In this document: positions 1 to 64,000 of the stretch, piece by piece
How the letters are laid out: the number at the start of each line of letters is the position of its first letter
How positions within the stretch are numbered: the first letter of the stretch is position 1
Assembly: GCA_013368445.1 (NCBI GenBank)
Contig: JAACJO010000003.1
Location: forward strand, 124,001 to 188,000
Origin: Leucocoprinus leucothites
Lineage: Eukaryota > Basidiomycota > Agaricomycetes > Agaricales > Agaricaceae
Length of the DNA: 64,000 nucleotides
Direction: 5' to 3'
Position numbers and translations under genes: made by a program
Notes under the pieces: model-generated
The model's database searches: none
What the model saw: only the letters and a program-made list of their open reading frames with translations
What the model was told of the DNA's origin: nothing

Positions 1-1234
1 TGCACTAATTACAGCAAGTAATGTACACAGACAGACCCCCAGGCATAGCCCAATATCTATCTATATACCCTAGCTCCAAAGGTAATGAAGGGAGGATAGT
101 CCCATATCTTCAGTCACTATGTTATCATCACAGTCACTACACCAATGTGGATAGTGAGTTGCTGAGTGGATGGTTGGAGATGGTTACGGCAGATGACCCT
201 TTTGCTGGGTACCAGATTTCATAAGAGTTCCACCTCATTCTCTGGGTTTGTAGTAGGTTGGTAGTTGGTGTGAATTTGGTATATCAGTGCCGAAATGCCA
301 AAGGCTTCCATAATTCATCACATAACCCTACTTCCATACCCCAGACCCCCCTTATGGCTGTGGTTGGTGTTAGCACCCTTATTGGGTTACCTTCCCACAC
401 CTAACACAATGCATTGCTGCACATAGCACTGCAGCTTAATGGCCTCCATTTTGCTTTCCTCCTTCCAAGTGGTAGAAATCACATGATGTCAACATGTAGT
501 CCATGATCAAGGGCAGGGTTTGAACCCGGCTTTGCCAGGCTGGGGCTGATGGGGGCCCCAGGCTATTGTGCATGCACACAGGCTCTTAGACATGAGAAAC
601 CTTACATATTAGATATCACACCCACTCACAGTAGGGGTTAGATACACAAGAAAGAGGGGGGTCTTATCCACATGTAGTGATTAAATTTTTCTGAGTATTT
701 GAGTTGAATTTAAATTTATGTGATGAATATGAATAGCCCTGCTCTAATGTACAACATGCACATGTGGGTACTTAAATGCTCAATGAGCACGAGAAAGTAG
801 ATCAAAGTCCCTACACCACATGAGCATAGGCATGGGCATAGGCATGTAAATGGACTTGGGTATGGGAGGTCAGTGATCTTACAAACCAATTAAATTTGGA
901 CATACAGGGAGAGGAGAGAGCTTCTACCTCAGATTTATTCAAGTTCAAAATTTGGACTTAATATTGCATGGGCACAGGTGTTTAGACATGTGATAAGTGC
1001 AGGAAATGTGCTTGCCCACACTTAAAAATCAAAATGTATTTCAAAAGGGATCAGATTGTATACTGGCACTTAAGCACTTGATAAGTGCAAAATAAACATT
1101 ACCTGCCTTGCACACATGGGAACTTCATGTAGACTTAGGCACAGGAAGGCCAATCATCTCACAAACTAAGATTTACATAGAAAACCCTCCCCCTGCACCC
1201 GAGGCATGGGTGAAGTCTGTGGTGGGTGGACAAT
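1..1234. other. CpG-poor non-coding remnant left of the gypsy protease
   Basis: No supportable gene is seen. The stretch is rich in TG and CA and very poor in CG, and has degenerate repeats built from catgggcatagg-like words around 820-860. A gypsy element on the minus strand should carry reverse transcriptase and integrase here, to the left of its protease, but no RT or DDE motif can be read, so the element is truncated. A word resembling a tRNA B box (GGTTTGAACCC) occurs near 510, without a convincing A box. Confidence 0.5.
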
Positions 1235-3911
1235 TCAGGAATTAATATTAATTTTCAAATTCAGATTAAACATCACACAGCCCCTGTGCCGAAGGCATGG
1301 GTAAAAAAACTCGTCTTGCCAATGTAATGACAGTTTCTGCCAATCAATGTCAGGGTTGAATCTTTTTAACCATGTGATTCCTAAGAATAGTTGGTTTGAT
1401 CCAAGTTTGACTATTCTTGGAGAGATTGTCATAATCTTGTTGTTCACTTCTATTTTTAATTTTGTATAGTGAGTACAACTTCCTGATAGGCTTTGTGTTC
1501 TGTTGGTGTTATGGATTTTGATTGCCCTTTTCATCTTGAATTTTGGTAAATTGTAAGTATCAACTAGTTGTAGGTTGATAAATTCTCCACTAGCTTCTGA
1601 ATTGAGTAGTGCTTGTAGGTTGTGTTTTGCTCTAGTTGTATAGAGCAATATTGGTACATGTACTGTTAATACTTTGTTTGATTGAAGATTGATGATGTCT
1701 ATCTGATCTTCATGAGTACTTAAAAATTTTCATTTGAGTATTCTTGAAATGGATCATCTTTGTCACTTGCTTGATCTATTTTGTAGACCATGGTGTTGGG
1801 ATCTTTCCTTTTAGGTTTGAAAGGTCTATGATTCCCTTGCTTCAGTTTGGGCTTGGACTTCTGCATCTGCTTTGGTCCCATGTTTGTCTTTCCTATTAAT
1901 TTAAACCAAACCTTCCTTACTAGACAAGATCAATAGAAATGTCCTTTCTTGTAGCAGAAGAAGCATTCTCCTCTTTTGAGTGCAATTCTTTGCTTGTTGG
2001 TGAGAACATTATTGATGATGTGGGAGTATAGTGAACCATAGATGTCTCTGTCTGTATTGCTTGGTCCTTCATTGTACATTTGGTTGATGTCTTCTCCTTC
2101 ACTCTCCTCTTCTTCAGGATTATCATCATCCTCTGCACCAAGTTTGTATATACCTCTGTCGTCTGCTTCCCAATCATCTTTGACTGATAATTGGTATATG
2201 CCTCTTGATATTCTGTCAACATCCATGTCCCACTCAGATTATCTGGGTCTAGATATGGGTTGACTATAGATGTCATTATATTGTGGTTGGGATCCTTGTT
2301 GTCTACTATTCTTTTTGGTCTTTCTTGATCTGTTTGAATATCCTGGATTAGAATTTCCAATGCAGTATCTCCTTTTTTCTTGGATAACTTTGTATGCCTG
2401 TCATACAGCAGTTTTCCACTGTGCAAGAGTTTGGGGGTCAGCTCAAATTGCTTCAAATCTGACATCATTGTTGAGTCCTTCAGCAAAGTAGGATTGGAGA
2501 GAAGTGCTGTCAGTAAGTCCTGCATATGAGACGAGGATGGAAAAATTGGCGATGTATTCTTCAATGTATTTGCTTCACTGCTTGTAATAATGGAGCTCTC
2601 TTTCAGCCTCAAAGCTCTTATTGTTGGAGCAAATGACTGTTCAAGTGCATTCTTGAACTGGTTGAAGGTGTGTGGGACATGTCCTACTTGTCTAGCTGCA
2701 TCTGCTTGACTAGTTCTGTAATCCTGTTGCCATAACTTGGCAGCTCCATTGAGTAATCCAAGGGTGTAGTTGATTCTCTGGGTGTTGCTTATAACACCAT
2801 ATGAGTTGAAGTAGAGTTTGACTTCGGCCATCCATGGTCTGTAGTAGCTGGGGTTGCCATCAAACCTGTTGGGCTTTGGGTATTTGAGCTAGAATCCTGC
2901 TTGAGGTTGTGCCATGTTTGGGTTTGGCAGGGGGTTTGAATTAGGATTTGGTGGTCCTTCTCCTGGTCCTCCTGGTCCTCCTGGTCCTCCTGGCGGATTA
3001 CCTCCAGGACTTGGTGGTCCTCCTTGTGGTCTTGGTAGTGGTGGTGTGGGGCTTCTTCAATTTGAAGAACCTCCTGTGTTGGTGACAGTTGCCTTTGCTT
3101 TCCCTTTTGTTTGGGTGTTAGTAGGTACAGTGAGGGTAGTACTGGCTGTAACAATGTTGGGATTGGTTGCTGGTAAGGCACTGGTACTGGCAATACTAGT
3201 GGGGGAATTGGTAAAGCTAAAGGGGATAGGGTTCACAATGGGACTGAAGAACCTTGGGCTATGTCCAAAGGCTGGGCTTGAGGTGTAAGAAGAGGGTCTA
3301 TCAGTTCTGGGTTTCTCTGGGAATTTGCGTTTGAGATTATCAATTGCCCTTGCAAGTGCTTCTGCTTCCTCTTCTGTTCAATTTCCTTCAGATTCTTGTT
3401 GGCTCCTATTTCTGCTGTCTGATCCTTCTTCATCTTCTTCTTTATCATCTTCATCAGATTCAGATTCCTCTGAGCTTGGAGTGTCAACTCTGGGCTCTGA
3501 ATTATTTTCTTGAGAGGTTCCTCCAATTCTTGGGGTTGTGTTGACAATTGGTTTGACGGTCCTGCTAGATTCTGCAGGGGTATCTGGAATGTTGAAGGGT
3601 TGGTCTGAGAGGTTTCTTTCGATTTCTTCTTGGAACTGTCTTGAGGTAAATGAGTTGAGTCTTTTTAGATCAGCTCCTTATGTGACTTGTTCTTTAACTG
3701 CTTCAACAAGCTGCTTTCTGTGGTACTTTTGGAATTCTCAAAGAACTGTGTATTCAGCCTTGGCAGGGATGTAATAGACATCTTTTCCTTTGTTATAGTA
3801 GAGCTTTTTGGTTTCTTTGCTCTTCCAGACTCTGTGTTTCCCTGATTCACTGAAGATTGAATTGTAGGCTGATTCGGGAAAACATTCTCTGAGGAACTGT
3901 TCTTTGTCCAT
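1235..3911 (-). mobile_element. Decayed Ty3/gypsy-type retrotransposon, gag and protease remnant
   Basis: Reading right to left, a gag frame begins at an ATG at 3911, followed by an acidic, Ser-rich and then Pro/Gly-rich segment (about 3500-2900). A gag core follows with AAKLW and a downstream F..FKNALEQSFAP segment (about 2830-2640). Near 1930-1980 there is a CCHC knuckle (CFFCYKKGH) in which an in-frame TGA falls between the His and the last Cys. A retropepsin-like segment at 1648-1235 carries LLNSEASGEFI where active proteases have LLDSGAS, plus LFLGITWLKRFNPDIDW, the usual second half of a gypsy protease. Both active-site changes are G-to-A on the coding strand. Several frameshifts and stops break gag, and no RT, RNase H or integrase remains. 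The element must be inactive. The gypsy assignment rests on the gag core, the knuckle and the protease tail. Confidence 0.75.
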
Positions 3912-5736
3912 TGTGGATTGTGACTATGGGTGCCTAAGGAGACACCTGGTATGGTCTTAAATGGAAGATTGTCCTTAAGACAATTATCACACTTGCAGTT
4001 TGATTCTGCTGTAATTGGAAAATTAGTTTATAGTCACTTTGGACTCACCTTTATAGTCTCTTGGACTGTGTATTTATAGTCTCTTAAGACTTTCAACAGA
4101 TAAACTGTCTTCCAAGTATTTACCCTTGGGTCTGGTATTCTTCAGAGATATGCCTATTCTTCTAGCAAATTTCCCCCTTCTGAGTATCTACCATCAGGTC
4201 TGGTATCTTATTTGAGATTTAGGTACAATGACCTCAGCTCTCACTAGCCTCCAAATGTTTTAAGAGTGTGGGTAATCACTCAGATCAATAAGAATGATCC
4301 TCAACTATTCCACTAGTTGGCAATGTGTGTTGACCCTCTCTTTGTTGTTATACACAATAGTTTTGGGACAGCTTGTGCAATAACTGTGATAACCCAAATC
4401 GACAGTGTTTGAAATGTTGTTGGGTTACTGGGCAAAGTAACGGCTCTGTGCTAACAGAGAAGGATCATTTCTACTTAATGTTATATTGACACCAGCCCAG
4501 TCCTAAGCTGGTGCGATAAGTATCAACTTGATCTTATCAAAGGGGACTCCTTCTCAGTAAGCAACAAAGTTGTTTACTAAGTCAGAGTTATAATATGGTG
4601 ATTATAAGAGTAGGACTTTGGTAATTGAGATCTTAAGGGACTTAAGATCTCAATTCAACTTTGTAGATAAAGGCTTATATTGAGTCTCTACCTAACCAAG
4701 TAGAAACAATGTTTCTCCTTGGTAGATGTCAATGACTTATATACAATACAAGTCTGTATCTATTATTAACTAGGGTCAAGGGCTTCTAATGAAAGAAGAG
4801 AAGTGTATAGCTTCCTTAATGCTAATTAAACTATATAAGACGTAATCTGTCAAAGAAGCTTTAGAAGTTCTTCTAAAGAAGTTTTTCTTTGATCATCTGA
4901 CTATCTCACAAGGTAAGTCCAAATATAGCTGTGCTATATTTAATAATCACATGTCATCAAAGGTAAATAAAACCAAAACAAGACATAATAAGTCATAACA
5001 AGACAAAGTAAATGAGTTAAAACAAAATAGGAAAATATAAGAACAAATAAGATGAAAACATAATTGTGATATTACTTAAGTAAAGCTAATATCAACTTTG
5101 TATTGTAAAGGAAACAAATGCTAGATATAATCAATAGACATAATACCTTGCCTCATTCATGCACCAAGTGATCCTTTAGGTCCTAATGGCATGTGCCAGG
5201 AACACATTCAGCAAGTGCAACATGGCAAGGTGGACCATGACATGACTGTGTACTCATTGATGGTGACCCTGAAAAGGAAGGCTTTGAGGGCTTTAACATT
5301 GGTCAAGTGCACTGCTTCTTCTCATTCTAGCTGAACAGTTCAGATATGGTCTATAAATGCACATTTGTCCACTGGTTTGAGCTAGTGGAGAAGATCCCTT
5401 ATCCACTTACTGGACTCTAGATGATTCAGCCCTAGGTTGATGCTCAAAATGAGAGGGTCTGCTCAGTCATTCATATTGATACCATCTATTTATCTGTACA
5501 CTTGATAGGTTACACTGGCAAAGGTTCTACACCCATCAGCCTTACTGGAGATGTCACTCTTCGAGTATTTAGGACATATTATGTAAATAAATATGTCAAC
5601 AATAATTTATTCAAGCTGTTGAACTAATTATTAATTATATGCCTGGACACTTATGATCAAGATTGAAAGGCACTGTGAATGAACCAAATGCCATGAATGC
5701 TATAAATGCTATAAATGCTAGACAAATGCTCTGATG
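3912..5736. other. AT-rich sequence upstream of gypsy gag, probable leader/LTR remains
   Basis: No gene is visible. On the minus strand this lies 5' of the gag start, where the leader and 5' LTR of the gypsy element should be. It is AT-rich and CpG-poor, with TATA-like words and a repeated short motif of the form tatagtctcttggact (about 4050-4090). I could not find a second LTR copy in the window, so no LTR ends are given. Confidence 0.35.
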
Positions 5737-7790
5737 TCACGATGCCAAAGGCATCTGAGAGTGCTGAAGTACTGAAAGTTTTGAACACAAATGTAGGGTA
5801 ATGTCAGGGATGCTAAAGCTGCCAAAGCTGCCTGAAAAGGCAGGAGCTTTTTCCTGATGTGGGCCATTGCCAAATGGTAGTCTCTTGGGTATTGCGTGGC
5901 CTGTTATGCCCAGTCTATGATCCATGACTCCCTCTGCTGCTGTGTTGGTGAGATCTGGACTGGTGCAACCTTGACACCTTCAGAGTCAGCCCCTGGATTC
6001 TCAACTCAATTACTGAGTAGCAGTGTCAGCTCCTTTGGGTCCAATTATGGTTCTACCATTGTCTATTCCCTCAATGAATCCAAATGTGGGAACAAAGTCA
6101 AGATTGAGGACTGGGACTGGGATGATGTGTGTATGTAGTACAGGGGCACTCTCAACTAGGAACAGTATAGCTAGTGGGAAAGGGGTGATCAGTGGGTTGG
6201 GATGAGAACTGTCAAGATGCCTGAGCAGATCAGTGTACTGAGTACCACAGAAGTGTTGACTAGTGCTATGGAGCTTACAGCACTGAGGATTCCTACAATA
6301 CCTGTCAGGTAGGCTTTTGGAGGTGTTCAGGATTTTTTTTTTCCGGATTTTATGGAGTGGTTACTATCACACACTCAATGTATACCGAGACATCCCTGAC
6401 AGCTATGAGGCATTGAAGAACTGTCCTACAGTTGGAAACTGGGCAGGTACCTGATTCGAGGCAGGCTGCCTTTCAGGAGGTGGGAAGAAATGGAAGACAG
6501 TGACTGGACATATTCAAAGAAGAAGCTGGCGAGGTTGTCCACTAATATGATTTGCAAAAACAAGTTGGGACCATTCAGATATAGTGAAGGAATCTTTCTG
6601 CATTGTTGTCATCCAGACTGTCATAATCCTTTGGCATCACCATGTCTCAAATGGTACCCCTATTGGCAGCTGGAGAGACTCCATGACAGCTGGAGCATTA
6701 CAGCATGACAAGTCACAATTGTTAAACAGTGTCAGTGGCCTTTCTCCTAAACCAACAACAATCTCCATTGCCAACACTTTCTGGAGATTCGTGATGACAT
6801 TTCACTTGAACAGTAATCATACAAAGGAGCTTTCACTGTTGCCCTCACCACCATCTGCACCACCATCGAATTCTGATGTTCCCGAAGCCACGAAAATTTC
6901 ACAAGAGCTGATGCTTGTTCATAGTATGTGTATGACTTTTGCCCTAATGACTGATGATCTAATTAGTATATAGGAGAGGATGAGGAGAACATCCCTGATG
7001 AAGATGTGTCGAATGGCAACATGTATATGGTGGCAGCATGCTCAGGTTCAGTGACAGTGGCAGAGGCGGATGGGGGTTTGTCACCTGGCTCCATATTTAT
7101 GTTACCTCGAACATTTTGTCTTTCACAGGTAAACCAGTGTGGTTCTTACTGGCTATTGAGGCCACACTCAGACAACGGGAGGAAGGAATAACACAGTCTT
7201 TAAACAGCCGGTTTGCATTGTTGGATGACTGGGTTACCCATTTAAGCAAAATGGTTGCTCAAGTTGAAGGACTGAGTGCAAGGGCAAGTTTCTTGTTCAT
7301 ATTTTCACCTTTCTCATCCCAATTAATGCATTTTTAGACCTTTAATGCCAAACGCCCTGTGGGCGATGTGGCTATCTATGAGATTGTGCCCTTCCCAGAT
7401 GGCACGCACCCCGATAATGTATGGTTTACTTCCATGTATTTTTCTTTGTTCTTACCTTGTCAAACTTTAGCTTAACCTTCCTCCTTTGACGTCACCAAGG
7501 GCTGTTCTTGACCTTGATATGGATCAACAGAAGGAGTGTTATCGCAACTATGCACATCATCCTAGCAATGTCTGAGTTCCATGGCCAGCTGGTGACCTTA
7601 GGTGCTATATTTTCAAGTTTATTGGTGCACATGCAGAAATGAGGCAACTCTAGTTTTTCTTTCTCTTTCTTTTTTTGGAATACAAATTGTGATATATGTA
7701 GAAGCAAGAAACTACGATTCTCTTTACAAGCTAGTGTTAAGTGCTGAGTCCCATGTGTTGAAGTAGCAACGGGGAGCATAGCAGTGAAGG
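5737..7790 (+). repeat. CpG-depleted paralogue of the 11.8-13.8 kb segment
   Basis: This segment aligns by eye in order and orientation with about 11,800-13,780. Shared landmarks are the GCCCAGTCTATGATCC word (5905 and 11,821), the run ending in GTGTACTGAGTAC (about 6230 and 12,215) and the Mug135-like exons. Most differences visible are CG in the 12-kb copy and TG or CA here, for example CCGCGACTC against CCATGACTC. It is a segmental duplication whose left copy has lost its CpGs, apparently together with the adjoining gypsy remnant. Confidence 0.75.
6793..7545 (+). pseudogene. Mug135-like gene copy, C-terminus truncated
   Basis: This is the paralogue of the five-exon gene at 12,901-13,771, with matching exon order. 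An ATG at 6793 opens MTFHLNSNHTKELSLLP; a coiled-coil exon follows (about 7131-7290, IEATLRQREEGITQS); then an exon reading KRPVGDVAIYEIVPFPDGTHP (about 7340-7420) and a last exon starting near 7470 (LPPLTSPRAVLDLDMDQQ). An in-frame TGA near 7571, after HHPSNV, replaces the codon opposite AGA in the intact copy, so about 40 C-terminal residues are lost. A GC-AG intron (AGG then GCAAGT at about 7290) is shared with the paralogue. Loss of the conserved tail and heavy CpG decay suggest a pseudogene, although most of the frame is open. Confidence 0.55.
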
Positions 7791-7799
7791 TAGATGACA

Positions 7800-8785
7800 T
7801 AGTTGATGACTTACTTTGCTAGGCAGTAAACTGTTATGGGAGTTTGAAAGAGTAGTAGTTGCAACTGAGAGAGTAGAATTGACTATGGAATAATGAAGAA
7901 AATACAAGGTATTTATACTAGAATGTCCAAATAGTTTTCACTATAAAGAGGTCATTACACCATCATTTCGAGGTGGTAAAGGGTACAAGTAAAACATATA
8001 GTAAAACATGTATAGTCCACACGAAGTATTGGTGTGTAAACATAGTGGTATCTAATAATAGAATGCATATGTCATAATTGAGAGTGAACACAAACTAGCA
8101 GCGTGTAAACGTGCACGTGATTCAACACCATGAACATTTGGTCCACTACTTGATATCTACCAGAACAGCACTGGCCGTGCACTCTGCTCTAAATACTCAT
8201 TCTAAGAAAAAGCTGAAGGTTCATAGCTACCCTAGTGAGGCTCGATTATGGCCCTCCTTGTATTTTGTGAATCCCCAGCTCAATCTCCGATACCGAGCTA
8301 CTATCCACACCTGTCATGACAGAAGCTGGAAGATTAGGCTTAGTAGGAAAACACAGTTTATACTACTACTACATTTTGAATAATATGTTAAATACAGAGT
8401 ATTAATTACAAGGAACTAGCAGCCAATTTCTGTGAGCGCAATCCTGGAAGGCAAACACGACAATTCACATGAAACAGGATGAAGATTCGGGAAGGGAATA
8501 GTAGTAACTCAAGTGCACCGGTGTAGTTTTGATCCTAAGCCACCCGTCTGTAGATCTTTCCCACAACACTCTCGCAACAGCTTCTGTGATGATTAAACAC
8601 CAGATATTGCTGACCTAAGTGCATTACGGTCTACTACTCTGGATTTATGAGTATTTACACAGCTTCTCAATGTTCAGCAACAGTCAGAGGGGTGGTCACA
8701 GCCAGGCTCCTGCAGACCCACTCCTCATACCATACCAACTGCAGCTCACTCTGCCATTTCATCTGCTTCAGAGCCCCTTTTTCAT
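7800..8785. other. Intergenic sequence with the 5' flank of NACHT-like copy A
   Basis: No gene is supported. From about 8210 the sequence matches 41,080-41,640, the upstream region of NACHT-like copy E (shared words include GCCCGTCTGTAGA and ATTGCTGAC.TAAGTGCAT). Copies A and E therefore share a 5' flank that contains no GNAT gene, unlike copies C, D, F and G. Confidence 0.5.
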
Positions 8786-8786
8786 C

Positions 8787-9840
8787 AATGTCTTTTTTCC
8801 CACACACAAATAATACTGTGATTAAAGATTGTGTGTTTGTTGAAAGCCACCTTGAACAACATGAGAGAGGTATGCACCTCATTTTCTGCCTGAATTGCTG
8901 TGGAGTAATTGTAAATCTTTCCAAGTATAGAGCTGCTGTATAGCGCCTCACGACCGGAGGCTGCTCACGATTCAGCCGTCTACGAACTCATTCCGGAGTC
9001 CTTGCCTAGAATTCGACATGCCCCCATCCTCGACGACCTGTCAACATGCGCGCAACACCTGAGTCCCTCCTTTCGTCATTATGGATTCTTGGGCCCCAAT
9101 CCAACCTGGCACACCTTTGTGCAGACAAACTGGGAAACTACTCGGCTGCAAGTTTTTTTTTTTCTCAAGGGAACTAGGAGTCAGGGATCCCACGCAATTT
9201 TTCTCTATCATTGCCTACCAACTTGCCACTCACTACCCCGCTTACAAGATGTTCATTGATGCAAAACTCTGCCAGAGTCCTGGGTTAATCTCGAAAGCTC
9301 TCAAAATCCAGTTCCACGAACTTATCGTTTGGCCATTCCAACAACTTCAAGCTCGCGGAGAGTTTACTGTCGGATCACAACAGATAATTATTGTCAATGA
9401 TTTAGACGAGTGCAAGGGCGACCGAGCTCGACAGGAACTTCTTCGTATCCTGACCACAGAAACGGAGCCACTACCGTTTAGGTGGGTAGTTTTCACTCGC
9501 CTGGATATTGCTGTGGATGAGCGGTGACTCAAGCCAAAGCCTACAATTTTTCCCGAATTTGGATGGATGGCGTCTGATGGGTAAGAGTTCTGGGAGCGGC
9601 TGTGCGGGGCGAGGGGGTACGAGAGTGTGCATGCTACGCCTTGAGGGTGATGGGATCTGGATAATTTTGCTTGGATCTATGCATAAGCTTGCCCATTGTG
9701 CAGTACTCTTTTGTTGTTTCCACCCCCAGGCGCTGGGATACGATGGTGTAAGGAGTACATCTATGATGATGGGCTCCCGGTAATTCTGTTCGGGGCTGTG
9801 CATAAGTTCGCCCATTGGGCAGTGCTTCTTTTTTTTCTAT
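8787..9840 (+). pseudogene. NACHT-like copy A, broken
   Basis: This is the only clearly broken member of the seven-copy family. A first exon starting MSFFPHTNN and a GTATGC intron precede exon 2 (IELLYSASRPEAAHDS, then LPRIRHAPILDDLS). A one-base loss near 9075, where intact copies read F-S-S-L-W, shifts the frame. The rest is read in another frame (9081-9527): ASFFFS is changed to CKFFFFSRELG, then IIIVNDLDECKGD and FRWVVFTRLD, ending at a TGA where the intact copies have an Arg codon. The Walker A site is already missing (LGPNPTWH region). Beyond the stop the conserved 3' tail (GDGIWI.LLG) continues, and a second degraded copy of that tail lies at about 9768-9838. Confidence 0.75.
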
Positions 9841-10725
9841 AGCCCTGCCACACTGCTCGTAGTTCCGGGATATTCAGGCGCAGTGTGTAGAGGGGAAAGA
9901 AGCTGATGACTTTAATAAGCTCTGATGTGACGGGTCAAACGAGCTTGAGCCGCAAACCGGGGTGAATTATACCCAGTACCTATTGCCTCCATGTGTACCT
10001 TCAGATTTCTAGCCCTCCTCACACTCTTTTCGTACAGTTTTTGAACAGTATGTTATTAGCAGTTTTTTTTTTTTGAAATATATAGCTTTAATATGGTGGT
10101 GACAGATGTGCGGCACACCAAGAGGTGGTTGTGCCCGAAAGGTGGGGTAACCATAGCAATGACGAAAGTCGGTTGGTTTACCACTCCCCCTACATACATC
10201 CTCCAGGACGTTATGCAGGGCCCTACCAAGCAGTAGGGATTTTTGCAAACGGCGAGCATTGATGAGCACGCACCGTGAACCTGTGGGAACATCACATTGG
10301 AGAGTCATACGGTCACATTGAAGAATCGTCACGCGCCGGCTCTCCCTGAGTAAATACATCCCCGTGAGCACCTTGTCTGCTTTTGTCAAGGCTTTCTTCA
10401 CAGGAGCTACTACCAGGTGTGAAGCTTTGAAGGTCGACATATCCTTGTGAAGCGGTCCCCTTCATGGCTTCATGGCCTAGTGTCAACCACCTTCAAGCGA
10501 TAACCCACCATGTTGTAGGCGAGTGTCAGGCTGCGGTAAGTGTTGGCCCTTATTGTACTGGAGCTCAGGCGCTAGCGCTGCACCTGATGGTTAAGAACCG
10601 GCCGCGCCTGTGCTAAAATTCAATCCTTATGCCACTAGACTCATCGACCTGAGGTGTTTTGACCTCTTCACCTTACCTTTCTTATGTGATGGGTGAATTT
10701 TTGGTCCACCACCACAACCACCACG
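9841..10725. other. Mostly unassigned; one minus-strand frame of unknown nature
   Basis: A minus-strand frame of 143 codons with an ATG runs from 10,440 to 10,009 (MSTFKASHLVVAPVKKALTK...). It ends in a Lys run encoded by a T-tract and matches nothing I recognise. CpG content here is normal, unlike 1-7.8 kb. On the minus strand near 10,640-10,560 there are words reminiscent of a tRNA-derived SINE (TAGTGGCATAAGG, then GGTTCTTAACC), but the B box is poor. I call neither a gene. Confidence 0.25.
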
Positions 10726-10829
10726 ATCAAGTCCGAACCCAACATGAGGATGAGCCTACTGCTGGTGGGAAGGCCATACCAACTATTCGACGCGATAACA
10801 ATTGGTAAACGTGTGAAGGGGGCCGAAGT

Positions 10830-11740
10830 AGTATCCTTGTGAGCAACCTCGGTGACCACCAAGCTGATGAGCCGAAAGTTCTGCGCAGTGCTGAGGCGTT
10901 GCCGCCGTCGTCAGCTGCTGAGATACAGCAAAGTTCTAAGGGGAGTATGTCATGAAGGAATATCCGCTGGTATCGACGATGGTGGGGGCATGGGAAAACA
11001 GGTAAGTGATGTGCTGGGTTCTCATCATGTTGGTGAACGACTGAGAATGTCATATAGTCATTCGGAATGGGATCATCTACTGTGATCATACTCCCTCGAT
11101 GACTCGAGTCTAGAGAAGCGTTCAATCGTGACAGGGCTAAGTCTTGACCCATGAATGGGAGCCATTTTCCGGGGGCAGAGCGCGCGTCACCCTCCCAATA
11201 CTAGACACTTACGCTGGAGGATCGTTGCAGTTCCGACGTTATCGCCCGACCTTTGGGAGCGGGTAACGTCTCCTTCGGTAGCCAGAAGACATTTCCCCTG
11301 GGTAAGCCAAATATACGCTTTACTCTTTGGAGCTCAAGATACTGACTGAGTGCTTCCAGGCTAGATATCTTGTAGAACGGTAGTCGCACTCAACTGCCCA
11401 TTTTACACCCCAAGTTCGAACATGAAATTTTTGCCTGATCTGCTGTGTGACTTGATTAAGAGATCGTTCCTCAGCACGACCACTTCCAGTGATATCCCGA
11501 TGATGACGACGAATACACACAACTCAAACAATTTGGGCGACACGATTTGTACCATGCCTTTGACAGCTCCGGCTTCTAGCATTTTGGGCCACTCTTCAAC
11601 ACAGACGCCGATAGAGGTCCGACTGCTGCACTTGATGCCTCGATTTCTCGTAAGGCTACAGGTGTATGTTCAGGATGAGTCAAAGACAAGAAACTGCCTC
11701 TGTCACCTCTCCGGCCCATCCTGAAAAAGCAACACTTGTC
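10830..11740. repeat. Segmental duplication, left copy (partner 14.4-15.4 kb)
   Basis: This stretch aligns in order and orientation with about 14,420-15,430. Shared landmarks are TGAATGGGAGCCATTTTC (11,153 and 14,614), the CACCCTCCC word following it, a TTTCCCC..GGTAAGCC word (11,290 and 14,750) and ACAGGTGTA near 11,660 and 15,345. On the minus strand both copies can encode a related hydrophobic segment (about 11,540-11,490: LFELCVFVVIIGISLEV; about 15,220-15,170: LLELHVFIVAIGVSLDI). This may be a transmembrane helix of an unrecognised minus-strand gene, but neither copy gives a clean gene model. Confidence 0.55.
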
Positions 11741-11799
11741 ATCATCCACGTTTCCCCAAGGCTCGTTATGAGCTGGGTCGTTGACGAATGGTACTCCCC

Positions 11800-12900
11800 C
11801 GGGTATTATGAGGCCCGTTACGCCCAGTCTATGATCCGCGACTCTCTGCCACTGTGTTAACGAGGTTAACGAATCCCGGACCGGTGCCACCTTTATACCT
11901 TCCTCCACGCTTTCCCTCGACCGCCCGTACTTCTACCTTCCATCCTGCTTAAACTCAATTCGGCTTCGCCTGGCGGCCTACAGCCACTAAATCCCCACAT
12001 CCTCCTTCGTTGGCGTCGTCAAAGTGTCTCCGGGCTGTTGACTCAATCACTAAGCTGGAAAGGAAGAGCAATGTCAGTTCCTTTGAGTCCGATTATGGGT
12101 CTGCCCCTGTTATCAGCGGTATGAAGATGAGGCCACTAGTGAGTGAGGGCCCGAGTGGTGGGAAAGGGGTGAGCAGTGGGTTGGGCGAGAACTGTTGAGA
12201 CGCCTGGACCGATTAGTGTACTGAGTACTGGAGGAGTGTCGACCAGTGCTGTGGGGCTTACAGCACTGAGGACACCCACGACACTTGTCGGGCAGGCTGT
12301 TCGTATTTATAATGGTCTTGTCTTCGTAGATAAATGGATGGATATATTGATTTGCATTTGAATTTTTAGCTCGCTTCAGAGTGATGGGGTACTTGGCTCA
12401 GCTTATGGTAAGCAATGTACGGGTGGGTCTCTCAGGCGAATAGGGAAAACTCTTGCAAAATTCGTCACAGGTGATTCGATTAGTTAGCCTAAAATATGCA
12501 TACCAAGGAATTCCTGACGACCACGAGACATCGAAAAACCGTCCTACAATCGGAAACTGGGCAGATGCCTGATTCGAGATGGGCTGCCTTTGAAACAACA
12601 GATGGAAGAGATGGAAGGCAATGACTAGACGTATTCGAAGAGGAACCTTGCGAGGAAATCGTCCACTAATGTTTCGCGAGAATGAGTTTCGTCTGCTCGG
12701 AGGTAGTGAGAGAATCATTCTACATTGCCGTCGTCTCGGCCGTCGTAATCCTCTGGTATCACCATGTCTCGAACGGCCGGGGAAACGTGACTGGGTGGTT
12801 GGAGCGTTACAGCAAGACAAGTCACGATTGTTGAACAACGCCCAGTGGCCGTTCCCCTAAACCAACAACCATCCCCATTGCCAACGCCTTCCGAGGGTTC
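11800..12900. other. Duplicated segment upstream of the Mug135-like gene
   Basis: Homologous to 5,890-6,790. No complete gene can be modelled. A plus-strand frame at about 12,706-12,830 contains a hydrophobic run (SFYIAVVSAVVILWYHHV) that could be a membrane helix, but stops lie on both sides and no splice pattern is convincing. Retention of the segment in two copies shows duplication, not function. Confidence 0.35.
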
Positions 12901-13771
12901 ATGATGGCAGCCCGTATTCCACTTCCTCGCTTGAATGGTAATCGTACCAGAGAACTTTTCCCCCTACCTCCCGCACCATCTGTACCACCATCAATTTTGG
13001 ATGTTACCGAAGCCGCGCACCTTGCGCGAGATCTGGTCCGCATTCATGGTATGTTTACGACTTTTGCCTTAATGACAAATGGTTTGATTAATGTATATAG
13101 GAGAGATTGGGGGGAATATCCCTGATGAAGACCTAGTGAATGGTATCACATATGCGGCAAAGGTGGTGGCAGCACGCTCAGGTTTAGTGGTAGCAGCAGA
13201 GGGTGACGAAGGTCTGTCTTCTGTCCCAGACTTATTCCACCTCTAACATCCATTATTTCGCAGGTCCACCGGCACGCTTACCCGCTATCGAAGCAGCGCT
13301 GAGACAAATGGAGGAAAGATTGAACAATCGATTTTCGTCATTGGACCGTCGGGTTGCTCGAGTTGAAAGGCTGAACGCAAGGGCAAGTTTCTCGTTTGTA
13401 TTTTTACCTTTAGCATCCAAATTAATGCGTTTGTAGAAATTCAATGCCGAACGCCCTGCTGGAGATGGGGCTGTCTATGAGGTTGTGCCCTTCGCAGATG
13501 GCACATACCCCGATGATGTATGTTTGGCTTCCATGGATTTTCCCCTGTTCTTACCTTTGCAAAATTTCAGTATGACCTTCCTCCTTTGACATCACTGAGG
13601 GCTGTCCGCGACCTTACTCCGGAGCAGCTTACGGAGTATTATCACAGATATGCAAATCGTCCTAGGGAGCTCAGAGTTCAAATGCAAGCTGATGACATTA
13701 GGTGTCTTATTCTCGAGTTTATTGACGCACAGGCCGCATTTAGGCGAGCCCGACGAGCCCGGCGAGTGTGA
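12901..13771 (+). CDS. Mug135-like protein, five exons
   Basis: Exons at 12901-13048, 13101-13211, 13264-13382, 13437-13517 and 13571-13771 join in phase to give 219 residues from ATG 12901 (a second ATG follows at once). The N-terminal part is Pro-rich (LFPLPPAPSVPPS). The middle (exon 3, about residues 87-125) is a short heptad-like coiled coil, IEAALRQMEERLNNRF. The C-terminal part reads ERPAGDGAVYEVVPFADGTYP, then LPPLTSLRAVRDLTPEQL and an Arg-rich end. The run A-G-D-G..Y-E-V-V-P-F..G followed by LPPLTS resembles the C-terminal domain of fungal Mug135-like proteins, named after a fission-yeast meiotically upregulated gene; that name is from memory and tentative. Biochemical function is unknown. 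Intron 3 has a GC donor (AGG|GCAAGT), also present in the paralogue at 7.3 kb. Correct phase through four introns makes the gene itself likely. Confidence 0.65.
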
Positions 13772-13939
13772 TTCTTTGTTTTTTGTTATCCACATGGACA
13801 GACTAGCTATGACTGTAGATTTGTACCATTTCTACACTAGTTACAGAATTCACTAGATTAGATGCCAGAGGCATAAACATAACTCTACAATACAATCTTT
13901 TGTACATGACCAGTAACTGTGGACGGAGCTCACCGACTT

Positions 13940-14390
13940 AACTCACTCGAGGGTCCGTCCGGCGTGGAGTTGAGAAAATCGTATGTGCTCTGAAATATGT
14001 ATTGTAATGTCACCAACTGTCACATGGGCAGGGGACTCAAAGCGGTACTCGTCCAGTGTCAAACTCAAACCACGACCACGGATCCAACCCACTGCCCTTC
14101 TGTACGTCTCTGTATCCACTCAAAATCGGTATACTTATGATTTAACAAAAACAGAACCATGACTGGATGACGAACCTCATTACTGGAGTTGTCATTGTTG
14201 GACTGTTTATCCCGGATGTGCCTCAGGCGCGTCCTTCACTCTGCTCAGTGTGATGTTAATACCCATGAATACCATATAGGATTGCAGCGTCAAAGTCGTC
14301 TGAAGGACTCAGTCCTTTGTTCTTGTTACTTGGGAGCACGTCGTCTGCTGCAGGGATGTGGAATATGTGCACTTCACGCTAATTCTCCCA
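13940..14390 (+). pseudogene. 5' fragment of a PQ-loop gene copy
   Basis: Copy of the promoter and first three exons of the PQ-loop gene at 20,046. The start codon is lost: the site reads CACGGATCCAACCCACTGCCC where the intact gene has ATGGATCC. Exon 2 still reads LITGVVIVGLFI but the PQ motif context SYAPQ has become PDVPQ, and the following donor GTGCGT is GCGCGT. Exon 3 (GLSPLFLLLGSTSSAAGMWNM, about 14,303-14,368) is well kept. The homology then stops and is replaced by the 10.8-kb-type segment, so this is a recombination-truncated duplicate. Confidence 0.8.
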
Positions 14391-14419
14391 TCGACACCAC
14401 TGAGGAACGCCCGTTGGCA

Positions 14420-15700
14420 TTGACAATGGCAGGGGTACGAATTCCAGGGGGAGCAAGTAAGTGGTATGCTAGGTACTCATGTGTTGATGAACAGTGGAGA
14501 GGTCTATGTAGTCAGTCGGGATGGGATGATTATTGGGGTTATACTTCCCTCTATGAATCAAATTCGGGAACCGTAGGCAGCATTCGATCTTGGTGGGACT
14601 GAGCTTTTAGTCATGAATGGGAGCCATTTTCTGGGAGAGAGACCGTACGTCACCCTCCCCAAACCGGACGCTTTTAGAGGATCGCTGCGATCCCGGCGTC
14701 ATCACCCGACAATTGAAAGTGCGCATCGTCCTCATTGGTAGTCGGAGGTCATTTCCCCCTAGGTAAGCCGGATGCACTCTATACTCCCTGTAGCTCGAGG
14801 TACTGAACAAGTGCTTCCAGCTTAGATACCTCGTAGAACGCTGCCCACGTCCGAGTGCCCATTTTGTGGACGTATTTGAACATGGAATATTACCCCGATC
14901 CGCTATGTGACTTGATCTGACCAACATACCATTTCCTCGAAACACCCATTCGCAATAGCCCGGGGTACTGGCCTTCCTAGGAAGCGTCGATGATCATCGG
15001 AAACATGAATGCGGAGCAAGCCTATATGAAAAGTGGGATGGACAACCACGCGGTTTCAATTCTGGAGGAGTATTCAGCAAGAACGAGTCGTGCTCGTATT
15101 CCTCCAACATCTAATATGGCCATGAATAACGCGAGTTCTTTGTGTCCGAAGTCTCCACTTTTGCCTATATCCAACGATACCCCTATGGCGACGATAAATA
15201 CATGCAGCTCGAGCAATTTAAACAAGACGCTTGGTACTTCATCCGCAATAGTTGCCGCTTTGAACACGCTGAGTAACCTTTTACCACAGGTCCCGCAAGA
15301 CGATCCGACCACTATGTCTTCAAGCTTCGGTTTCTCGCAAGGCTACAGGTGTACCAGCAGGATGAGATAAAGACAAGAAACTGTCCCTGTTACCTCTCCA
15401 GCCCATCCTCAAAAAGAAGACCGTGTTTCCTCACAGCAAGTCAGACGCCGTGACCTTGACCAATCATAGCCTCTCATGTATTGTGGGGCCCATTGCGCCT
15501 AGTCTATGATTCACGAGCCCCTCTACTGCTGTGTTGACGAGGTTAACGAGCCCTGGACTAATGTGGCCTTCACAACTTCCTTAACACTATACCTACACCT
15601 CCCATCCCACATACACTCAGAAATTCAGCTTCATATAGTGGCTTAAGGCTCCCTATTTCTCCGCATCGTCCTTCACCAATACCTTTGCCAAACCCGAGTG
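14420..15700. repeat. Segmental duplication, right copy, with a partial third copy of the 5.9/11.8 kb segment
   Basis: Partner of 10.8-11.7 kb (see there). From about 15,400 to 15,600 it continues into a third, more diverged copy of the sequence found at 5,890 and 11,815 (CCTAGTCTATGATTCACGAG, then TGCTGTGTTGACGAGG). It joins the broken PQ-loop fragment at about 14.4 kb. A minus-strand frame at 15,312-15,022 carries one hydrophobic run. No gene model is offered. Confidence 0.5.
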
Positions 15701-17804
15701 CAGAAATGTTATGCGTCATCCACTGGCCTGCAATTCTGAATATACCTTGAACGATTCACCACCCTGCTTGATTATTGTATCGGTGCTCACCGACTTCAAA
15801 GAAACGAGTACAATATAATTTATTTTGGGAGAAACCTCGCATTTTTATGACTTCTTGGCCCTTTTCAGTAGGATTAAGCCGAAGATGAGCAAGCACTATA
15901 GTGAAGCTGTTAGGGCACACCTTGTGCTTTGTGAATCTCCCAGTTCAACCTTGTACACCGAGTTACTCCTTACACCTGTCGTGAAAGAAACTGGCAATCG
16001 GAAGAGTAGGCTGGACGAAGAACCTGTGTTTATGTGATCACCTACGCTTCGGAAAACTGCCAATGCATTTCATTTGATTATTAAACACAAAATCCTTATT
16101 TCAGAGATTTATTTGAGTCGCTCAATTTATCAGTCCAGCCATCAGGAAATCCATTTTTTCCTGATTCGGCCTTTTAGCTCTCATCAGTGAACAGCAACTT
16201 GTCAAGCCATCATAATGCCCAATAAGGGATTATAAGACTGTGGCCTGTCTTTTTTAGCTTCCACCGGGATGTAGGAATCTCGCATTTCATACACAATAAG
16301 CTATCAAGCTGTATTGACTCCATACAGGTCTGCCGTTTTTTCGTAACAATAATTGCTAGTCGAAAACCATTATGATCTGCTAATCGGAATGTTGTTGAAT
16401 GATCACGGACTCATAGTGGTTTATCATTTGTCCCCTGTATGGTGACCCGCTAATAGATATAATAATATATCTTGAGGTTAAACATTAAACAATCAGCACA
16501 ACACATCACAAGTCCACAGTCACCCTTAATCGCCATACTCACCGTGTAGAGGGCATGCTCAACTATTTAGCTGAATTTGGTCCTGTACCCTAGGTAGTTT
16601 CGGGGTCCTCCAAACTTCGTAATTATCTTCTGATTAGTCTCAGTAGAGGACTAGGCGGAAACGGCACTCCGAGTTTAGGTAGTACAAAATGTATAGAGTG
16701 AATGTATTTTGGCGCTGAGTCGTCAGGGACACAACCCTGTGAAAGCGCAGGGTGAGTCACCCTGTGGGTTCCTTCCGATGGCTGTGGCTTGAGCTCAGCA
16801 TAAAAAGAACCTCCCAACGGCCCATATGCATTCAGTTTTACCTCCACTCATCTCTTCTCACCCACCAATATTGGTTGTCCCCTAACCTTCACAAAAGGTA
16901 CGCCGCATATGCGACAGACATCACACATCTAATTTGAATCATCTACCCCCAAGCTTATTGACTCAGCCTCGATCTACAGAACTCAACAACTTCAAGTTAG
17001 TATAAGTCGAATTTTCTAGAGTGCGTTCACACATCCTTTGTTTGACTCGGATATTCTAACTTATTTTTTTTGTTACTTGATCAGGTCTCGGCAGTCAACG
17101 AGTCAGGTAAGGGACCTCATTTCGAGAACTGACGGTGGAGTCGTCATAATTACAGTAATAGCAGTAGTAGTAGTATTATTATTGTGGCCCTTGATTTTGT
17201 GATCTCATAGTACCGAGCTAATATAAAACACATCCCCCTGCTAATTCTCTCAAGCATGATTTTCACATTCTGATATGCAGTGTACGGGTATAAGGATGGT
17301 GATTGGGGGTGATCTCACATGATGCCAACCCAGGATGATCTTGAATGACTCTGATCTTTGGTGAAAAAGCGGTATATGAGTTTCAGTGCATGATAATCAT
17401 TTATGAAGAGGGGAGGGCCTGGCGGGGCATGATGAACACCTGACAGGATCTTAGCAGTTATGAACTTGTACAAGCATGGCAGCATATTATTGGGAATATT
17501 AACAAGACGCCGCGTTCTCGGGGCCTATAATCCCCATCATCAGATTATGAGAGATTTTACCTCAGACAGTATCCCGATGCCATCTGACAGCCTCGATAGA
17601 CCCTTACCGTGACTTTCTTTTTTTCCTGATGGCATTGGAAGCCGAAGGTCAGGCATTGCTGACATAAGCGCAGGGTCTACCCCCGATTTACATCGCCTGC
17701 TGCAACAGCAGATGGTCAGCCTTCCGTAGGCACTCTCCGCATACCATATTGACTAGTATAGCTTGCTCCATCCTTTCATCTGTGTTCAAACCTCTTTTTC
17801 TTCA
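15701..17804. other. Unassigned intergenic region
   Basis: No recognisable gene. Around 15,880-16,030 the sequence resembles parts of 8,210-8,340 and 41,070-41,190 (TTGTGCTTTGTGAATC.CC and a TTACACCTGTC word), so it belongs to the repeated family that precedes some NACHT-like copies. A small trinucleotide run (GTAGTAGTAGTATTATTATT) sits at about 17,164-17,185. From about 17,650 to the ATG at 17,805 lies the conserved 5' flank of NACHT-like copy B. Confidence 0.35.
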
Positions 17805-18729
17805 ATGTCCTTCCTCCATCGGCCAAAGAATTTTGTGATTACAAACTCTGTGTTCGTTGAACATACCCAACATGGACGAGGTATGCCACTATTTTGCACC
17901 GAATTACTATGCAAACATTTATAAAGTATTTCAAGGTATAGAGCTTCTTTACAGTGCCTCTCGGATGGAGGCTACCCATGACTCAGCCGCCAACGAATTC
18001 GCAGCAGAGTCTTTGCCCAGAACTCGACATGGCCCTATTATCGAGGACCTATCCTTGTGGGCTCAACACTTGAGTCCCCCCTTCTCGTCATTATGGATTG
18101 TTGGCCCCGAATCCAACCTGGCACATCTTTCTGCTGACAAATTGGGGGATTACTTGGCAGCAAGTTTCTTCTTTTCGCTGAAACTAGGAGTTGAGGACCC
18201 GGCACGATTTTTCACCACCATTGCCTACCAACTAGCCATTCACTTCCCTGCTTACGAAGCGCTTATCAATACCACACTCCACCGCTGTCCTGGATTAATC
18301 TCAAAATCTCTCAAAATCCAGTTCCGCGAGCTCGTCGTTCGACCATTTCAACAACTTCGAGCTCGCGGAGAGACCATCGTCGGGTCACGACAAATAATCA
18401 TTATCAGTGGTTTAGACGAGTGCAAGGGCGACCAAGCTCGACAGGAGCTTGTCCGTATTCTGACTACAGAAACGGCATCACTACCGTTTAGGTGGGTGGT
18501 TTTCACTCGCCCGGATACAGCTGTAGATGGACAGCAACTCGAGCCGAAGCCTACAGCCCTTCCGAATTTGTATGCATGGCGTCTCATGGATAAAAGCTGT
18601 GAGGACGACCGTGCGAGGCGAAGTGGTACGAGGGTGTGCATGTTACGCCTTGAGGGTGATGGGATCTGGATAATTTTGTGTGGATCTGTGCATAAACTCG
18701 CCCATTGGGTAGTGCTATTTTTTTTTTAA
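17805..18729 (+). CDS. NACHT-like pseudo-NTPase, copy B
   Basis: Two exons, 17805-17880 and 17936-18729, join to 289 residues. Exon 1 encodes MSFLHRPKNFVITNSVFVEH, matching the short beta-rich leader often seen at the start of basidiomycete STAND proteins. Exon 2 opens GIELLYSASRMEATHDSAA and continues into the NTPase fold: LWIVGPESNLAHLSADKLG, ASFFFS, FFTTIAYQLA, FRELVVRPFQQL, IIIISGLDECKGD and FRWVVFTRPD. In this family the first motif should be GPxGxGKS; here the G-x-G-K is missing in frame, leaving GPES. The first Walker B Asp (usually DGLDE) is Ser. Sensor-1-like FTRPD is kept. The protein stops at a T-tract after GDGIWIILCGSVHKLAHW, with no ANK or WD40 repeats. The open frame suggests a maintained protein. 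ATP hydrolysis is unlikely; a regulatory or decoy role is inference. Confidence 0.7.
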
Positions 18730-18816
18730 CCCCGGAATTCCCAATTACACACGGTAGTCTACTGTAGTCTATTAGAAGGCGCCCACGCGAGAGGGAACAG
18801 TATATAAATATAGAAC

Positions 18817-18836
18817 CCTCTCTCTCTCTCTCTCTC
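18817..18836. repeat. (CT)n microsatellite
   Basis: About ten CT units adjoin the left inverted repeat of the transposon remnant. Confidence 0.9.
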
Positions 18837-19590
18837 ACGCGAGAGGGTGGTGATCACATGACCTCGAGCGTGACAAATGGCATGCAAACATAAGAAATAT
18901 GTGGGGCACGGCCTCTGACCCAGATAAAAAAATTGTGCCTCCAAGAAAATGTAGCTTAGATATAAAGGAAACTTTTGTTGCGGCCAGTTTTCTTCAATAC
19001 CTCAATTCCAGGATGCCCCAGTGTATTTACTGCGAGATGAGCCTCATAACGGCATATCTACCTGTCAATCAAATGCAAGCTTACTTCTTATTTCCTTTGA
19101 AATTCACTGTGAGCTCAATCCCATTGAGCAGTGCTGGGGGTATGGAAAGAGGCGGTATAGGTTACTTCCTGCATCTTCAAGTGAGGATGATTTGAAGAAA
19201 AATACCTTGGCCTGCCTGAAGGCCGTGCCAATAATAAGTATTCATCGGTAGGTTGTTTATATAATTGGCTGTGCAAACGCTGACCATCCAGCCCCCAGAT
19301 TTGCGACGTGTTCTTTACGATTTGCAGATGCCTACAGAAAAGGCCTTGACAGAGCCCAAGCTGCATGGGCTAACAAAAAATATTGCGGTCACCAAGTCAT
19401 TCCTATGACTGTTCTCAAGGATTCTTGAGGGTCCTGGCCTTGCATAGACGAATATATAGTAATGAAATGCTCGGAGTTGAGCTTTAATTGACAATACATA
19501 GAATGTATTTAATCTAAGTATTATCTTTGTGCGGCATTGCCTGATGTCACAGAAATGTCACCGCACGTGATCACCACCCTCTCGTGTGAG
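18834..19590 (+). mobile_element. Tc1/IS630-like DNA transposon remnant with terminal inverted repeats
   Basis: A 24-base terminal repeat at 18,834-18,857 (core GAGAGGGTGGTGATCAC) is matched in inverted orientation, with one difference, at 19,567-19,590. Between them, on the plus strand, is the 3' part of a DDE transposase: LNPIEQCWGYGKRRYRLLP (about 19,119-19,175), a probable short intron (about 19,249-19,292), then FADAYRKGLDRAQAAWANKK ending at a TGA at 19,429. LNPIE..W is the segment around the third catalytic acid in Tc1/mariner and IS630-type transposases, and the tail is typical of a lineage common in agaricomycetes. The N-terminal half is missing, so this is a deletion derivative of about 757 bp. 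A (CT)n run adjoins the left end and obscures any TA target duplication. Confidence 0.75.
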
Positions 19591-20045
19591 CCCTACCTTA
19601 AGTGACCCTGTCTAATATGATCGTTAGCGTGAGAGGCCTGTCCCGTAGTCCCCGGAGCGGGCGGCCATCTTCACTGGTCCCGCTGACTACATACAATACT
19701 AAGCAACATTTATTATTACACTTACGCACTCGACACAGTGGGCACAAGGTACCTCCAGGGTGCAGTGCGCGCGGGAAGATGACGGTATAGGGAGCTCCGG
19801 GCTGGTGGTCTGCCCCACTGCCCGGGAGGCCGTCAAATTGGTTTCGAAACCAGCCGGGCCTTATTCGGGACCGAGGCTTTCTTTTCTTTCTGGTACGTCC
19901 CCGTTTTCAACGCTATAGATGAACACGGTAGCTTGTAGGGGTTGTGCACGTGTTCATCAAGTGATGTCACGAGCCGTCACGCGGGGCATAGCGTGCAGGG
20001 GAGACTGAAGTGGTACTCGACCAGCGTCGAACCACAACCACGACC
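19591..20045. other. Upstream region of the PQ-loop gene
   Basis: No gene is seen. The last 120 bases before the ATG are homologous to 13,940-14,075 (shared GCAGGGGA.ACT.AA..GGTACTCG), so they were duplicated with the 5' end of the gene and probably contain its promoter. A perfect palindrome GGTTTCGAAACC lies at about 19,841. Confidence 0.4.
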
Positions 20046-21453
20046 ATGGATCCGACGCATTGCCCTTCCGTACGTCTCTCGTACTCCATTATAGCTGTAT
20101 ACTTATCTTTGAACCGAAATAGAGTCATGACTGGTTGACGAACCTCATTACTGGAGTTGTCATTGTCGGACTGTTTATCTCATATGCGCCTCAGGTGCGT
20201 CCTTCACTCTGCTCAGTGTGATGCTAATATCCACCTTTTGAATAGCACTACAGGATTATAGCTTCAAAGACGTCAGAAGGGCTCAGTCCTTTGTTCTTGT
20301 TACTCGGGAGCACGTCATCTGCCGCAGGAATGTGGAATATGTAAGCTTCGTTCTCTTTGCGCTCTAATTGTTTCATTATGGAGCTGACGCTGGGGGTCGG
20401 TAGGATCACAATGCAATGGGGTGTTGTGAAATGCTGTCCCGTCGTCGTACGTCCCTTCTCTTGGATTCTCCCTTCATCGTCCTGAAGCCATCCTTTCCTC
20501 CTCCAGGGCTTCGGTCGATGCGTGGAACTCACAGCTGGGATATTTCAAGTCTCCGTACAGTGGTTCTGCTTTACATTCGTGTGCGTCTCTTCTCACCTCA
20601 TCTCCCCTCGTGCTCGACTGACACGCTCTGACTGACCATAGGTTCGTGCTGTACATGAAATTCTACCCCGAACGCCTGAAATACATCGAGCTCGATATCG
20701 AAGCCCCCTCTCACGAAGAAGTACACGTCGTTAAAACGCCTCTGAAAAGCTCCGAGTGGCGTTTTTCGCTCTTTTGTGCTCGAGTCACACTTGCTCACTT
20801 GTACGTCGTCCTCTATCCTCCTCTTCCTGACCCTCTGTCCTTCCTGCCTCCTGTTTCATCTATTGACATGTTTTCTATAGCATCTTCTGTGCCATCTCCA
20901 CTTTCTACCTTCTGGCTACTGCCATCCCATCACCCTCTCCTGAAGTCGCACTCCCAGTCCAAATCCAATCTTGGGCGACCTTTCTCGGTGTCTCGTCTGC
21001 CGTCTTAGCAGCGATACAATATGCGCCGCAGTTGGAGCATACGTACAGACATAAACTCGTGGGAGCGCTCAGTATCCCGATGATGTGTATACAGAGTCCT
21101 GGTGCGGTGTTGATGATCCTTGGTATTGCGTTACGGTAAGCAGTTACACCCTTAACTCTCCCTTCTCCTTTCCGTCTTGCTTCGCGACCATACACTGATA
21201 TGCGGGTCTGATTGTGAACAGACCGGGTACGAACTGGACAAGCTGGTTTACGTTCCTCGTAGCGGGAGTGATGCAGAGTTCGTTGCTCATCATGTGCATC
21301 GTTTGGAAGTTCAGGCAGAGGAGATTGGGGATCGATGATTTCGGGAATGCGGTGGTTTCTGGTGCGGTTGAAGAAGTACAGCGACCGGAAGTGGTAGTAG
21401 TTGAAGAGGAAGGGTTGGTAACTGATGAGAGGACGCCCCTTATTGGGCGATGA
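20046..21453 (+). CDS. PQ-loop repeat membrane protein (eight exons)
   Basis: Exons 20046-20069, 20123-20194, 20246-20340, 20404-20446, 20507-20580, 20642-20800, 20881-21135 and 21222-21453 join in phase to 317 residues. Two PQ-loop repeats are visible: GVVIVGLFISYAPQHYRIIA (about residues 16-35), followed by SEGLSPLFLLLGS; and LAAIQYAPQLEHTYRHKLVG, followed by ALSIPMM. Hydrophobic stretches between and after them fit the seven-helix plan of PQ-loop transporters. The loop carrying YPERLKYIELDIEAP and TPLKSSEWR is polar and probably cytosolic. The C-terminus ends DERTPLIGR, where ERTPLI fits the acidic dileucine sorting signal [DE]xxxL[LI] used for vacuolar/lysosomal targeting. Known relatives export amino acids or act as receptors at the vacuole; the substrate here cannot be told. 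Its 5' third is duplicated at 14 kb as a pseudogene. Confidence 0.85.
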
Positions 21454-22075
21454 TAGTCGGTGTCAGGCATTACGTTTTCTTGGAGTAGTTGCACTTCTTT
21501 TTATGTTTTTTCTCATGGTTTTATATCGGATAGATTCGCTCTAATTGCATTTACTGATTTTCTTGATATTTTTGCTGCTCAGGATGATCCTCATTCAAGG
21601 AACTGGCATTTATCGACTATAACTCGCCCATTCTCTTTGGTATAGTGATACCACGCAAACAATCACCGGTACTGATCTCGTACATGCGGCAGATATCGGA
21701 AGAAGAGACTGTAATGGCGATGCAGGCACCAGGTTGGGTTAGTGAATTTAAAGCCACGATCCCACGGCCGAAGATGTGTCTCGCGAGTATGGGTCAGTGG
21801 TAGTAAATCTTGAGGCAGAAGATTAAGTATCTAGATCCCGCATTGCGTCACGCAGACAAAAGGAGACCCGGAATAGACACGGAAGGGCCGCGACAGCCGC
21901 CAACGTGGGATAGGTTCGTAAGGGATGGATTAGTGAAAGGCTGCTTCTTGGTGGATCTGTTCCCTGTGTTCCAATTTGGACCAGTCAACCCTATCTCAAT
22001 AACACTCTTCATAAAAGCTCGCGCTAAGTGTGCTAAGAATAAAGGTGTACGCAGCTCTAGCCCACCACTTGGGAT

Positions 22076-22965
22076 CTACCCCAACGACACCCACTGCACA
22101 CTCTGCGCCATATACTTGATAATCTCCCCACTCTCCTTCCTGGCACACACATGACCGCCGACAGTAATCTCTGCGACTGTGCTATCGCTCGAAATAATCT
22201 CTTTCCGCCCTCCACCCTCTCCCTCGCCCAAGTACTTCCAAATCGTATGTTCTTTATGCAATTGATACAATCCCGCTATACCAACAGCAACCTTGGCCGT
22301 ATCCGAGCTCGAATCGAGGTTGTCCCATTTACCAGATTCACTCTTGTACAGCCATGTGGCGCCGGAAGTGTGAAGTTGGTAGACCATCCCACCGAAAGCG
22401 ACGATAGACCTGTATTGGGATTATTATCGATTTGATCCCACTCTGTATTTTCTTCACCACAACGCCCGGATTTCCAGATAGATTTACCTTTGTGAAGTTT
22501 GGCTAACTTTTCGACGCCACCGTTTGTGTCGCTGGTATCCGCGACGATGACCATGGCATCCGGGTGCCGCCTCCTATGAAATTCCAATTGGAATTGTTGC
22601 CACTGTACTTGTAAACGCTTCCGGTATCGGCGTGCAATTGGTAGAGATGGGTGCAAAAAGCAGTGATGGCAGTGGTGGAAGGGTTGGCGATACCGTTCCA
22701 TCCGCCATTGCTATTGGTGGTGGTGCGAAGATGGGAAATGAAACAGTTGAAGTGTAGTTTGTATGTCTCCTTCGCCAGAGACTGCTATGGAACGACTTCT
22801 GGGCTCGGAGGATTGGGAAGAAGAGAGGTTACGCCAACCAATATGTTTTTGGATGGAGCCGTCTTCGGAAATGCAGTAAATAGTATTTCCGGATGAGGCA
22901 GTTATAGTGCTGGGGGTCGATTGCATTTGCATGGTGGACCTGGTGAATACAGGAGAATCAGTCAC
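22076..22965 (-). pseudogene. Tectonin-like beta-propeller lectin, frameshifted
   Basis: Read on the minus strand, several propeller blades of the tectonin/fungal-lectin type can be recognised by the motif aromatic-Q/K-L-H followed by W-x-Y/S: TIYCISEDGSIQKHIGW, YKLHFNCFISHLRTT, LYQLHADTGSVYKYSGNN, LAKLHKGKSIWKSG, VYQLHTSGATWLYKS and LYQLHKEHTIWKYLG. They lie in three reading frames: shifts fall near 22,755, near 22,560 and near 22,410, and no intron consensus explains them. The C-terminus is VQWVSLG followed by a stop at 22,076. Proteins of this family are cytosolic or secreted sugar-binding lectins, some toxic to nematodes or binding bacterial LPS; nothing in the sequence fixes the ligand. 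The upstream start is unclear because a stop lies shortly before the first blade. Sequencing error could account for one shift but hardly three. Confidence 0.65.
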
Positions 22966-24100
22966 TGGAGTTTGTTGGGGTGGTTGGCTGTCGCCGTACG
23001 ATTGGACGAGTGTGCTGAGTTGATGCTAGCGAGGAGAGGGGAGTTTGATAGTGTATTTATGTCCCAACGAATTAACAAGATCCCGGTCGATTGACCATTT
23101 GTGGTACATCACGACTCACGAGCCTTTTAAAATGAAAGCGCATTATCAAAAGTTGGGTTAGTTAGACGGCTTTAGATATACTTCCCTAAGCTTGAGCAAG
23201 CTGGGCGTATTACTTCGGGTTTCAATCATCGATGTTCTTTGGTGGCGGTGAACAGGCACGACATCCTGGACCTAGTCGAGCATATGGAAGTTGTTCAAAG
23301 AGAAGACTCTGGCTGGTTGGTAGCTGGAAAGAACCTTCAGCGGGAGGAGAGCGGCCATTGGATAGGTGAAATAGGATGCGAAGAAGCGAACTTCAGCGCA
23401 GAGTTTGTGCCAGCATTTGATCAGGGTCGCTGATCCAGCACTTAGCCGACAATGAATTGGTCCCTCGGCTCAGCAGATTAAATGAAATCACATTAAATAT
23501 GAACCCCTATCTTCGTCAACTCCACAACCTCAATGACGGTACCAAGCAAAGTGTAGAATTGGGAAGGTTTTAGGCTGAGGCGCTGAGGCACGATAAGTGC
23601 TACGATTCTACGGGACAAAGTCACGACTCTCTGTATCAACTTTGATCCAACCTCGCTTGTGCCTTTCTACGCCTTCACCGATGGAATCATCCACCTCACG
23701 CTACAAACGTACGTCAAATTCAGATAGCATCTTGAAGTCACAACCGTTATACTTGAGATCCTTGGCCGCAGAAGAATCAGTATCGCTACTACGAAGGGGA
23801 CGACTGCCTTATATTTTTCTTTAGCTTATGCCCCTTTGAAAAAGATGAAGAAGGAGCAAACGAACGTGCTGGGGGCCTTGAGAAGAGTAAGGCACCGTCC
23901 TTGACTAGGTACCCTTGCTTCGCTCTCAGGAGATTGATCTTGCATGTTGGATCAGTGGACAAAGTCGCATCCGTGCATTATGCAATGGCGACTATGGGTG
24001 TGGATGTATTTCTACTTCATCTCGATCATGAGGAGGATCCCTTTGTTAATGATGAATATAGGAGAGTTGTGAATATACTAGTACAGTTCCTGTAAATATA
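22966..24100. other. Weak coding-like remnants, unidentified
   Basis: Two plus-strand stretches look protein-like. One at about 23,600-23,880 contains FDPTSLVPFYAFTDGIIHL and then stops; the other at 23,901-24,095 contains HYAMATMGVDVFLLHLDHEE and ends in a stop with no clear start. They may be exons of one degraded gene. I do not recognise the family. Confidence 0.25.
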
Positions 24101-24204
24101 ATTAATGCCAACGGATTACAATTTCTGCATCAAGCAGAAGTGCTAAACTAATAATAATAATAACAATGCTTTGCGGCCACCAGGAGGGTCGGCGAGCTAT
24201 AAAA

Positions 24205-25440
24205 CTACCACTTGGGTACGACACCAATTAGCTTCCAGAACAAGTTGGAAACATGGATGAAACATTGAGATAATATCCATTGGGTGCCAGAGAGGAATCT
24301 CCTGTTGGATTCAGCTCTGGAGATGGAACTCACTGCCTCAGTCTTGCCAGACATCCCATCGATGTGTTCTTCATTTCCTGGCTCGTCGTTGGCGTCGGTC
24401 GGAGGTGCCACACCAAGCATCTTCCAGAGTACTTGTGAAACAATGTCAAGGCCGTCGGTCTTCTGCCACCTCCTACCAGTTCCCTCTTTATCTACGGGTT
24501 CATCCTCGTAATCGCCACCTTTGTGGCCCCAATAATCTGTGGCTGTAGAAGGGCCGAATGCATCAGCCCTCTGTCGAACTAGACCTGTGATGATGGACTC
24601 GGAAAACTCGGGGTGGCCCTGAAGGGTGAGAACTTGGATATCTCGAGGAGTTCTGATGGCATCAATCGAGGAGGAAGGATAGAATTTGATCACACCCTGA
24701 TTGTTGGTGGGTCCGGTGGATCCAACAAGCTGTATTTCGCCCGAGGCAAACTGTTTGGAAAATGATTCCACAGGCACATGATCGCTGTGTATCTGTTGAA
24801 GGGTCTATGATACACGGTTAGTGTATAGCTTAATATGGCTAAGGAATGATTCTGTACTCACCAATTGGTCGACTCTGAAAATTGACCTCCCAACGTCGCT
24901 GAGATTGACTGAGGTAGGTCCAATTTCCCATTGCCCGTTGGGTTCACATTCGCCACCCAGGGCACGGCAGACAATCTGATGACCAAAGCAGATACCTTTT
25001 CCGGGACCGCTTCAGATAAAAAAACAGAGTAAGAGGAATCTTCAAACTCACCGCACAGCTTAACATTGGGGTGATTATTGATGAGGCCTTTCAGGAAAGC
25101 CAGTAGCTCCCTGATCCATGGAATGGTATCGTCGTATGCCGACGTAGCTGTGGATTGGGAAAATTTAGTTTCCTGTTTCTCTAAGATGCATGAAGAAACC
25201 ATCCTTACCTGAACCAGTGACCATGAAAATATCGTATTCGTCGAGTCGTTCCTCATCGGGGAACTCCATCTTTTTGATGCTATAACTGTCTATAACGACC
25301 TTTATGTCACAGTTTTGAGGTGTAGTACTATTCCAGTAGTGACTGTAAACTTCATAGTAACCCCCATGAACGGCCTCAACAGGTCCACTGAGAGTACCGC
25401 AAACGAGGAGACCGACACGAATCGTGCGAGAATGAGTCAT
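24205..25440 (-). CDS. Class I glutamine amidotransferase-like protein (four exons)
   Basis: On the minus strand, exons 25440-25209, 25147-25052, 24995-24862 and 24804-24205 join in phase to 353 residues from MTHSRTIRVGLLVCG. The introns are 56-61 bp with GT-AG ends. The fold is a GATase1-like domain: an N-terminal strand and turn (DEYDIFMVTGS), then the nucleophile elbow KLCGICFGHQ, whose Cys is about residue 112 and is encoded across the second intron, then ALGGECEPNGQWEIGPT, the QQIHSDHV segment and the His-Glu pair in LTLQGHPEF. Cys, His and Glu of the class I triad are therefore all present. Such stand-alone fungal proteins resemble the GMP-synthase glutaminase subunit but usually lack a synthetase partner; the substrate is unknown. 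A C-terminal extension beyond the domain (WGHKGGDYEDEPVD onward) is polar. Its neighbour, the lectin remnant, is unrelated. Confidence 0.85.
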
Positions 25441-27235
25441 TTGAGTGAGTGTAAGTGAGAGTAAGAAGATGCTTAATGAATGAGGAGGATTGTGGAAGTG
25501 GTGGGTTGGTTGGAGAGATCTCGTGAGTGCTTGAACCTTTATACAGGTGTGTTGCGATGAATATTTGTATGTGCGCGTGGGGCTTACCTGCTGTGGAACC
25601 CACTAGGCACCGGATCATAGTAAATCGCAGCTTCGGCCGGGACATAGTATACATCCCATCCGTCCATCCCACGGGTTCATGCCAGCGCAAGGCTTGCGAA
25701 CGATTAATGAGTCAGATTAGTCTGTCTGACTTGTCAGGATGTATCCCACTTGATGTTCCAGTGGTGAAGGGGTTCTAGCTCTAACGTAACCAAGCTTACG
25801 GTCCTGGTGGGTGTTACAAGATAAATTAGACTTTGTCAATACTCTGAAGCATGGAACAGCACCGAGAACTTGTGCAACTCCGCGATGGTAGTATTCAATT
25901 AACCTTTCATGGGTTTCAATCTCTAGATATCGTATATCCATCCTGCAAACCCAACGTCAGAATGACGCACTTCTAGTAGCAACTTTCTTTTAATAGGCCT
26001 CGGCAAAATTTTTTGAAGGGTTTGATTAGACTGACTCGTATTGAAGAACCAAATCCCGACGCTATCCCAAGAAGCTCCACTGGGGCCTCTCAAGGCAATG
26101 ACATACCGTCTCCGCCATCAAGTAAGCCCCGTACCTACAATGATCTCATAATGTCAGAATTGGTGGCTGAGGACGAGAAGTGGGTACATGCCGACGCGGG
26201 CGTCTAGTAAGTACCCGCGTGGATATGGACTTCGGGCGCAGACAGCTCTAGCCGAACTGCAGCTAGTCAGAGATTTGTGAGCGCCCATCAACCCCGCCAT
26301 GCATTGTTACCGATGACAGATATGCGTGGTGTATGATCGGAAGCCAAAAATAGGCCCAAGACTGAGTACAGAAACAACCGTATTGCCAACAGTGAGGCGG
26401 CGAACATGGTGGATTATCTGATGATTGAAAGTGCTGAAACAAGTGGTAATACCAACGGAAAAGGCGTAAGAAAAAACATGAACCAGTATGTACGACAGAT
26501 GGGAATGCTCACCGAAACAACTTCTGCTCGTGGACTAACAGCTCTCCGTCTCAAGCTCCTGGAAAATCGGTGATTTCCCTAGAATAGAAGACTTAATTGG
26601 CAGAATGGAAGCCTGGTTTGTTTCCTCGTCCTCGCAGACTTGCCTTGCTGGCATCGTCCTGCCTTTCGACTATTTACTGTTCCAGGCCAGAATAAATTCG
26701 GAAACCCGCATCCCTATTTACTTCAGCTGTTCGTTCGGATGGAGCGCCGAGGAGCCTGGAGGTGAGAGCTTCCTAGGGGCTATTCTGTCTGTTTGTTTTC
26801 AATCGAATCCTAGGCTACGGAGGGGGCAGGAGAGGGTGGGTATTGTGTAAGGCTGTACAGCGGATTAACTGGAATCCCTATGTCAAGAGACAAACACCAC
26901 TAAGCCACTGCGGGCGCACCAGGTACGACGATTACCTTGGTTATGATCTACAGGTTAGAGTGGGATGGTATCTGTCAGTACAGTCAGCATCTACTCCACT
27001 TGAAAAATGGAGAGCTGAGACGTTAACAATTCACTATGAAATGGCTGAGTATTCTGGAGATCCGGCAAGTACGAGTTGACAAATCACATCCATGAGCAGA
27101 GAGAGAAAAACACTGCCAAAAACCTACCGCTCCCTGCGCAAATACTCTTCGACCAGAAAACTAAGCAACTCCAAGAACTGGTCACCGGCGCCGAGATCAG
27201 CCGTTTCGCCCATGCTCAAAGTTTGATTCCCAGAA
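25441..27235. other. Promoter side of the amidotransferase gene and degraded plus-strand coding remnants
   Basis: After the amidotransferase start there is no clear gene. From about 26,010 to 27,230 several plus-strand stretches look like exons of one decayed gene: RIEEPNPDAIPRSSTG (26,028), NSEAANMVDYLMIESAETS (about 26,388), RKNMNQYVRQMGMLTETTS (about 26,470), NKFGNPHPYLLQLFVRMERR (about 26,691) and YYGDP-like YSGDP near 27,050. The pattern (frames changing, stops between) suggests a pseudogene of a large unrecognised fungal protein. No family is claimed. Confidence 0.3.
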
Positions 27236-30020
27236 CGTGAAGTGGATGACTAGACCGCATGGAAACCGCAGAAAACCCCAGGGCGTTGATAGGACGTAGG
27301 ACAGGAGTGTCAATTGTTGAGCATAAGTAATGCACAGCGAGCAGTGATGGAGGTGTTGTTGACAGCTCAGCTCAACGAAACAAACAAATATTCCTATTTT
27401 TGGGCGGCTCTTTACTCGTCCCTGCATTGCACCGCCACGTTCAGGATGTATGTTCGAAGTCGCCGATATGGGGGTTCCTTGCTTCTTTACATGCTTTAAT
27501 ATAACTCAAACATTTATTAGAAACACGCATCGGATAGAGTGTATTGCCTCTAACATAGTGATTAAATTACGCTGAGCGGAAATGAGGTTCGGGAAAGTTA
27601 TCTGCTCAGCAGTGCGATCGATGTTTGTCATTTGGGACAGAAAAGGAAAAGATCACCAAGTGATACAGGGTCTGTCAGGTGAGGGCATTGTTGATCCGAG
27701 CTACAGTTCGCCGCAGTAAGTACCTACTAATCAGCCTGCCGAAGTGATGAAGTTGTGATGAAAAACAGTGGCCCCACTGCACCCTGTCGTATCAAATGGC
27801 CCGGCTAGTCCACGCCAGTACCGAGGTAGCTGCAGGCTAGCAATTATGATCTCGGTCTATAAATGAATCACAGAGGTGTAAACCGGCTCAGGACTCAGCA
27901 AAATCACCAGTCAGTTGAATTCCACTCGTTTTCAGTGAACTGTCTACACTGAGATCCTCTGGATATCTGTTAATCATCGACTATATTATGTGTCGTGAAC
28001 GCTTCAAATTTCAAAAATATGTTGGAAGTTTGAAGGACAGATTGATCCAACCGTGATATCTTGGCTTTATCATTCCACAGCGTGATAGCCGTTCCATTCT
28101 TCTGCGTCGCTTGCCAAAGATAGTCTGGTCGGGTCAATTGTAGTCGCTTTCAGGGAGAATCACTCTAGATTATCAAGGCAAACAATCGTGCTATTAATGC
28201 AGATGCACATGAAACACCTCCAACGATAATTAAGAATAGGATCAAGTGGGACATGAAAGCCGGATTAATGATTAAGTCCGCCTCACCCGAACTAGCGCAG
28301 AAAATCCCCTGGTTTGGCGATTTTGACAGAGGTCATCGCCTTTTATAAAATTTGGTATGTACAATTTAGCAGGAAGTGGGGTATCAGGGTGGGGCCCGGT
28401 AACAATTAGATCACTTTGAGGGCATATGGAGTGACGGGGGGCCGAGATATTCTTTCTCAATAGCGTAAATTTGTAAACTGCAGTCGGGGAGGGTCGAGAG
28501 ACCAACTGGAGGACAACACCTTTATTCCCACATACGGAAGTGGCGGACAGGGCAAAGCGAACGCGAGGGGTGGTATTCGAATTGCGAATCTGGTTATGGT
28601 TCAGCGAGAGCGTCTACAACGAGCAGTCAGTCCAACCCCGAAGAACGTTTCATAGATAATTCAGCCGGTAGAATCAAGGCTGCTCATATGTATGTTCAGG
28701 GAGTCAGACGCTAAACCTGCACCCTAGACCAGCTCCAGTCAAGACCGGGTGGTACTGGTTTTGATGCTGAACCAATAGCCTTGTAGTAAACACGGAGGTA
28801 TCTTTCCTTTACCAGGCCCTTGATGACGAATTTTCCCGCCGGGGGGGGTTCATGAGTACGGGAAGTGCTTGACGACCAACGAGATAATGTACAGCTTCTG
28901 CTCGTTCAATGTGATAACTTGTGGGGACATTCACCTTTACGAAAGAACGTCTTTTGAGTATAGCTATAGCCGGTAAAAGAATGAAAGAATAGCTAAACAA
29001 TATTCGGTTCACCCGCAAGCGATCGAAATTTGCCAGGGAAGTACGAGTTGCATCGTAAACAATGATCTCCGCAAGGCGGATAGCCCTTCCGCGAATCCTA
29101 CACCGGCAGTAGATCCGCCACCTAACAAATGTCGGATTAGAGCCTGCGCTTGCGAAACTCTACACGGCTCGTACCTATTACCTAGTATTTGAGAAGAATT
29201 CAGCGTCGAATTCTGACGCAGAAGCTCCATCTTCGCCGGCTCGTGCTTAAACAGGGAAACGTAGCAGAGGTACTGAGACATAACGCCCCTAAAGTCGTCT
29301 CTGGATCCAGCGAGCGTGTTCGACATCGACAAGAATGTACACGTGTGATTTGACTCTAGGCACATTTAAATATTACTCGCCGACATTTAGCCCTACACAA
29401 GAAAAGTGAAAAATATAGACCTTACGATGCGATGTGAAGGGGGTACCTATAGATTTCCTCTTTATGTGGTTGGATATTACTTGAAAGAAATCGTGTCGCA
29501 TACTTCCATATCAAATTACAGAGCACACCATATCCTTCCTTGCCAATACGCCAAAGAGCAGTCCATAACCACTACATGCTGCTTATCGTTCACCGCTGTT
29601 GAGATGATGGCATTCGTAATTCGAAGAAATGAGAGGTGAAACTGAATGAAAATGTGGGTGAGCGGACATACCAGTCCAGTTAAAGAATGAATCCCCGAAA
29701 GGTGGATCATTCATTAGTACCTGGCTCAGGCAATCAGGGCGGGCTAAGCAATTCATCCTAAAACCGCCACTAGCTTTTCCAGAGCGACAAGTCGCCCGAG
29801 TTTGGGAAAGACGGCTTGGGGGAACCAAAGGTAACTGAGCAGAGCTCTGAACGTCATCAATCTGGAGAGGTAGAGATGTGCAATCGTCGTCGTTTGGTAT
29901 CATGGCCGACGTTGGACGTGTCCTACACGAGGTTTGATGTGATCACAAGTTTCGTCACGCTCCCTTCTCCTCGCCCCCATGACGAAGATCGAATGTATCC
30001 TTGAACAAGACACTCAAACC
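27236..30020. other. Gene-poor interval
   Basis: No gene is supported. The right end (about 29,540-29,960) matches 32,930-33,190 and 38,500-38,740, the conserved sequence that lies 3' of the lysozyme genes, so the module array begins here. It includes a variant of the palindromic motif (TTGATGTGATCACAAG, about 29,934). Confidence 0.4.
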
Positions 30021-30362
30021 CTAATTACAGGGATCCCTAACAGTCGCAGGCGTGTCTTGAACGATGTCCCTTGCGATGCATTCCTCTTCTGTAACCAACA
30101 GGCGCCTACCCGCTACCCACCGACCTTATTAAACTTCGGAATATGCTGCTGCCCAACCGTATTCGAATCCTCACCCGCATTCAACCCCTTCAACGTTCCA
30201 CACCCCAGATTAAATACAAACAACGTCAACACGCCAAACTGATTATCATTCAACTGCACACTTGAGCTGACGAATTGGTTGACGAAGTTGGTGAATGTCC
30301 TTGCATTGTTTCGGAAAAGCTGCGCGGCGGTGTCTTTGGGGAGGGAGAAGGAAGGGGGAACA
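30021..30362 (-). pseudogene. GH24 lysozyme fragment fused to GNAT upstream sequence (module 1)
   Basis: The minus strand retains SLPKDTAAQLFRNNARTFTN, FVNQFVSSSVQLNDNQFGVL, LGCGTLKGLNAGEDSNTVG and IPKFNKVGG, the middle and end of the GH24 domain. The catalytic Glu/Asp/Thr segment, the linker and the signal peptide are absent. At about 30,365-30,375 the homology jumps directly into the sequence that lies upstream of GNAT genes elsewhere (CCAAGCAA.CGGGG..C), so a deletion has joined the two. LLKR has also been lost before LNAGED. Not functional. Confidence 0.8.
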
Positions 30363-30419
30363 TCTGTGGCATCCAAGCAACCGGGGCCCCTGAACCCGCA
30401 GATTCTTGTCAACGGCAAT

Positions 30420-31166
30420 GAAGTAAGTCCCGGTCATCAACTCATCGAGAGCCCTCTTGTCGAGCGAGTGCCAACGACTTGAAAGCTCTAGGGTCCCAAA
30501 GTGATCTTACTCTACCGAGCTTCACGCTTCGGAAAAGTAGACAACATGTGTTCTATGACCTTGTACGATCAGAGGAGGTGGCAACTGCCAGGGAAATCGA
30601 AAAGCAGGGTAGCCCAGTCAAAGTGTTTTCGGGGATTGTCAACCTTTGATTGATATCAGATTTCTTGGGGGCATTCCACCCGACGAAGCTGACGCTCTCG
30701 AGGCTAACAGGTAAGGCATCGTCTCGTACTCCTATCGAACACTATAAATACTGAACGAACACCAGCTTTGACCTACAAGTAGCGCCGGAACTTTTAGAAG
30801 TGTTCGTCCTGTCGGTTGGCGCAGATGCTCGGCGCCTTCTTGCATACACATTTGTCACGCTCTCCCCAATTCCACGATAAATTCAAGCATCTCTGACGAC
30901 AGATGTACCAAATGTCATTTACGGAGGGTTCGCACACACTTTTGTGTAGATGGGGAATTCGGCGCAGCTTCGATTGGATTGAAGCTGTTTGCTAAGTTTA
31001 TTGAGACGTGTCAGAGAGAAAGGAAGTATGAGCCGATGGTTTTTGTGGTGAAGGAGAACTTCGTACTGTGTAAGAGAAGATGGGAATTGAGATTGTGGGA
31101 AGGGTAGGAGTTATATTTGGGAAAGATGTGTGGTATGAAATGTGTATACCCTTTTCGAGAGCGTGA
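30420..31166 (+). pseudogene. AANAT-like GNAT acetyltransferase, broken (module 1)
   Basis: Homologous to the intact gene at 59,984-60,743. VFYDLVRSEEVATAREIEKQ can be read, then after the intron IPPDEADALEANR and, after the next intron, VAPELLEVFV with further shifts. A TAA (CGATAAATT, near 30,880) sits where the intact gene has an Arg-Tyr pair, and the C-terminal part EFGAASIGLKLFAKFIE (about 30,955-31,005) is in another frame from its surroundings. Ends with the stop at 31,164-31,166. Confidence 0.8.
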
Positions 31167-31569
31167 TTGAATCTTTGATGGTATTGATCCTAATAGAAGT
31201 CCACCGTGGCTTGCTGGCAGGTCTGAGTTTATGGGTATTTAATTTGGACAAACTCACGGTCTCTCGCAGCAGCAGTCGAAGTGGTGGTCATTGACCACTT
31301 GCAGGCACTCTCCACGAATACTCGAGTACTGGATTAGCACTGTACTCTCGCAAAAAGTCCATAATGAATGAATGCCAGACATTGCCGATCTAAGGGCGCC
31401 GTCACCCATGATCCGCTACCCTGGTTTTATGAGCATTTACACTGCCTCTCACACCCGGCCAGTAGTCGAAGTGGTGGTCAAGGCCAGGCTCCTGCAGGCA
31501 CTCTCCACGTACCATATCGCCTCCCGTTCACTTCACCTTTACACCTGTGCTTGGAGCTCCATATCGTCA

Positions 31570-32595
31570 ATGTCGTTTTTCCCTCACGCAAATAATTTGG
31601 TGATTAAGAACTGTGTGTTCACCGAACATCCCCAACATGGACGAGGTATGCAACTATTTTTCCCTAAATTACTATGGAATAATTATAAAATAATTCAAGG
31701 CATAGAGCTGCTACGCAATGCCTCTCGGATGGAGGCTGCTCATGATTCGTCCGACAATGAATTCGCTGCAGACTCTTTGCCCAGAACTCGACATAGTTCC
31801 ATCCTCGAGGACCTATCTACATGGGCTCAACAGCCGAACCGCCCCTTCTCGTCGTTATGGTTTGTTGGGCCTGAATCCAACTTGGCACATCTTTGTGCCG
31901 ACAAACTGGAGAACTACTTGGCTGCAAGTTTCTTCTTTTCGAGGGAGCTAGGAGTGGATGATCCCAGACGATTTTCCACCACCATTGCCTATCAACTCGC
32001 CCTTCACTTCCCTGCTTACGAGGCACTCATCGATGCCAAACTACGCCGGAACCCTGGGTTAATCTCGAAATCTCTCAAAATCCAGTTCCGCGAGCTCATC
32101 GCTCAACCATTCCAGCAACTTCGGGGTGGCGGAGCGACCACCATCGAATCACGACAAATAATTATTATCAATGGTTTAGACGAGTGCAAGGGCAACCGAG
32201 CTCGACAGGAGCTTCTTCGTATCCTGACCACGGAAACGGAACCACTACCGTTTCTGTGGGTGGTTTTCACTTGCTCAGATACTGCTGTGGATGGGCGGGG
32301 ACTCAAAATCAAGTCCACGGCCCTTCCGAATATGGATGCATGGCGTCTAATGGATAAAAGCCTTGGGGATGGCTGTGAAAGACGAGAAAGTGCAAGGGTG
32401 TGGGTGGTACGCCTTGAGGGTGATGGGATTTGGATCATTTTGTTTGGATCTATGCATAAGCTAGCCCATTGGACAGCGCTTTTTTTTTTTTCCACCCCTG
32501 CGCGGAATAGAACTCATGAGGCCACGTGGGGCGCATACGCTTGTCCAATGATTGGACAGTACTTTTTTTATTATTACCCCTGCAAGGCCGTTTAG
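31570..32595 (+). CDS. NACHT-like pseudo-NTPase, copy C (module 1)
   Basis: Exons 31570-31645 and 31700-32595 join to 323 residues. Exon 1 gives MSFFPHANNLVIKNCVFTEH; exon 2 gives GIELLRNASRMEAAHDSSDN, LWFVGPESNLAHLCADKLE, ASFFFSRELGVDDPRRF, TTIAYQLALHFPAYEAL, FRELIAQPFQQL, IIIINGLDECKGN and FLWVVFTCSD. As in its sisters the Walker A G-x-G-K is missing and the first Walker B Asp is Asn. The frame runs on through the T-tract (HWTALFFF) for about 30 further residues before stopping. The 5' flank is tandemly duplicated: the block containing CAGTCGAAGTGGTGGTCA appears at about 31,274 and its equivalent at about 31,465. It lies about 400 bp after the broken GNAT gene, same strand. Confidence 0.7.
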   Translation: MSFFPHANNLVIKNCVFTEHPQHGRGMQLFFPKLLWNNYKIIQGIELLRNASRMEAAHDSSDNEFAADSLPRTRHSSILEDLSTWAQQPNRPFSSLWFVGPESNLAHLCADKLENYLAASFFFSRELGVDDPRRFSTTIAYQLALHFPAYEALIDAKLRRNPGLISKSLKIQFRELIAQPFQQLRGGGATTIESRQIIIINGLDECKGNRARQELLRILTTETEPLPFLWVVFTCSDTAVDGRGLKIKSTALPNMDAWRLMDKSLGDGCERRESARVWVVRLEGDGIWIILFGSMHKLAHWTALFFFSTPARNRTHEATWGAYACPMIGQYFFYYYPCKAV

Positions 32596-33250
32596 AGTTT
32601 ATTTGAATTGTGTTGGTGAATCAACAATCCACCTGGATTATTATTGATTATTATAACAAAAGAGATTATTGACGATGGACTGGATACAGATTGAGCTTTT
32701 ATTTATTGGGCATTAATGGGTAAGAAACGGACATTTATCCCATACGAGCAGTGCATCTGAATGGCATTCTTACTCCCCCTCCGAAACACAGGTATTGTTT
32801 ATCAATGACTGAAAGGTGATAAACACCCGAAATCCTGTTTACCGCCCGAACCCTGCCATGGCATCACGTTCAGAGTTCGGCCAGTCTCTTTCAAATCGAG
32901 AGGGGTTTTGCTGAACCTATCGCTCAAAGAGCAACCCGTAACCACCACATACTACTTGCCGTTGAACGATTGACGAAAGTGAGGGTGAATGAAGAACGTG
33001 TGACTGAATGAAGATGCGAGTGAGCGGATACGCTAGCTTTGTTTAAGTAGGAGCTCCAAGGAGTTGGATCGTTCGCTGCATGTCTCGTATAACCCGGAGA
33101 CGTTGACCGACTTAATCCAACATCGCCATTGGCTTGTAGCGGGCACCAGAGACATCCTGGGCCCTGTGATGCAATCACATGTTACGTCGCACGTCCACGT
33201 GATCATAATGGAGAACGTAAGTATATATCGTTGAACACGACGCTCAAATC
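32596..33250. other. Spacer with lysozyme 3'-flank repeat
   Basis: No gene. A second, shorter copy of the NACHT-gene tail (TTGTCCAATGATTGGACAGT followed by a T-tract and CCCCTG) lies at about 32,540-32,583 inside the end of copy C. From about 32,930 the sequence is the conserved block 3' of lysozyme genes, including a degenerate form of the palindrome (GATGCAATCACATG, about 33,166). Confidence 0.5.
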
Positions 33251-34250
33251 CTAATTACAAGAATGTGCAACAGTTGTAGACGGTGTCTGAAATAATGCCA
33301 CCTCCGCCGCTCTCCTCTTCTGTAATCCAGGAAGCACCTCCTCAGCCGCCTTGTTAAACTTCCCAATCTCCTGCTGCGCCACCGTGTTCGGGTCCTCACC
33401 CGGATTCAACCACTTCAGCAACGCCAAACTCTTCAACGTCCCACACCCAAGGTTAAACGCAAATGACGCCAACGAGCCGAACTGGTTATCGTTCAACTGC
33501 ACACTCGGGCTGACGAACTGATTGACGCAGTTTGTGAATGTCGTCGCGTCGTTTTGGAGAAGTTGTGCGGGGATGTCTTGGGAGAGGGGGAAGGAGACGG
33601 GAACTTCGGCGCATTTGACTTTTCGGCATTTGTGACCGAAGCCGACTGTGAGGAGGTTGACGGGGTCTGGCTCTGGGCCGGCCACAAACCCTTCGGATTG
33701 TTTGATGGAGTTGACGGTGGCAGCGTTGATCGCGGGAGGGCATGCGCCTGGTACAGGTGCAGAATTGGGGCCCGTTGAGGTAGCTGCGCTGCTGCCCATA
33801 CAAAAGAAGCATCAGCAGCACTCGCCGAGGCGGTCACAGCTGTGTTGTCTACTTTTGCGGAATCTGTGACGGTTGGGTCATCGGTAATCGCAGAACTGGT
33901 GGCCGGAGGATCCTCTAGGTGATTGGATCCATAGCACTGGGGTCATCAGCCGTGGTGTAATCATCCCCCATTGTATCGACGGCGCCGTCGGTGCCATGCG
34001 TCCCATCTGTTGTATCAGTACCATCGGTGGCATCGGTAGTTGGGTCAACTGCGCCTACAGTTGTGGGTCGAAGCCTTCCGAGTCATCGAAGGCAGGTGCA
34101 TCGTCCACGCCAGTATCCCCCCAATCGCTGAAGACGGCATCATCAGCTGTAACACCAGAATCGTCAAACTCGCCATCTCCTGGGTCGCCGAATCCCGAAC
34201 CACTTCCACTGAACTCATCTAACTCAGTATCCCATCATCTCCGCTACTGA
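33251..34250 (-). pseudogene. GH24 lysozyme, frameshifted N-terminal linker (module 2)
   Basis: The C-terminal 183 codons (33,799-33,251) are open and hold the entire GH24 domain: SIKQSEGFVAGPEPDPVNLL, TVGFGHKC, then NDATTFTNCVNQFVSPSVQL, LGCGTLKSLALLKWLNPGED, AEEVLPGLQKRRAAEVALF. The catalytic Glu, Asp and Thr keep T4-lysozyme spacing. Upstream, the Ala/Ser/Thr/Asp linker changes frame near 33,800 and stops appear; no signal-peptide exon is found to about 34,260. Without secretion signal and start it is probably a pseudogene, although the domain itself looks undamaged. Confidence 0.75.
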
Positions 34251-34259
34251 TTTTGTTAT

Positions 34260-35410
34260 TACCACTATACCCCGCCGATGAGAAAATCTAAAAGCACGAC
34301 TTCTTCCCTCACGTTCTCTGTCGATCACTTTCGTCGCACTCGTGCCTTACAGTCCTGGGATTCGTGAGGCACGTTAGGATCATGGCTCCTTCAAATTTTT
34401 TTCGACCCTCGGGCCTCAGGCTCCAGGGTTAGATACTGTACTCGACCCTACGAGATGGGCTTGAGAGCAGAACGAGCCAGTCTAGTTTCAGGCCATTGAC
34501 TTGCAGGTTTAGTACAACTCAACCCAGCACCGTTATCAGCAGCGCCGAAAATCCCTCGACTATCACCCATCGCACCGCACCTCTCGACATTATGCATTAT
34601 CCACTGACCTGGATTTCTGAACACGGCTTGGGCAATTCTTCATCTTGCTTGATTTTTGGACCGGCGTTCTCCGACTTCAAAAAAAAAAAGAGCGTAGCCA
34701 ATATCAATTTGTGAGCAACGACGTTTTGCCACATTCATTGGCCCTGCTCAACAACGTATTCACTCATCAGTGCGCTTTGCAATGCTGCCCTCTCTCTACA
34801 ACCCGGAGCCAACAAGGAAAGTCCTCTGTAAATATGGCACGTTTCTGCTCTTGGTCTAATTATTGGGGAGAAATGTTGTGTTCGGTATCTGTGCAAATGC
34901 CGCCTGACGGTCGCCAAGGTGCTTTATACGTGTTTCATGTTCAACCTTCTTCGGGCGATTGATATTTGTGTATTTCTCGTAGGTAAGGAAATGTATCGCG
35001 CGTGCCCAATCCTGATCAAGTTGCTCACTAAGAGGCGGTGGTTACTGGGTGCGTTCATCCTCTCTTCCCGTTTGACATTAACGTTCATAATGAATCATAT
35101 CGACTACCTGAATTCCTTCCATCCATGACTCTCGACACTCACTCATTTTATGTACATACAGTCGGCGCTTCTCCTACAACGTCCATGGCTCTGGACCATC
35201 ATCGGCTACCTCGATTTGCTCCTGCAAAAGCCCAACTCCGGCCTACTCGTTCCTTGAATATATATCGGCTTCGTGCTCTATGCACTTAGGGTCGGCTTCA
35301 CTGCATGTACCCTCTACTTCGATTGTCTGGGCTCAGGTCATGAGACTGATGAGCTTAAGAGGGAGGCTGGTAAAGAAAAGGGGTGGGTGCGACCGAGCTC
35401 GACCGAATCT
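34260..35410 (+). repeat. Module-specific repeat with a broken membrane-protein-like frame (copy 1)
   Basis: Homologous in order to 39,800-40,510 (shared words include TTCGACCCTC, GTTAGATACT/GCTAGATACT and CATTGACTTGCAG). The right end encodes ALLLQRPWLWTIIGYLDLLL, a stop, then IGFVLYALRVGFTACTLYF and a charged tail; the sister copy reads SFVLYALSFGSTAYTLYFAR. This looks like the C-terminal helices of a small membrane protein whose gene is broken here. I do not recognise the family. Confidence 0.45.
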
Positions 35411-35527
35411 GGGTGATGAAGCAGGCGCATCCTACACGAGTGTGATGTGGTCACATGTTCTGTCACCCTCCCTTCTCCTCACCACCATGACGAAGGTCGA
35501 ATGTATCATTGAACATGACACTCACAC

Positions 35528-35821
35528 CCTATTTACGGGGATGCACAACCACCACAGGCAGTATCTGGAACATACCACCTCCGTCGCTCTCCCCTTCTGT
35601 AACCCAGCAAGCACCTTCCTACCTGCTATATTAAACTTCGGAATCTCCTGCGCAGTTGCGTCGTGTACTGTTGTGGAATCTGTAGGGGTTGGGTCATCAG
35701 AAGCCGTGGGATCAGTGACCGCAGAATTTTCTGTATTGGTTAGGTCCGTAACCGTTGTATTGTCAACTGTGGTGGAACCGTCCCCTGTGGTATCCACGGC
35801 GTTGTCAGTGGCAATTAGCAA
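35528..35821 (-). pseudogene. GH24 lysozyme with internal deletion of the catalytic core (module 2)
   Basis: The frame keeps the Asp/Thr-rich linker (VDTTGDGSTTVDNTTVTD ... TVHDATA) and jumps directly to the C-terminal QEIPKFNIAGRKVLAGLQKG, which in the intact gene lies about 135-140 residues further on. The catalytic Glu/Asp/Thr segment is therefore deleted without loss of frame. Expression would give a linker with no enzyme. A second lysozyme remnant in the same module indicates an extra duplication. Confidence 0.8.
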
Positions 35822-35974
35822 TTTAGTTTACTGCATCTAGAATCGTGGAGTTGAATCTCTCAAAATCATCGATCATAGTTGGATTGTCCAAGTCGTGGCT
35901 AACGCTAACATACAGGACTGAGCTGGAATCCAAGCAATCGGGGTCACTCATTTTGCAGATTCTTGTCGACGGTA

Positions 35975-36580
35975 ATGAAGCAAACCCTCCCCTCTGAATC
36001 GATTCAACGAGAGAATTCTTGTGGGACCGGGGCCAATGACTTGAAAGCTCCAGTGGCCCAAAGAGATCTTACTCTACTGAGCTTCACCCTTGGTAAATGC
36101 AGGCAACCTGTATTCTATGACCTTGTACAACCAGCGGAGGCGGAAATTGCCTGGGACATTGAAAAGCAGGGTAGCCCAGTCAAAGTGCTATCAGGGACCG
36201 TCAACCTTTGATTGATATAAGATTCCTTGAAGGCTTCCACCAAGCGAAGTTGACACTCTCGAGGCTCTCAGGCGAGGCTTTGTCTTGTACTCCTATCGAA
36301 CACTATAAATACTGAACGAATGCCAGATTTTGGCCATCAAGTAGCGCCGGAACTCTTAGGAGCGCTCGTCCCGTTGGTTGGCACAGAATCAAGCTACACT
36401 CGGCGTCTTATTGCATACATATCCGTCATGCTCTCCCCAATTCCATGTCACATTCAAGCATTTCCGATGACACATGTACCAAGTACAATTTACGGTAGGT
36501 TCGCACATATTGTGTGTGGATGGGAATTCCGCAGACCTTCGATTGGATTAAAGTTATTTGCTGAGTATATTGAGACGTGT

Positions 36581-36622
<42 letters not shown>

Positions 36623-36762
36623 GTATGAACGGATGGATTTTGGGGTGAAAGAGAACCTTGTACCGTGCATGAGAAGACGGGAATTGAGACTGGGGAAAGG
36701 CGGAAGTGGTACCTGCAAAAGATGTGTGGTATGAAATGTGTATATCCTTTTCAGGAGCGTAA
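35975..36762 (+). pseudogene. AANAT-like GNAT acetyltransferase, broken, with GA expansion (module 2)
   Basis: Homologous to 59,984-60,743. Exon 1 reads VFYDLVQPAEAEIAWDIEKQ; the second exon has lost one T (GCTTCCACC for GCTTTCCACC), shifting the frame, and its donor is GCGAGG instead of GTGAGG. Exon 3 is read VAPELLGALVPLVGTESSYT, RRLIAYISVMLS, EFRRPSIGLKLFAEYIETC, then a GA microsatellite and a damaged end. Stop at 36,760-36,762. Confidence 0.8.
36583..36619. repeat. (GA)n microsatellite inside the GNAT pseudogene
   Basis: About 17-18 GA units. The intact GNAT gene has only GAGAGGG at this place, so the array grew after duplication and damages the acetyl-CoA-domain end. Confidence 0.9.
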
Positions 36763-36976
36763 TTAAATCTTTGATGGCAGTGACCCTAATAGAAGTCCAC
36801 CGTGGCTTCTTGGTAGCTCTGAGTTTATGGGCATTTAATTTTGGACAAACTCACTGCCTCTCACAACAGCAGTCGAAGTGGTGGTCATTGACCGGTACTT
36901 GCAGGCACCCTCCATGAACCATATTGACTACCGCTCACTCCACCATTTCATCTGTGCTTGAAGCTCCGTTTCGCCA

Positions 36977-37939
36977 ATGTCCTTTTTCCCTCACGCAAAT
37001 AATGTTGTAATTACGAACCCTGTGTTCGTTGAACACTCCCAACATGGAAGAGGTATGCCACTCTTTAATACTTGTGAATTGCTGTAGATTAAATGTAAAA
37101 TATTGCAAGGTGTAGAGCTCCTCCACAATGCGTCTCGGATGGAAGCTGCTCACGATTCATCCGCCAATGAATTCGCTGCAGAGTCTTTACCAAAGACTCG
37201 ACATGGCCCCATCATCGAGGATCTATCCACATGGGCCCAACACCCGAATCCTTCCTTCTCATCGTTGTGGATTCTTGGGCCTGAATCCAACTTGGGACAT
37301 CTTTATGCAGACAGGATTGAGGATCGTCTAGCTGCAAATTTCTTCTTTTCCCGACAACTAGGCATTGACAACCCCACCCAATTTTTTGTCACCATTGCCT
37401 ACCAACTTACCACTCATTTCCCCGCTTACAAGGCATTCATCGATGCCGAACTTCACCAAAGCCCTGACTTAATTTCCAAATCTCTCAAAGTCCAGTTTCG
37501 CAAACTCATCGTTCGGCCATTCCAACAACTTCGAGCTCGCGGAGAGATCACTCTCGGATCACGACAAATAATTATTGTTAGTGGTTTAGACGAGTGCAAG
37601 GGCCACCCAGCTCGAAAGGAGCTCCTTCGAATTCTTACCACAGAAACGGTACCACTACCGTTTAGGTGGGTGGTTTTCACTCGCCCAGATACTGCTGTGG
37701 ATGGACAACGACTCGAGGCCAAATCCACAGCGCTTCCGAATTTGGATGCATGGTTTCTAGCCGATAAAGGTATTGGGGGCGGCTGTGAGAGGCGAGGAGA
37801 TACGAGGGTGTCCGTGATACGCCTCGGAGGTGATGGGATCTGGATAGTTTTGTTCGGATCTATGCATAAGCTTGCCCATTGGACAGTGCTTTTTTTTTTT
37901 AAAAAACCTGACAGGCTGTCGTCATTTGTCATTAATTGA
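36977..37939 (+). CDS. NACHT-like pseudo-NTPase, copy D (module 2)
   Basis: Exons 36977-37052 and 37110-37939 join to 301 residues. Exon 1: MSFFPHANNVVITNPVFVEH; exon 2: GVELLHNASRMEAAHDSSAN, LWILGPESNLGHLYADRIED, ANFFFSRQLGIDNPTQF, TIAYQLTTHFPAYKAF, FRKLIVRPFQQL, IIIVSGLDECKGH, FRWVVFTRPD. Walker A G-x-G-K is missing; the first Walker B Asp is Ser. It ends KLAHWTVLFFFKKPDRLSS after the T-tract. It lies 214 bp downstream of the broken GNAT copy on the same strand, a spacing near that of copies F and G. The intact frame beside two broken neighbours argues for selection or recent gene conversion. Confidence 0.7.
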
Positions 37940-38808
37940 CGGCTATGAGCAAATCAGTCAAACGGAATCTGGATTCCATGTACAATTATCTCTGGTACTG
38001 TAATCCTCAATATTCGATAGCGGATACCTTTGAGTCTATTCTAGCCACGGGCTATCAGTTTTACCAAGTGTTAGTTTTGAGAAATACACATTTATTACAT
38101 GGATTTTTCGGGTACTATATCTACCTTGATCTGAATGGCGTTCTTACTCGTTTGATCTCCCTTCGAAATTATACTACTATCATGTGAAGTGGTAAGTAAT
38201 ATTAGAGGCCAAGTGCAAAACGCACTTTCTCTTCACGAGCCCACCCATGCCCTCCAGACAAGAATCTGATGTCTGGTGTACTAGCTACTGATTCTGAAAA
38301 TGATTTCTTATGAGCTAAGACACACATACAGTCGATACAGAAAATGAGTAATACTTAATCCAGAAAACTCATTTCAAAAGTATAACGCAACAATCAGCCT
38401 CAACTATTGCCCAAACTTCGCCGTTTTCTTTCCTGAGCAGCTTTTGTTCGCTCTCAATCATTCCGTGGTTTTTAATTTAGCAATGTAGAAGAGTGCTCGC
38501 ACAGAGCAGTCCACATGCTGCTTGTTAGTGACTCAGAGCGAATCACGAAGGTAAGGGTGAACGAAGAATATGCAGCTAACACGTGAGCGAGCTGCTAATT
38601 CAGCTCAAGTATGACTCGGAGCTTCAGGGTTGGGTCGTTCCCAATTACGTGCCTCACACAACCGAGAGACATTGAGCGACTCAATCCAAAACCACTATTA
38701 GCTTATGGCCGGCACTAGACACGAATGTGATGTAATCACATGTTCTGTCACGCTTCCACACGATCAGGATGAAGATCGTACTTATGTTGAACAAGACGCT
38801 CAAAAACT
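37940..38808. other. Spacer with lysozyme 3'-flank repeat
   Basis: No gene. A short plus-strand frame just after copy D (37,936-38,187) has no recognisable features. From about 38,500 comes the block conserved 3' of lysozyme genes, with the near-palindromic motif GATGTAATCACATG at about 38,729. Confidence 0.45.
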
Positions 38809-39800
38809 AATGACAGGGATGGGCAACAGTCGCACACGCCGTCTGGAACAATGCCACCTCTGCCGCTCTCCTCTTTTGTAATTCCGCAAGTACTTCGAAA
38901 TCTCCTGCTGCGCAACCGTATCCGGATCCTCACCCGCATTCAATCTCTTCAGCAGCGTCGAACTCTTCAACGTCCCACACCCAAGGTTAAACGCAAACGC
39001 AGTCAACGCGCCAAAATGATTCTCATTCAACTGCACTCTTGGGCTGACGAATTGGTTGAGGCAGTTAGTGAATGTCGTTGCGTCGGTTTGGAGAAGCTGG
39101 GCGGTGGTGTCTTGGGAGAGGGGGAAGGAAAAGGGGACTTCTGCGCAGTTGGCTCTCTGGCAATTTGTGACAGAACCCGACTGTGGGGAATCCGGTGGGA
39201 TCTGGCTCTGGGCTGGCGACGAAACCTTCGAATTGTTTGATCAGGTTGACGGTGGCAGAGCTGATAGTGGGAGGGCATGCACCTGCTGCGGGTGTGGAGC
39301 TGGAGCCCGTTGAATGGGCTTCGCTGTCGTCTATAGCGGAAGCATCAGCACTACTCCCTGAGGCGGTCGCGGTTGCGTCGTCTACTGTCGTGAAATTGGT
39401 GGTGGCTGGGTCATCGACAGTCGCTGAATCGATGGCCGTGGAATCGTCCGCTGCAATGTTATCGCTAGTCGTGGTGGCACCATCCCCCGTTGTATCGACG
39501 TCTTCCTCAGCGTTGTCCGTCCCGTCTGCTATGTTGGTATCGTAGGGGGTATCTGCGGTTGGGTCAACTGTCTCTACAATCATGAGGTCGAAGCTTTTGG
39601 AGTCATTGATGGTAGTTGGACCGTCCAAGCGTGTATCTCTCGTGTTGTCAAACCCAGTATCATCAGCTGTGACAGTGGAATTGTCAAACTTAGTATTCCC
39701 CGAATCATCGAATCCAGCATCGCCTTTGCTGAAATCATCGAACCCAGGATCCGCAGAATCATCTCCGCGACTGAAATCGTCTTTATCACTAAACCCTGCC
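38809..39800 (-). pseudogene. GH24 lysozyme, frameshifted (module 3)
   Basis: Linker (TADTPYDTNIADGTDNAEED and similar) and the start of the domain (LIKQFEGFVASPEPDPTGFP) are in one frame; TVGFCHK follows, with the Gly before the conserved His changed to Cys, and a frameshift just after it. The rest (QLNENHFGALTAFAFNLGCG, LLKRLNAGEDPDTVAQQEI) is in another frame and shifts again. Upstream, FDDSGD-type repeats of the linker are in further frames. Clearly inactive. Confidence 0.8.
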
Positions 39801-40510
39801 GATCGGAGAATTTAAAAGAGTTACTTCTTTCCTCGCACTCATTGCTAATCGCTTTCGTCGCAGTTGCACCTTGCAGCCCGGGGACTCGTGAGGCTAGTCA
39901 CAATTTCGGCTCCTTCAATCAGTTTTCGACCCTCTGGCCCCAGCGTCAAAAATACCAGAGCTAGATACTATGCTAAGCCACCTACGAGATGGACTTGACA
40001 GCAGGATGGGTCAGTCAAGTTTCAGTTCATTGACTTGCAGATTTAAGACATATAGCTCACCCTTCTACTGCCAGCATTTTTAGCAGCAGCGCCGAAAGTC
40101 CCTCGGCTTCTACCCATCACACTACAGCTCTCCACCTGGTGCGTCCATTTATTCTTTCCGTTTTCCGTTGATGCTCATGCTCGATTACACGGGCTGCCTG
40201 AACCCCTTCCATCCAACGCTCTCAATGCCCAATTATTTTATGCACATACGATCGGCCCTTCTCCTACGAAGGATCCAGTACTGTAGTCTTATTGGTTACC
40301 TTGATTTGCTCTCGCAAAAGCCCGACTCCAGCCCAAGCATTTCTTTAATATATACCAGCTTTGTGCTCTATGCACTTAGTTTCGGCTCCACAGCATATAC
40401 TCTGTACTTCGCTCGCCTGGCCCAGGCCATGAGGCTGATGAATTTAAGAGGGAGGTTAGCAAGGAAAAGGGGTGGGAGTAAGCGAGTTTGACCGAATCCA
40501 AGTGACGATA
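39801..40510 (+). repeat. Module-specific repeat with a membrane-protein-like frame (copy 2)
   Basis: Partner of 34,260-35,410. An open frame (40,168-40,491, 107 codons with ATG) contains SLIGYLDLLSQKPDSSPSIS and SFVLYALSFGSTAYTLYFAR, two likely membrane helices, and an Arg/Lys-rich tail (LRGRLARKRGG). The frame differs from that of the sister copy near its end, so at least one is shifted. Unrecognised; possibly a remnant. Confidence 0.4.
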
Positions 40511-41638
40511 GGATGGCATATATGGCATATATTGAGTATCACGACATTGTACGCAGAGCTCAACTAAAGCACTCGCCTGTAACCCAACGACCAGCTGAAT
40601 TAGACGACGAGGATTTTTTCTATCTCGTGTGAAGTCAAGTAGTTAGCCTCCATTCTGGGGTTTGAAGTATAACCGTAAGTACAAGTATTGAAAGCGTGAT
40701 TTATATAACTAAGAACACGCTCTCACAACTCCACCCCTTGTCAGAATCTATTGTTCTCTCTTATCAGCCGAAACGAAATGAATTGTCCAGAGCTTCAATG
40801 CCGACGGTAACAATGATCAACGCGGCACTTCTTCGCCCGCACCAGCAGTAGTGACGGCTACGTATGCTGACCTCAAGGCACCGAAACCGCTATCGTTACT
40901 CATCCAGTGGAGATGTTCGCTCTTTGCTGGTCAAAATACTTTCTGGATCCGTATGATATGTACTTTCCAGTTCGCCGCAATCAGGGATATTGGAGCAATT
41001 AAACACACTAGATGTTGGGTCACCTGAGGACCTGCCTCGTCAGTGGACGCGATAGAACTTTCCCTAAGAGAATGCCGAATATTCACATCTACCAGAGTGG
41101 AGCTCGATTATAGCCCTCGTGCTTGGTGAATCCTCCTGGTCAATCTCCAACATTGAACGACTACTTACATTTGCTTGGCAGGGAACCTGAATTCAAACAA
41201 ATATGACTACACTTTCTAATAATGCGTTAACCACAAGGCATTATCGCCCAGTTTCCCTGAGGGTAATTATGGAAGCCGCAGGTGACAACTTGCACCAAAA
41301 GGGACAAGGATTTGGGAGGGAGGTTATCCCTCAGCAGCTCAAGCGCGTTGGCGGAGCTCAAATCCCGAGTTGCCCGTCTGTAGAGCTTCCTTGCCACAAT
41401 GCTCGAGTGCTGGATTAATGCTCGAACTTCTTGCAGCAGCTTTCGTAATGGTTAAATGAGAGGTATTGCTGACATAAGTGCATCGTGGTCTGCCGTGCTG
41501 TGTTGGTGAGTTCTTGCACTGCCTCTCAACAGCATTCGAAGTGGTGGTCCCAGTCCTGGGCTTGCAGACACTCTCATATACCATATCGACTACAGCTCAC
41601 TCCTCCATTTCATCCGTACTCGAAACTCTTCTTTGCCG
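40511..41638. other. 5' flank of NACHT-like copy E
   Basis: No gene is supported. No GNAT sequence is found here, so this module lacks the acetyltransferase. From about 41,080 the sequence is homologous to 8,210-8,785 upstream of copy A. The last 200 bases contain the block shared by all NACHT-like copies (TGACATAAGTGCAT..TGG, then GAAGTGGTGGT). Confidence 0.45.
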
Positions 41639-42648
41639 ATGTCATTTTTCTCGCACGCAAACAACACTGTAATGAAAAATCCCGTGTTTGTTGAAAACCA
41701 CCTTGAGCGACATGGGAGAGGTAGGCCACTCGTTTTCTGCCTGAATCGCTGTGGAGTAATTGTAAAATCCTTCAAGGCATAAAGCTCCTTTACAATGCCT
41801 CGCTGCCAGAGGCTGCTCATGATTCAGCTGCCTATGAGTTCGTTCCGGAATCTTTGCCTAAAACTCGACATGGCCACATCCTTGAGGACCTGTCCACGTG
41901 GGCGCAACACCCGAGTCCCCCCATCTCGTCGTTATGGATTCTTGGGCCCAAATCCAACCTGGCACACCTTTGTGCAGACAAATTGGGGGATTACTTGGCC
42001 GCAAGTTTCTTCTTCTCAAGGGAGCTGGGAGTCGACGACCCCACCCGATTTTTCCCTACCATTGCCTACCAACTCGCTACTCACTTCCCCACCTATGAGA
42101 CACTCATTGATGCCAAACTCCGCCGAAGCCCTGGGCCAATTTCGAAATCTCTCAAAATCCAGTTTCGCGAACTCATCGTTCAGCCATTCCAACAACTTGG
42201 GGCTCGCGAAGAGACCATTGGATCACGGCGATTAATAATGGTCAATGGTTTAGACGATTGCAAGGGCGACCAAGCTCGAAAGGAGCTTCTCCGTATCCTG
42301 ACCACAGAAACGGAAGCACTACCGTTTAGGTGGGTGGTCTTTACTCGCCCAGATATTTCTGTGGAAGGGCGGGGACTCGAGCTGAAATCCACAGCGCTTC
42401 CGAATTTGGATGCATGGCGCCCAAGTTCATGGGAGGGCTGTGCGAGGCGAGGAGATACGGCGGTGTGCGTGGTATGCCTTGAGGGTGATGGGATCTGGAT
42501 CATTTTGTTTGGATCTATGCATAAGCTTGCCCATTGGACAGCGCTTTTTTTTTTTTTTTTCACTCCCGGATTGAGTTCCAGAATTAGCGATCGGTCTCAT
42601 CGATCACCCCCTAAGGTAGGGAACACCCGGATTTATCACCTTATATAA
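41639..42648 (+). CDS. NACHT-like pseudo-NTPase, copy E (module 3)
   Basis: Exons 41639-41720 and 41777-42648 join to 317 residues. Exon 1: MSFFSHANNTVMKNPVFVEN; exon 2: GIKLLYNASLPEAAHDSAAY, LWILGPKSNLAHLCADKLG, ASFFFSRELGVDDPTRF, TIAYQLATHFPTYETL, FRELIVQPFQQL, LIMVNGLDDCKGD, FRWVVFTRPD. Walker A is missing; the Walker B tetrad is further weakened (DE to DD). A few residues are deleted after LPNLDAWRP. The T-tract at the end is the longest of the family (about 20 T), giving HWTALFFFFFTPG before the stop. With copy A it forms a subgroup by shared flank and by the exon-1 length (27 codons). Confidence 0.7.
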
Positions 42649-44146
42649 GCATGTATTTAAGCGCCGGTGAAGGCAAAATATCCATTCTCACAAACTCAAA
42701 ACATATCCGAAGAGCGCCTAACTTAATCACATGAGCTCCTGTTAGCATGAGCACAACCCTGATTACTTAACATATAATTCAATTTCAATTTACTCCATTG
42801 GTTCATGGATCTATTTGAGGCTAACCATACTATGGTCCCCCCCTTTCGTGCACCACCACCCCTTCGTGGGTCACACACCCGTCACATCAGGCCGACGCAA
42901 GCCGGGTGATGATTGAATGTACTAGAGTCACTGGATATTACGACAACGTAGACTATGGAAGGGAGCGGTCTTGTGTCGTCATTGTGGGTATGTGGACAAA
43001 ACAGGCAAATGATGCGATCACTGCAATTACACTCCGACGCGGCATCGCCTAGCAAGCGTGACAATGACCACAAGACATATCTTCTGACATACTTGAGCTA
43101 TGCATTTCAAAAAACTGTCCAAAACTGTAGAATAATGTGCTTTACTCCTGTGCAAAACATTGTGCCAAGAGAGTAAACAGGGGGCTAGGAATACGAAGGT
43201 GCACGAAGGGGTGGTGGTGCACGAAAGGGGGGGGACCATAGTACACCCTCTCATCTGAGTCGATGTAGCGGCCTATGCCGAGGATATCTAGTATACGTGA
43301 TCTAGTACCAAACCACATCCTAAGCCTAGAATTGGACCCTTGGCGGGGACAGGTTGTAGACGAAGGCTAATCCATGATTAGTTCAACTAGTGCCGTGAAC
43401 GAAGTTGACCAGCTGTTGTCTACGTTTTCTATGCTACACGCCCATCTGGTTTAAATATCAGGTGATCCGTTAGGACGCTAAATGTTTTCCTCGTATTGCG
43501 AGACAATAGTCGACATCCCATGTGATAATTATTCCTTTAATGTGTCAATATGTTACCCCATTACATGCTCGTATCGGCTGGGCTATTGTGGAGTAAACCT
43601 GCGGTTCAGTTGTCGAGTAAATATTGGACAAATCTCCTAGTGCTGGGTTTAACACCCTGGTGTTATTAGCCATCCTTACATGGCGGGTGCAATATAACCA
43701 TGTGAGAAACTATGAGAAACCGTCTGAACATGAGAGACGTTGTGGCCCTTCCGAGCCTGTGCTTATTTCTCCCCTCCCCTCTCTCAACACTTCAACTATC
43801 TTACCGCTCAGGGGCCACGGGAGGCTCATCAAAATTTTGCGACGCTGAGTAGTACAGTCGCGGAGTTCAAAGCCCTAGTACTGATTGAGCTGCGTCAACG
43901 TTCGGCACCATTGAATGGAGATACGAGTGAAATGAAATGATAATTCGGCTCAGGTATGAGTTCCAAGGGCCGGATCGTTCCCTACGTATCTCACACAGCT
44001 GAGAGACATTCAACGACTCGATCCAAAACCGCTATCAGCTCATGGCTGGCACACTAGACACGAATGTGATGTGATCACATGTTCTGTCACGATTCCACGT
44101 GATCATGATGAAGATCGTATATATCATTGAACATAACACTCAAATC
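42649..44146. other. Spacer; includes the flank repeat later split by the copia element
   Basis: No gene. Between 42,840 and 43,230 there is an imperfect inverted repeat: GTGCACCACCACCCCTTCGT near 42,850 faces ACGAAGGGGTGGTGGTGCAC near 43,205, possibly ends of a small non-autonomous DNA transposon of about 390 bp. From 43,290 to 43,960 the sequence is homologous to 49,550-49,984 joined to 56,384-56,620. The palindrome ATGTGATCACAT lies at 44,069-44,080, about 67 bp beyond the lysozyme stop. Confidence 0.5.
42836..43240. mobile_element. Possible MITE-like element bounded by inverted repeats
   Basis: The left end (about 42,833-42,870: CATACTATGGTCCCCCCCTT, then CGTGCACCACCACCCCTTCG) is the reverse complement of the right end (about 43,200-43,243: GTGCACGAAGGGGTGGTGGT, then AAAGGGGGGGGACCATAGTA). 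Arms of roughly 37-40 bases enclose about 330 bases with no coding capacity. Flanking TA-like dinucleotides are plausible but not proven. This fits a short non-autonomous terminal-inverted-repeat transposon. Confidence 0.65.
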
Positions 44147-45504
44147 CTAATTACAAGGATGGGCGACAGTCGCAGACGCCGTCTGGAATAATGCCACCTC
44201 CGCTGCTCTCCTCTTCTGCAACCCAGCAAGCACCTTCCCACCTGCCTTATTAAACTTCGGAATCTCCTGCTGTGCAACTGGATTCGGATCCTCACCCGTA
44301 TTGAACCAACCTCTTCAACAACGTCAGGCTCTTCAACGTCCCACACCCAAGGTCAAACGCAAACAAAGTCAACACGCCAAACTGATTATCGTTCAATTGC
44401 ACACCAGGGCTGACGAATTGGTTGACACAGTTGGTGAATGTCGTCGCGTCGGTTTGAAGTAGCTGGGCAGCGGTATCTTGGGAGAGGGGGAAGGAAAAGG
44501 GGACTTCTGCGCAGTTGGCTTTTTGGCATTTGTGACCGAAGCCGACTGTGAGGAGGCCGATGGGATCCGGCTTTGGACTGGCGACGAACCCTTCAAATTG
44601 TTTGATCAGGTGAACGGTGGTGAAGTTGATGGCGGGAGGACATGCGCCTGCTGCAGGTGCAGAGTTGGAGCCCGTTGAGCTGGCTGCGCTGCTGCCTGTA
44701 GCAGAAGCACCACCAGCACTTGACGAGGCGGTCGCAGTAGCATCATCAGCTGTCACAGAATCTGTAGCAGTTGCGTCGTCGGTGGTCGCGAAATCTGCAG
44801 CGGTTGGGTCATCGGCTGTCGCAGAATCGGTGGCCGTAGGATGGTCTGCAGCGGCTGGATCCGTAGCAGTGGGGTTGTCAGCCGTGGTGGAATCATCCCC
44901 CGTTGTATTGACGCTGTCGTCAGTCTTGTCCGACCCGTCTGCTACATCGGTACCGTCAGTGGTATCGGTGGTTGGGTCAGCCATGTCTACAGCAGTAGGG
45001 TCGAAGTTTTCAGAGTCATCGACGGTAGCTGGGTTGTCCAGGCTGGTAACTCCTGAATCATCGAACCCGGTATCATCAGCTGCGGCACCGGAATCATCAA
45101 ATCCACTATCTCCCGAGTCGTTGAATCCCGAATCGCCTCCATTGAAATCGTCGAGCCCAGTATCCCCAGAATCATCTCCACTACTGCAATCGTCCCTACC
45201 AGTAAAGTCGCCGCTATCAAAGTCGTCACCACCAACATCGCTACTACTACCGAAATCTCCACCGCCAAAGCTATCATCGCCGAAATCATCTTGCCGTTCT
45301 TACATCGTCACCTCACAACGACGACTACATCCACCTATATGCATACACCCGGGATCAGAGTCCGAAATGAGAATCATCATGACTTGAGCGACTTACCGCC
45401 GCGCAAGAACGGCTCGTTACAGAAGCATTGGGTACAGGAGTGGTATGCACGGATACGAGCGAGAGTGAGAGTAGGAGGAAGGAGAGGAGTGAGCTTGGGT
45501 TTAT
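44147..45504 (-). pseudogene. GH24 lysozyme, lost start, stop and frameshift (module 4)
   Basis: Aligned with the intact gene (58,260-56,870), the signal-peptide exon is present (SLLSFLLLSLSLVSV) but its start is ATA instead of ATG; the intron acceptor CAG is gone; a TAA stands before the ERQDDFG start of the mature part (the intact copy reads YKRQDDFG); and about four extra bases after LLKRL near 44,310 shift the end to VQYG and a stop. Catalytic Glu, Asp and Thr are kept (FEGFVASPKPDPIGLLTVGF). Multiple independent hits make it a pseudogene. Confidence 0.85.
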
Positions 45505-46570
45505 CCTTGTTAAACGAAGGGAAAGATTTGAAAAAGGCCGTCCTCATCAAGAGGTGCTGAGGTCAAGAGGTGCTGAGACTCAACGAGAAAAATAAAGAAC
45601 GGGAAATCGAAGAGAAGCGAGGACGGATAGAATGCATAGTGTGCGGTATGACTGGGTTTTATATTGTTCGCGGAAGATATACTGATTTCCACCGCCTTTA
45701 GACTATTGGTGCGCATGGTGTTGCTTTGACGTTGGACTTTGGACGTCGTAGGAGAGGGAATTGGAGGGTGTATTCCTTGCTGCCAGGCTCGACGGGATTG
45801 ATCGTTGAGGGTTCATGGGAACACCACCGCTCTAACGTTCGATGTGAATTCGAAGCGTTATTAGGTCTGTATTTTTCTGATTCATATATACGTGTGTGAT
45901 AGTTGATTTACGTCGTCATTAGGGTTATTACATCCGCGCACACCGCGCGTTTTTTCTGCGTCGAATATCTGGGAATTCAAGTCGTGAGGTCGTCAAAACT
46001 TGTGATTTATTCTCTGGCCAGTGTGTATACGACTTTTTCCTCAAGTGACTGTTAACCCAGGCATGAGGAACTCCCTAACCTGAGTTCATCGTAACAGATT
46101 GACGATCCCCGCTCGAGGCGACCTCCTGGTCATGTCCAGGTTGATCCAGCCTCCAGTCAGTGTGACATTCTACACAATATACCAGCATGCCCATTGGGAA
46201 CAAGGGTTGGGACTTTTGGCCCAATCCCGTCTTGAGTTCTCTATAATATACGTGGCGATTTTCCATGCCTCTGCAGTTGAATTAAGCGCTACTCTTCGTA
46301 TCAGTAGTAAGACTTTGGAAGGACTCAAACTGGTCCGAAATGCTGCTATCTTCGTGTGCTGCACCACAGTACCCTGGTCCGTCAGAGGAAGCCAGAACCA
46401 TGGTCTGTTAGCGCCAGTCAACTCAAATTCAACTCGCCGCCCTTCTACTTACACTTATGCGCTCGACTCATCGGAGCTTTATACGAGTCGGAAGGTACCT
46501 CTCATGTTGTCCAGACTCAAGAGTGGACCTTTTGGAGTCTCTTTCGCAGCTGACGCTACTCTACAGGATC
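45505..46570. other. Divergent intergenic region between lysozyme and GNAT (module 4)
   Basis: No gene. Homologous to 58,261-59,970 in module 5; in both, lysozyme and GNAT face away from each other across this region, so two promoters should be here. A short hydrophobic-looking frame at 46,099-46,617 is shared only in part and is not supported as a gene. Confidence 0.4.
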
Positions 46571-46618
46571 CAGTTGGAACCGAAGCAGTCGCTGTCCTTC
46601 ATTCCCCAGGTTCTTGAC

Positions 46619-47385
46619 AATGACCATGGAAAAGGTCCTCCCATCATCGACTCATCGAGAGAGCTCTTGTTGACCGAGTGCCAACGACTTGAAGGTTTCA
46701 GTGCCCCACAGTGATCCTATTCTGCCAAGTTTTAGGCTTCAAAAAACACAGACAACCTATGTTCTACGACCCTGTACGACCAGAAGAGGTAGAAACCGCC
46801 TGGGAAATCGAAAAAAGGGTAGGCCCATCGGACTGGTATGTGGGCTTGTGAACCTTTGATTTATATCAGATTCCTTGAAGGCTTTCCACCTGACGAAGCC
46901 GACAGTCTTGAGGTCCTCAGGTCAGGCCTCACCTCGTGCATCTGTCTAATGATATAGGTGCTGTATGAACACCAGATTTCACCAGCAAGTAGCTCCAGAA
47001 CTCCTTTTGGAGCATTCATCCCACCAGCTATATAGAACGACTGGAACACAGCTGGCGTCTAATCGGATGCACATTCGCCACACTCCCTCCAGTTCCACAA
47101 TACACTCCAGCGTCCCTGACGACACATGTACCAAACACGAGTACGGCGTGTTCTCACACGCTTCGTGTTTATCAGGAATTTCGCGGAGTGTCGATTGGAT
47201 TGATGTTGTTTTCTCAGTTTATTGAGATGTGTCAGAGGGAGGGAATGTATAATAAAATGGGATCTATGGCGAAGGAGAACCTTGTAACTGTGTATGAGAA
47301 GATGGGAATCAAGACTGTGCGAAGGGTGGAGGTTGCACTCGGGAAATATGTGTGGTACGAGATATGTATACCTTTGAGAACATAA
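46619..47385 (+). pseudogene. AANAT-like GNAT acetyltransferase, damaged (module 4)
   Basis: Homologous to 59,984-60,743. MFYDPVRPEEVETAWEIEK is followed by a damaged donor; FPPDEADSLEVLR is intact, but the next donor is TCAGGC instead of GTGAGG and cannot splice normally. After the acceptor, FHQQVAPELLLEHSSHQ loses frame, and the C-terminal YQEFRGVSIGLMLFSQFIEM, then VYEKMGIKTVRRVEVALGK and WYEICIP, is open to the stop at 47,385. The acetyl-CoA segment is recognisable but the gene is unlikely to be functional. Confidence 0.75.
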
Positions 47386-47580
47386 CTGAATGTTTGATGG
47401 CAGCGGCCCTGATAAAAGTGCATTGTGGCCTGCAGTCCCGGATTTATGAGTAATCACACTGCCTCCCACAACAGCAGTTGAGCTGGTGGTTACCGTCAGG
47501 CTCTTGCAGATAAACCCCACACCATATTGACCGCAGCTCGCTCCCCCATTTTGTCCGCCCTTGAGCCTCCTTTTTCATCA

Positions 47581-48492
47581 ATGTCCATTCTCCATTACCC
47601 GAACAATTTTGTGATTACAAACTCTGTGTTCGTTGAAAATCACCAACATGGTCGAGGTATGCCACTATTTCCCCCCGAAATACTATGGAATAATTAAAAC
47701 ATATCTGAAGGCATAGAGCTCCTTCACAATGCCTCTCGGATGGAGGCTACTCACGATTCATCCTATAATGAATTCGTTGCAGAGTCTTTGCCTAGAACTC
47801 GACATGGTTCCATCCTCGAGAACCTATCTACATGGGCTCAACACCCGGATCCCCCCTTCTCGTCGTTATGGCTTGTTGGGCCTGAATCAGACTTGGCACA
47901 TCTTTGTGCCGACAAAATGGAGAAGTACTTGGCTGCAAGTTTCTTCTTTTCGGGGGAGCTAGGGGTGGATGATCCCAGACAGTTTTTCACCACCATTGCC
48001 TACCAACTCACGACTCACATCCCTGCATACGAGGCACTTATCGATGCCAAACTACGCCAGAGCCCTGGGCTAATCTCTAAATCACTCAAAATCCAGTTCC
48101 ACGAACTCATCGTTCGGCCATTCCAGCAACTCCAAGCTCGAGGAGAGATCACTGCCGGGTCACGAGGAACAATCATTGTCAATGGTTTAGACGAGTGCAA
48201 GGGCGACCGAGCTCGACAGGAGCTTCTCCGGATCCTGACCACAGAAACGGAAGCACTACCGTTTAGGTGGGTGGTTTTCACTCGCCCGGATGTTGTTGTG
48301 GATCAGCGGCGGCTCGAGCTCAAGTCCACAGCTCTTTCGAATTTGGATGCATGGCGCCTAATGGATAAAAGTAGTGCGAGGCAGGGAGATAGTACGGTGT
48401 GCGTGATACACCTTGGCAGTGATGGGATCTGGATCATTTTGTTCGGATCTATGCATAAGCTTGCCCATTGGACAGCACTTTTTTTTTTTTAA
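47581..48492 (+). CDS. NACHT-like pseudo-NTPase, copy F (module 4)
   Basis: Exons 47581-47656 and 47711-48492 join to 285 residues. Exon 1: MSILHYPNNFVITNSVFVEN; exon 2: GIELLHNASRMEATHDSSYN, LWLVGPESDLAHLCADKME, ASFFFSGELGVDDPRQF, TIAYQLTTHIPAYEAL, FHELIVRPFQQL, TIIVNGLDECKGD, FRWVVFTRPD. Walker A G-x-G-K is missing and Walker B begins with Asn. The protein ends after HWTALFFF at the T-tract. It begins 195 bp after the end of the damaged GNAT copy, same strand. It is the shortest intact member. Confidence 0.7.
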
Positions 48493-48689
48493 CCCATGAC
48501 TTTTAGGGGGCCGCCCCATTACTCGTGATCGGAAAAAGTATTGAACATTATGTAAGCAACATGCTCCTGTGATGTCAAGGAACATGTTGTGAAAGTGGCC
48601 ATTCCTCGTGAACAATACATTACTACTTCTTCAAATGCCACCTCATTAGACCTCTCATAGGGAGTATGACACTCCCATAAAAAATAGGC

Positions 48690-48995
48690 TTGTTGGAGCC
48701 TACAAGGCAACAGAAAATATTGTTGAAGTGGCACGCATTTTTGAAGAATCAGATCTCACACTTTCCCCACCCTGTATCTTCCCCTGACCTCAATCCTATT
48801 GAGGGTGTTTGGCACGAGCTCAAGGAAATTATCCGACATTCACCACATCCTCCAACATCACTTGACACCCTCAAGGCAGCAGTATATCAAGCCTGGGATG
48901 AGCTATCGGTCAACACAGTTAATAAATATATTCACACAATGGAAAACCGTGTTCAGGCTGTTTTGAAAGCAAGAGGGGGGCATACACGGTGCTGA
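48690..48995 (+). mobile_element. Tc1/mariner transposase C-terminal fragment
   Basis: An open frame encodes LLKWHAFLKNQISHFPHPVS, then SPDLNPIEGVWHELKEIIRH and KAAVYQAWDELSVNTVNKYI. SPDLNPIE..W is the signature around the third catalytic acid of Tc1/mariner transposases, and the VNKYIHTMENRVQAVLKARG tail fits a Tc1-type C-terminus. There is no ATG and the first two Asp residues are missing, so it is a fragment inserted between modules 4 and 5. It is a different lineage from the element at 19 kb. Confidence 0.8.
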
Positions 48996-49984
48996 TTGAT
49001 GCAAAAAATACAATTGGATGTTGTTAATAGTCTCCCTTTTTTCTTCTTTTACATGTGGATGGTTGAGTGTACACAGTGGAATCTATTTTTCTGTGCAGAT
49101 CGAAAGTATGCGATATATTATGTAATGATCAATACTCATAACCGAGGGCTATAGCCATGATAGAGTGGTCAGCGCAATAGTTCTAAGGCATTATGCACCT
49201 TCAGTTATCATGTATGTATATAGGTCAACCTGTCATTGTCGCATATTCATCAACTCGATATAGGGGTTTGTTTGCTGGAGTAGACATGATTGATGGCGGA
49301 CACTGGTAAATACTGGGGTACAGTCAATGGGTACTTGAAATTTTTTTCCTGTACCCTAGGGTCCATCCCTTATGTTGTGTATTCTAGGTACGCTACCTGT
49401 ATTTTTCCCATGTTTGTAATGTTACTCAATATTCATCTTTTATGCTGTAGACTCTAGTGTTCCTCGCGCACATTCTCTGCATATCACATTCATTCATATT
49501 GATCCTCGTTAGCTATGTAAGTTACTGTAGTGGTCTACGCTAGGTATATCCAGTGCATGTGATCTAGTAGCATGCTAAATCTGATATATAGAATCAGACC
49601 CTTTACGAGGACAGGTCGCAGACAAAGGCTAATCCGTGATTAGCTTGGTTAGTGCCATGAACGAAGTCACTTGACCAGCTATTTTCTATGTTTTCTATGC
49701 TACGCATCCATCCAAGTTAGATATCGGGAGAACTGTTAGGATTATATTTATTTTCCTCGTATCCCAGGACAACAGTTGACGGCTGATCCAATAATTGTTC
49801 CTTCAGTGTTTGATAAATTGATAGTCTGTCAAAACATTATCCAATATCGTGCTAGAATCAGCCGGACTGTCGTATAACAACCTGCAGTTCAGACATCAAG
49901 AAAATATCATAAAACAACTGGACGAGTCTTCTAATGCTGGGTTGAAAACCCCGATGCCACCAAGCACTCTCCTATGGGGGGTCC
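48996..49984. other. Spacer; left half of the flank repeat interrupted by copia
   Basis: No gene. 49,550-49,984 is homologous to 43,290-43,680 (for example TTCTATGCTACGCATCCATC against TTCTATGCTACACGCCCATC). Its continuation resumes after the copia element at 56,384. Confidence 0.5.
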
Positions 49985-50357
49985 TGTTGAATCACGTGCG
50001 CGTTTATACGCTGCTACGTTCGTGTTCACTCTCAATTATGACATATGCATTCTATTATTAGATACCACTATGTTCACGCACCGATACTTCATGCGGACTA
50101 TACATGTTTCACTATACGTTTTACCTGTACCCTTTACCACCTCGAAACGATGGTGTAATACCCTCTTTATAGTAGAATTATTCGAACTCTTTAGTATAAA
50201 TACCTTGTATTTTCTTCGTTATTCTACAGTCAATTCTATCTACTCAGTCGCAACTACTACCTCGATAACACTCCCATAACAGACTAACTGCCTAGTAAAG
50301 TGAGTACTGACCTCGTCGTCTACCTTCACCGCTATGCTCCCCGTTGCTGCTTCGACA
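49985..50357 (+). repeat. Copia 5' LTR
   Basis: 373 bp, TG...CA ends, with a TATA box (TATAAATA) at about 50,195. Differs from the 3' LTR by three transitions, all at CpG positions. Confidence 0.95.
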
Positions 50358-50369
50358 GGTTATGGGCCC
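50358..50369 (+). promoter_or_regulatory. Primer-binding site for an initiator-tRNA half molecule
   Basis: GGTTATGGGCCC directly follows the 5' LTR. It is complementary to the anticodon-stem-loop region of eukaryotic initiator tRNA-Met (GGGCCCATAACC), not to a tRNA 3' end, matching the half-tRNA priming known for Drosophila copia. Confidence 0.75.
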
Positions 50370-50617
50370 CGATCGCCAGCTCGATATCGCACTAGCTGAC
50401 TAGCTCGCTGTGCTTGATGTCTGAGAAGGACTAGATCGACCTGTTATGGGAAGGCCGCTTTCCAAGCGCCACCGCTGTACCTTGTGAAGGGCCCAGCATC
50501 CCTTCTCATTTCTGTGTCTTACCCTAGCCCTTAGGCGATTTGGGTTCGAAACCTTGCTCGATTAGCGCATCACTGCTGCTTCTAACGAACAACGTTGACT
50601 GACGACTTCTTTTTAGA

Positions 50618-53600
50618 ATGTCTTCTATCAACAACGGAGCTTCTCGCATTCCCGTCCTTCAAGGCCCCCAGAACTACCAGTTTTGGTCCATGAGGATGCA
50701 GGGATATCTTTCCATGATCACGACCCCTGGAACCCCTCTTACGGGTTGGACTGTCACAACCGGCTTAACACCCGCACTTCCTCCTGTTATTGCTCCGGCA
50801 ATAGACGATGAAGGAAACGTCACGAATGCTGCTGAAACCTCTGCTTCCATAGCGCTTCGTACAGAGGAAGAACGCCGAAGGAACTTCCTTGAGCAATCTG
50901 CGATTGGCCTGCTTATCCAAGCGGTCCCAGATTCCATGCTCCACTTGATAGTCCAAGGAGATCCCAATGCCACTTGGGATGGTCTCCAACGCCTTTACGG
51001 CGTCCAAGGTCCTGCATCCGTATATGGCGACTTCGTCCGCGCCGTCTCCTGGACTCTCCCCGGAAACATGGATCCAGCTCAGTCCATCGCTGAGCTTGAA
51101 TCTTTATTCACTCGGATCGAAGGTGCGACCGCGCGACTTCCCGAGGTGATCCGTGCCATGATTCTGCTACGCGCTGTCCCGCAAGGGATGGAAACCTTAG
51201 CGCAGTCAATCCTTGCGAACCAAACGCAAATGTCCCAACTCACGTGGGATCTGGTCCGTAGCGCCATCCAGGCTGCTTGGTCCCAGAAGATGACTGCTTC
51301 CGCTTCTCGCGCCGGCCGCTCCAACGGTCAATGGCAGCAGAACCGGAACCCCGGCAATCAACAACGCCAGGGGCAAGGACAACAACAAGGGCCGTTTCGA
51401 TCACAGCCCCAGCAGCAGCCACAGCAGCAGCAGCCTCCTAATCAAGGCGCTGGCCAGAAGCCTGGTAACCCCCAGACTGGCAATCCCGGCGGAGATGGCA
51501 AGAAAGGAAAACGCGGTAAGAGAGGAGGCAAAAAGGGTAAGGGCGCTGCTAATGAAGCTGCGACCGATGCCGACGCCACCAACACCTCCGGAGTCACCAA
51601 CGTCGCTCCTCAATATGGCGCTTCCAGTGCCATTGGTTTCGCTGCCCCCGCTATCGCTAACCGTCCTCTCCTCGCGAACCGGATCGCCTCGCTGGCAGAA
51701 CCGGCTAACGCAAGCCCTTCATCATCCACACGCCACCTTGTTGCAGAAGCGCGAAAGAATACACCGCGGCTTCAGGAGCGAATCTCCGAATCTCCTCAGT
51801 CCGAGGGATATCGTTGCAGAAGCTCGAAAGCTACCAAGGATAAGGTGTTGAGAATTTGGGATGAAAGGCTCGCCGACCTCGCGGTCAAAGCCGAAATGAC
51901 GGGCTCCATAATTGAGGAAATCCCTTACTATGGAGGAGATATGGACGAATGCCCACCGTCGCCGAGGATGACACCTCCAGCTGATCCGATGCTCGAATCC
52001 GACTCCGAGGGGGAGGATTCTGACGGGTGGACTTCTGGGTTGTGGACAACGCAAGTCTTTTCTTCTATCTCTGATTGGATTAACACTGATACGGTGATGC
52101 CACAGCACGACCGAGAAGGGGCCTGTCGCCTCACTCGAGCCCGCTCCCATGTGAGCGCTCCTGGCCACGCTGAACATTTTCGCGGACTAGTTACGTCGTC
52201 TCCGGCTCCTGTATATACTTCTTTTGTATCGCGCACTATTTCGGTCGCCCCTGTGGGGCTGTTATTAAACTGTGATTTGACCTCTGTACCGCGCTGTGTG
52301 AATCTATCTAAGTGTGAGAAAGCTCTATGTTGCCACTGTAAGGGAAAGAAAGCGCCTTCACGGGCTGCTTCTTGGATTCTTGATTCGGGTGCTTCCGCAC
52401 ATTTCACACCCTATTTGGACGATTTTTCTACAATCGAAATGGGAAAATTTGGTGAAATTCAGACAGCTAACAAGAACGCTCCCCTATTCATTTCGGGTCG
52501 AGGCACTGTCTTGATCGAACACGAGATCCATGATAACGGAAAAACGATCACTGCGACGACTTCATTGTCTCCTGTGTTCTATGTAAAGGGTATGCACGAT
52601 CGCCTCATGTCTGCCGGTCAACTCCTGGAATCCAGGTTGCGCAGCGAGGCCGATAAACATGGTACTATCTTTCGGGATGAGTCAGGCAATGCCGTTTTGT
52701 CAGCGGCTCCTCGTTCTGAGTCGCAGCCTACGCTACAAACAGTAAGATGTCGAATTGTACATTCGAATGCTTCGAGCCACGTCGCTCAGCATCCTGACTA
52801 TAATATCTGGCATCAACGTTTAGGACATCCGTCTAATCGCGTGTTGAGCAAAACTACCGATTCCACGCTGAATGGACCTCAGGTTTCAATTCCCAATTAT
52901 TCGCGCCCTTGTCCAGGCTGCATGAAAGGGAAGATGCACCAGAAACCCTTTAACGATAACCCAATTCGGGCTAAAGAAGCCTTTGAGCACGTTCACAGTG
53001 ATCTCTTTGAGCTCCCCATCGTATCTTATCACAAGTACAAATGGGTCATGACCTTATTGGACGATTACTCCTCATTTGCCCACGTGGTGCTTCTGCGATC
53101 AAAAGCTGAAGCAGCTCCCCGCATGGTTGAGCTTCTAACTTACGTTCAGAACCAATTTGGCAAATCGATTCGTCGATTTACATCCGATCGAGGAGGAGAA
53201 TTCGTAGCAGGTACCCTGCAAGATTATCTTAGGGCGAAAGGGATTGAGTTCACACCGAGTGCGCCCCGCGTTCATCAACAGAACGGGCGAGCAGAAAGAT
53301 TGAATCGAACACTGCATGAGAAGGCGCAAGCCATGCGACTTCACGCGTGTCTTCCAGATTCATGGTGGGATTTCACAATTAACACCGCAACCCATATCTA
53401 CAATCGCACATCGATGAACCGCATCCAATGGAAAACTCCGTTTGAGTTAGTACATGGACATAAACCTGACATCAGTCACCTACAAGTATTCGGTTGTGCC
53501 GCATATGTGTTCCTTCCGGACGAAATGCGCCTGAATAAATTATCTGCGAAATCTGAACTGATGATCTTCGTTGGATATGATCGGGAGAAGAATTACATCT

Positions 53601-54409
53601 TTCTCCGCCATACTCGAGGGAACGCTGAGTTTATCTCGCCGACTGTCATCTTTGATGAAAAGATGTTCCCAAAATGTCCAGACCAAAAACCCGCGGTTTA
53701 CCCCGAGCCGCCTCGCGCTGAGATTCCTCCAATCTCGACTATTCCGAATGTTCCAAATATAGACCATCCGCCTGCACCTCGAGGAGGAGAGCCGCCTCGT
53801 GCGCCTTCACCTCGTGCTCCTCCACGCCCTAAAACACCTTCACCTCCTAGATCGCCAAGTCCACCTCTTTCTTACGCTGATCCGGAAGATCGCGATCCAA
53901 AAGAAGAGGAAGAAGAAGTTGAGTTACCTCCTTCTCCGGGACCTTCGCGAAAGGAACCTGGTCCACGAAAACGTGCTCGGTCTCCATCTCCACCCGAGGT
54001 ACTGCCACCACGACCTTCGGTCCAGGATGATCTTGATGCACTAGAACAGCTCGACCGCTGGGTCACCGAACATGAAAACCGCCGTCCTAGGCGAAATGTT
54101 CAACCTCCGAACAGACCAGGAAATGTGTATGGTGATAGGAGCGACCCTCTTGATGTCATCCGACAATATAGGGAACTCAATCCTAACTTACCGCGCAATC
54201 GTGCTCAATATCGACCTATTCCTGGAGCAATTTCCGATGAGGAAGCTCGGAACAGATTACGAAATTGGAATATCCCTCACCCGGATAGTAGTATCGACAC
54301 TAAACCGTCATCTACCGATTTTGCGAAGTTCGTGAAGGAAGGGGGGGTAAAATTAGTCGATTTCCTTCTCGCACAACGCACCAACAGGCCAGTTCCCGAA
54401 CAGTTTTGA
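50618..54409 (+). CDS. Copia gag-protease-integrase polyprotein (first part)
   Basis: 1263 codons from ATG 50618. Residues 1-230 are a copia-type gag (NYQFWSMRMQGYLS near the start), followed by a Gln/Gly/Lys-rich basic stretch (about 235-310). A Cys-rich word CEKALCCHCKGKK stands just before the protease motif ILDSGASAHFT (about 590). The integrase zinc-binding HHCC segment starts WHQRLGHPSNRV and ends CPGCMKGK; the DDE core is visible as HSDLFE, LLDDYSSFAH, FTSDRGGEF and HQQNGRAERLNRTLHEKA. A Pro-rich, basic region follows (about 1050-1150). The frame ends at TGA 54,407-54,409 (EQF then stop), probably a former CGA Arg codon, and a frameshift of one base lies about 35 bases further on, before the RT part. 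Confidence 0.9.
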   Translation: MSSINNGASRIPVLQGPQNYQFWSMRMQGYLSMITTPGTPLTGWTVTTGLTPALPPVIAPAIDDEGNVTNAAETSASIALRTEEERRRNFLEQSAIGLLIQAVPDSMLHLIVQGDPNATWDGLQRLYGVQGPASVYGDFVRAVSWTLPGNMDPAQSIAELESLFTRIEGATARLPEVIRAMILLRAVPQGMETLAQSILANQTQMSQLTWDLVRSAIQAAWSQKMTASASRAGRSNGQWQQNRNPGNQQRQGQGQQQGPFRSQPQQQPQQQQPPNQGAGQKPGNPQTGNPGGDGKKGKRGKRGGKKGKGAANEAATDADATNTSGVTNVAPQYGASSAIGFAAPAIANRPLLANRIASLAEPANASPSSSTRHLVAEARKNTPRLQERISESPQSEGYRCRSSKATKDKVLRIWDERLADLAVKAEMTGSIIEEIPYYGGDMDECPPSPRMTPPADPMLESDSEGEDSDGWTSGLWTTQVFSSISDWINTDTVMPQHDREGACRLTRARSHVSAPGHAEHFRGLVTSSPAPVYTSFVSRTISVAPVGLLLNCDLTSVPRCVNLSKCEKALCCHCKGKKAPSRAASWILDSGASAHFTPYLDDFSTIEMGKFGEIQTANKNAPLFISGRGTVLIEHEIHDNGKTITATTSLSPVFYVKGMHDRLMSAGQLLESRLRSEADKHGTIFRDESGNAVLSAAPRSESQPTLQTVRCRIVHSNASSHVAQHPDYNIWHQRLGHPSNRVLSKTTDSTLNGPQVSIPNYSRPCPGCMKGKMHQKPFNDNPIRAKEAFEHVHSDLFELPIVSYHKYKWVMTLLDDYSSFAHVVLLRSKAEAAPRMVELLTYVQNQFGKSIRRFTSDRGGEFVAGTLQDYLRAKGIEFTPSAPRVHQQNGRAERLNRTLHEKAQAMRLHACLPDSWWDFTINTATHIYNRTSMNRIQWKTPFELVHGHKPDISHLQVFGCAAYVFLPDEMRLNKLSAKSELMIFVGYDREKNYIFLRHTRGNAEFISPTVIFDEKMFPKCPDQKPAVYPEPPRAEIPPISTIPNVPNIDHPPAPRGGEPPRAPSPRAPPRPKTPSPPRSPSPPLSYADPEDRDPKEEEEEVELPPSPGPSRKEPGPRKRARSPSPPEVLPPRPSVQDDLDALEQLDRWVTEHENRRPRRNVQPPNRPGNVYGDRSDPLDVIRQYRELNPNLPRNRAQYRPIPGAISDEEARNRLRNWNIPHPDSSIDTKPSSTDFAKFVKEGGVKLVDFLLAQRTNRPVPEQF

Positions 54410-54444
54410 GATATCACCAACTTAGACGCTGATACTCAAACCAA

Positions 54445-55932
54445 ATGGCAAAAGCGATGCTTGAGGAATTAGACGCGCTTCACAAGCGTGGTGTATACGA
54501 GCTCGTTGATCTCCCAAAAGGAAGAAGAGCTATTAAAAATAGATGGGTTTATAACATCAAGTCCGATAATCGCTATCGCTCTCGCCTTGTTGTGAAAGGG
54601 TTCTCCCAGATCGAGGGAATCGACTTCGATGAACTCTTTTCTCCAGTTGTCCGATATGAGACCGTGCGCCTACTTCTTGGCATTGCAGCGCTTGAGGACT
54701 TTGACCTTCACTCTGTTGACGTCAAAACAGCCTATTTATATGGCGATCTGGATGAAGAGATCTATATGGAGCAGCCAGAAGGATTCCGACTTCCTGGCTA
54801 TGAGAAGAAAGTCTGGAGATTACGCAAAGCGATCTACGGTCTAAAACAAGCCGGCTTATCCTGGTGGAAAGCACTCACTTCATCGATGCTGAAACTTGGA
54901 TTCAAGCACTGTAAGTCCGACGCTGGCGTTTATCATTTTACACATCCCAAGACCGGCGAGCGTGTCTTTGCGGTCGTTTATGTGGATGATGTCTTTTTTA
55001 TGGGTAAAAAGAATTCCCTGCTCCTCTCAGAGTTGAAGCAAAAATTCATGACTACTTGGGAATGTCGTGACCAAGGTGAACTTTCTGAGTTCCTAGGCAT
55101 GAACATATCACGCGATCGAAAAGAGAGAAAACTCTATATAGATCAAGTGAAATACCTCGATAAGGTTCTTGAGAAGTTTGATATCCCCAAAGGCGCGAAA
55201 TTTACACCGCTGCCATCAGGATTTGTCTTCGAACCCTATGTCAATAAGGTAGATCCTAAGTTTAGAACCCGCTACCAACAGTTAGTCGGATCGCTGATGT
55301 ATCTTATGATCGGATCGAGACCTGACATATCCTTCGCGGTTGTCAAACTCTCCCAGCAATCTGCTGCCCCTTCCAATGCGCACTTCCGGGCTGGACTCCA
55401 TGTGCTGCAATATTTGCGATCAACGCACAATTATCGACTCGTCTTTGATGGAGCTTCTAACCAGGCCGTCATCGCTTGTTCCGATAGTGATTGGGCGCAA
55501 GACGGACAGTCTCGACGATCTGTCACGGGTAATTATGTTACAATAGCGCGTGGACCTGTAAGCTGGCTTAGCCGCAAGCAGAAAACTGTCGCTTTGTCAT
55601 CTACTGAAGCTGAGTATATGGCGCTATCTGATTGCAGCTGTCAGCTGATGTGGATTCGACAACTTCTCGAAGAGATAGGTTTTAAAATTCCTGCTCCGAT
55701 TCTCTATGGTGACAATATCGGATCTATCTTCTGGAGCGAGAACCCTGTTCAAGAAAAACGCTCGAAGCATATTGATATACGATACCACTATATCTGAGAT
55801 ATCATTGAAGAAGGTTCCGTTGAGTTGGAATTTATCGAGGGCTCAAACAATCCTGCCGATATTCTGACAAAAAACCTCGGTTCAATTCTCTTCAATAAAT
55901 TTGTTTATTCTCTGGGTATCGAATTTCTTTAG
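54445..55932 (+). CDS. Copia reverse transcriptase-RNase H (second part)
   Basis: A frame continuing the polyprotein after the stop and frameshift. It carries the RT start GVYELVDLPKGRRAIKNRWV, VVKGFSQIEGIDFDELFSPV, DVKTAYLYGDLDEEIYMEQP, the catalytic YVDD (VVYVDDVFFMG) and QLVGSLMYL, then RNase H (CSDSDWAQDGQSRRSVTG, VALSSTEAEYMAL). A TGA at 55,795-55,797 (HYI then stop) interrupts it where relatives have Arg; reading past it gives IEEGSVELEFIEGSNNPADI, LTKNL, to a final stop at 55,930-55,932. ATG 54,445 is simply the first Met of this frame, not necessarily a real start. Confidence 0.85.
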
Positions 55933-56001
55933 CGCTTTAATAGCCGCTTAAACGAAGCGCTCTCATAGCCGCTCAATTATGCATCTCCCGCCATTTCGAG
56001 T

Positions 56002-56010
56002 GAGGAGGAG
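56002..56010 (+). promoter_or_regulatory. Polypurine tract
   Basis: GAGGAGGAG immediately precedes the 3' LTR, the expected place for the plus-strand primer of reverse transcription. Confidence 0.8.
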
Positions 56011-56383
56011 TGTTGAATCACGTGCGCGTTTATACGCTGCTACGTTCGTGTTCACTCTCAATTATGACATATGCATTCTATTATTAGATACCACTATGTT
56101 CACGCACCGATACTTCGTGCGGACTATACATGTTTCACTATATGTTTTACCTGTACCCTTTACCACCTCGAAACGATGGTGTAATACCCTCTTTATAGTA
56201 GAATTATTCGAACTCTTTAGTATAAATACCTTGTATTTTCTTCGTTATTCTACAGTCAATTCTATCTACTCAGTCGCAACTACTACCTCGATAACACTCC
56301 CATAACAGACTAACTGCCTAGTAAAGTGAGTACTGACCTCGTCGTCTACCTTCACCGCTACGCTCCCCGTTGCTGCTTCGACA
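56011..56383 (+). repeat. Copia 3' LTR
   Basis: 373 bp, nearly identical to the 5' LTR; differing sites are TTCATG/TTCGTG, TATACG/TATATG and GCTATG/GCTACG. Confidence 0.95.
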
Positions 56384-56869
56384 GGTCCAACATAACCATG
56401 AGAGAAACCGCGTGAAACCGTCTCAGCATATGGTCGTTCCGAGTCTGTACCTATTTCTCCCTCCTCTCTCGCAACACTTCAATTATCTTGCCGCTGATGG
56501 ATGACAGGAGCCTCATAAAGAATTTATGATAATGAGTACAGTTGACCACGTAACGTTCGGCACCATTACTCATGGACTTCACCAATCATCTCTCATAATT
56601 GATATTTGACAGCGGTGGCTAAATCCGTTAGTAGGGATTTAGACTCATTGACCGATGATCCCAAAACTGATGGAGTTGAGTCTGTGCCCACTGATATGTG
56701 AGCCCCAAGGTTGGATCGTTCCCTACGTGCTTCACAGAACCAGGAGACGTTAAGCGGCTCGATCCAAAACTAGCCTATGGCAGGCACACTAGACACGAAT
56801 GTGATGTGATCACATGTTCCGTCACGCTTCGCGAGATCGTACAATATCATTGAACACGACACTCAGATC
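56384..56869. other. Right half of the interrupted flank repeat and lysozyme 3' flank
   Basis: No gene. Begins with the target duplication GGTCC and continues the homology to 43,690-44,146. A perfect palindrome ATGTGATCACAT lies at 56,804-56,815, about 55 bp beyond the lysozyme stop. Confidence 0.5.
56804..56815. promoter_or_regulatory. Conserved palindrome 3' of lysozyme genes
   Basis: ATGTGATCACAT within GAATGTGATGTGATCACATG. The same or a near-identical word lies at the corresponding place in all six lysozyme modules (about 29,936, 33,167, 35,442, 38,729, 44,069 and here). Function unknown: it could be a protein-binding site or part of the 3' UTR. Confidence 0.5.
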
Positions 56870-58260
56870 CTAATTACAGGGATGGGCAACAGTCGCAGAC
56901 GCCGTCTGGAACAACGCCACCTCCGCCGCTCTCCTCTTCTGTAACCCAGCAAGCACCTTCCCACCTGCCTTATTAAACTTCGGAATCTCCTGCTGTGCAA
57001 CCGTATTCGGATCCTCACCCGCATTCAACCTCTTCAACAACGTCGAACTCTTCAACGTCCCACACCCAAGGTTAAACGCAAACGAAGTCAACGCGCCAAA
57101 CTGGTTATCATTCAACTGCACGCTCGGGCTGACAAACTGGTTGACGCAGTTTGTGAACGTCGTCGCGTCGTTTTGGAGAAGTTGTGCGGCGGTGTCTTGA
57201 GAGAGGGGGAAGGAAAAGGGGACTTCAGCGCAGTTGGCTTTTTGGCATTTGTGACCGAAGCCAACTGTGGGGAGGCCGATGGGGTCTGGCTCTGGACTGG
57301 CGACGAACCCTTCGAATTGTTTGATCAGGTTAACAGTGGCAGAGTTGATAGCAGGAGGGCATGCGCCTGCCGCAGGTGCAGAGTTGGAACTCGTTGAGCT
57401 GGCTGCACTGCTGCCCGTAGCAGAAGCACCAGCAGCACTCGCCGAGGCGGTCGCAGTTGCATCATCTACTGTCGCGGAATCTGTAGCGGTTGGGTCATCG
57501 GCAGCCGCGGAATCTGTAGCGACTGGGTCATTGGCAGTCGCGGAATCGGTGGCCGCAGGATCATCTGCAGTGGCTGAGTCCGTAGCGGTAGGGTCGTCAG
57601 CCGTGGTGGTACTATCGCCCGTATCATCAATCACATCTCCTGTGGTATCATCCGTGCCATCCAAAGTATCGTCAGTGGCATCCGTTCCGCCTGTTATGTC
57701 GGTACCATCGGTGGTATCGGCAGTTGGGTCAACTGTGTCTCCAGTCGTGGGGTCGAAATTTTCAGAGCCATCAATGGCGGTTGGATCGTCCAAGCTAGCA
57801 TCTCCCGAGTTGTCAAATCCGGTATCATCAGCTGTGACACCAGAATCATCAAACCCAGTATCTCCCGAGCCGTCGAACCCCGAATCACCCCCACTAAAAT
57901 CGTCGAACCCAGCATCACCAGCACCGTCTCCGCTACTGAAATCATCACCACCGCTAAAGTCACCGCTATCAAAGTCATCACCACTAGCGAAATCGCTACC
58001 ACCACCGAAATCACCTCCACCAAAGCTATCATCGCCAAAATCATCTTGCCGTTTATACATCGTCACGTCATGACGACGACTACATCCACCTATACGCATA
58101 TATACTGAATCAGAACCCAAAATGAACATCATCATTGTATGAGGGACTTACCTGCCACGCAAGACCGGCTCGTTACAGAAGCATTAGGCACGGGAGCGGT
58201 ATATACAGGCGAGAGGGAGAGGGAGAGCAAGAGGAAGGAGAGAAGTGATGTCGGGTTCAT
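56870..58260 (-). CDS. Secreted GH24 (T4-type) lysozyme, intact (module 5)
   Basis: Two minus-strand exons, 58260-58152 and 58104-56870, split by a 47-bp intron, join to 447 residues. Exon 1 encodes a signal peptide (MNPTSLLSFLLLSLSLSPVY) with probable cleavage near TAPVP and an N-glycosylation site NAS. A dibasic YKRQDDFG, a likely Kex2-type site, opens a Gly/Asp/Phe-rich repeat region (GGDFGG, SGDDFDSGDF) and then a long Asp/Thr/Ala linker with units such as DDPTATDSATA. The GH24 domain fills about 290-445: LIKQFEGFVASPEPDPIGLP, TVGFGHKC. Glu301, Asp310 and Thr316 have exactly the +9 and +15 spacing of T4 lysozyme Glu11, Asp20 and Thr26. It should hydrolyse peptidoglycan outside the cell, in competition with bacteria or in bacterial digestion. 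Bacterial origin of fungal GH24 genes is general knowledge. It is the only intact one of six copies. Confidence 0.9.
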
Positions 58261-59983
58261 CCTTGTTGAACGAAGAAGAAAAAAAGATTTGGAAAATAAA
58301 TCCTCGTCAAGAGGTGCTTGAAATTGAACAAGAAAGAAACGAAGAAAGGAAAAACAAAAGCGAAGAGAACGGGGGCAGCTGAGATGCGTAGTATGTGGTA
58401 AGGCTGGATCTTATATTGTTCACGGAAGCTATACTGATTTCCACCGCTTTTGGACTTTTGGCGTGCATGGTGTTACTTTTGACGTTGGACATTGGGCGTC
58501 GTAGAAGAGGAGATTGAAGGATGTGTTTCTCGCTGCCAGGCTCGACGTGATTGATTTGCATAGTGATTGTTGGGCGTTCATGGTAACAAAGGCTGATCAT
58601 CGTTCGAATGTTCGATGTGAACTTGAAGAATCGTTGATCAAGTGTGTATTTCGTTGATTGCTATACGTGTGATAGATGCATTTGTCGGTTATCACACGCA
58701 TCACGTACTTGAGTACATCCAATCTCAGCAAGGGTATCACAGCTGCAAAGGAAAGACATTGTCAACGACAGATCGCTTTATTGTGCTTATGATGAAAACA
58801 CACTCAATCTATCCATCAACACAGCCTTGACGTCGATCTCCAAGTGAGAATCACTGAAGGCGAGACCATTGAAACTGATATGTCATTTTAGATAACCATA
58901 GCGACAAAACATAATGAATCAAAGTTGATCAACAAGCGAGTGAGAACAAAGTTTGACATACCCACTGATTTCGATAACCTTGCAGAGCCTCGACGACGGG
59001 CTTCGGTTGTTTTGTTTAATCAATGCGTCCCCTACGTAGTCCCTAAGCTAGACGATTAATTCAACAAAGCCGTGTACCTACTGTATGTACGGCGATATCA
59101 TAGAATGATAAAATGTTCCGTCTTTCTTTATTTTGAATTCAAGTATGATATTGGGAAACGAGTGAGCTCTTTTTCTTCGAAGGATTTTTAGCGTGTTGAA
59201 TTCAAGCCGTGAGATTCAGAGATGCTCGCCAAAACATGCAATTTACCCCCCATCCCTTGGTGTGTGTGCAACCTTTTAATCGAACGAACGCTAGCCCGGG
59301 TAATGACAAACTTATTCCAAATTTATGGTGTCAGGGCTCCTAGGCTGACTATCCCGGGCCCCTCTCTGGGCAACCTCCTGGTCATGCCCGTTGCAAACAA
59401 GAGTTTTTGGGGCTTTTGGCCTAATCCTGTCTGGAGCCGTCTATAGTATACGTTGGATTTTCCATTTCCTGCTTGCAGGTGAAGTTAGCACTACTCGTAT
59501 CATTATCAGACTTCTGGTCGGATTTTTTATCCTATGTAAAAGAAGCAGTAAACTTTGAAAGGATTCAAACTGGCCCGAAATACCACCATGATCGTGGACT
59601 GTACTACAGTACCTCTGTCCTTCAGAGGAAGTCCGAACCATGGTCTATCCGCGCCAGTCAGTTCAAATCCAAACTGCCGCACAAATACTTACACTCAGTA
59701 CATCAACGCACACTCTCACGGTCACTCTGCTTGGGCGCTAACTACCAGGATGTTGCGGCACCCCGGATTACTTACTCCTGAGAGCTCTGACTCGTGATCG
59801 TATCTCATCGTCCTGGATGTTATGAACTCGAGTCATCGGAGCCTTATACAAGTCGGAAGGTGCCTCTCAGGTTGTCCACAGTGGACCTTTCGAAGTCTCC
59901 CTCGCGACTGAAGCTACCCTACAGGAGTCGGTTGGAATCCAAGCAATCGGGATCTCTCGTTCCGCAGGTTCTTGTCAACGACA
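58261..59983. other. Divergent region between lysozyme and GNAT (module 5)
   Basis: No gene is supported; it should hold the lysozyme promoter (minus) and the GNAT promoter (plus). It is partly homologous to 45,505-46,618 (CAACCTCCTGGTCATGCCC against GACCTCCTGGTCATGTCC). Small open frames at 59,473-59,797 differ between the copies. Confidence 0.4.
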
Positions 59984-60743
59984 ATGAAACGGGCCTTCCC
60001 GTCATCGAGTCATCGAGAGAGTTCTTGTCGAACGAGTGTCAACAACTTGAAAGCTCCAGTCGCCCAAAGTGATCTTACTTTGCCGAGCTTTACGCTTCAG
60101 AAAAGCAGACAACCCGTATTCTATGACCTTGTACGACTAGAAGAGGTAGAAACTGCCTGGGAAATTGAAAAGCAGGGTAGGCCGGTCAAAATGGTGTCTG
60201 GACTTGTCAACCTTTGATTGATATCAGGTTCCTTGAAGGCTTTCCACCCGACGAAGCCGACACTCTCGAGACTCTCAGGTGAGGCTTCGTCTCATATCCT
60301 ATCAGAGAATCCATTAAGCAAAGGCCAGATTCCACCAGCGAGTGGCTCCAGAGCTCTTTATGGGAGCATTCATCCCATCAGTAGGCACAGAACAACTGGG
60401 GCACCGTCGGCGTCTGATCGCATACACATTCGCCACGCTTTCCCCAATTCCACGATATACTCAAGCGTCCCTGACGACGCATGTACCAAACACGACTACG
60501 GTGTGTTCTCACACGCTTTGTGTCGATAAGGAATTCCGCGGAGCGTCGATCGGATTGAAGTTGTTTGCTGAGTTTATTGAGATGTGTCGAAGAGAGGGAA
60601 AGTATGAGCGGATGGTGTTTATGGCAAAGGAGAATCTTATACCTGTGTATGAGAAGATGGGAATTGAGACTGTGGGGAGGGCAGAAGTTGTACTTGGGAA
60701 AGATGTGTGGTATGAGATGTGTATATATTTTTCGAGAGTGTAA
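59984..60743 (+). CDS. AANAT-like GNAT N-acetyltransferase, intact (module 5)
   Basis: Exons 59984-60176, 60239-60278 and 60329-60743 join in phase to 215 residues. After a 45-residue basic, Ser-rich leader of doubtful reality comes QPVFYDLVRLEEVETAWEIE, then GFPPDEADTLETLRFHQRVA across two introns, PELFMGAF, the core strand RRLIAYTFATLS, and the acetyl-CoA-binding part HTLCVDKEFRGASIGLKLFA (motif A, Q/R-x-x-G/A replaced by FRGASIG), AKENLIPVYEKMGIETVGRA and WYEMCIYF. The E-G-F/Y-P-P-D-E-A-D-T-L-E-T-L-R-F segment is typical of fungal and animal serotonin N-acetyltransferase-like (AANAT) enzymes, which acetylate arylalkylamines or polyamines. The substrate is not known. It lies divergent to the lysozyme and 191 bp before NACHT copy G. 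The three other array copies are broken. Confidence 0.75.
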
Positions 60744-60934
60744 TTGAATGCTGATAGCAGCGACCCTGATATGGGTGCATCATGGTCCGTCTCGGATTTA
60801 TGAGCATTTACACTGCCTCCCACACCAGCGGTTGAAGTGGTGGTTGCTGTCAGGCTCTTGGAGGCACTCTCCACTCACCATTTTGACCGTAGCTCACTCC
60901 GTCACTCCCCCGTGCTCGGGGCACCCTTTCAACA

Positions 60935-61981
60935 ATGGCTTTTTTCCCTCAGGCAAATAATTTCGTGATTACAAACTCTGTGTTCAATGAATATCCTCAA
61001 CGTGGACGAGGTATGCCCCTCTTTTTTCTGCCTGAACTGCTGTGGAGTAACCGGAAAGTATCTCAAGGCATAGAGCTCCTTTACAATGCCTCTCTGTTGG
61101 AAGCTGCCCACGATTCGGCCGACAACGAATTTGTAGCAGAGTCTTTACCAAAGACTCGACATGGTTCCATCATCGAGAGGCTATCCACATGGGCTCAACA
61201 TTCGAGTCCCTCCTTCTCGTCATTATGGATTGTTGGGCCTGAATCAAACTTGGCATACATATGTGCAGATAGATTGGGGGATTACTTAGTGGCAAGCTTC
61301 TTCTTTTCGAGGGAGCTAGGAGTCGAGAATCCTAGACAAATTTTCACCACCATTTCCTACCAACTCGCCACTTACTTCCCCGCTTACGAGGCACTCATTG
61401 ATACCAAACTCCACCGAAGCCCTGGATTAATCTCGAAATCTCTCAAAATCCAGTTTCGCGAACTTATCGCTCGGCCATTCCAACAACTTAGAGCTTGCGG
61501 AGAGATCACTGTCGGGTCACGGCAAATAATCATTGTCAATGGCCTAGACGAATGCAAGGGCGACCGACATCGACAGGAGCTCTTTCGCATCCTGACCACA
61601 GAAACGGAACCACTACCGTTTAAGTGGGTGGTTTTCACTCGTCCCGATATTACTGTGGATGGGCGGCGACTCGAGCCAAAGTCCACAGCGCTTCCGAATT
61701 TGGATGCACGGCGTTTAATGGATAACAAGTTTTGGGACAGCTATGCGAGGCGAGGAGATACGAGGATATGTATGGTTCGCCTTGGGGGCGATGGGATCTG
61801 GACCATTTTGTTCGGATCTGTGCATAAGCTCGCCCATTGGACGGTGCTTTTTTTTTTAACCCTTGACGGCTTGTGGCGTCTGGTAACCATGATGGAGTGT
61901 CACCTGAGACACAAGATTGAGTTCATTGTTTTGTGCTTGCACATTACTTCGGACCACTGGCAAAACCACGTAAATGTATAG
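60935..61981 (+). CDS. NACHT-like pseudo-NTPase, copy G (module 5)
   Basis: Exons 60935-61010 and 61068-61981 join to 329 residues, the longest member. Exon 1: MAFFPQANNFVITNSVFNEY; exon 2: GIELLYNASLLEAAHDSADN, LWIVGPESNLAYICADRLG, ASFFFSRELGVENPRQI, TISYQLATYFPAYEAL, FRELIARPFQQL, IIIVNGLDECKGD, FKWVVFTRPD. The Walker A G-x-G-K is missing and the first Walker B Asp is Asn, as in all copies. The frame continues 45 residues past the T-tract (LTLDGLWRLVTMMECHLRHK). It is the only copy whose GNAT and lysozyme neighbours are also intact, so this module is the best candidate for the ancestral or functional cassette. Confidence 0.7.
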   Translation: MAFFPQANNFVITNSVFNEYPQRGRGMPLFFLPELLWSNRKVSQGIELLYNASLLEAAHDSADNEFVAESLPKTRHGSIIERLSTWAQHSSPSFSSLWIVGPESNLAYICADRLGDYLVASFFFSRELGVENPRQIFTTISYQLATYFPAYEALIDTKLHRSPGLISKSLKIQFRELIARPFQQLRACGEITVGSRQIIIVNGLDECKGDRHRQELFRILTTETEPLPFKWVVFTRPDITVDGRRLEPKSTALPNLDARRLMDNKFWDSYARRGDTRICMVRLGGDGIWTILFGSVHKLAHWTVLFFLTLDGLWRLVTMMECHLRHKIEFIVLCLHITSDHWQNHVNV

Positions 61982-62330
61982 TAAATGTTGATATATGCAA
62001 CATGGAATGTCACTAAAATCAACCCTAATGTGAGAGCGTCTCAAATGGTTTTACTAATATTTGACGCTCAAAAGTGGCAAAATCCGTCAGTTGACACAGT
62101 GTGATAGTTGGGTGATGAAACACACGAGGACTTATTCCTTCACAGGGTTAGCATATCCCTCTTGAGTGTGCTTTTTTCTTCCACACTGCGCAGGTCTCTT
62201 GGTATTTTTCTGCGAAAAACGGGGGCGCCAAGGCTTTTCTGGCATCATTGTAGGGAAGGCTGTAATTTCGAATGGCAGTGCTCATATAGGAAGGTCGGAT
62301 TGTTTGTTGTGCCACAGCTAGAGACATTAC
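61982..62330. other. Unassigned spacer
   Basis: Nothing recognisable; AT-rich sequence follows copy G. Small open frames on both strands overlap each other and match no family. Confidence 0.4.
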
Positions 62331-62520
62331 CAAAGCTAGTTCTATATGACCCTCAGAGAAGTAATGAGGGATACTCATCCCATCAGTTGGCACAGAGTGA
62401 AGGATTTTGTACCTGTTCATGAGAAGATGGGGATTGAAACTGTGGGAAAGATGGAAATTATGCTTGGAAGGATGTGTGGTATGAAATGTGTATATCTTTT
62501 GTGAGAGCAGAGTTGAGTGT
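62330..62520 (+). pseudogene. GNAT acetyltransferase fragment
   Basis: Short remnant of the GNAT gene: a word like the one beginning exon 3 (ATCCCATCAGTTGGCACAGA, about 62,378) joined to the C-terminal part (TGAGAAGATGGG.ATTGA.ACTGTGGGA, about 62,420, then TGTGTGGTATGAAATGTGTATAT). The middle with the acetyl-CoA motif is deleted. It shows that another module end once existed to the right. Confidence 0.7.
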
Positions 62521-64000
62521 TCGATAGCAGTGACCCTGAAGTTGAGTGAATGAAGAATTATAGCTATAGTAATGTGGAGCTACCACATTGTTTTCCATGG
62601 CGCTGGCGCAGCTAGACGGTTGGGTGGCCTGCTAATCCTTCCAAACCAACTCTTCAGTTTTCGATATGAGTCCTCGGAATTCATCGCTCCAAGCATCCCC
62701 CTCCTCTTCTCGCTGTACTACTACTAAAATCAATGCACAAGAACATGAGCTCAAAGCAATGACTAGTGCGGCCCATAGGATGTGCAATGGAGAACCATCA
62801 AATATCGAAATGCACTCAAGGCTTGATGCTCTGCCTGAACGACAGAGAAGGATAGAGGAGTGACAACAAGGATTCCTGCCGAAGATTAGAATTCCCTGGT
62901 GGTTGTGCGCGATTTCTTCATTTCTGGGACGAACCCTGCTGATCCGCAGCGCCCTCCAGAAATACTCCCTCGCCAGCAGATATTGCGCAAGAGCCCAGTT
63001 TTGAAAATCGACGAGATGATACTTGGAAAGAAGCTGTACAAGTTCTGGCTCTTTTTCGTGAGCATCTATGATAAGTTTGAAAGAATGAATTCTGATACCC
63101 TATATCTGCAGTATATTGTGTCCTCATTTCCCTTGCTGTTTGTGGCGTTATCGTAGCTGCTACTTATGTTAGCCAATACTTTATTGAGAGGTCGGAAAAG
63201 AACCCAGAAAGTAAATTTCAGCATTCCAAGGAGCAATAATTTCGATTTGCAGTCCTCGTATGGGAAGGTATTCTGGCTAAGATTTTTTGTGGTGTTGTAG
63301 CTTAGGAAAATACTAGCGCTTATCATAGGACATACTAAGCCATGCTGAGAGAAGTAAGGAGTAATACCATTGGTGGGGCGCCAAGCACTATTTATAAATC
63401 GTGAACTGAGGTGCCGAGATTTCATTCAGGATATCCCTCGCCAAGTTCTGCTGCCCTTATTTGTGAAGAGACCAGGCACAAGTGGGGTCTAAGCTCTGCG
63501 GGATAGATTCATGTGCATTACCATTGACTTTTTTTATGTTTCTGAACTGGGTTATTGTGAGTTTAGTTTGTCCTGGCTGGCTGGAGGTGTCCTAGTCAAT
63601 TACATCGACCCGGAGAAGAATACCGTAATGTTGGGGATTTTCATAGAATTTTCACTGTGTATTTGCATATAGATGAACAGGAACGTTACCTACGACTACA
63701 TTATAATAATAGGCTACAAATATGGGCTTCAGAGTTGATTATCGGGAATACTTTACTTAGAGAACGGCGTAGGACTGGGGTCACCCATCTTCTAAGCAGC
63801 TTTTACGCAGCAAAACGGAAATTTCCTGAGAGCGAGCTACTGACCGGCCGAGAGCCAATAGCAATTACCTACCCATTTTCCCTATTTGTGGCCTCCCACA
63901 GGATCGAATGCAAGGACGAACGTGCATTCATCAATGTATCATTATCGACAACATGATATACGGACGAAGCTTGGCAGGATCAAGAAATTAGATCAACACG
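62521..64000. other. Possible degraded gypsy gag and unassigned sequence
   Basis: Plus-strand frames at 62,666-62,863 (ending RLDALPERQRRIEE) and about 62,930-63,120 (RKSPVLKIDEMILGKKLYKF, then FERMNSDTLYLQYIVSS) follow each other and have the look of a Ty3/gypsy gag: a coiled segment, then a P-x-F-x-G...L..F..F..F..D...YL pattern. The fit is loose. A further open frame at 63,657-63,956 (99 codons) is not recognised. No LTR or RT motif is seen. Confidence 0.3.

Follow-up and report, generated by a model that had tools for sequence, protein, structure and literature searches.

The locus studied here raises the question of why a family of NLR-like genes would keep its reading frames after losing the P-loop, the site of the nucleotide switch on which NLR activation is thought to depend. 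The window, a 64,000-nucleotide stretch of Leucocoprinus leucothites DNA, holds seven of 15 tandem copies of a P-loop-less gene of the NPHP3_N/NACHT type:

8788..9726, + strand: copy A, degraded; exon 1 at 8788-8869; stops and frame changes; GPQSNLA at 9091-9111
17805..18729, + strand: copy B, intact, 289 aa; exons 17805-17880 and 17936-18729; GPESNLA at 18103-18123; Walker B IISGLDEC
31570..32595, + strand: copy C, intact, 323 aa; exons 31570-31645 and 31700-32595; GPESNLA at 31867-31887; Walker B IINGLDEC
36977..37939, + strand: copy between C and D, intact, 301 aa; exons 36977-37052 and 37110-37939; GPESNLG at 37277-37297; Walker B IVSGLDEC
41639..42648, + strand: copy D, intact, 317 aa; exons 41639-41720 and 41777-42648; GPKSNLA at 41944-41964, Lys present
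47581..48492, + strand: copy E, intact, 285 aa; exons 47581-47656 and 47711-48492; GPESDLA at 47878-47898
60935..61981, + strand: copy F, intact, 329 aa; exons 60935-61010 and 61068-61981; GPESNLA at 61235-61255

The array and its surroundings

The first-pass annotation had described a seven-copy family. Seven copies do lie within the window, but the array really comprises 15 (C3:37.7-186 kb), and relatives exist on other contigs, in another species and in another genus. Six of the seven window copies and 11 of the 15 array copies are intact, and a P-loop is missing from all 15. The array genes have two exons and a product of about 290 residues; the 11 intact copies have in common a GT..AG intron, in phase 1 and 53-57 nt long, in agreement with the six complete two-exon frames first reported. 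The copy between C and D is identical by eye to NCBI D9756_004453 (P0003), and its GPESNLG was placed by hand from the gene model. Four array members are broken, as is the paralog L040. Six more P-loop-less loci are found elsewhere in the L. leucothites genome. This brings the total to at least 21 loci, a minimum, since only some of the own-genome matches were inspected. The core frame is open at 16 loci, namely the 11 intact array copies, L024-L027 and L032.

A retrotransposon and broken neighbour genes lie within the array. Read without intron models, and each judged against a single open query, an open frame over all 425 aa of the lysozyme is found at one of about six places (the query itself) and an open GNAT exon at two of five (one being the query), so that the initial description of these neighbours as mostly broken was broadly right. 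At 33254-33796 the lysozyme-domain part is still open. Some 38 kb of contig precede the array; a subtelomeric location is unsupported, as TTAGGG does not occur in the contig's first 3000 bases.

A single four-residue deletion

A direct six-frame scan found GP(E/K/Q)S(N/D)LA in six of the seven window copies, and the seventh reads GPESNLG. The remnant initially given as GP(E/K)S(N/D)LAHL-type is thus present throughout, with copy A reading GPQSNLA. The proposed in-frame loss of about four residues is seen as one deletion common to all 31 aligned family rows, none of which has a Walker A motif (GxxxxGK[ST]). The aligner sets the gap on the AGxG of the P-loop, an alignment choice backed by the presence of Lys or Arg in other subclades. 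The residue before Ser is Lys in 12 rows, Glu in 11 (including most array copies), Arg in seven and Ile in one, and the Ser or Thr that follows is kept in all 31. The glycines and the catalytic lysine had been thought to be lost together: four residues are indeed gone, but the Lys was probably not among them. It was probably kept at first and replaced by Glu later, in the array.

We considered whether a P-loop is present elsewhere. A hidden P-loop exon is ruled out: exon 2 carries strand 1, the remnant and helix 1 in one unbroken run, as do the intron-free relatives P0006 and P0048. The sole GxxxxGK[ST] on the + strand of the window is GWRLMGKS (9565-9588), which follows the copy A remnant at a distance of about 470 bases. 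It is confined to this broken copy, with AWRLMDKS in copies B, C and E and other sequences in the rest, and was rejected as a relocated P-loop.

The same deletion is found in proteins of L. birnbaumii, Macrolepiota fuliginosa and metagenomes. In a tree with the P-loop columns masked, the family comes out as a single clade (100/99), with the 43 P-loop-bearing relatives outside it; these relatives were hand-chosen from the matches with a P-loop required. Together with some of the canonical rows (for example, L035, P0016, L028 and L030) it forms a 48-row clade (100/99). L020-L023, the broken members of the array, were kept out, and so were P0011 and P0047 (which model L020 and L021), the fragment P0055, and P0048 and P0049 (the same genes as L032 and L027). 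P0001-P0005, P0007-P0010, P0012 and P0013 stand in the tree as locus models, P0046 was split into its two units, and L040 was entered as an interrupted frame; the relatives P0116-P0121 were left out of the reading. On this sequence tree, the P-loop loss is single and old and is found in two named genera. Several independent losses are unsupported, since the tree shows one change.

A truncated STAND protein

Six of the seven P-loop-less proteins tested against PF24883 (NPHP3_N) pass the profile cut-off of 24.8 bits, L027 scoring 23.1. None of the seven matches PF05729 (NACHT) at E <= 0.1; L028, the sole canonical protein tested, does. The structure models show a STAND/AAA+ core with five strands of STAND type, so that the comparison with the canonical fold, suggested at the outset, finds this core retained. 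Foldseek gives weak E-values, 6.1e-3 and 4.4e-4 at best, and the solved-structure search with A2 gave only a marginal FAP42 match; PDB chains are called Orc5 and MalT after their titles. The winged-helix (HETHS) and sensor repeats are absent; in the numbering of the array and of clade 2, the frames end about 20-65 residues past strand 5. One annotated model, P0049, runs on into PF14622, but L027, the genomic frame of that gene, ends at 268 aa.

A short N-terminal motif occurs in 19 of 23 family N-termini. No effector bearing this motif was found. The single HeLo-domain match in the genome was rejected as a partner, as the exon read shows no matching motif by eye.

Purifying selection on the family

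The P-loop-less family is kept under purifying selection. In the array, dN/dS is 0.32; the maximum-likelihood omega is 0.44 with omega = 1 rejected, as computed by our own script on the topology of an iqtree codon run in which several nodes have low support. A clade-2 pair has an omega of 0.32. By region, omega is 0.37 in the core and 0.83 in the linker, the latter not different from 1. The dN/dS check proposed at first pass therefore yields values of 0.32-0.44, not near 1. Pairwise dS in the array ranges from 0.27 to 0.67 with omega below 1, and recent duplication thus does not explain the open frames; its smallest value rules out that recent duplication or gene conversion accounts for everything. 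Two relatives, P0006 and P0048, have no intron and lie on 'lgn' contigs of about 1.16 kb, which suggests that they are transcripts and hence that the family is expressed. The earlier idea of selection on a pseudo-NTPase is well supported by these omega values, the single old deletion in two genera, the retained N-terminal motif and STAND/AAA+ core, and the intron-free ORFs.

Possible functions of the short proteins

Purifying selection on these stubs does not identify their function, and the roles proposed at first pass (decoy, dominant-negative or scaffold partner of full-length NLRs) are candidates. The P-loop is lost and selection persists, so the proteins probably work independently of the usual ATP switch. 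From their residues, the stubs would not be expected to bind ATP. On balance we favour the explanation that they are selected pseudo-NTPase NLR stubs, monophyletic in Agaricaceae, and probably modulators of full-length NLRs. On this view one NPHP3_N/NACHT (STAND) ancestor lost the four P-loop residues (AGxG). What remains in its descendants is, from N- to C-terminus, a short motif, a linker of helices, a STAND core that would be expected to have lost its hold on nucleotide phosphate, and a brief C-terminal stretch, hydrophobic in many members. The winged-helix and sensor repeats are gone. The family diversified, came to lie on several contigs and underwent tandem amplification in L. leucothites under purifying selection. 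We infer that a stub pairs through its core, its N-terminal motif or both, either with full-length NLRs that share its N-terminus or with the motif's partner, and that it might thereby raise the activation threshold of the NLR as a nucleotide-independent decoy or modulator. A bolder version, on which we would not bet, is that a lineage without a nucleotide switch keeps motif and core as a tandem-amplified series of proteins that damp or prime prion-like NLR signalling through such motifs.

A lesser but real chance attaches to a scaffold or adaptor, in which the stub would be a structural subunit, independent of nucleotide, that favours assembly instead of damping it. Such a role is known for ATPase-dead AAA+ proteins such as Sir3, a pseudo-ATPase and chromatin factor that differs from the family in not being a STAND protein. 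However, fold similarity reveals no function, a conserved partner gene was not identified, and at least 21 loci fit a receptor or decoy family better than an obligate subunit.

It is quite improbable that nucleotide is still bound via the shortened loop (GPKS), with Walker B and the Ser/Lys. The Lys and Arg counts and the invariant Ser/Thr would suit this, as would the first Walker B Asp, which is retained in two of five clade-1 rows outside the array and in seven of ten clade-2 rows. Yet four of the eight P-loop positions are gone in all 31 rows, and the array mostly has Glu for Lys and, as noticed at first pass, Asn or Ser for that Asp (Asn in ten and Ser in two of 12 array-type sequences, being 11 array copies and P0006). 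The readable clade-2 rows have lost both the Walker B Glu and the sensor Arg, and the full D..DE of the hhhhD..DE motif is found only in L024 among 27 family rows, two of them gapped there.

Slightly less credible still is a membrane-active stub, with a hydrophobic C-terminus as the working part and the NACHT core as a mere carrier. Within the family sequences alone, the most hydrophobic stretch is C-terminal in 21 of 24, and the clade-2 model closes with a helix (271-294; block pLDDT 60-82). Against this, the tail is only weakly constrained (omega 0.61, 2dlnL 4.3) compared with the core, the array tail is modelled as strands with low confidence, and the hydrophobic C-terminus is not family-wide because none of P0109-P0112 (0/4) has it. 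Least probable of all is a dying family with frames open merely from recent duplication or gene conversion: the broken copies, retrotransposon and broken neighbours are in its favour, but the minimum dS with omega well below 1, the members in another genus, and a neutral simulation at the mean distance that leaves only 23 of 5500 frames open speak against it.

The single old loss, followed by retention and multiplication, indicates a selected, switch-free use of the receptor core. The loci of L. leucothites and the relatives in two other named species offer a natural set for nucleotide-independent functions (decoy, damper, scaffold). They also bear on short NLRs, which may be mistaken for pseudogenes.

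Comparison with known systems

In the open-licence PMC literature, we found no paper on this family or on a class of nucleotide-free 'modulator NLRs'. Canonical agaricomycete NPHP3_N/NACHT (PF24883, PF05729) NLRs have a core homologous to that of the family between the HDS motif and the sensor strand, and some carry a similar N-terminal motif. They differ in their GPAGxGKS-type loops, the rows compared having been picked for possessing a P-loop, and in a Walker B of D..DE. Most canonical matches in the same genome are open frames of about 420-700 aa, whereas the family proteins stop soon after strand 5. Fungal NLR candidates departing from GxxxxGK[ST] are known; the variants reported are single-residue changes at four conserved positions (PMC4986451), unlike the four-residue deletion in a whole clade of short proteins seen here. 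Truncated NLRs are reported in Sordariales, in passages that concern truncation rather than loss of the P-loop (PMC12258605). The agaricomycete NLR05/08/22 group is reported to have amyloid-like motifs on short N-termini, usually dozens per strain (PMC9815663). The family resembles this group in a short motif at the extreme N-terminus, which may or may not be the published one; it differs in that an effector bearing a match to the motif did not turn up. The truncated plant proteins TIR-NBS2 and TNx, which are reported to act in immunity (PMC4305288, PMC9786959), are NLR-derived like the family, but of plant type. The model for the proposed modulator role is NRCX of Nicotiana, an NLR relative that is reported to have lost its cell-death capacity and to tune its network (PMC9851556); it differs from the L. 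leucothites proteins in its intact P-loop, NB-ARC type and plant lineage.

Loss of the P-loop in a tandem array

The P-loop-less genes of Leucocoprinus leucothites form an NLR-derived family of probable pseudo-NTPases. A six-frame scan of the window (C3:124001-188000 of a 47 Mb genome) found GP(E/K/Q)S(N/D)LA at six places, and an own-genome search added a seventh window copy, reading GPESNLG, together with eight further copies upstream. The first-pass annotation had described a seven-copy family; this count stands for the window, but the array comprises 15 copies (C3:37.7-186 kb, all on the + strand) and has relatives on other contigs and in other species. The P-loop is absent from all 15 copies, and the other 14 share 47-74% identity with copy C (31570-32595). 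Gene models are intact for 11 of the 15: each starts at an ATG, has a 53-57 nt intron in phase 1 and reads through without a stop to a common end of the HWxxxFF type. These include six of the seven window copies, as the annotation had it. The L020 remnant is interrupted by a stop. Broken copy A carries a chance Walker-like string, GWRLMGKS (9565-9588, +), away from the P-loop place. The public model of copy E (47581-48492), P0009 (D9756_004457), splices off the C-terminal end encoded by the intact copies, and the P0012 and P0013 models likewise deviate there.

In the alignment, GPAGxGKSA is reduced to GP[K/R/E]S[N/D], with the gap placed on AGxG. The deletion had been thought to remove the catalytic lysine. 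However, this position holds Lys in 12, Glu in 11, Arg in 7 and Ile in 1 of the 31 family rows; because of this distribution, Lys was probably kept when the deletion occurred and replaced by Glu later in the array lineage. The following residue is Ser in 30 rows and Thr in one, and the next is Asn or Asp in 30/31 rows, compared to Ala in 33/43 P-loop-bearing (canonical) rows. Walker B and sensor decay differs between lineages (27 family rows, two gapped there): the first Walker B Asp is replaced by Asn or Ser in the array, and Glu and the sensor Arg are both gone from the readable rows of clade-2, a subclade outside the array. Pfam NPHP3_N scored above cut-off in 6/7 P-loop-less proteins, and Pfam NACHT matched none of the seven.

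Relatives and single origin

The same loss was found at L024, L026 and L027 (contig C17), L025 (C16), and L032 and L040 (C2; the L040 frame is interrupted), so that the genome holds at least 21 family loci. Protein searches found relatives in L. birnbaumii (P0014, P0046, P0051, P0052 and P0109), Macrolepiota fuliginosa (P0110 and P0111) and JGI or 'lgn' contigs (P0006, P0015, P0050, P0053, P0054, P0055, which begins downstream of the P-loop place, and P0112). P0046 (NP233_g6651) consists of two family units fused head-to-tail, each with the N-terminal motif described below; the fusion could be genuine or could stem from the merging of two gene models. The annotated model P0049 (D9756_009452) continues from a P-loop-less stub into a PF14622 region, although the genomic frame of its gene, L027, stops after 268 aa; the added part is perhaps a merged neighbour.

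The four P-loop gaps occur in 31/31 family rows and in none of the 43 canonical rows, which were selected for having a P-loop (74-row alignment). Among 108 proteins from two of the three protein searches, no protein outside the family has the deletion; six non-family proteins miss the P-loop pattern, either starting inside or after it or differing at its first residue. In a tree built with the P-loop columns omitted, the 31 rows form a single clade (support 100/99) with one change of state. This clade is nested in a larger one of 48 rows, which also holds canonical NPHP3_N proteins of agarics, among them L035, L028, L030 and P0016. A smaller set (27 and 40 rows) led to the same outcome. The family is old.

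Selection on the open frames

Across all 55 pairwise comparisons of the 11 intact copies, dS ranges from 0.27 to 0.67 (mean 0.49); dN averages 0.15 and omega 0.32 (range 0.21-0.51). The codon model gave omega 0.44 for the array and rejected omega = 1 (2dlnL 132.8), which bears out the selection previously proposed. By region, omega is 0.37 for the NACHT part, 0.43 for the N-terminal motif, 0.61 for the tail (2dlnL 4.3) and 0.83, no different from 1, for the linker; the core and the N-terminal motif are the parts most strongly kept by selection. In neutral simulations of substitutions alone, without indels, 23/5500 frames remained open at the mean lineage distance of 0.245 and 300/5500 at a distance of 0.10. 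The intact frames of the array exceed what chance or recent copying would leave.

The repeated neighbours are mostly broken, as noted earlier: a full lysozyme frame is open at one of about six places, with the lysozyme-domain part open at a second (33254-33796), and the GNAT exon at two of five.

Neighbouring features in the window
56870-58147, -, gene of the phage-lysozyme type (PF00959); long N-terminal stretch rich in Asp, Thr and Ser
30029-30364, 33254-34231, 35531-35650, 38810-39793, 44150-45392, lysozyme relatives along the array
46993-47385, 60318-60743, +, GNAT acetyltransferase exons, recurring with the array
30767-31160, 36329-36753, 62400-62498, other GNAT exon places
50603-55797, +, copia-type retrotransposon within the array; two long adjoining open frames (gag_pre-integrase, integrase, SH3, RVT_2)
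1920-2888, -, 322-aa open frame; sub-threshold Ty3 capsid-like match

N-terminal motif and putative transcripts

Exon 1 encodes the motif F-x-x-[ASL]-x-[NDYHK]-x-x-[IVLF]-x4-[FL], present in 19/23 family N-termini (a biased figure, the pattern being derived from the family), in 6/28 canonical N-termini, hand-picked and some perhaps incomplete (for example, P0016, P0056 and P0063), and in 0.13% of shuffles. Amyloid-like motifs are described at the extreme N-terminus of agaricomycete NLRs in PMC9815663; their possible identity with our motif is a lead.

P0048 is a 298-aa ORF on a 1155-nt 'lgn' contig. The L032 gene contains a 51-nt intron, and its spliced model agrees with P0048 at 297/298 residues. 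The array-type protein P0006, on 'lgn' contigs of up to 1162 nt, shows 69-76% identity to the 11 intact copies and lacks the intron at the same junction. Both are most simply read as putative transcripts.

Discussion

NLRs are thought to contact each other and effectors through the core and the N-terminal motif. A stub retaining both would act as a decoy or modulator, and we infer this to be the most likely role; a scaffold role comes second. An ordinary NLR function is improbable for a stub that lacks the loop, the winged helix and the sensor. The P-loop is termed ATP-binding and conserved in NLRs in PMC12881547, where mutational analyses for P-loop dependence are listed for the fungal NLRs PLP-1 and NWD2.

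Our searches of open-licence PMC articles brought up no description of a fungal NACHT clade with a deleted P-loop; the noncanonical P-loops recorded in PMC4986451 were detected as single-residue changes. For the decoy or modulator role, a precedent is NRCX of Nicotiana, presented as a modulator NLR in PMC9851556. NRCX, however, has an intact P-loop, whereas the stubs of this family have none.
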